From a virus: DNA of 20,323 bases. Within the stretch, counting starts at the first letter, position 1. Every line of letters begins with the position of its first letter. Shown one piece after another: positions 1 through 20,323 of this stretch. The position numbers and the translations under genes are program-made. The notes below the pieces were generated by a model, which made no database searches, was not told the DNA's origin, and worked only from the letters and a program-made list of their open reading frames with translations. The stretch is taken from IMG/VR virus record IMGVR_UViG_3300005471_000058, positions 1 through 20,323 of that record. The stretch is one strand, 5' to 3'.

Positions 1-422
1 CCTCTCCCTCATATTCCTCTCCCCCTTGGGGGAGAGGCTAGGTGAGGGGGCATCGAAGGCTCCCTCCATTCCCCCGCCTGTCCTGCCTGTCCCGAGCGAA
101 GCCGAGGGAAGCCTAGTCGAAGGGCCGGCGCCCACTTCCATACCGGTTCGCGGCAGGTCATGCATCAGCAACGCTTGGCCGATGTCTGCTTTGCAGCGCA
201 CTATACATCGCGCCAGGTCCGAAAGTGGACCCAAACGCGAAGTGCCGGCCGGGCCCGGATATGTCTGATGTTGAGGGCAGACCGGACCTGAGGCGGACAT
301 CACGAAACCGACGCGACTGACCCATCTCGGACATGTACCCCGCAGCGCCCTTCCGCAGCGTCGTGCATGTACCGATCCCTGTTTTGCATTAGACTTTACC
401 GATCGTTCAGAGAGGTCCCGCC
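1..422. other. Intergenic region upstream of the cyclase gene, rich in short palindromes
   Basis: I see no convincing gene here. A short open frame at 26-268 has repeat-like composition and no recognisable domain, so I leave it out. The stretch holds a perfect 10-bp-arm palindrome at 16-37, a low-complexity C/G-rich segment at about 60-125 containing GAGCGAAGCCGAGGGA and TAGTCGAAGGG, which resembles dispersed intergenic repeats of alphaproteobacteria, and a small hairpin GGTCC-gaaagt-GGACC at 216-231. GTCCG-type words recur here and downstream of the cyclase at about 2270-2310, so the gene seems to be bracketed by related degenerate sequence. The cyclase promoter must lie in this region, but I cannot place it firmly. 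Confidence 0.5.
16..37. repeat. REP-like perfect palindrome
   Basis: CCTCTCCCCC (16-25) and GGGGGAGAGG (28-37) are exact reverse complements separated by TT. This C-tract/G-tract hairpin is a common dispersed intergenic element in high-GC alphaproteobacteria. It could also act as the terminator of a gene upstream of the window. Only one full copy is seen here. Confidence 0.6.
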
Positions 423-2186
423 GTGTCATCAGAGCGCGTTGAACGCAAGCTGGCTGCTATCCTGGCCGCCGATGTCGCGGGCTACAGCCGACTGATGGGC
501 GTGGATGAGGCGGGGACTCTTGCCCAGCTCAAGACCCATCGCCGCGAGTTGATCGATCCTAAGATCGCAGAGCACCGAGGGCGCGTGGTCAAGACCACCG
601 GCGACGGCATCCTGATCGAGTTCCCCAGCGTGGTCGAGGCGGTGGGCTGCGCCGTTGAGATGCAACAGGGCATGGTGGACCGCAATGCCGATGTGTCGGA
701 GGACAAGCGGATCACCTTTCGCGTCGGCGTCAATGTCGGCGACATCATTATTGATGGTGACGACATCCACGGCGACGGCGTGAATATCGCTGCGCGGTTA
801 GAGGCGATGGCTGATCCTGGGATGGTTTGCTTGTCAGCCGCCGCTTGGGAACAGGTGAGAGGCAAGGTGCCGTTCGGCGCGGACGATCTCGGCGAGCATC
901 AATTGAAAAACATCGAGCGTGTTGTGCGAGTGTTCCGCATCGCAAGCGGCGCGTCCGCAACGGTAACAAGGAAGCCGCTTACGCTCCCCGACAAGCCATC
1001 GATTGCAGTGCTGCCATTCACAAACATGAGCGGCGACCCAGAGCAGGAATACTTCGCCGATGGCATGGTCGAGGACATTATAAGCGGGCTCTCGCGCATC
1101 GGCTGGCTGTTCGTAATCGCCCGAAACTCCTCATTCACTTACAAGGGCCGAATGGTCGATGTGAGGCAGGTGGGGCGCGAGCTGGGCGTGCGCTATGTGC
1201 TCGAAGGCAGCGTGCGCAAGGCCGGATCTCGCGTGCGCATCACCGGGCAGCTGGTCGATGCTACAACCGGCGGTCATATCTGGGCAGATCGCTTCGACGG
1301 TGCCCTCGAAGACGTGTTTGATGTGCAAGATCGCGTGACCGCGAGCGTCGTTGGGGCCATCGAGCCCCGGCTCCAACAGGCGGAGATCGAGCGCGTCGGG
1401 CGAAAGCCGACCGAGAGCCTGCAGGCTTACGACTACTTCTTGCGCGGGATGGCCAGCTTCCATCTCTTCGCGCGGGACAGCCTCCTGGAAGCAAGAAGGC
1501 TCTATCAACGCGCGACAGAACTCGATCCCAACTATGCCTCCCCCTATGGGATGGCGGCTTGGTGCATTCTGCAGAGCCGGATAAACGGCTGGTTGGCCGA
1601 TCCCGAACACGAGATCGCGGAAGGCGTGAGGCTGGCGCGCCGCGCGGCAACTCTAGGCAAGGACGATCCGACGGCACTGTGGTCGAGCGGATGGAGCCTC
1701 GCCCGTCTCGCCGGTGAGGTCGAGACCGGGGCAACCCATATCGAGCGCGCTCTCGCTCTGAACCCGAACTCGGCGGCAGCCTGGACCGCAAGCGGATGGG
1801 TGCGCATCTATCTCGGGGAGCCGACCAACGCGATTGAACGCTTCGAGCGAGCCATGCGGCTCAGCCCGCTCGATCCGTTCGCCTTTTCCGCCTATTTCGG
1901 CACGGGCTTAGCGCATCTCCTCGCCCGTCATTCCGACGAGGCCGTGTCCTGGATGAGGAAGGCGAGCCAAGAGCAGCCGGACTGGGCGGCGGCATGGCGG
2001 GTGGTAGCGGTTGCCTATGCCCTATCGGATAGGATCGTGGAGGCGCGCGAGGCAATGACCCGACTGCGCGAGATCGATCCCACTTTGCGGTTGAGCAACC
2101 TTGCAGAACGGATGCCGCCGTTCCGGCGGCCAGAAGACCTCGCCCACTACACCGAAGGCCTGCGCAAGGCGGGGTTGCCGGAATGA
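423..2186 (+). CDS. Class III adenylate/guanylate cyclase with TolB-like and TPR domains
   Basis: This 587-residue protein is predicted to convert ATP to cAMP (or GTP to cGMP) in the cytoplasm. Residues about 8-175 form a class III cyclase domain: the metal-binding aspartates fit D17 (AADVAGYS) and D61 (KTTGDG), and the transition-state Asn and Arg fit N121 and R125 (VNIAARLEA). Residues about 191-320 (PSIAVLPFTNMSGDPEQEYF, then LEGSVRKAG) form the TolB/FlgO-like domain common in this family, and about 335-580 are TPR-like helical repeats. There is no membrane segment. The start is GTG at 423, preceded by an AGAGAGG-type RBS; no better in-frame start is visible. The family is present in many copies in rhizobia and relatives. 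It sits beside the phage block but looks chromosomal, and its activating signal cannot be read from sequence. Confidence 0.93.
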   Translation: MSSERVERKLAAILAADVAGYSRLMGVDEAGTLAQLKTHRRELIDPKIAEHRGRVVKTTGDGILIEFPSVVEAVGCAVEMQQGMVDRNADVSEDKRITFRVGVNVGDIIIDGDDIHGDGVNIAARLEAMADPGMVCLSAAAWEQVRGKVPFGADDLGEHQLKNIERVVRVFRIASGASATVTRKPLTLPDKPSIAVLPFTNMSGDPEQEYFADGMVEDIISGLSRIGWLFVIARNSSFTYKGRMVDVRQVGRELGVRYVLEGSVRKAGSRVRITGQLVDATTGGHIWADRFDGALEDVFDVQDRVTASVVGAIEPRLQQAEIERVGRKPTESLQAYDYFLRGMASFHLFARDSLLEARRLYQRATELDPNYASPYGMAAWCILQSRINGWLADPEHEIAEGVRLARRAATLGKDDPTALWSSGWSLARLAGEVETGATHIERALALNPNSAAAWTASGWVRIYLGEPTNAIERFERAMRLSPLDPFAFSAYFGTGLAHLLARHSDEAVSWMRKASQEQPDWAAAWRVVAVAYALSDRIVEAREAMTRLREIDPTLRLSNLAERMPPFRRPEDLAHYTEGLRKAGLPE

Positions 2187-2436
2187 CCGGTTATCGCCTC
2201 CGTTTAGGCGCTGGCGAAACTTCGCAAAGCGGGGCTTCTCAAAGGTCGGAATGTCACCTTGCTGAGGTCCGGAAATGGCACAAAGCGGACCTCCCGGAAT
2301 GTCCGCTGTTCGGTCCATATCGGCGCAAGGCAGACACGAGTAAGCCCTCCCTTAGGCGTCCTGGACCCGTCTCTGTGACAGCAGAGCTAGCAGCCCATTT
2401 AGCACCTGAATCCGACCGCTCGAAAAAATTGAATCA
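2187..2436. other. Intergenic junction between cyclase gene and phage block
   Basis: No gene is supported. A short open frame at 2183-2446 overlaps the cyclase stop and reads through repeat-like sequence, so I treat it as spurious. The segment contains GTCCG/CGGAC words related to those upstream of the cyclase and a hairpin at 2284-2307. The chromosome-to-phage boundary probably lies within or just after this stretch, because the duplicated phage leader begins at 2437. Confidence 0.45.
2284..2307. terminator. Hairpin downstream of the cyclase gene, possible terminator
   Basis: AGCGGAC (2284-2290) pairs with GTCCGCT (2301-2307) across a 10-nt loop, about 100 nt after the cyclase stop. No T-run follows, so intrinsic termination is doubtful. 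It may simply be part of the repeat-like sequence around this gene. Confidence 0.3.
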
Positions 2437-2552
2437 AGGCGCTTGACTTCCAGGCGCAACGTTGTGGCCTATCCCTGCCGACACTCATTGAGAGAGGTTC
2501 GGCACGATGGCCCCAAGCGGCCCCTTCATTCCGAAAACACTTGAAGACGACA
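2437..2552 (+). repeat. Leader/start direct repeat, copy A
   Basis: This 116-bp segment matches 2733-2848 without indels at a constant offset of 296 bp; by hand I count about 97 identical positions (roughly 84 percent). The match covers a TTGACT box, an invariant GAGAGAGGTTCGGCA ribosome-binding stretch, and the first codons of a gene. Copy A encodes MAPSGPFIPKTLEDD, copy B MTASGPFFPPTPDDD. Similarity stops after the Asp-rich codons. Copy A is therefore the head of a duplicated or deleted gene. Confidence 0.85.
2443..2474 (+). promoter_or_regulatory. Candidate sigma-70-type promoter, copy A
   Basis: TTGACT at 2443-2448 fits a -35 box. A TATCC-containing stretch about 20 nt on is the only -10 candidate, and the spacing is longer than ideal. 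The boxes are conserved in copy B while bases between them vary, which gives modest support for function. Confidence 0.35.
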
Positions 2553-2563
2553 CGTCGTCCAAT

Positions 2564-2600
2564 TCCGATCGTGACCGCCGGGCATCGGTCACGATTCGGA
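2564..2600. repeat. Inverted repeat 1
   Basis: TCCGATCGTGACC on the left pairs with GGTCACGATTCGGA (2587-2600), with one bulged base and a 10-nt loop. It lies between the two leader copies and immediately abuts the second, larger inverted repeat. Confidence 0.7.
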
Positions 2601-2661
2601 GGGCGCCGGCGGTTGAGGGAGTGGGGCTCTGCCGATTCCTTCACTCCCGCCGCCGGCGCCC
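2601..2661. repeat. Inverted repeat 2, long GC-rich hairpin
   Basis: The left arm at 2601-2623 starts GGGCGCCGGCGG and ends GGGAGTG. The right arm at 2642-2661 is CACTCCCGCCGCCGGCGCCC. They pair over about 19 bp with a small internal asymmetry, around an 18-nt loop. No T-run follows. It could be a REP/MITE-like remnant, a strong RNA structure, or a protein-binding site. Confidence 0.75.
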
Positions 2662-2732
2662 ACTGATTGCAGGACCGCTCAAGCGCGCTGCAGGAGTCCT
2701 CAACTGCGCCGGCGCTCCAAAAAAAGTTCGCG

Positions 2733-2848
2733 AGGCGCTTGACTCCCGGGCGCAATGTTGTGGCGTATCCCCGCCGACACTCACCGAGAGAGGTTCGGCA
2801 GCATGACCGCAAGCGGTCCCTTCTTCCCGCCAACGCCTGATGACGACG
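2733..2848 (+). repeat. Leader/start direct repeat, copy B (drives the intact gene)
   Basis: This is the second copy of the leader, directly upstream of and including the first 15 codons of the intact small gene at 2803. It keeps the same TTGACT box, RBS and start geometry as copy A. Confidence 0.85.
2739..2770 (+). promoter_or_regulatory. Candidate sigma-70-type promoter, copy B
   Basis: TTGACT at 2739-2744 and TATCC at 2766-2770 repeat the arrangement of copy A. They lie about 35-60 nt before the first intact phage gene and could drive the head operon. The -10 match is weak. Confidence 0.35.
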
Positions 2849-3123
2849 GACCTGCGCGCGCGGCCCGCGAGCAGCGGCTCCGCCGCGCGCGCGAAGTCCT
2901 GTCGGACGCCGGCTGGCTGTTCGACGACTTCGTCAACGCCGAGATGCGCAAGGTGCTGGTGAGCAAGCCCGACGAGCGTGAGGTGCGCGAGGAAGCCCAT
3001 CGCCGCGCCCGCGTGGCGACCGAGATGAAGGCCGGACTGGAATGCCTGATCGAGCAACACGAGGCCGACATGCGGCTGCAGGAGCGCCGCGAACGAGACA
3101 AGGAGAAGAGACATGGACGGTGA
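2803..3123 (+). CDS. Small helical phage protein preceding the scaffold gene
   Basis: This 106-residue protein has a Pro/Asp-rich N-terminus (MTASGPFFPPTPDDD) followed by charged, Arg/Glu-rich helix to the end, with coiled-coil potential over about residues 20-105. I do not recognise a named family. Its position directly before the scaffold gene, where portal-proximal genes usually lie, suggests a head-assembly accessory. I chose ATG 2803 because GAGAGAGG lies about 10 nt upstream and the equivalent start is preserved in the upstream duplicate; an in-frame start at 2755 falls inside the leader. Its 3' end overlaps the scaffold start by 11 nt. There is no signal peptide or membrane segment. 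Confidence 0.75.
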   Translation: MTASGPFFPPTPDDDGPARAAREQRLRRAREVLSDAGWLFDDFVNAEMRKVLVSKPDEREVREEAHRRARVATEMKAGLECLIEQHEADMRLQERRERDKEKRHGR

Positions 3124-4117
3124 GCAGGAAACCATGATGCCGGAATCGGCGGACATGGAAGAAGCGGTAGCGCTAATGGATCACGCTTCGGAGCAGGAAG
3201 AGGGCCTGGAGCCTCCTCCTTCGACGGAGGCTTCGCAGGATGAGGAGCTCGCGCAGGAGAGCGAGCCCTCCGAAGCCGAAGGCGAAGGAGGGGAGGCGCC
3301 CGAATTCTGGAGCGCTGAGGACAAGGCCACCTGGAACGCGATCCCCGCCGAATTGCGGCCGGTGCTGAAGAAGTACGAGCAGCAGCGGGTCGAGTTCGCC
3401 AACGAAAAGGCGCGCGAGGCTGCCACCGTACGCGCCCAGGCGACCGCAGATGTGCAGCGCGCCAATGCGGCGGCCGACGAGGCCGCGGCATGGTGGCGCC
3501 AGCACGGGCCGGCCTTGCAGAAGGCCTTCGCCGACAAGTGGTCGGCCATCAACTGGAAGGAGCTGGCCGAGAAGGACCCCGCCGAATACGCGAAGCTCAA
3601 CGAGCAGCGCCAGCAGGAGCAGGCGGCGGTCGTCGAGGCCAACCGGCGCGGCCAGGCCGAGATCGAGGCCGCCAATGCGCGCGCCGAGCAGGCGCTGCAG
3701 CAGTTCAAGCAGGCCGAGCACGCCAAGCTCGCGGCGAAGCTGCCCGACTATTTCGGCACGGCCGAGGCCGCCCGGAAAACCTACGACGAGCTGGGCAAGT
3801 TCCTGTTCGCCAAGGGCATCCCGGCCGACCGCATCAGCCAAATCCACGAGGCCCCGATCATCGAGCTTGCACTCAGCGCCATGCGCTTCGAGCAGGCCCA
3901 GAGGCATGCCCTGCGAAGCCGCCAAAGCGGCGAAGCAGGGAGCACCCGTAACGCAACACCGACCCGCGTCGCTCCCGGACCGGCATCAGCGCCTTCACAG
4001 GCGCGCGCCGGCAACCGCAACGCCGACGCGGCCCGGCAAGTGGGCGAGCGGTTTCACAAGAGCGGCGGCACCTCGATCGCGGACGCGGCCGAGCTGATTC
4101 GCCTCAACGGACTCTAA
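3113..4117 (+). CDS. Phage capsid scaffold protein
   Basis: This 334-residue protein has the profile of a tailed-phage scaffolding protein. The first 65 residues are very acidic (Glu/Asp/Ser-rich), followed by a WSAEDKATWNAIPAELRPVL segment typical of this group. A long Ala/Gln/Glu-rich coiled coil spans about residues 85-210, then come a basic tail and a C-terminal short helix (SIADAAELIRLNGL) of the kind that contacts the coat protein. It would guide procapsid assembly and leave before DNA packaging. The start ATG 3113 has AAGGAG at 3100-3105. The next gene is the major capsid protein, the usual order. No protease domain is visible, so this is not a protease-scaffold fusion. Confidence 0.85.
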   Translation: MDGEQETMMPESADMEEAVALMDHASEQEEGLEPPPSTEASQDEELAQESEPSEAEGEGGEAPEFWSAEDKATWNAIPAELRPVLKKYEQQRVEFANEKAREAATVRAQATADVQRANAAADEAAAWWRQHGPALQKAFADKWSAINWKELAEKDPAEYAKLNEQRQQEQAAVVEANRRGQAEIEAANARAEQALQQFKQAEHAKLAAKLPDYFGTAEAARKTYDELGKFLFAKGIPADRISQIHEAPIIELALSAMRFEQAQRHALRSRQSGEAGSTRNATPTRVAPGPASAPSQARAGNRNADAARQVGERFHKSGGTSIADAAELIRLNGL

Positions 4118-4125
4118 CCCTAAGA

Positions 4126-4149
4126 GCGCCTCAGAAGGCGCAGAGGAGG
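4126..4149 (+). promoter_or_regulatory. Hairpin and strong RBS in front of the capsid gene
   Basis: GCGCCT (4126-4131) and AGGCGC (4136-4141) form a perfect 6-bp stem with a CAGA loop, directly abutting the purine-rich RBS GAGGAGG at 4143-4149. The RBS decides the unusual TTG start at 4155. A stem placed against the RBS could stabilise a 5' end or modulate initiation of the most needed virion protein; that role is inferred. Confidence 0.55.
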
Positions 4150-4154
4150 CTGCC

Positions 4155-5105
4155 TTGGCGGCACCGACCAACACCCTCATCACCAACAATGCCGTGGGCA
4201 ATCGCGAATCGCTGCACGACATCATCAAGATCCTGAACAAGGACGAGACGCCGTTCCAGAGCGCCATCGGCTCGGGCTCGGCGGAAGCGACCTACGAGGA
4301 ATGGCAGCTCGACGCGCTCGGCAACGCCGACACGACGAACGCCCAGCTCGAAGGCGACGACAGCACCGCGGCGGCGATCACCCCGACCACGCGCGTCGGC
4401 AACCGCACGCAGATCCTGAAGAAGCCGTTCACCATCTCCAACACCCAGGAGGTCGTGAAGAAGGCCGGCCGCGACAGCGAGATCAGCTACCAGACCGCGC
4501 TGGCCGGCCGCCGCATCAAGATGGACCTCGAGGCGATCGTCTCGCAGAACCAGGCCTCCAACGCGCAGGCCGGCGCTACCCCGCGCCGCATGGGCGGCTT
4601 CGAAAGCTGGCTCGTCTCGAACGTCTCGCGCGGCGCCACCGGCACGTCGGGCGGCTTCAGCGCCGGCAACACCGTGGCGCCGACCGACGGCACGCAGCGC
4701 CCCTCGACCGAGGCGTTGCTCAAGACCGTCATCAAGTCGGCCTGGAACGGCGGCGGCAAGCCCACGCTCCTGCTGATGGGCGCGACCCAGAAGCAGAACT
4801 TCTCGGGCTTCACCGGCATCGCCACGCAGTACCAGGAGCCCAAGAACAAGATGGCCACGGTGATCGGCGCGGTCGATCGCTACGTGTCGGACTTTGGCAC
4901 GATGAATGCCGTCGCCAGTCGTTACATGCGCGGCCGCGAGATCGGCGTCATCGATCCGTCGCTGTGGCGCGTCCTGTGGCTGCGCAAGTGGAAGAAGGAG
5001 GAGCTCGCCAAGACCGGCGACGCGCGGAAGTTCCACATCGTCGGCGAAGTGACGCTCGAAAGCCGCAACGAGGCCGGCAGCGGCATCGTCGCCGACCTCA
5101 CCTGA
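4155..5105 (+). CDS. Major capsid protein (SU10/DUF5309-like)
   Basis: This 316-residue protein resembles the HK97-fold major capsid proteins of SU10-like podoviruses (DUF5309). It has an N-terminal arm (AAPTNTLITNNAVGNRESLH), a DETPFQSAIGSG segment, and a helical spine-like region around residues 90-130 (QEVVKKAGRDSEISYQ, then KMDLEAIVSQNQAS). Later come KPTLLLMGATQKQNFSGF and a C-terminal region with a YVSDFGTMNAV strand and VIDPSLW, as expected for the P domain. It forms the icosahedral shell. The start is TTG 4155, chosen because GAGGAGG precedes it and no upstream in-frame ATG or GTG is available. It sits directly after the scaffold gene. Confidence 0.9.
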   Translation: MAAPTNTLITNNAVGNRESLHDIIKILNKDETPFQSAIGSGSAEATYEEWQLDALGNADTTNAQLEGDDSTAAAITPTTRVGNRTQILKKPFTISNTQEVVKKAGRDSEISYQTALAGRRIKMDLEAIVSQNQASNAQAGATPRRMGGFESWLVSNVSRGATGTSGGFSAGNTVAPTDGTQRPSTEALLKTVIKSAWNGGGKPTLLLMGATQKQNFSGFTGIATQYQEPKNKMATVIGAVDRYVSDFGTMNAVASRYMRGREIGVIDPSLWRVLWLRKWKKEELAKTGDARKFHIVGEVTLESRNEAGSGIVADLT

Positions 5106-5119
5106 TAGGAGCACTCGCC

Positions 5120-5374
5120 ATGACCGACACTCCCACCGCACCCGAAACCCAAAGCGAAACCCAGGCCGAAGCGCCCAAGGTCCCGCCGATCGCCGAGGTC
5201 GTCATCACCGTCGACCACGTCTACCTGCCGATCGACGCCACCGGAAATGTTCCCATCGACTGGGCGGTGTCTAACGTTTCGACATCCAAGGTTTTGAAAC
5301 GCACCCGATTGCAGGTGCCGGACGAGCTGGCCCTGCTGCTGCACAAGCAGGACCAGGCGGAGATCGTCAAATGA
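5120..5374 (+). CDS. Small conserved-position phage protein, unknown function
   Basis: This 84-residue protein has a Thr/Glu/Pro-rich flexible N-terminus (about residues 1-24) and a compact part with strand-like sequence (VVITVDHVYLPIDATGNVP) and a C-terminal helix (ELALLLHKQDQAEIVK). I do not recognise the family. Its place between the capsid protein and the adaptor suggests a head-decoration or head-completion role, but this is inferred from order only. AGGAG at 5107-5111 supports ATG 5120. Its stop overlaps the next start as ATGA. Confidence 0.75.
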   Translation: MTDTPTAPETQSETQAEAPKVPPIAEVVITVDHVYLPIDATGNVPIDWAVSNVSTSKVLKRTRLQVPDELALLLHKQDQAEIVK

Positions 5375-5694
5375 GCCAGCAGCTTCTCGGCTGGGACCCG
5401 CAGACCGGCCTCGCGCAGTGGTGGCTCGAGGACGGCGAGGGCAACTGGGCGCAAAAGGCGTCCCAGCAGGCCACGCCCATCCTCGACCTCAACAAGGAGG
5501 CCGCCAACCACTGCAATCCGTACAACGCCGAGCGCGACGTCCGCCTGGTGGCGCGCATTCCGCTGATCATCGTCGCCAAATGGCGCAACGAGCTCGGCGT
5601 CGACTACTGGAACCCCGACCACCAGGCCAAGGTCGACGCGCTCTTGAACGATCCCGAATGGCGCTGGCTGCGCACTGACAAGGGGATGGTGTGA
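5371..5694 (+). CDS. Conserved phage head-tail region protein
   Basis: This 107-residue soluble protein has the signature segments of a phage family found between capsid and adaptor genes in short-tailed phages: PILDLNKEAANHCNPYN, RDVRLVARIPLIIVAKWRNE, and a C-terminal LLNDPEWRWLRT. I recognise the pattern but know no assigned biochemical function, so a virion or assembly role is inferred from order. The start overlaps the preceding stop (ATGA at 5371-5374), and the stop overlaps the adaptor start as TGATG, implying translational coupling. Confidence 0.78.
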   Translation: MSQQLLGWDPQTGLAQWWLEDGEGNWAQKASQQATPILDLNKEAANHCNPYNAERDVRLVARIPLIIVAKWRNELGVDYWNPDHQAKVDALLNDPEWRWLRTDKGMV

Positions 5695-6365
5695 TGGCCG
5701 CGCAGATCACCACCTACGGCGGCCTGAAAGCGGGCGTCCTGGCCTGGCTGGCGCGCACCGGCGACACGCTGCTCGATTCGCGGTTCGACGACTTCCTGCT
5801 GAACTGCGAGCGCCGCATCTACTACGGCCACGCCACCGAGGATGCCGGCAATCCGCTGCGCTCCGATCCGCTGCGCATCGTCGAGATGGAGACGGTCGAC
5901 CCGGCCTTCGCTCTCTCCGCGGTCACGCCGCAGCCCGCCAGCTTCCTCGAGCTGATCTCGGCCCAGCTCAACAGCCCCAACGCCCCGCTGCAGATCGTGG
6001 GCCAGCGCACGATCGACGGCTACGCCTCGTCGATGCCCGACCAGCCGCGTCTGATCGCCATCAGCGGCACGAATTTCCGCGTCTTCCCCGATCCCGGCGC
6101 CGGGACTTACTTCGCGACGCTGCGCTACTACCAGAAGCTCGCGACGCCGGCCGGCGCCGTGGTCAACGCCATCCTGACCAACAGCCCCGACGTCTATCTC
6201 TACGGCTGCCTGGTCGAGGCTGCCATCTTCACCCAGGACGAGCAGGGGGCGCTGCGCTACCTGCCGCTCTACAACGCCAGCGTCGCCGGCCTCAACGCAC
6301 GCACGCAGCGCATCACCGCCTCCTCGGTGCCGGTGATCCGCCTGCGCGCGGGGATGGCGCCATGA
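5694..6365 (+). CDS. Phage adaptor / head-tail connector protein (P22 gp4-like)
   Basis: This 223-residue protein matches the adaptor family of podoviruses, which forms the ring between portal and nozzle. It has an N-terminal TYGGLKAGVLAWLARTGD segment, a DDFLLNCERRI helix, a middle region with PASFLELISAQLNSP where family members typically read YL-P-DFLE, an ISGTNFRVFPDPGAGTYFATL strand pair, and LRYYQKLATPA followed by the LTNSPDVYLYGCLVEAA helix. A GTG at 5691 is in frame, but ATG 5694 keeps the usual TGATG coupling with the previous stop. Its partner, the portal, is not encoded in this window. The nozzle gene lies one gene downstream. Confidence 0.87.
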   Translation: MAAQITTYGGLKAGVLAWLARTGDTLLDSRFDDFLLNCERRIYYGHATEDAGNPLRSDPLRIVEMETVDPAFALSAVTPQPASFLELISAQLNSPNAPLQIVGQRTIDGYASSMPDQPRLIAISGTNFRVFPDPGAGTYFATLRYYQKLATPAGAVVNAILTNSPDVYLYGCLVEAAIFTQDEQGALRYLPLYNASVAGLNARTQRITASSVPVIRLRAGMAP

Positions 6366-7330
6366 CCGACCCTGGCTACACGGCGGCCTCTGCTCCGGCC
6401 GCATTGCGCGACGCCTACACGGCGCTGGAGCCGGATCCCAACGCCGACTACGGCACGGTGCTTCCTTTTGCGCGTGACCGCACGACCGGAGAAAAGCGCT
6501 GGGCCATGCCGTCGATGGTCCGCGACCTGCTGGGCGGTTGGCTCGATCTGCTGGCCGGCGTGGATACGGGGGAGGTTACACCACGGGCAGCGATGCAGAT
6601 TGGCCTTGGCGGTTTGGGTGCCGGTGGCGCACTCGCGCCGCGCGGAGCGTTGGCGATCGGCGGCGCGAGAAATCAGCTGGCGGAGGATTTCGCCGGCCGC
6701 ATGGCCCAGGCCCGCGGCATGGGATTCAACGTCGATCGTCCTCTGTTTCATGGGACCCCGGCGCCGGACTTTCCGGCGTTTGCGCCGCTTCCTTCGTGGG
6801 AGGCGGTTCGAACGGGTCGGGCACCAGGTATCTGGACAGCGGAGAATCCAGAGGTCGCGGCGAATTTTTCAGCTCCAGAACTGCGCGAACGAGTTCTTCT
6901 GGCGGCATCGCCGGGGAATCCGGCGTCTCCGGAAAGCACACCACGTATTTTACCATTGTTCGGCCGCTCCGAGAATGCGGCGCCGCCATTGACACTGGCG
7001 CCCGGGGATCGATGGGGCGACATCAACCGCACGATCGCTGACTTGTTCGCCGGCGGTCACGATGCCGTTCAGTTGCGGAATTATAGAATGTTTCCGGAAC
7101 TGGGGCCACAGAGCATCTGGGGCTTTCGCGATCCCAACCAGTTGCGTTCCTGGTTCGCCCGCTTCGATCCCAACAAGCGCTCCAGCGACGACCTTCTAGC
7201 CGCGCGTGCGGTGCCGGGTTTCAACTTTGTGCCGCCGCCGCAACCCGGCTTCAACGTCATGCCGCCGCCCGAGCCCGGCATGCGCATTCCGATCAAGGCC
7301 GGCCGCTCGGCGGCGGAGATGGAATTCTGA
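6362..7330 (+). CDS. Virion-region protein with ADP-ribosyltransferase-like domain
   Basis: This 322-residue protein has an N-terminal segment (1-125) with an amphipathic, Gly-rich stretch at about 80-105. Next comes an ART-like domain of the polyvalent-protein type: LFHGT with H130, GIWTAENPEVAANFS at the usual second motif, and then GGHDAVQLRN leading to SIWGFRDPNQLRSWFARFDP. ART domains transfer ADP-ribose from NAD+ to targets. A phage virion ART could be delivered with the DNA to modify host proteins; here that is inferred. The tail holds tandem PGFNFVPPPQ / PGFNVMPPPE repeats (285-307). Codons of about 6720-7090 are markedly richer in A/T-ending and rare forms (CGA, TTA, CCA) than the flanking genes, suggesting separate acquisition of the domain. 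It overlaps both neighbours (ATGA, TGATG). I cannot confirm the third catalytic residue. Confidence 0.75.
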   Translation: MTDPGYTAASAPAALRDAYTALEPDPNADYGTVLPFARDRTTGEKRWAMPSMVRDLLGGWLDLLAGVDTGEVTPRAAMQIGLGGLGAGGALAPRGALAIGGARNQLAEDFAGRMAQARGMGFNVDRPLFHGTPAPDFPAFAPLPSWEAVRTGRAPGIWTAENPEVAANFSAPELRERVLLAASPGNPASPESTPRILPLFGRSENAAPPLTLAPGDRWGDINRTIADLFAGGHDAVQLRNYRMFPELGPQSIWGFRDPNQLRSWFARFDPNKRSSDDLLAARAVPGFNFVPPPQPGFNVMPPPEPGMRIPIKAGRSAAEMEF

Positions 7331-8817
7331 TGGCCCCCATGATCCCCTTCGCCGAATGGCGGCCCGACATGCCCGATCTCAGCGAGTGGGCGCGCGAGGC
7401 GCTGAACGTCATCCCGGCCGAGGAGAGCTATCGGCCGCTCAATGCGCTCTCCAGCGTCTCCAACGCCTTGACGGCGCGCGCCCAGGGCGCGGCCTGGTTC
7501 CGCGGCACCGCCGGCGCGGTAAAAATGTTCGCCGGCGATGCGACGAAGCTCTACCTGCTGTCGGGCACCACCTGGAGCGACGTTTCCCGCACCGCGGGTG
7601 GCGCCTATTCGCCCGGCGGCGATGGCACCTGGCGCTTCACCCAGTTCGGCACGCTCGCGATCGCCGTGAACGGCGTCGACGCGCCGCAGAAGTTCGACCT
7701 CGGCGTCGGCGCCAACTGGACGGCGCTGGGCGGCAGCCCGCCGATCGGCACCTATGTCTGCACGGTCAAGAACTTCGTGCTGATGGGCAAGATTGGCAGC
7801 ACGCCGCAGCGCGTGCAGTACTCCGGCATCGACAACGCCGAGATCTGGGGCGCCGTCGCGGCCAACCAGGCCGGCTTCCAGGACCTGCCCGACGGCGGCA
7901 ATGTCACCGGCCTGGTCGGCGGCGAGCTCGCGGTCATCTTCCAGGAAGCCGCGGTGCGTCGCATGACCTACGAAGGCGCGCCGGTCGTCTTCCGCATCGA
8001 CAAGATCGCCAACGATCTCGGCTGCAGCGTGCCGGGCAGCGTCGCCGGCCTGCTCGACCGCGCGTTCTTCGTGCACAAGTCGGGCTTCTACATGGTGCAG
8101 GGCGGCCAGGCGATCACGCCGATCGGCCGCGGCAAGATCGATCGCACTTTCTGGGCCGAATTCGACGAGACCAACCAGTTCCGCTGCAGCGCCGCCATCG
8201 ATCCGGTGCGTGGGCTCTACATCTTCGCCTATCCGGCGAACGGCAACGGCGGGGTGCCCAATCGGCTGCTGATCTACAACTGGACCACCGAGCGCTGGGC
8301 CCACGCCCAGGTCGCCTGCGAGCTGGTGTTCGGCGGCGTCAGCCAGCAGGGCTACACGGTCGAGCAGCTCGACCCGTTCGGCACCGTCGACACGCTGCCT
8401 TACTCGACCGACTCCTCGTTCTGGACCGGCACGGTCTCGCTGCTGCTGTTCGCTTTCGACACCAGCCACAAGAGCGGCTCGTTCTCCGGCCCGACCTTGG
8501 CGGCGACGGTGGAGACCGGCGAGTTCAATCCCTCGGCGATGCTCGGGACAGGTCCCGGCAACGGCAAGCGCACGGTGATCCGCGGCTGCCGGCCGCTGAT
8601 CGACGGCGGCAGCCCGCAGATCTCGCTCGGCTGTCGCGAAACGCAGCAGGTGGCTGTAACCTACGGTCCCCCGATCGGGCTCACGCCCGCGGGCTTGGCG
8701 CCGGTGCTGCAGAGCGGGCGCTATTTCCGCGCGCGCGCCACCATGCCCGCGGCCACGACCTGGTCGAACATGCAGGGCATCGACGACCTCGACGCCCGGC
8801 CGGCAGGTGGCCAATGA
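7330..8817 (+). CDS. Phage tail nozzle / DNA stabilisation protein (gp10-like)
   Basis: This 495-residue, strand-rich protein fits the podoviral nozzle family (P22 gp10 / T7 tail tube B type). It starts with a target-trimming N-terminus (PFAEWRPDMPDLSEWAREALNVIP), followed by repeated beta-propeller-like blades: YLLSGTTWSDVSR, FTQFGTLAIAVNGVDAPQKF, and WTALGGSPPIGTYVCTVKNF. Then come FFVHKSGFYMVQGGQAITPIG and an LLIYNWTTERWAHA blade before a C-terminal barrel. It would sit below the adaptor ring and close the DNA channel. The start ATG 7330 overlaps the previous stop (TGATG). A second ATG at 7339 is possible. The stop overlaps the next start (ATGA). Confidence 0.85.
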   Translation: MAPMIPFAEWRPDMPDLSEWAREALNVIPAEESYRPLNALSSVSNALTARAQGAAWFRGTAGAVKMFAGDATKLYLLSGTTWSDVSRTAGGAYSPGGDGTWRFTQFGTLAIAVNGVDAPQKFDLGVGANWTALGGSPPIGTYVCTVKNFVLMGKIGSTPQRVQYSGIDNAEIWGAVAANQAGFQDLPDGGNVTGLVGGELAVIFQEAAVRRMTYEGAPVVFRIDKIANDLGCSVPGSVAGLLDRAFFVHKSGFYMVQGGQAITPIGRGKIDRTFWAEFDETNQFRCSAAIDPVRGLYIFAYPANGNGGVPNRLLIYNWTTERWAHAQVACELVFGGVSQQGYTVEQLDPFGTVDTLPYSTDSSFWTGTVSLLLFAFDTSHKSGSFSGPTLAATVETGEFNPSAMLGTGPGNGKRTVIRGCRPLIDGGSPQISLGCRETQQVAVTYGPPIGLTPAGLAPVLQSGRYFRARATMPAATTWSNMQGIDDLDARPAGGQ

Positions 8818-9392
8818 GTTTGCCCGCGCTGCCGCCCGAAGCCGACACCCGCTCGATCACCGAGCGGCTGAACGTGCTGATCCGCGACTACAACCAGCAG
8901 CTCCGCACGCCGCCGGGCGTCATCCTGCCCTTCGCCGGCGCGACCGCTCCCGACGGTTTCCTGCTCTGTTACGGCCAGGCGGTGTCGCGCAACACCTACT
9001 CCGATCTCTTCGCCGCGATCGGCACGACCTATGGCGTCGGCGACGGCTCGACCACGTTCAACGTCCCCGACCTCCGCGGCCGCGTCGCCGCCGGCAAGGA
9101 CGACATGGGCGGCACGGCCGCCAACAGGATCACGAACGGTGGCTCGGGGATCGTCGGCACGGCTCTGGGCGCGGCCGGCGGCGCGGAAACCCACACGCTC
9201 ACGACGGGCCAGATTCCGCCGCACAACCACACTGTTGTGGGCGGCGATACGACGCCTGCCTCCTTCACCAGCCGGGCCGGCCAGGGCGACGGCAACAACA
9301 ACTACAACTGGAACACCAGTTCTGCCGGCGGCGGCGGCGCGCACAACAACACGCAGCCCACCATCATCCTCAACCACGTCATCAGCACATGA
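8814..9392 (+). CDS. Short tail-collar domain fibre protein
   Basis: This 192-residue protein carries a phage tail collar domain: VILPFAGATAPDGFLLCYGQ, then the DGSTTFNVPDLRGRV signature, then a Gly/Asn-rich tip with HTLTTGQIPPHNHTVVGG. It ends QPTIILNHVIST. The first 30 residues form only a short helix (ITERLNVLIRDYNQQL), so there is no long shaft; it may bind another fibre or the nozzle. It is a close paralogue of the C-terminal half of the fibre encoded at 11371-12310. A role in receptor binding or tail-tip structure is inferred from the domain. ATGA overlaps join it to both neighbours. Confidence 0.87.
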   Translation: MSLPALPPEADTRSITERLNVLIRDYNQQLRTPPGVILPFAGATAPDGFLLCYGQAVSRNTYSDLFAAIGTTYGVGDGSTTFNVPDLRGRVAAGKDDMGGTAANRITNGGSGIVGTALGAAGGAETHTLTTGQIPPHNHTVVGGDTTPASFTSRAGQGDGNNNYNWNTSSAGGGGAHNNTQPTIILNHVIST

Positions 9393-9805
9393 CCTGCGGC
9401 GGCATCCTCCTCAGCGATCTCCACCTCGTGTGGCACGAGCTCTGGCCGTTGCTCGAGCCGGCGGTGAAGCGCTCGCCCGACAAGCCGGACGTGCTGGCGC
9501 GCCTGATTGCGCGCGATGCCCAGCTCTGGGCGGTCTACGAGGGCGCCACGCCGGTGGCCGCGATCGTCACCACGATCCAGGTCGCAACGGAAAAGCGCTG
9601 CCTGATCTGGCTGGTCGGCGGCTCGCGGCTCGGCGAATGGGCGGCCGATTTCCTCGCCAAGGTCGAGGCGTGGGCGCGCTCGCTCGGTTGCGTCGCGCTG
9701 TGGGGCGCCGGCCGCAGGGGCTGGACGCGGATGGCGGAGAAATTCGGCGGCAGGAGCATCGGCATCATCGACGGACAACTCGCTTGGGAACGGAGGTTTG
9801 CATGA
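9389..9805 (+). CDS. GNAT-like phage protein (T7 gp13-like position)
   Basis: This 138-residue protein has the layout of a GNAT fold: an N-terminal helix pair, then LWAVYEGATPVAAIVTTIQV and LIWLVGGSRLGEWAADFLAK strands, a KVEAWARSLGCVALWGAGR helix-strand unit, and a short C-terminal strand. Similar small GNAT-like proteins lie in the internal-virion gene cluster of T7-type phages (gp13). Here it lies just before the S74-domain protein, supporting a role in assembly or ejection rather than metabolism. I see no clear acetyl-CoA-binding Q/RxxGxG/A motif, so it may be structural. Starts and stops overlap neighbours as ATGA. Confidence 0.7.
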   Translation: MTCGGILLSDLHLVWHELWPLLEPAVKRSPDKPDVLARLIARDAQLWAVYEGATPVAAIVTTIQVATEKRCLIWLVGGSRLGEWAADFLAKVEAWARSLGCVALWGAGRRGWTRMAEKFGGRSIGIIDGQLAWERRFA

Positions 9806-10905
9806 GCGGCGGCCAGACACCGAGTCAATCGAACTCGTATCAGACACAGCAGACCACGAGCACGAGCGAGCCCTCGCCGTTCCTCCAGCCGTACCTCAAG
9901 CAGCTGGTCGGCAACGTGGGCAATCTGCTCGACAAGAATCCCAACGCGCCGGCCTACTATCCGGGCCAGACAGTGGCGACGCCGTCGGTGGCCACGCAAT
10001 CGTACCAGCAGACGCTGCGCGATCTCGGCACCAACGGGCTGGGCTACGGCATCGACGCGGCGAGCCGGCAGAACGCCGCCGACACGCTCGCCGGCAAGTA
10101 CCTCGATCCGGCCAACAATCCGTGGCTGCAGAAGTCGCTGGCGGCGGGCTTCGGGACGCAGAACGAGCAGTTCAACAACACCGTCTTGCCGAGCCTGCGC
10201 AGCCAGTTCGCGGCGGCCGGGCGCACCGGGGCGAGCGAAGACTTCGACACGACGATGCGCGCCGCCAAGGATCTCGGCCAGACACAGGCCAATGCCGCGG
10301 CGAACGCCGAGCTGGGCGCCTACAACAACGAGCGCGGCCTCCAGCAGCAGGTGCAGGGCATGCTGCCGTCGTTCCAGGGCATGGATCTCGCGCGGGCCTC
10401 GGCGCTCGGCCAGTCCGGGCAGGGCATCGATGCCTACAACCAGGCGCTGATCGACGATCAGATCAAGCGCTACACCTACGACAAGACCGCCAACCTCAAT
10501 TATTGGAGCGACATCGCCCAGCGGATGCTCGGCATGTATCCCGGCGGCACGACCAGCGGCACCGGAACCAGCTCGGGCTATACGCAGTCCATCCAGGGCA
10601 CCAATCCGCTTGCAACCGCGCTCAACGCGGGGATGAAGGGCGTCGGCATGCTGCTGCCGTTCCTGCCCGGCTTCGGTGCATCTGACGAGCGGCTGAAGAC
10701 CGACATCAGGCCCGTCGGCAGGCTGAACGACGGCCAGAACGTCTACAGCTATCGCTTGCGCGGCAGCCCACGCACGGAGATCGGCCTGCTGGCGCAGGAG
10801 GTCGAGAAGGAACACCCCGACGCCGTCGCCATGCATCCGGCTGGCTTCAAGATGGTCCACTACGGCCGTGCCACGGCCAATGCCGCACCGGGAGGGCTGA
10901 TGTGA
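9802..10905 (+). CDS. Virion protein with C-terminal S74 intramolecular chaperone domain
   Basis: This 367-residue protein has two parts. Residues 1-285 are Gln/Ala/Asn-rich and mostly helical (PFLQPYLKQLVGNVGNLLDK, LRSQFAAAGRTGASEDFDTT), resembling internal ejection proteins of short-tailed phages. A hydrophobic Gly-rich helix lies just before residue 290. The C-terminal part begins at S294-D295 (SDERLKTDI) and continues with YSYRL, EIGLLAQEVEKEHPDAV and MVHYGRA: this is the S74 endosialidase-type chaperone, which helps trimer folding and usually cuts itself off at the Ser-Asp bond. The domain normally ends fibres; here it ends a protein that looks like an ejection or tail-needle component. 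ATG 9802 overlaps the previous stop (ATGA). Confidence 0.8.
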   Translation: MSGGQTPSQSNSYQTQQTTSTSEPSPFLQPYLKQLVGNVGNLLDKNPNAPAYYPGQTVATPSVATQSYQQTLRDLGTNGLGYGIDAASRQNAADTLAGKYLDPANNPWLQKSLAAGFGTQNEQFNNTVLPSLRSQFAAAGRTGASEDFDTTMRAAKDLGQTQANAAANAELGAYNNERGLQQQVQGMLPSFQGMDLARASALGQSGQGIDAYNQALIDDQIKRYTYDKTANLNYWSDIAQRMLGMYPGGTTSGTGTSSGYTQSIQGTNPLATALNAGMKGVGMLLPFLPGFGASDERLKTDIRPVGRLNDGQNVYSYRLRGSPRTEIGLLAQEVEKEHPDAVAMHPAGFKMVHYGRATANAAPGGLM

Positions 10906-11327
10906 TGGTTCCAGGCTTCAACGTTCGCGACGGCGGCCCCGTGCAGCCGGTCAACATGCAGCAGCTTGCGCTCGCGGGCTTTCGGCCGCCGCCGGTCATG
11001 AGCATGCCGGGGCTGCCTCAGGCCCCGCAAGCCGGCCCGACGCCGGGCTTCAACGTGGACGATGCCGCGGGGCTGCTCAAGGCGGCGCTGGGCGCGTTCG
11101 GCAAGGACGACCCCGGTGCCGCCGCCCAGGCGACGGCCAACGCGGCCGACGCCAGCGTGCAGGCCAATCCGGGAACCAGCATCGCAGGCATGCGAGCGGG
11201 CACCAATCCCGATTTCGGCATCGTGGCGCAGAGCATGATGCCGCCGCCGGATGGCAGCAGCGGCGTCGGGCTGCCCACGCGCGTCGATTTCCTCACCGGC
11301 CTGTTGACCAGGTTGGGATTGAGGTGA
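10905..11327 (+). CDS. Pro/Ala-rich phage protein with PGFNV motifs
   Basis: This 140-residue protein has no recognised domain. It starts MVPGFNVRDGG and repeats PGFNVDD at residues 47-53, the same motif found at the C-terminus of the ART-domain protein. A Pro-rich stretch (RPPPVMSMPGLPQAPQAGP) separates the copies, then an Ala-rich helix (AAGLLKAALGAFGKDDPG), and it ends with a helix RVDFLTGLLTRLGLR. It may be a virion-internal or assembly factor. ATG 10905 has GGAGGG at 10891-10896 and overlaps the previous stop (TGATG); a GTG at 10902 is the alternative start. After it the operon opens with a 43-nt gap. Confidence 0.68.
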   Translation: MVPGFNVRDGGPVQPVNMQQLALAGFRPPPVMSMPGLPQAPQAGPTPGFNVDDAAGLLKAALGAFGKDDPGAAAQATANAADASVQANPGTSIAGMRAGTNPDFGIVAQSMMPPPDGSSGVGLPTRVDFLTGLLTRLGLR

Positions 11328-11370
11328 CGGGCCATGGCTCAACGATCTCGTCGGCCGGCAGGAGCATAGC

Positions 11371-12310
11371 ATGGACATTGCAGCCAACAATTGGACTGAA
11401 ACCGATGGTAGCAATACCAGCGCAGCCCCCGACGGGGCGCCTGAGGGCATGGCGCCGTCGGGATTGAACGACGTGCTGCGGGCCCACCAAGGGGCGATGA
11501 AGCGCTGGTACAACTGGACGATCCCCAAGGTCACAGCGGGCACATCGACCGCTTACACCCTGACGTACGGCGTGGCACCGGGCGCCCTGGTCGACGGCAT
11601 GACGCACCTGGTGCAGTTCCACGCCGCCAACGGCAATCCCCCGACGCTCAATGTGAACAGCCTGGGCGCGATCCCGCTCTACTATCATTCGTCGGGAACG
11701 TGGCGGCCGGTCCCGGCGGCGCTGTGGGATACGGACGAGATCTTCAAGGTGGCCTACCATGCCAGCAGCGGCACCTATCGCGTGCTGCGGCCGGGCGCGG
11801 AGAAAACCGGGACGGTGAAGGCCTTCGCGGGCCCGACCGTGCCGGGCGGCTATCTGCTGTGCTTCGGCCAGGCGATCAGCCGCACCGCCTATGCCGGCCT
11901 CTTTGCCGTGCTCGGTGGCACGCATGGCAATGGCGACGGTTCAACCACCTTCAACCTTCCCGATTTGCGCGCGCGGGTCGCGATCGGCAAGGATGACATG
12001 GGGGGGCTCGCTCTCGGGGCGGCTCGACGGCACCGTGCCGCGCGCCACTCTCGGCGGCACGCTGGGCAGCCAGTACAACACGGCGACCACGACGGTGAGC
12101 GGCACAGCGGCGGGTTCGATCTCCGTCGGCGTGACCAAGGGCGGTCCATTTGCCGACGCTGCCGGCAGCACGGGCACAAACATGCTCTATGACGCATCGA
12201 CGCTCACTGCGAGCGGCAGCATCAGCGTACCCGTGGGAGCCGGCGGCACCTCCGGCGCCTTCTCGATCATGCAGCACGGCATGATCCTCAACCAGATAAT
12301 CGCGATCTAA
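11371..12310 (+). CDS. Long tail fibre with collar domain, frameshifted at a seven-G run
   Basis: The frame opened at ATG 11371 (AGGAG at 11360-11364) encodes a fibre N-terminus (NNWTETDGSNTS, GMAPSGLNDVLRAHQGAMKRWY), a strand-rich middle, and a collar domain (GYLLCFGQAISRTAYAG, DGSTTFNLPDLRARVAIG). After DDMGG it enters a run of seven G (12000-12006) and then reads an Arg/His-rich nonsense tail to a stop at 12192. The +1 frame from the same place continues sensibly (SLSGRLDGTVPRATLGGTLG) and ends SIMQHGMILNQIIAI at 12310, matching the paralogue's QPTIILNHVIST end. One G fewer would give an intact fibre of about 312 residues. Causes may be slippage, phase switching, decay or sequencing error. 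Confidence 0.85.
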
Positions 12311-12313
12311 GCG

Positions 12314-12565
12314 ATGACTACGTCAGGGCTTTTTCTCAATCCGAAGGACGTCACGGTCCGCAGCTTCGCCTTTGGCGTCCTTGATGGGTGCGGCGCCGGC
12401 GGGGCGGTGCTGTGGCGCATCCTGCTCCAGACCGCCGCACTCGGGCCGCAGTGGATCGGCTTCCAGGAGCCGCTGATGGGCTCGCCCGGCAACCTCTTGG
12501 AGGTGATCACGCTCACCGCCGTGACGGGCCTCATCTATGTCAACGCGCAGGGCTACACGGAGTAG
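12314..12565 (+). CDS. Small membrane protein of the lysis region, holin candidate
   Basis: This 83-residue protein has two hydrophobic stretches, about residues 18-42 (FAFGVLDGCGAGGAVLWRIL) and 60-78 (NLLEVITLTAVTGLIYVNA), joined by a Gly/Pro loop. It starts four bases after the fibre stop, with only a weak RBS. Position before a signal-less endolysin and two possible membrane helices make it a holin candidate, but I recognise no named holin family. Confidence 0.6.
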   Translation: MTTSGLFLNPKDVTVRSFAFGVLDGCGAGGAVLWRILLQTAALGPQWIGFQEPLMGSPGNLLEVITLTAVTGLIYVNAQGYTE

Positions 12566-12567
12566 CC

Positions 12568-12813
12568 ATGGATCCCGCCCTGAACGCCATCATCGGACCC
12601 TGGGCCCAGTTGGGCATCGTGGGCTCGGTGACGTTGGCACTCGGGGCCACGGTCTACCTGCAATGGCAGCATATCAAGGCGGTGACGGCGGCGCATCTCG
12701 CCGACGTCAAGGCCTTCGGCGAGAAATACGCCGACGTGCTGATCAAGAAGAGCGAATCGGACAATGCGCTCGCCAATGCCATCGAGCGCATCGGCGATCG
12801 GATCAAGCCATGA
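12568..12813 (+). CDS. Small phage membrane protein with cytoplasmic coiled tail, holin-like
   Basis: This 81-residue protein has one N-terminal membrane helix (about 8-30, PWAQLGIVGSVTLALGATVY) followed by a charged helical tail (KAVTAAHLADVKAFGEKYAD ... LANAIERIGDRIKP). Such one-helix proteins are common in lysis cassettes of alphaproteobacterial phages and may be a holin or holin modulator. Its stop overlaps the next start as ATGA (12810-12813). Confidence 0.65.
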   Translation: MDPALNAIIGPWAQLGIVGSVTLALGATVYLQWQHIKAVTAAHLADVKAFGEKYADVLIKKSESDNALANAIERIGDRIKP

Positions 12814-13016
12814 AGCCGCAGCCCTGTTTCGAGCCGCCGAGACACCTCGAGGAGATCGCCGAGCTCGCCGAGCGGCGCAAGCGCGAGGCCATCGCGCGGC
12901 TGAGGGAGAAGCTGGGCGAGGGCGACCGTTTCGAGCAGGCCATGCGCGACTCGGCGCATTCGCATGCGCCTGTGATCGACGCCGACAAGCGCGCTCTGCA
13001 GGAGAAGGGAAAATGA
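12810..13016 (+). CDS. Small charged lysis-cassette protein
   Basis: This 68-residue, strongly charged helical protein (PRHLEEIAELAERRKREAIA) has no membrane segment or signal. It sits between a holin-like gene and the endolysin and overlaps both as ATGA. Function is unknown; regulation or assembly within the lysis operon is possible by position. Confidence 0.65.
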   Translation: MKPQPCFEPPRHLEEIAELAERRKREAIARLREKLGEGDRFEQAMRDSAHSHAPVIDADKRALQEKGK

Positions 13017-13474
13017 AAAACTCAGACGCCGGCATTGCCCTGATCAAGGAATTCGAGGGCTGCGAGCTGGTCTGCTACGCCGATGCGGTCGGCGTGCCGA
13101 CGATCGGCTACGGCCACACGCTCGGGCTGACGCAAGCCGATGTCGGGGTGACGACGATCACCCAGGACGAGGCGGAACGCCTTCTACGCGAGGACGATCT
13201 GCCGCGCTACGAGGCCGGCGTCTCGGCCGCGGCGAAGGTCCCGCTCGAGCAGCACCAGTTCGATGCCCTGGTGAGCTTCGCCTACAACTTGGGCGTCGGC
13301 GCGCTCGCCGGCTCGACGCTGCTGCGCAAGCTGAACGCCAAAGACTATGGCGGCGCCGCATCAGAGTTTCCCCGATGGGTGCGCGCTGGCAACCAGGTGC
13401 TACCCGGCCTGGTCAGGCGGCGCGCCGCCGAGCAGGCGATGTTCGGCGGCGGGCAGGAAAGGGCGGCGGCATGA
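13013..13474 (+). CDS. Endolysin, GH24 (T4-type) lysozyme
   Basis: This 153-residue muramidase cleaves the peptidoglycan glycan backbone. The GH24 catalytic triad is complete with canonical spacing: E15, D24 and T30 (EFEGCELVCY, then YADAVGVPTIGYGHT). The family hallmarks QHQFDALVSFAYNLGVGAL and LRKLNAKDY...EFPRWVRAGNQVLPGLVRRR follow. There is no N-terminal signal or signal-anchor, so it should need a holin to reach the periplasm; candidates lie upstream at 12314 and 12568. ATG 13013 is behind GGAGAAGGGA and overlaps the previous stop (ATGA), as its own stop overlaps the spanin start. Confidence 0.95.
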   Translation: MKNSDAGIALIKEFEGCELVCYADAVGVPTIGYGHTLGLTQADVGVTTITQDEAERLLREDDLPRYEAGVSAAAKVPLEQHQFDALVSFAYNLGVGALAGSTLLRKLNAKDYGGAASEFPRWVRAGNQVLPGLVRRRAAEQAMFGGGQERAAA

Positions 13475-13908
13475 GCATCGTGACGAAGGCCGCGGAGACT
13501 GCGGCAGAGGGCGCCGTCGCCAGCGCTGGTGGCTTCCTGAGCGGCTTGAGCTGGCTGCCCTGGGCCATCGCCGCCGGCTCTCTCGCCATCGGCGCCGGCG
13601 GCACGCTCTGGTATCGCGCAGAGTGGAAGGACTGCCAAGCCTCGGTGGCGATCGACGCGGCCAAGGCCGAGGAAAAGGTCCGCGCCTAGAAAGACGCCGA
13701 CGCCAGGTTCACCCGCAGCCTGGCCGAGCAACTGAAGCCGATCACGGATGCGATCCAGGAGCAAACGAATGCCACGCAAATTGCGCTCGCCAAGGTCAAG
13801 AGCGACCCGAATTGCGCTCACACTCCTGCTGCCAATGCTTTTGACGGCGTCGTGCGGCCAGGTGGTGTCGAAGCCCGTCCTGGTCAATCGCGACCCGCCA
13901 GGCCCTGA
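13471..13908 (+). CDS. Inner-membrane spanin (Rz-like) interrupted by an in-frame TAG
   Basis: The frame from ATG 13471 encodes 72 residues with an N-terminal membrane helix (WLPWAIAAGSLAIGAGGTLW) and the start of a charged coiled helix (EWKDCQASVAIDAAKAEEKV), then stops at TAG 13687-13689. The same frame continues for another 72 codons to TGA 13906-13908 with convincing i-spanin sequence (DADARFTRSLAEQLKPITDA, QTNATQIALAKVKSDPNCAH). Joined, the two parts have the usual Rz length of about 145 residues. The TAG therefore truncates an otherwise intact gene, unless it is suppressed. An outer spanin gene is nested in another frame within the second half, the classical Rz/Rz1 arrangement. Confidence 0.82.
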
Positions 13909-14077
13909 CCTGACCGATTGCCCCGAGGAAACGCCGCCCGAGGTGTGGCCGTTCCCGGATGAGGCAGCGCGCTACCGCTGGTCGGCGGCGGCGATCGGCG
14001 CCGGCCGCGAATGTCGCGAGGTGCTGCGCAAGGCCAAGGACTGGATGCTGAAGCCGCCGGCCGATCGGGTGAGGTGA
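13769..14077 (+). CDS. Outer-membrane spanin lipoprotein (Rz1-like), nested in the Rz frame
   Basis: This 102-residue lipoprotein has a basic N-terminus, a hydrophobic core (IALTLLLPMLLTASC) ending in a lipobox-like TASC with lipidation at C29, and a Pro-rich stretch (PVLVNRDPPGPDLTDCPEET) typical of Rz1. A helical tail of about 40 residues makes it longer than lambda Rz1. It would link with the inner spanin to fuse inner and outer membranes in the last lysis step. I chose ATG 13769 because AGGAG (13757-13761) lies seven nt upstream; an ATG at 13748 would add seven residues. It overlaps the Rz frame by 140 nt. Confidence 0.82.
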   Translation: MPRKLRSPRSRATRIALTLLLPMLLTASCGQVVSKPVLVNRDPPGPDLTDCPEETPPEVWPFPDEAARYRWSAAAIGAGRECREVLRKAKDWMLKPPADRVR

Positions 14078-14322
14078 TGGGCGGTCGGCGCTTCCCCGTC
14101 CCCGTGGTGCTGGCTTTGGCTGTGGCTGCTGCCGTGGCGATGTACGCGGATAAGGCGCGCGCCGACAGTGCGGACGCCAGCCTGCTGCAGGCGTGCGTTG
14201 ATCCGGTCCTGGCGCCGGCCGAGTCGAGCGACAACGAGCTGGCGGCCGAGCGGCTGCGGGTGGCGAAGGCCTATCTCGACGGCAAGGCGCGGCATGCGGC
14301 GCTGGTCGACAGAGTGAAGTGA
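14077..14322 (+). CDS. Small exported protein following the spanins
   Basis: This 81-residue protein has an N-terminal signal peptide (RRFPVPVVLALAVAAAVAMY) with a plausible cut after DKARA, leaving about 52 residues of charged helix with one Cys (LLQACVDP, ERLRVAKAYLDGKARHAALV). I recognise no family. It starts at ATG 14077, overlapping the Rz1 stop (TGATG), so it belongs to the lysis operon and may act in the periplasm. Confidence 0.62.
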   Translation: MGGRRFPVPVVLALAVAAAVAMYADKARADSADASLLQACVDPVLAPAESSDNELAAERLRVAKAYLDGKARHAALVDRVK

Positions 14323-14341
14323 AGGCCGATATGATGGCCGG

Positions 14342-15427
14342 ATGGGTCTTATTCGGCTATTTCTCGCCTTGGACGTAGCGACCGATCACTGGCGAGTTAT
14401 CATGTTGCTCCCACTCTCGATCGAGCTCGATGACAAGTGGAAGTTTGGCTTCAATGCTAGCTTCGCGGTGATGTTCTTCTATGTAATCAGCGGCTTCTTG
14501 ATCACCTACACACTCAATCGAAACTACAGCCGCGATCTAGCCGGCGCCGGCAGGTTCTTCATCAACCGCTTCATCAGGATCTTCTCGCTCTACTGGCCGC
14601 TGGTCGCTCTTTCGTTTTTGGTGTTTGGTGGGGCCTGGGAGAGCTTCGCCGCCGCATCGCTACCCGACAAAGCGACGAGCCTGTTCTTGATCGGCATGGA
14701 CTGGCGACTGGCCTTTGCCTCATATCCAGAGCAGCATTGGGAGGCGGCGATCACGGTCATGCATCAGGCCTGGACGCTCGGCGCCGAGTTGACGTTCTAT
14801 CTGCTGGCACCGCTGCTGATGCGGTCATGGAAAATCGGGGCTGCGCTGCTGGTGGCATCGTTCGGGCTGCGCGCGGCGTTCGTCTATTCATCCGGCGTCG
14901 ATGTGCAGGAGCCTTGGACCTATCAATTCCTCGGCACGACGCTCGGCTTCTTCATGCTCGGGCACCTGGCCTGCCTGGCCGGCATGCGCTGGCGCTCGCT
15001 GGCTCAGCCGGCGATCGGCCTCCTGCTGCTGGTCTGCTCGTTCGCCACCATGCTTTACGCCACGCCCTGGATAGGCTTCGATACGACGCGATTTTGGGGC
15101 GCCGTGTTGCTGTTCGCCTTGGCGTTACCGGGGCTCTTCGAAGCGACCAAGGGTATTCGCTGGATGAACCTGCTCGGGGACTTGTCCTATCCGGTGTATC
15201 TGGTCCACACGGCCGTGCTGGTCCTGCTCGGCCCTTGGCTGATCAGTTTTGCTTTGCCGCTCGACGTCATGTCGAAGACCGAAGCCGGATGGCTATCGGT
15301 TGTCGCCTTCCTCGCGGTGACCATGCTGGCCGCCGCGACAGTCCACTGGCTGCTCGAGGTGCCTGCGGCGTATGCAATGCGCCGGCTGAGCGGCTGGCGG
15401 AAACGACCGGCGCCGCAAGGCGTTTAA
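14342..15427 (+). CDS. Acyltransferase-3 family membrane O-acyltransferase
   Basis: This 361-residue polytopic membrane protein belongs to the OafA/acyltransferase-3 family, which moves acetyl or other acyl groups onto surface polysaccharides. The N-terminal signature is present: RLFLALDVATDHW, with H16 at the catalytic-His position, then FFYVISGFLITYTL and RFFINRFIRIFSLYWPLVAL. About ten hydrophobic helices follow, with a final LGDLSYPVYLVHTAVL motif characteristic of the family. It starts 20 nt after the last lysis-operon gene. Serotype-converting phages carry such genes near the lysis or tail region to modify O-antigen of the lysogen, so lysogenic conversion is a reasonable inference. The RBS is weak, but this start retains the catalytic His. 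Confidence 0.9.
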   Translation: MGLIRLFLALDVATDHWRVIMLLPLSIELDDKWKFGFNASFAVMFFYVISGFLITYTLNRNYSRDLAGAGRFFINRFIRIFSLYWPLVALSFLVFGGAWESFAAASLPDKATSLFLIGMDWRLAFASYPEQHWEAAITVMHQAWTLGAELTFYLLAPLLMRSWKIGAALLVASFGLRAAFVYSSGVDVQEPWTYQFLGTTLGFFMLGHLACLAGMRWRSLAQPAIGLLLLVCSFATMLYATPWIGFDTTRFWGAVLLFALALPGLFEATKGIRWMNLLGDLSYPVYLVHTAVLVLLGPWLISFALPLDVMSKTEAGWLSVVAFLAVTMLAAATVHWLLEVPAAYAMRRLSGWRKRPAPQGV

Positions 15428-15646
15428 CCGCGATGCCCAACAAGCCCGAAACCCTGGCCCGAGCTCGCCGGCATGACGGACAACCGGCCGACGCAGTACC
15501 GGATGCCGAGCGCGATCGCCGGCGCGGCATGCGGCGATCTCGTCCGCATTTTCCTGGCATTCGTGGTAGCCGCCGAGGCAGGATTAGACCATCGGTCGGC
15601 CGTGAGTCTCGCCGGTAGAGTGCTAGCACCAGCAGATGTCACACCG
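15428..15646. other. Convergent intergenic region
   Basis: This is the 219-bp gap between the acyltransferase (+) and the HTH-type gene (-). A short + frame from 15473 runs antisense into the regulator gene and has no recognisable domain. The stretch holds a perfect 10-bp palindrome GTGCTAGCAC at 15620-15629. I see no strong terminator. Confidence 0.4.
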
Positions 15647-15946
15647 CTAGATGTTGGGCCCCTTCGTATTCGCCAATTCGCGCTGAACCGCGGCGTCATA
15701 CTCCCGCACGATCTCCTGACCGAGGTCGGCGAACGCGAGTGCCCTCAAACGCAGGATTTCACGAAGGTCTTTCCAGACGCCCGGCGGCACTCTCGACTTG
15801 CCCTTCGCCATGGCGTCCACGCTGTCGGACCGAATGCCGAGCATGGCAGCGAATTGTTCTTTCCATCGCGGGCCGTCACCGCACAGTGACGTGCCGCAGC
15901 GGGCGAAGAGCGCGGCGGGGATGTTGTCGGTTGCGGTGGTGATCAT
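15647..15946 (-). CDS. Small helix-turn-helix-type regulator
   Basis: This 99-residue protein contains GPRWKEQFAAMLGIRSDSVD followed by AMAKGKSRVPPGVWKDLREI. The pattern W-x3-F-A-x2-LGI-x-S-x-SVD-x2-AKG-x3-VP resembles the one-turn HTH of small regulators in alphaproteobacterial genomes and prophages, so it probably binds DNA. I chose ATG at 15946 because AAGGAGGG lies at 15956-15963; an in-frame ATG at 15985 adds 13 residues but lacks an RBS. A good promoter lies just upstream at 16006-16034. It is the only minus-strand gene of the block and may be the lysogeny-type regulator or a passenger; a longer + frame across it is an antisense shadow. Confidence 0.7.
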   Translation of the reverse strand: MITTATDNIPAALFARCGTSLCGDGPRWKEQFAAMLGIRSDSVDAMAKGKSRVPPGVWKDLREILRLRALAFADLGQEIVREYDAAVQRELANTKGPNI

Positions 15947-16005
15947 GTCGTTCGGCCCTCCTTCGGCCTGGCTGGACGGGGCCATCCCCCGTCGCTGACA
16001 CGGTG

Positions 16006-16034
16006 AGAATAGGAGGGGTGCCGGTGGATTGCAA
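16006..16034 (-). promoter_or_regulatory. Sigma-70-type promoter of the HTH gene
   Basis: On the minus strand TTGCAA (16034-16029) and TATTCT (16011-16006) are separated by exactly 17 nt, a good -35/-10 pair. A transcript would begin near 15999 and reach the AAGGAGGG RBS and ATG at 15946 after a leader of about 50 nt. Confidence 0.5.
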
Positions 16035-16092
16035 CGGCGGAACTGAGGCGAAACGCGCGTGTCAACGGCGTGCCCAGCCAGCCTGGTGGAAA

Positions 16093-16116
16093 CCGGGCCG
16101 AGTGCTTTGTAGAGAT
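16093..16116. repeat. 24-bp direct repeat, copy 1
   Basis: This segment (starting CCGGGCCGAGTGC) matches 16638-16661 at 22 of 24 positions. The two copies bracket the small secreted-protein region. On the minus strand both can be read as LYKALGP, so they might be remnants of the same gene fragment rather than recombination sites. Confidence 0.6.
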
Positions 16117-16182
16117 CGGCCTGCCGCTGGATACGTCGGCGATAAGCTGTCGATTTGCAGCAACGCGATTAAGTAGGGTCAA

Positions 16183-16383
16183 GTGCACAGAGCAGTGGCA
16201 ATGGCTGTAGGAGCGATGGTGTTCACCGGCCCGGTGATGGCCACAGGCTACATGTCTGGCAACGACCGCCTTGGCAGACGGCGCAGGCGCGGTTACGCAG
16301 ATGGCGGCGCTGCCCAAGTAGCTGAACGCGCCGGGTTGGTGATATCGTCGCCAGTCAATGCGACCCTGATCGGAGGATGGTGA
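16183..16383 (+). pseudogene. Possible remnant of a Rap1a/Tai-like secreted protein
   Basis: The frame from GTG 16183 or ATG 16201 gives a signal-peptide-like start (MAVGAMVFTGPVMATG) followed by YMSGNDRL, which resembles the mature N-terminus (F/Y-M-T/S-G-N-x-L) of the Rap1a/Tai immunity family. After that it reads a low-complexity Arg-rich tail and stops at 16383, so the rest of the domain, including the expected cysteines, is missing. Its stop overlaps the next gene's start (TGATG). I treat it as a truncated remnant with low certainty. Confidence 0.3.
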
Positions 16384-16619
16384 TGCGACAACTGGCGTTG
16401 GTCGTTGTGTTGTTGAGTATGCCGGCCTTCGCTGCCGACTACACGCCTTGGACGAAGGACGAGCCCGGCGCTTCGCCGTCGATCGCGCAGACCGTCGAAG
16501 GGTATTGCTGCCGGCATTGCCGACCGAATGAACAGCCGTGCGGCCGCACCTGCATCGCCGCGAAAGCTATCTGCAAGGAGAAGCCGGGCGGATGTGCCTG
16601 CCCTTCGACCGCGCCCTGA
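16383..16619 (+). CDS. Small secreted cysteine-rich protein
   Basis: This 78-residue protein has a signal peptide (MRQLALVVVLLSMPAFA, cut before ADY) and a mature part of about 61 residues with eight cysteines, concentrated in GYCCRHCRPNEQPCGRTC and a final GGCAC. Small exported proteins with a PCG-x-(S/T)CI...CAC pattern occur across proteobacteria; their function is not known to me, though the paired cysteines suggest disulfides or metal binding. I chose ATG 16383 because CGGAGG (16371-16376) sits six nt upstream; the in-frame ATG at 16377 abuts the RBS. Confidence 0.72.
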   Translation: MRQLALVVVLLSMPAFAADYTPWTKDEPGASPSIAQTVEGYCCRHCRPNEQPCGRTCIAAKAICKEKPGGCACPSTAP

Positions 16620-16637
16620 TGGCCGCGCCACGTCAGG

Positions 16638-16661
16638 CCGGGCCGAGTGCCTTGTACAGAT
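16638..16661. repeat. 24-bp direct repeat, copy 2
   Basis: This is the second copy of the 24-bp sequence (CCGGGCCGAGTGC start), with two mismatches to 16093-16116. It lies just after the stop of the Cys-rich protein gene. Together with copy 1 it brackets about 520 bp. Confidence 0.6.
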
Positions 16662-16823
16662 TTCACCCACGGTTTCAGGCCGTTATGGGGTATCGCTAGC
16701 CGGCGCTTGGCCAAACGAGTCAGCCGATCCACCATTGTTCGGAAAATGCGACCACGCACGACGCGGCAGAGGGTGGCCTTGCGCAGGCGCGTCGAACGCG
16801 TGCAGGCTAACTCATTGAAACAG

Positions 16824-16900
<77 letters not shown>

Positions 16901-17117
16901 ACGACGGGCCGGACCATAGCGGAGAGCCCCGTTGCACGCAACGCAGACGCTTTGGACCTGTCGAACGGACGCCCCGCAGTCGCCCGTCAAGCAAGATACT
17001 GGCAAAGCTTCCAAGCCCAAGGCATCATGGACGGCTCCACCGTAGCGGGATTCAGGGCGAGCCGCGGTAAGTACGTGCAGAAGACTACGCAAGCTTGGTG
17101 TTCCGGAATCGAACTCG

Positions 17118-18098
17118 ATGCAGAACTTGAACCACTGTGATGTGATCGCGCGCTATCCCGAAGTTCAGAGCGACCGACATGGACTGTCTTTCCCGAGCCA
17201 AGCCGCACCTTCGGAAATTGCCCGCGCGCTTTCGTGTTTCGGCGTCGTCATGTTGCGCGACGCTCTTTCAGCAGACACGCTGCTGACAGGCGCGGAGAGC
17301 TTTCGTCGCTTCACGCACTCGTTGGGCCGCAAGAGCCGGTGGCCAGGCCGGCTTCGGCTGGGAGGCGACGAGCGGCCGGATGCGCAATGGAGCGGTGGCG
17401 AAAAAGATAGTGGCAGTTGGCACAAGCTTTGGGTTGTCCGCGATGGAAACCACCGGCCCGCTGCCGCCGTGATATCAGCACTCCTGAAGTCGTGGGCATG
17501 GCCTGTCGTCGAGGAAATCAGCGGCACCACCGACATCGCTATTCTTCTGCGGGCGTCCATGGCCAGGCATGGGATAGATAAGCATTTGGGTGTTGGTGCC
17601 CATCAAGATGCCAAGGTCGTTGCGCCCGACATCCCTTTCTCGATCTGGATACCGTTCCATGATGTGACTCCGGGACAAAATTCGGGCCTGGGTTTCGTCG
17701 TGCAGCCGCCAGATTTCATCCTTCCGACCCTTCCACACAACGATGTCGGCTCGGATTACGTGCTGAGAAGGCTGGAAAAGGTCTGGCTGCCGACCTATCG
17801 GGCGGGCGACATGACGATCCACACCAAGTATTCACCGCATTTCACGACGGGCTACGGCACGCTCTCGGACCGCTATAGCCTCGAGATCCGGGCGATGCCG
17901 CGGGATACCGCGCCGTCCGACCATCTGGACCCCGCCCTCTATATCGGGCGTCGAAATGGCGTCCCCACGATCACGGGCACCCAGTGTCTGCCGGATACGG
18001 CCGCACGGGGCTTCCTTGCCTCTTCAGCCAGGCTCACGAAGACAAGACGTTCGCTGGGCGCACAAATCAGATCTTCCCTGACAGCCTCCACGCGGTGA
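17118..18098 (+). CDS. Phytanoyl-CoA dioxygenase (PhyH)-like Fe(II)/2-oxoglutarate oxygenase
   Basis: This 326-residue protein fits the PhyH superfamily of non-haem iron, 2-oxoglutarate-dependent hydroxylases. The metal-binding HxD is H162-Q-D164 (GVGAHQDAKVV), in a typical context before PFSIWIPFHDVTP and SGLGFVVQPPD. The distal histidine is H235 or H241 in DMTIHTKYSPHFTTGYG, and the 2-oxoglutarate-binding Arg is likely in SDRYSLEIRAM. The N-terminal half starts with a RYPEV segment and SCFGVVMLRDALSADTLL, the usual opening (G-x-hydrophobic-RD). The substrate cannot be predicted. It stands alone, between the tRNA gene and a convergent ligase operon, and its RBS is poor, so the exact start is less certain than the function class. 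Confidence 0.8.
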   Translation: MQNLNHCDVIARYPEVQSDRHGLSFPSQAAPSEIARALSCFGVVMLRDALSADTLLTGAESFRRFTHSLGRKSRWPGRLRLGGDERPDAQWSGGEKDSGSWHKLWVVRDGNHRPAAAVISALLKSWAWPVVEEISGTTDIAILLRASMARHGIDKHLGVGAHQDAKVVAPDIPFSIWIPFHDVTPGQNSGLGFVVQPPDFILPTLPHNDVGSDYVLRRLEKVWLPTYRAGDMTIHTKYSPHFTTGYGTLSDRYSLEIRAMPRDTAPSDHLDPALYIGRRNGVPTITGTQCLPDTAARGFLASSARLTKTRRSLGAQIRSSLTASTR

Positions 18099-18107
18099 CC
18101 ACTGTTC

Positions 18108-18137
18108 GGTGACCAGAGCTTCGATCACCAAGTTTTT
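18108..18137 (+). terminator. Weak intrinsic terminator after the dioxygenase gene
   Basis: GGTGA (18108-18112) pairs with TCACC (18125-18129) over a 12-nt loop, followed by AAG and five T (18133-18137). The stem is short, so the call is tentative; it lies 10 nt after the stop, between two convergent genes. Confidence 0.3.
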
Positions 18138-18170
18138 CCGCGGCCGTTCCATCCCGAAACGGGAAAGTCG

Positions 18171-19673
18171 CTAGACCCGCCGCGCGCCCTCGCGCGCATA
18201 GGCCGCCGCCGCGCGGTCGATCAAGGCCTTGCGGTCGATCTTGTTGGTGCCGGCCAGCGGCAGCTCGTCGACGAACCACACCGCGCGCGGATGGGCGTAG
18301 GCGGGGCCGTTGTCGAGCGCGAAGCGGCGCAACGCGTCTTCGCTGGGCCGCGCGCCGGGCTTCGGCACCACGAAGGCGACCGGCAGCTGGTACTTGATCT
18401 CATCGGCCACCCGCACGACGCAGACCTGGGCCACGTCGGGATGGCGGCCCAAAAGCTTCTCGACCTCGCCGGGATAGACGTTCTCGCCGCCGCACTGGAA
18501 CATGTCGTCGGCACGGCCGACGAAGAACACGAAGCCGTTTTCGTCGCGGCGCATGACGTCGCCGGTGTCGTACCAGCCGTCGATCAGGCGCTTCCTGGTG
18601 TCGGCCGCGCGGTTGAGATAGCCCGTCATCAGCGCCGGCGTCTTGATATGCAAGACGCCGTGGTCTGGATCGCCGCCGACGAACTTCATCTCGATGCCCT
18701 TGCGCGGATAGCCGAGCGCGCCCGGCGGCTTGGCCATGCCGTCGGGATGCGGACCGAAGCCCAGCGGGCCCGACTCGGTCGTGCCCCAGCTATTGGCCGT
18801 CTCGGCATTGGGAAAGAGACGCTGCATCTGCAGGAAGAATTCCGCCGTCGCGGGCGCCGAGCCGGTGACGGCCATGGTCACGCAACTCAGGTCGGCCTTG
18901 GCCAGCTCCTCGGTCTCGCGCATCACCAGGGCCAGCATGGTCGGCACCGAGGTGATCATGTCGATCCGCAAGCGGTCGATGGCGCGGATGTAGCCCCTGG
19001 CCATGAAGGCGGTCATCAGCACGATGGTGCCGCCGTTCAGCATCACCAGCTTGGCGCTGAACAGGCCGTTCATGTGGAAAAGCGGCGCCGCGATCAGCGC
19101 CTTCCTACCCTCGATGGCGGGCCGCTGCTCGGGCGTGGCGCCGGTCGCCCAGAGATAGCCGCCATGGGTCAGCGGCACGCCCGTGGGCAAGCCGGTCGAG
19201 CCCGAGGTGTAAAGCACCATCGCCACTTCGTCGGGCGCCATGTCGAGCGGCGTGAAGGCGCCGCGATCGAGCAGCGTGTCGATCTGCTCGGTCGGCACCG
19301 TCGGCACCAGTTCGCCGACCAGCGGTGCGCGCTCGGCGTCGGCGACGGCAAGCTTGATGGCGGAGTCCTTCATGATGTGGGCCACGGTCTCGCGCGGCAG
19401 CTTGTGGTTGACGCAGACCGAGACCAGCCCTGCCGCCATGGTCGCCATGTAGAGCATGAGATAGTCGGCACTGTTGGCGGCGACGATCGCCACCGCCTCG
19501 CCACGCCGCAACCCGCGCTTCGACAGCCCGCGCGCCAAGGCGGCGATGCGCCGGCGGCCCTGGCCGTAGGAGAGGCGGAACTGCTCGTCGCCGTCGGGCG
19601 AGACCTGGATGATCAGCGGCCGATCGTCCGGCGCGGTCGGATCGAGGATGGCGGCAAGGTTCTTCAGGCTCAC
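18171..19673 (-). CDS. AMP-forming acyl-CoA synthetase/ligase
   Basis: This 500-residue enzyme belongs to the ANL superfamily, which activates a carboxylic acid with ATP and transfers it to CoA. Motifs in order: the ATP-binding loop YTSGSTGLPTGVPLTHG (from Y155), ANSWGTTESG, the YDTGD motif (368-372), the hinge GRADDMFQCGGENVYPGEVE, and the catalytic lysine K478 in TNKIDRKAL. The loop has Thr164 where PKG is common, a tolerated but noteworthy change. The substrate (fatty or aromatic acid) cannot be fixed. I chose GTG at 19673 because GGAG lies six nt upstream and it overlaps the stop of the upstream SDR (GTGA). An ATG-started extension would run across the SDR gene in a non-coding frame. Confidence 0.9.
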   Translation of the reverse strand: MSLKNLAAILDPTAPDDRPLIIQVSPDGDEQFRLSYGQGRRRIAALARGLSKRGLRRGEAVAIVAANSADYLMLYMATMAAGLVSVCVNHKLPRETVAHIMKDSAIKLAVADAERAPLVGELVPTVPTEQIDTLLDRGAFTPLDMAPDEVAMVLYTSGSTGLPTGVPLTHGGYLWATGATPEQRPAIEGRKALIAAPLFHMNGLFSAKLVMLNGGTIVLMTAFMARGYIRAIDRLRIDMITSVPTMLALVMRETEELAKADLSCVTMAVTGSAPATAEFFLQMQRLFPNAETANSWGTTESGPLGFGPHPDGMAKPPGALGYPRKGIEMKFVGGDPDHGVLHIKTPALMTGYLNRAADTRKRLIDGWYDTGDVMRRDENGFVFFVGRADDMFQCGGENVYPGEVEKLLGRHPDVAQVCVVRVADEIKYQLPVAFVVPKPGARPSEDALRRFALDNGPAYAHPRAVWFVDELPLAGTNKIDRKALIDRAAAAYAREGARRV

Positions 19674-19918
19674 GGTATTCTCCGGTGAAATTGCGAGCCG
19701 CCGTAGGACTGGTCGGTCGGCACGATTTCCATATAGCTCACATCCATGCGCTGCGGCGCGCCCAGCACGAACATGACGGCCTCGGCGATGTCGTCGTCGG
19801 GCTGCGGGCGGTCGAAGCCTTCGTAGAGGCGCCGCCGTCCTTGCTCTCGGTCCTCCAGTAGCGCGAGATGCACGCCGGTCTCGACCCGGCCCGGCGAGAT
19901 CGTTGCTCGGCTCCCCCA
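19670..19918 (-). pseudogene. SDR-family dehydrogenase, C-terminal fragment cut by an IS remnant
   Basis: The minus frame ending at TGA 19670-19672 encodes about 80 residues of the C-terminal end of a short-chain dehydrogenase/reductase: ISPGRVETGVHLALLEDR (the family's ISPG-x-V-x-T loop after the active site), then DIAEAVMFVLGAPQRMDVSY and a C-terminal tail ending QFHRRIP. The Rossmann half with the GxxxGxG motif and the YxxxK catalytic pair is absent: immediately upstream, near 19910-19920, the sequence changes to an IS256-type transposase end on the opposite strand. The fragment overlaps the ligase start by four nt, so it was the first gene of an SDR-ligase operon. Confidence 0.72.
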
Positions 19919-20260
19919 GCATGAGGCTCGGCAAGGCGGCCGAGCTGGTCGAGACGGCCGTGCCCGAGGCCCTGGCGTATTACGCGTTCCCAGAAGAGCA
20001 CTGGCGGCGCATCCGGACCAACAATGCGCTCGAGCGCATCATGCGCGAGATTCGTCGGCGCCACCTGTGTGGTCGGCGCCTTCCCCGACGGCAATTCGGC
20101 CATCAACTTGGCGGCTGCCAGGCCGCGCCATGTCGCTGGCGCACGCTGGTCGACCAAACGATATCTGAACATGGAGCTGCTCAGGCAGCGCAACGCCATG
20201 ATCGCTTAACCGGAGCAGGCCAGCGACCAAAAGTGCGAAAGATTCTGGACACTACCAATT
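19913..20260 (+). mobile_element. IS256-family insertion sequence remnant (3' end)
   Basis: Only the last third of an IS256-type element is present: the transposase C-terminus plus about 50 bp beyond its stop. The sequence GACCAAAAGTGCGAAAG followed by TTCTGGACACTACC at about 20227-20258 is a candidate terminal inverted repeat, which I cannot confirm because the other end is missing. The left edge abuts the truncated SDR gene, so deletion or recombination followed the insertion. Confidence 0.65.
19921..20209 (+). pseudogene. IS256-family transposase fragment, frameshifted
   Basis: The frame from 19921 encodes MRLGKAAELVETAVPEALAY and FPEEHWRRIRTNNALERIMR, the hallmark C-terminal region of mutator/IS256 DDE transposases with the final catalytic Glu in the LERIMREIRRR context. 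An extra C near 20062 shifts the frame; the +1 frame then continues VVGAFPDGNSAINLAAARPR and KRYLNMELLRQRNAMIA to a stop at 20209. The N-terminal two thirds, with both catalytic aspartates, are missing, so it cannot be active. Confidence 0.82.
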
Positions 20261-20323
20261 CATTTTCAACGACTTCGATCTTCATCACGATCCAACACTT
20301 TATGAATCGTCCGGAAGCGTCGC
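20261..20323. other. Short tail of the window beyond the IS remnant
   Basis: This AT-richer 63 bp lies beyond the presumed IS end. I see no supported feature; it may be flanking chromosome or more IS sequence. Confidence 0.3.

Follow-up and report, generated by a model that had tools for sequence, protein, structure and literature searches.

The alphaproteobacterial gene transfer agents (GTAs) RcGTA/CcGTA and BaGTA have been reviewed (PMC9662315), and in CcGTA it is GafY that acts on many promoters (PMC11150451). For the Rhodospirillales, no RcGTA-like head-tail cluster is predicted in a published table (PMC6821227). Our literature search found no GTA derived from a short-tailed phage and nothing relevant on Reyranella prophages. 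The Reyranella locus described here resembles the known alphaproteobacterial agents in that phage-derived packaging, virion and lysis genes are vertically kept at a chromosomal site, with no integrase found and with purifying selection acting on them; a set of transcription units that would answer to a common control, and putative control by repressors, are further likenesses. Unlike those agents it has an SU10/LUZ24-podovirus capsid, S24 repressors, and late genes separated by defence cargo. The RcGTA family (Rhodogtaviriformidae) has a homologous head-tail cluster with a siphovirus-type tail; the capsid family of our locus (SU10_MCP/phrog_1328) and its ORF lengths, none in the block reaching that of a typical tape measure, make it an unlikely member. 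LUZ24-like podoviruses and their relatives (Sinorhizobium phage phiM5, Rhizobium phage RHph_N3_2 and Bradyrhizobium prophage ppBeUSDA76-2) have a related capsid, at 40-43% identity. In phiM5 the genes run TerL-portal-small gene-scaffold-capsid, the gene between portal and scaffold being similar in size to the small gene of the window, and this order together with an SU10-type capsid was found in contiguous relatives of the locus, for example G011, and is interrupted in the split type described below. These podoviruses differ in being whole phages of 41-44 kb, and the virion genes of phiM5 are contiguous, with no defence cargo between packaging and head genes. Finally, the morons of lambdoid phages are typically single genes, with their own promoter and terminator, inserted between late structural genes.

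The DNA analysed here (the window) is an entire IMG/VR record of 20,323 bp, and is a fragment. It holds scaffold, capsid, tail, fibre and lysis genes, and the original prediction of a podovirus virion and lysis module at 2437-15427 was borne out by matches to the scaffold, capsid, adaptor, nozzle, fibres, endolysin and spanin, as follows.

423..2186, +, TPR-containing class III adenylate/guanylate cyclase, of cargo or host origin, to the left of the virion unit (Pfam Guanylate_cyc, TPR)
2432..2527, +, promoter/leader-like repeat [P], copy 1 (nhmmer 6.6e-25; hairpin z -3.0)
2729..2823, +, second [P] copy, immediately before the small gene (nhmmer 9.6e-23; 83% identity with copy 1 across 115 bp)
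2803..3123, +, conserved small gene heading the capsid unit, an extra gene upstream of the scaffold (tblastn: most relatives holding the region)
3113..4117, +, scaffold protein (phrog_3927 5e-8)
4155..5105, +, major capsid protein, SU10-type family (phrog_1328 1.1e-91; SU10_MCP PF17236 1.1e-89)
5371..5694, +, conserved virion-block gene, role unassigned (phrog_3982 9.5e-22)
5691..6365, +, adaptor-like head completion protein (phrog_2941 1.1e-20)
6362..7330, +, variable-slot gene, missing in most relatives, where the alignment has a gap; 41-43% homologs in G011 and G012 (tblastn)
7330..8817, +, nozzle-like tail structural protein (phrog_3287 6e-69)
8814..9392, +, tail collar fibre 1 (phrog_9116 4.5e-37)
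9389..9805, +, acetyltransferase-like small protein, a weak match (phrog_1249 0.038)
9802..10905, +, virion/ejection-type protein with C-terminal S74 chaperone (phrog_6121 3.6e-22, phrog_4287 7e-17; Peptidase_S74)
11371..12310, +, tail collar fibre 2, split across two frames at a seven-G run near 12000
13001..13474, +, endolysin, phage lysozyme (phrog_7 2.5e-63; PF00959)
13748..14077, +, Rz-like spanin (phrog_456 4e-4); three relatives also have the ORF that overlaps this gene (14011-14322)
14342..15427, +, membrane O-acyltransferase, right-end cargo (Acyl_transf_3 2e-24); an MBOAT gene occupies the matching right-end slot in G003
16824..16900, -, tRNA-Arg(CCG), right-hand landmark of the site (ARAGORN; 100% identity; strand as in G003 and G004)
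19679..19900, -, SDR gene remnant, C-terminal 73 residues (tblastn 86%; blastn 86-87%); the SDR gene flanks the locus in G003 and G004

On its left side the phage block in fact starts with the [P] repeat at 2432 rather than with the scaffold, and the cyclase ORF ends 246 bp before this first copy, in agreement with the roughly 250 bp noted earlier. In the block, previously described as mostly intact, the frame of fibre 2 is broken. Searches with TerS, TerL and portal queries gave no match in the window, and a profile search gave no tyrosine-type Phage_integrase, as had been reported; since the window is a fragment, absence here means absence from a fragment only. Its left end lies 2.4 kb from the first [P], leaving the terminase/portal region of its own genome out of view. 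The recurrence of this type of junction, with cargo abutting [P], in independent assemblies (isolate genomes and MAGs) makes a misassembly at 2437 improbable.

Relatives of the window reveal where the missing genes may lie. In G001, G002, G003 and G004, which are 'headless' in the same way as the window, TerS, TerL and portal were found on the contig and strand of the capsid block, roughly 9-16 kb upstream, with the portal ending 8.6-10 kb before the [P] of the capsid unit. The left end of the locus in relatives carries S24/HTH repressor genes, then u115 (no Pfam or PHROG match), then three units, [P]-TerS-TerL, [P]-portal, and [P]-small gene-scaffold-capsid through to lysis. The arrangements form a graded series: G011, G012 and G013 are contiguous and lack [P]; G001b has [P] and no cargo (portal end at 15609, [P] start at 15617); G010 has a gap of 1.2 kb between portal and capsid unit; and the remaining type has 8.6-10 kb of cargo in this gap. 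TerS, TerL, portal, scaffold, capsid and tail genes occur together within single genomes in G001-G004, G011 and G012, in most cases with the endolysin.

The [P] repeat itself spans ~90 bp and comprises TTGAC, TTGTGGC, a hairpin (TGCCGA/TCGGCA) with a ribosome-binding site in its loop, and an ATG. With nhmmer, each of G001, G002, G003 and G004 shows one copy ahead of TerS, one ahead of portal and one ahead of the capsid unit; the contiguous relatives gave no match. Copies from one element resemble each other more closely (0.78) than do copies from different elements (0.72; permutation p 0.006). The hairpin was also considered as a conserved RNA structure and rejected as such, its stem being too nearly invariant to be informative on covariation, and its stability against shuffled sequences reaching z -3.0 for copy 1 and -0.8, no better than shuffled, for copy 2.

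The presence of two adjacent [P] copies in the window shows that the repeat does duplicate and recombine, and speaks for the alternative that TerS, TerL and portal have been truly deleted, for example by recombination between [P] copies, leaving a capsid-tail-lysis cassette whose heads would stay empty without help from a related element present in that cell. The metagenome relative L012 has just such a layout (HTH1-u115-small gene-scaffold-capsid, with nothing in between), its 52.8 kb record holding no TerL or portal, and extra TerL copies in genomes of the clade could complement the loss. Nevertheless, a loss of the L012 type should have left HTH or u115 as a remnant, and neither is present in the 2.4 kb left of [P] in the window; both window copies carry the leader of the capsid unit and not that of TerS; and TerL and portal are retained upstream in all four genomes with long context. 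We regard a deletion in the window as unlikely.

The locus occupies a defined chromosomal site. A treS-glgX-malQ-treY-...-HTH1 neighbourhood is common to G001a, G002, G003, G004, G010 and G011, and the element is present in all seven genomes with a full-length treY at least 85% identical (exactly 7 of 65 genomes reach this cut-off). The window shares the right flank of the site, matching it in the SDR remnant and in tRNA-Arg, strand included; the L012, G001b and G013 elements may lie elsewhere. Host treS-glgX-treY on the left side in six genomes, together with a contiguous G012 element of ~16 kb bounded, by inspection, by host genes on both sides, argues against a functional temperate phage with integrase and replication genes that happen to lie outside the sampled stretches. 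The Bradyrhizobium relative, a 41.8 kb prophage with recombination genes, and the ~39 kb contigs of the IMG/VR relatives L010 and L019 would fit such a phage, but Phage_integrase (PF00589, the tyrosine type) is absent from the records of L010, L011, L014, L018, L019 and L026, and inspection of the relatives' ORFs revealed no replication genes. On balance this is the most improbable of the alternatives. The tRNA-Arg next to the locus is an integration hotspot; however, integration of the element there by a tyrosine integrase was rejected, with no second tRNA 3' end within 40-60 kb in G003 and G004 and no integrase.

Conservation and dN/dS were compared across relatives, as the original prediction had proposed, and the structural genes proved to be under purifying selection, with element dS similar to flank dS. 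Between G004 and G001a, for example, dN/dS is 0.09 for TerL, 0.15 for portal and 0.09 for capsid, and dS is 0.25-0.73 in the element and 0.36-0.48 in flanking host genes. Across six pairs dN/dS is ~0.06-0.46 for most genes, reaching 0.64 in some TerS and lysis comparisons. Terminase, portal and capsid remain constrained in this way, and their divergence is close to that of the flanking host genes. The tail genes are mosaic between genomes, which indicates that exchange with other elements occurs. Strict co-phylogeny of host and element was rejected; because pairwise distances are too star-like and the tail genes mosaic, vertical descent rests on synteny and dS, and on this basis the entire locus is passed on vertically as a fixed part of the chromosome in the treY-group genomes.

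These values also weigh on a further alternative, namely an old temperate podovirus prophage, slowly decaying and sometimes refreshed by recombination with incoming relatives, with no function for the host. The S24 repressors, the tail mosaicism, the hotspot at the adjacent tRNA-Arg and the frame breaks in the window fibre and in the nozzle gene of G001a are all compatible with decay. Low dN/dS and an element dS near that of the flanks, including for TerS, TerL and portal after the split, the presence of the element in all seven treY-group genomes and the conservation of [P] before every unit speak against it, and we consider decay doubtful.

Taken together, the window is probably the third, final late unit and the right flank of a fixed, integrase-less, gene-transfer-agent-like podovirus-derived locus of Reyranella, a genus of soil bacteria, with terminase and portal in its source genome most likely past the left end of the record. 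Of the three options first offered, the split prophage and the host-kept cassette come close in altered form, as cargo-displaced units and as a chromosomal fixture, and deletion has one apparent example, L012. Counting against the split reading are the L012 layout, the break in the window's fibre 2, a capsid dN/dS of 0.31 for the window-L007 pair, above other pairs, the tail mosaicism, the MAG origin of several genomes and the presence of rpoB in two copies in G001. Under the split reading, packaging, portal and capsid genes would have been pushed apart by anti-phage defence cargo, and cleavage or loss of the S24 repressor may allow a common activator, for which u115 is a candidate, to switch on every [P] copy at once. 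Despite their separation, the packaging, portal and capsid units would then still supply one set of particles and the host would lyse; the packaged DNA would presumably be mostly host DNA, since no replication or integration gene is seen nearby. More tentatively, the locus may be a podovirus-type Reyranella gene transfer agent, in which separate packaging, portal and capsid transcription units are co-fired, the gaps serve as exchangeable defence slots and the whole is inherited as one locus. As judged from its genes, it is a candidate gene transfer agent, with particle formation and DNA transfer putative. Its complete set of packaging and virion genes, kept by purifying selection, makes it a concrete candidate, and the type strain R. 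soli NBRC 108950 is suited to induction tests. The locus is also a caution for metagenomics, where a prophage fragment called 'headless' may owe that label to cargo that splits the locus.

The split design would be an example of a late operon opened to cargo without loss of coordination. P2-like phages and P4-like satellites carry defence hotspots (PMC9122126), with exchangeable anti-phage systems at fixed positions in a phage-derived element as in Reyranella; in contrast to those hotspots, the Reyranella cargo splits packaging and head late genes, and a copy of the start signal precedes every displaced unit. Lambdoid morons are likewise extra genes of differing base composition among late structural genes, but the Reyranella gaps hold blocks of several genes (8.6-10 kb), and there the new start signal belongs to the phage unit. 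In the window, the cyclase has no PADLOC match, and it is uninformative as a marker of cargo because its paralog family is very large, the best relative among 65 Reyranella genomes being 59% identical. The portal-to-capsid-unit gap is filled with exchangeable cargo of low GC (0.54-0.61 vs 0.67), and across genomes this cargo includes SIR2-HerA (E 1e-106, 1e-125), E1/ThiF-JAB, HNH/SAVED-like effectors, caspase and PLD/NgoFVII-like genes. At this constant place within the element, recognised defence genes were found in G001 (HNH/SAVED-like), G002 (SIR2-HerA) and G004 (E1-E2-like and CapP-like).

Profile matches bore out the original prediction of a podovirus virion and lysis module at 2437-15427: every named gene was found, comprising scaffold, SU10-type capsid, adaptor-like, nozzle-like, two collar fibre, S74/ejection-like, phage lysozyme and Rz-like spanin genes, and four-base overlaps between many adjacent genes resemble one translation-coupled operon. 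The predicted lack of terminase, portal and integrase also held within the window, a complete IMG/VR record that is itself a fragment. TerS, TerL and portal queries found no match in its 20,323 bp and no tyrosine integrase was present in it, so this is absence from a fragment. A seven-G run at ~11999-12006 puts the second collar fibre gene in two frames, for which sequencing error, decay or slippage are all possible. The adaptor-nozzle interval (6362-7330) is a variable slot whose gene is missing in most relatives; G011 and G012 hold 41-43% homologs and other relatives different spacers. To the right of the lysis genes, different and possibly surface-modifying membrane acyltransferases occupy a slot in the window (14342-15427) and in G003 (L080:9437-11026).

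A capsid search returned 27, then 29, loci among viral contigs and 10 among bacterial genomes; every one belongs to Reyranella, Rhodospirillales or broader alphaproteobacterial bins. Some relatives, e.g. G011, G012, G013 and L018, carry an uninterrupted TerS-TerL-portal-small gene-scaffold-capsid order. Among phages whose virion has been described, the nearest are LUZ24-like podoviruses; one of them, phiM5, likewise has TerL, portal, small gene, scaffold and capsid without a break. Other loci appear headless over several kb: the window, L006, L012, L013, L014, L021, L023, L030, L032, L033 and L037. When the genomes behind headless loci were searched, TerL and portal were found on the same contig and strand as the capsid unit, and headlessness is thus displacement rather than loss in all four genomes with long context.

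Packaging, portal and capsid genes in four bacterial genomes (oriented local coordinates; TerS, TerL and portal identities checked with PHROG)
G002: TerL 12.1-13.6 kb; portal end 16.8 kb; capsid unit start 25.5 kb
G003: TerL end 22.4 kb; portal end 27.7 kb; capsid unit start 37.5 kb
G004: TerL end 9.6 kb; portal end 14.4 kb; capsid unit start 23.0 kb
G001a: TerL end 17.9 kb; portal end 23.5 kb; capsid unit start 33.0 kb

The units are marked by a repeat, [P], of which the window has two copies:
2432-2527, copy 1, ahead of the small gene
2729-2823, copy 2, just before the small gene

It features TTGAC, a conserved TTGTGGC(C/G)TAT, a TGCCGA...TCGGCA stem around the ribosome-binding site and a terminal ATG; its position and TTGAC box make it a putative promoter. 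In a profile search, G001a, G002, G003 and G004 each had one copy before TerS, portal and capsid unit, G001b and G010 each had two, before TerS and capsid unit, and contiguous relatives had none. Identity was 0.78 within elements versus 0.72 between them (p 0.006), as would be expected from shared regulation or gene conversion.

True loss of terminase and portal can occur. In L012 (4205-5997) the HTH1 repressor, the candidate activator u115, a partial [P] and the small gene/capsid unit are directly consecutive, and its 52.8-kb record yielded no TerL or portal; this natural headless element apparently sits at a different chromosomal place. The window, however, lacks the L012 signature of HTH1 and u115 directly before [P], and both its [P] copies bear the capsid-unit leader, which favours displacement; there is a good chance that TerL and portal lie upstream in its own genome, outside the visible window.

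The elements occupy a fixed site. In G001a, G002, G003, G004, G010 and G011 the element starts beside one and the same treS-glgX-malQ-treY cluster (for G002 and G003, partly at contig ends). Next come a small gene that looks STAS-like by eye, one encoding 126 aa and then an S24/HTH repressor gene. A treY of at least 85% occurs in exactly 7 of 65 Reyranella-group genomes, all seven with the capsid; few genomes outside this group have the element. On the right, G003 and G004 carry tRNA-Arg(CCG) and then an SDR gene. This tRNA also occurs in the window, with its strand conserved, together with an 86% identical SDR remnant, so the window is most likely an allele of this treY-to-tRNA-Arg site. Many Reyranella genomes have a duplicate of the last ~45-55 bp of the tRNA (window 16824-16900), which identifies it as a hotspot where other elements integrate.

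The elements form a graded series: contiguous without [P] (G011, G012, G013 and, to the limit of its contig, G010:C40); [P], 8 bp from the portal gene, between portal and small gene, without cargo (G001b); a 1.2-kb gap (G010:C78); and gaps of 8.6-10 kb (G001a, G002, G003 and G004). This suggests that the start signal was acquired first and cargo later. Cargo entry is also possible without [P], since L010:5031-6567 holds low-GC cargo between TerL and portal (two ORFs without PADLOC matches) and no detected [P]. G002 and G003 also possess a second, intact TerS1-TerL1 pair whose ortholog is the pair of G011; recombination of a [P]-bearing block into a resident locus is therefore the probable origin of the split type. 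Mosaic tail genes across genomes indicate that recombination among related elements also occurs.

Gap GC is 0.54-0.61 versus 0.67 for virion genes. In G002 the cargo includes SIR2 and HerA; in G004 it includes a caspase, ThiF/E1 together with JAB, and a CapP-like peptidase. G001 has HNH/SAVED-like effectors plus a DUF4238 protein, and G003 has PLD/NgoFVII-like, DUF2779 and metallophosphatase genes; a ~1,130-1,190-aa PD-(D/E)XK/RNase H/AAA helicase protein is common to G001, G002 and G004. The window shows the last cargo position alone, a cyclase-TPR gene (ORF end 2186) without a PADLOC match, and this gene might just as well belong to the host. For the pair G004 and G001a, both of the split type, dS was 0.25-0.73 for element genes and 0.36-0.48 for flanking host genes, and the low dN/dS (TerL 0.09, capsid 0.09, portal 0.15) indicates that selection has kept the displaced packaging and portal genes.

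The genes of the locus, their division into units, [P], the fixed site and the selection are observed; the mechanism is a proposal, in which S24 repressors would keep the locus silent until inactivated by DNA damage. One common activator, perhaps u115, would then act on every [P], and particles assembled from all three units would be freed by lysis. DNA packaged by TerS/TerL would be mostly host DNA, since no replication genes were seen by inspection around complete elements. The proposed pattern matches the description of gene transfer agents in PMC9662315. In CcGTA, many promoters are activated through one regulator (PMC11150451), an arrangement that [P] may parallel in Reyranella. Real gene transfer agent function is a tentative reading, and a rather doubtful one.

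Most of the 65 genomes of the Reyranella group contain a TerL from this family, with identities that vary. Intact extra copies, 73-75% identical, sit at other loci (G003:C59:15613-17079, G003:C37:156925-158400, G004:C173:13973-15436 and G011:C170:2499-3974) with no matching portal among the matches listed, and could represent another, related family of elements. Two more distant relatives have a TerL of 35% identity on the same strand as a portal, 23 kb away in G042:C1 (145223 and 169298) and ~18 kb away in G054:C1, across the contig join if circular (11631 and ~5433694); these may reflect recurrent separation or else an unrelated terminase.
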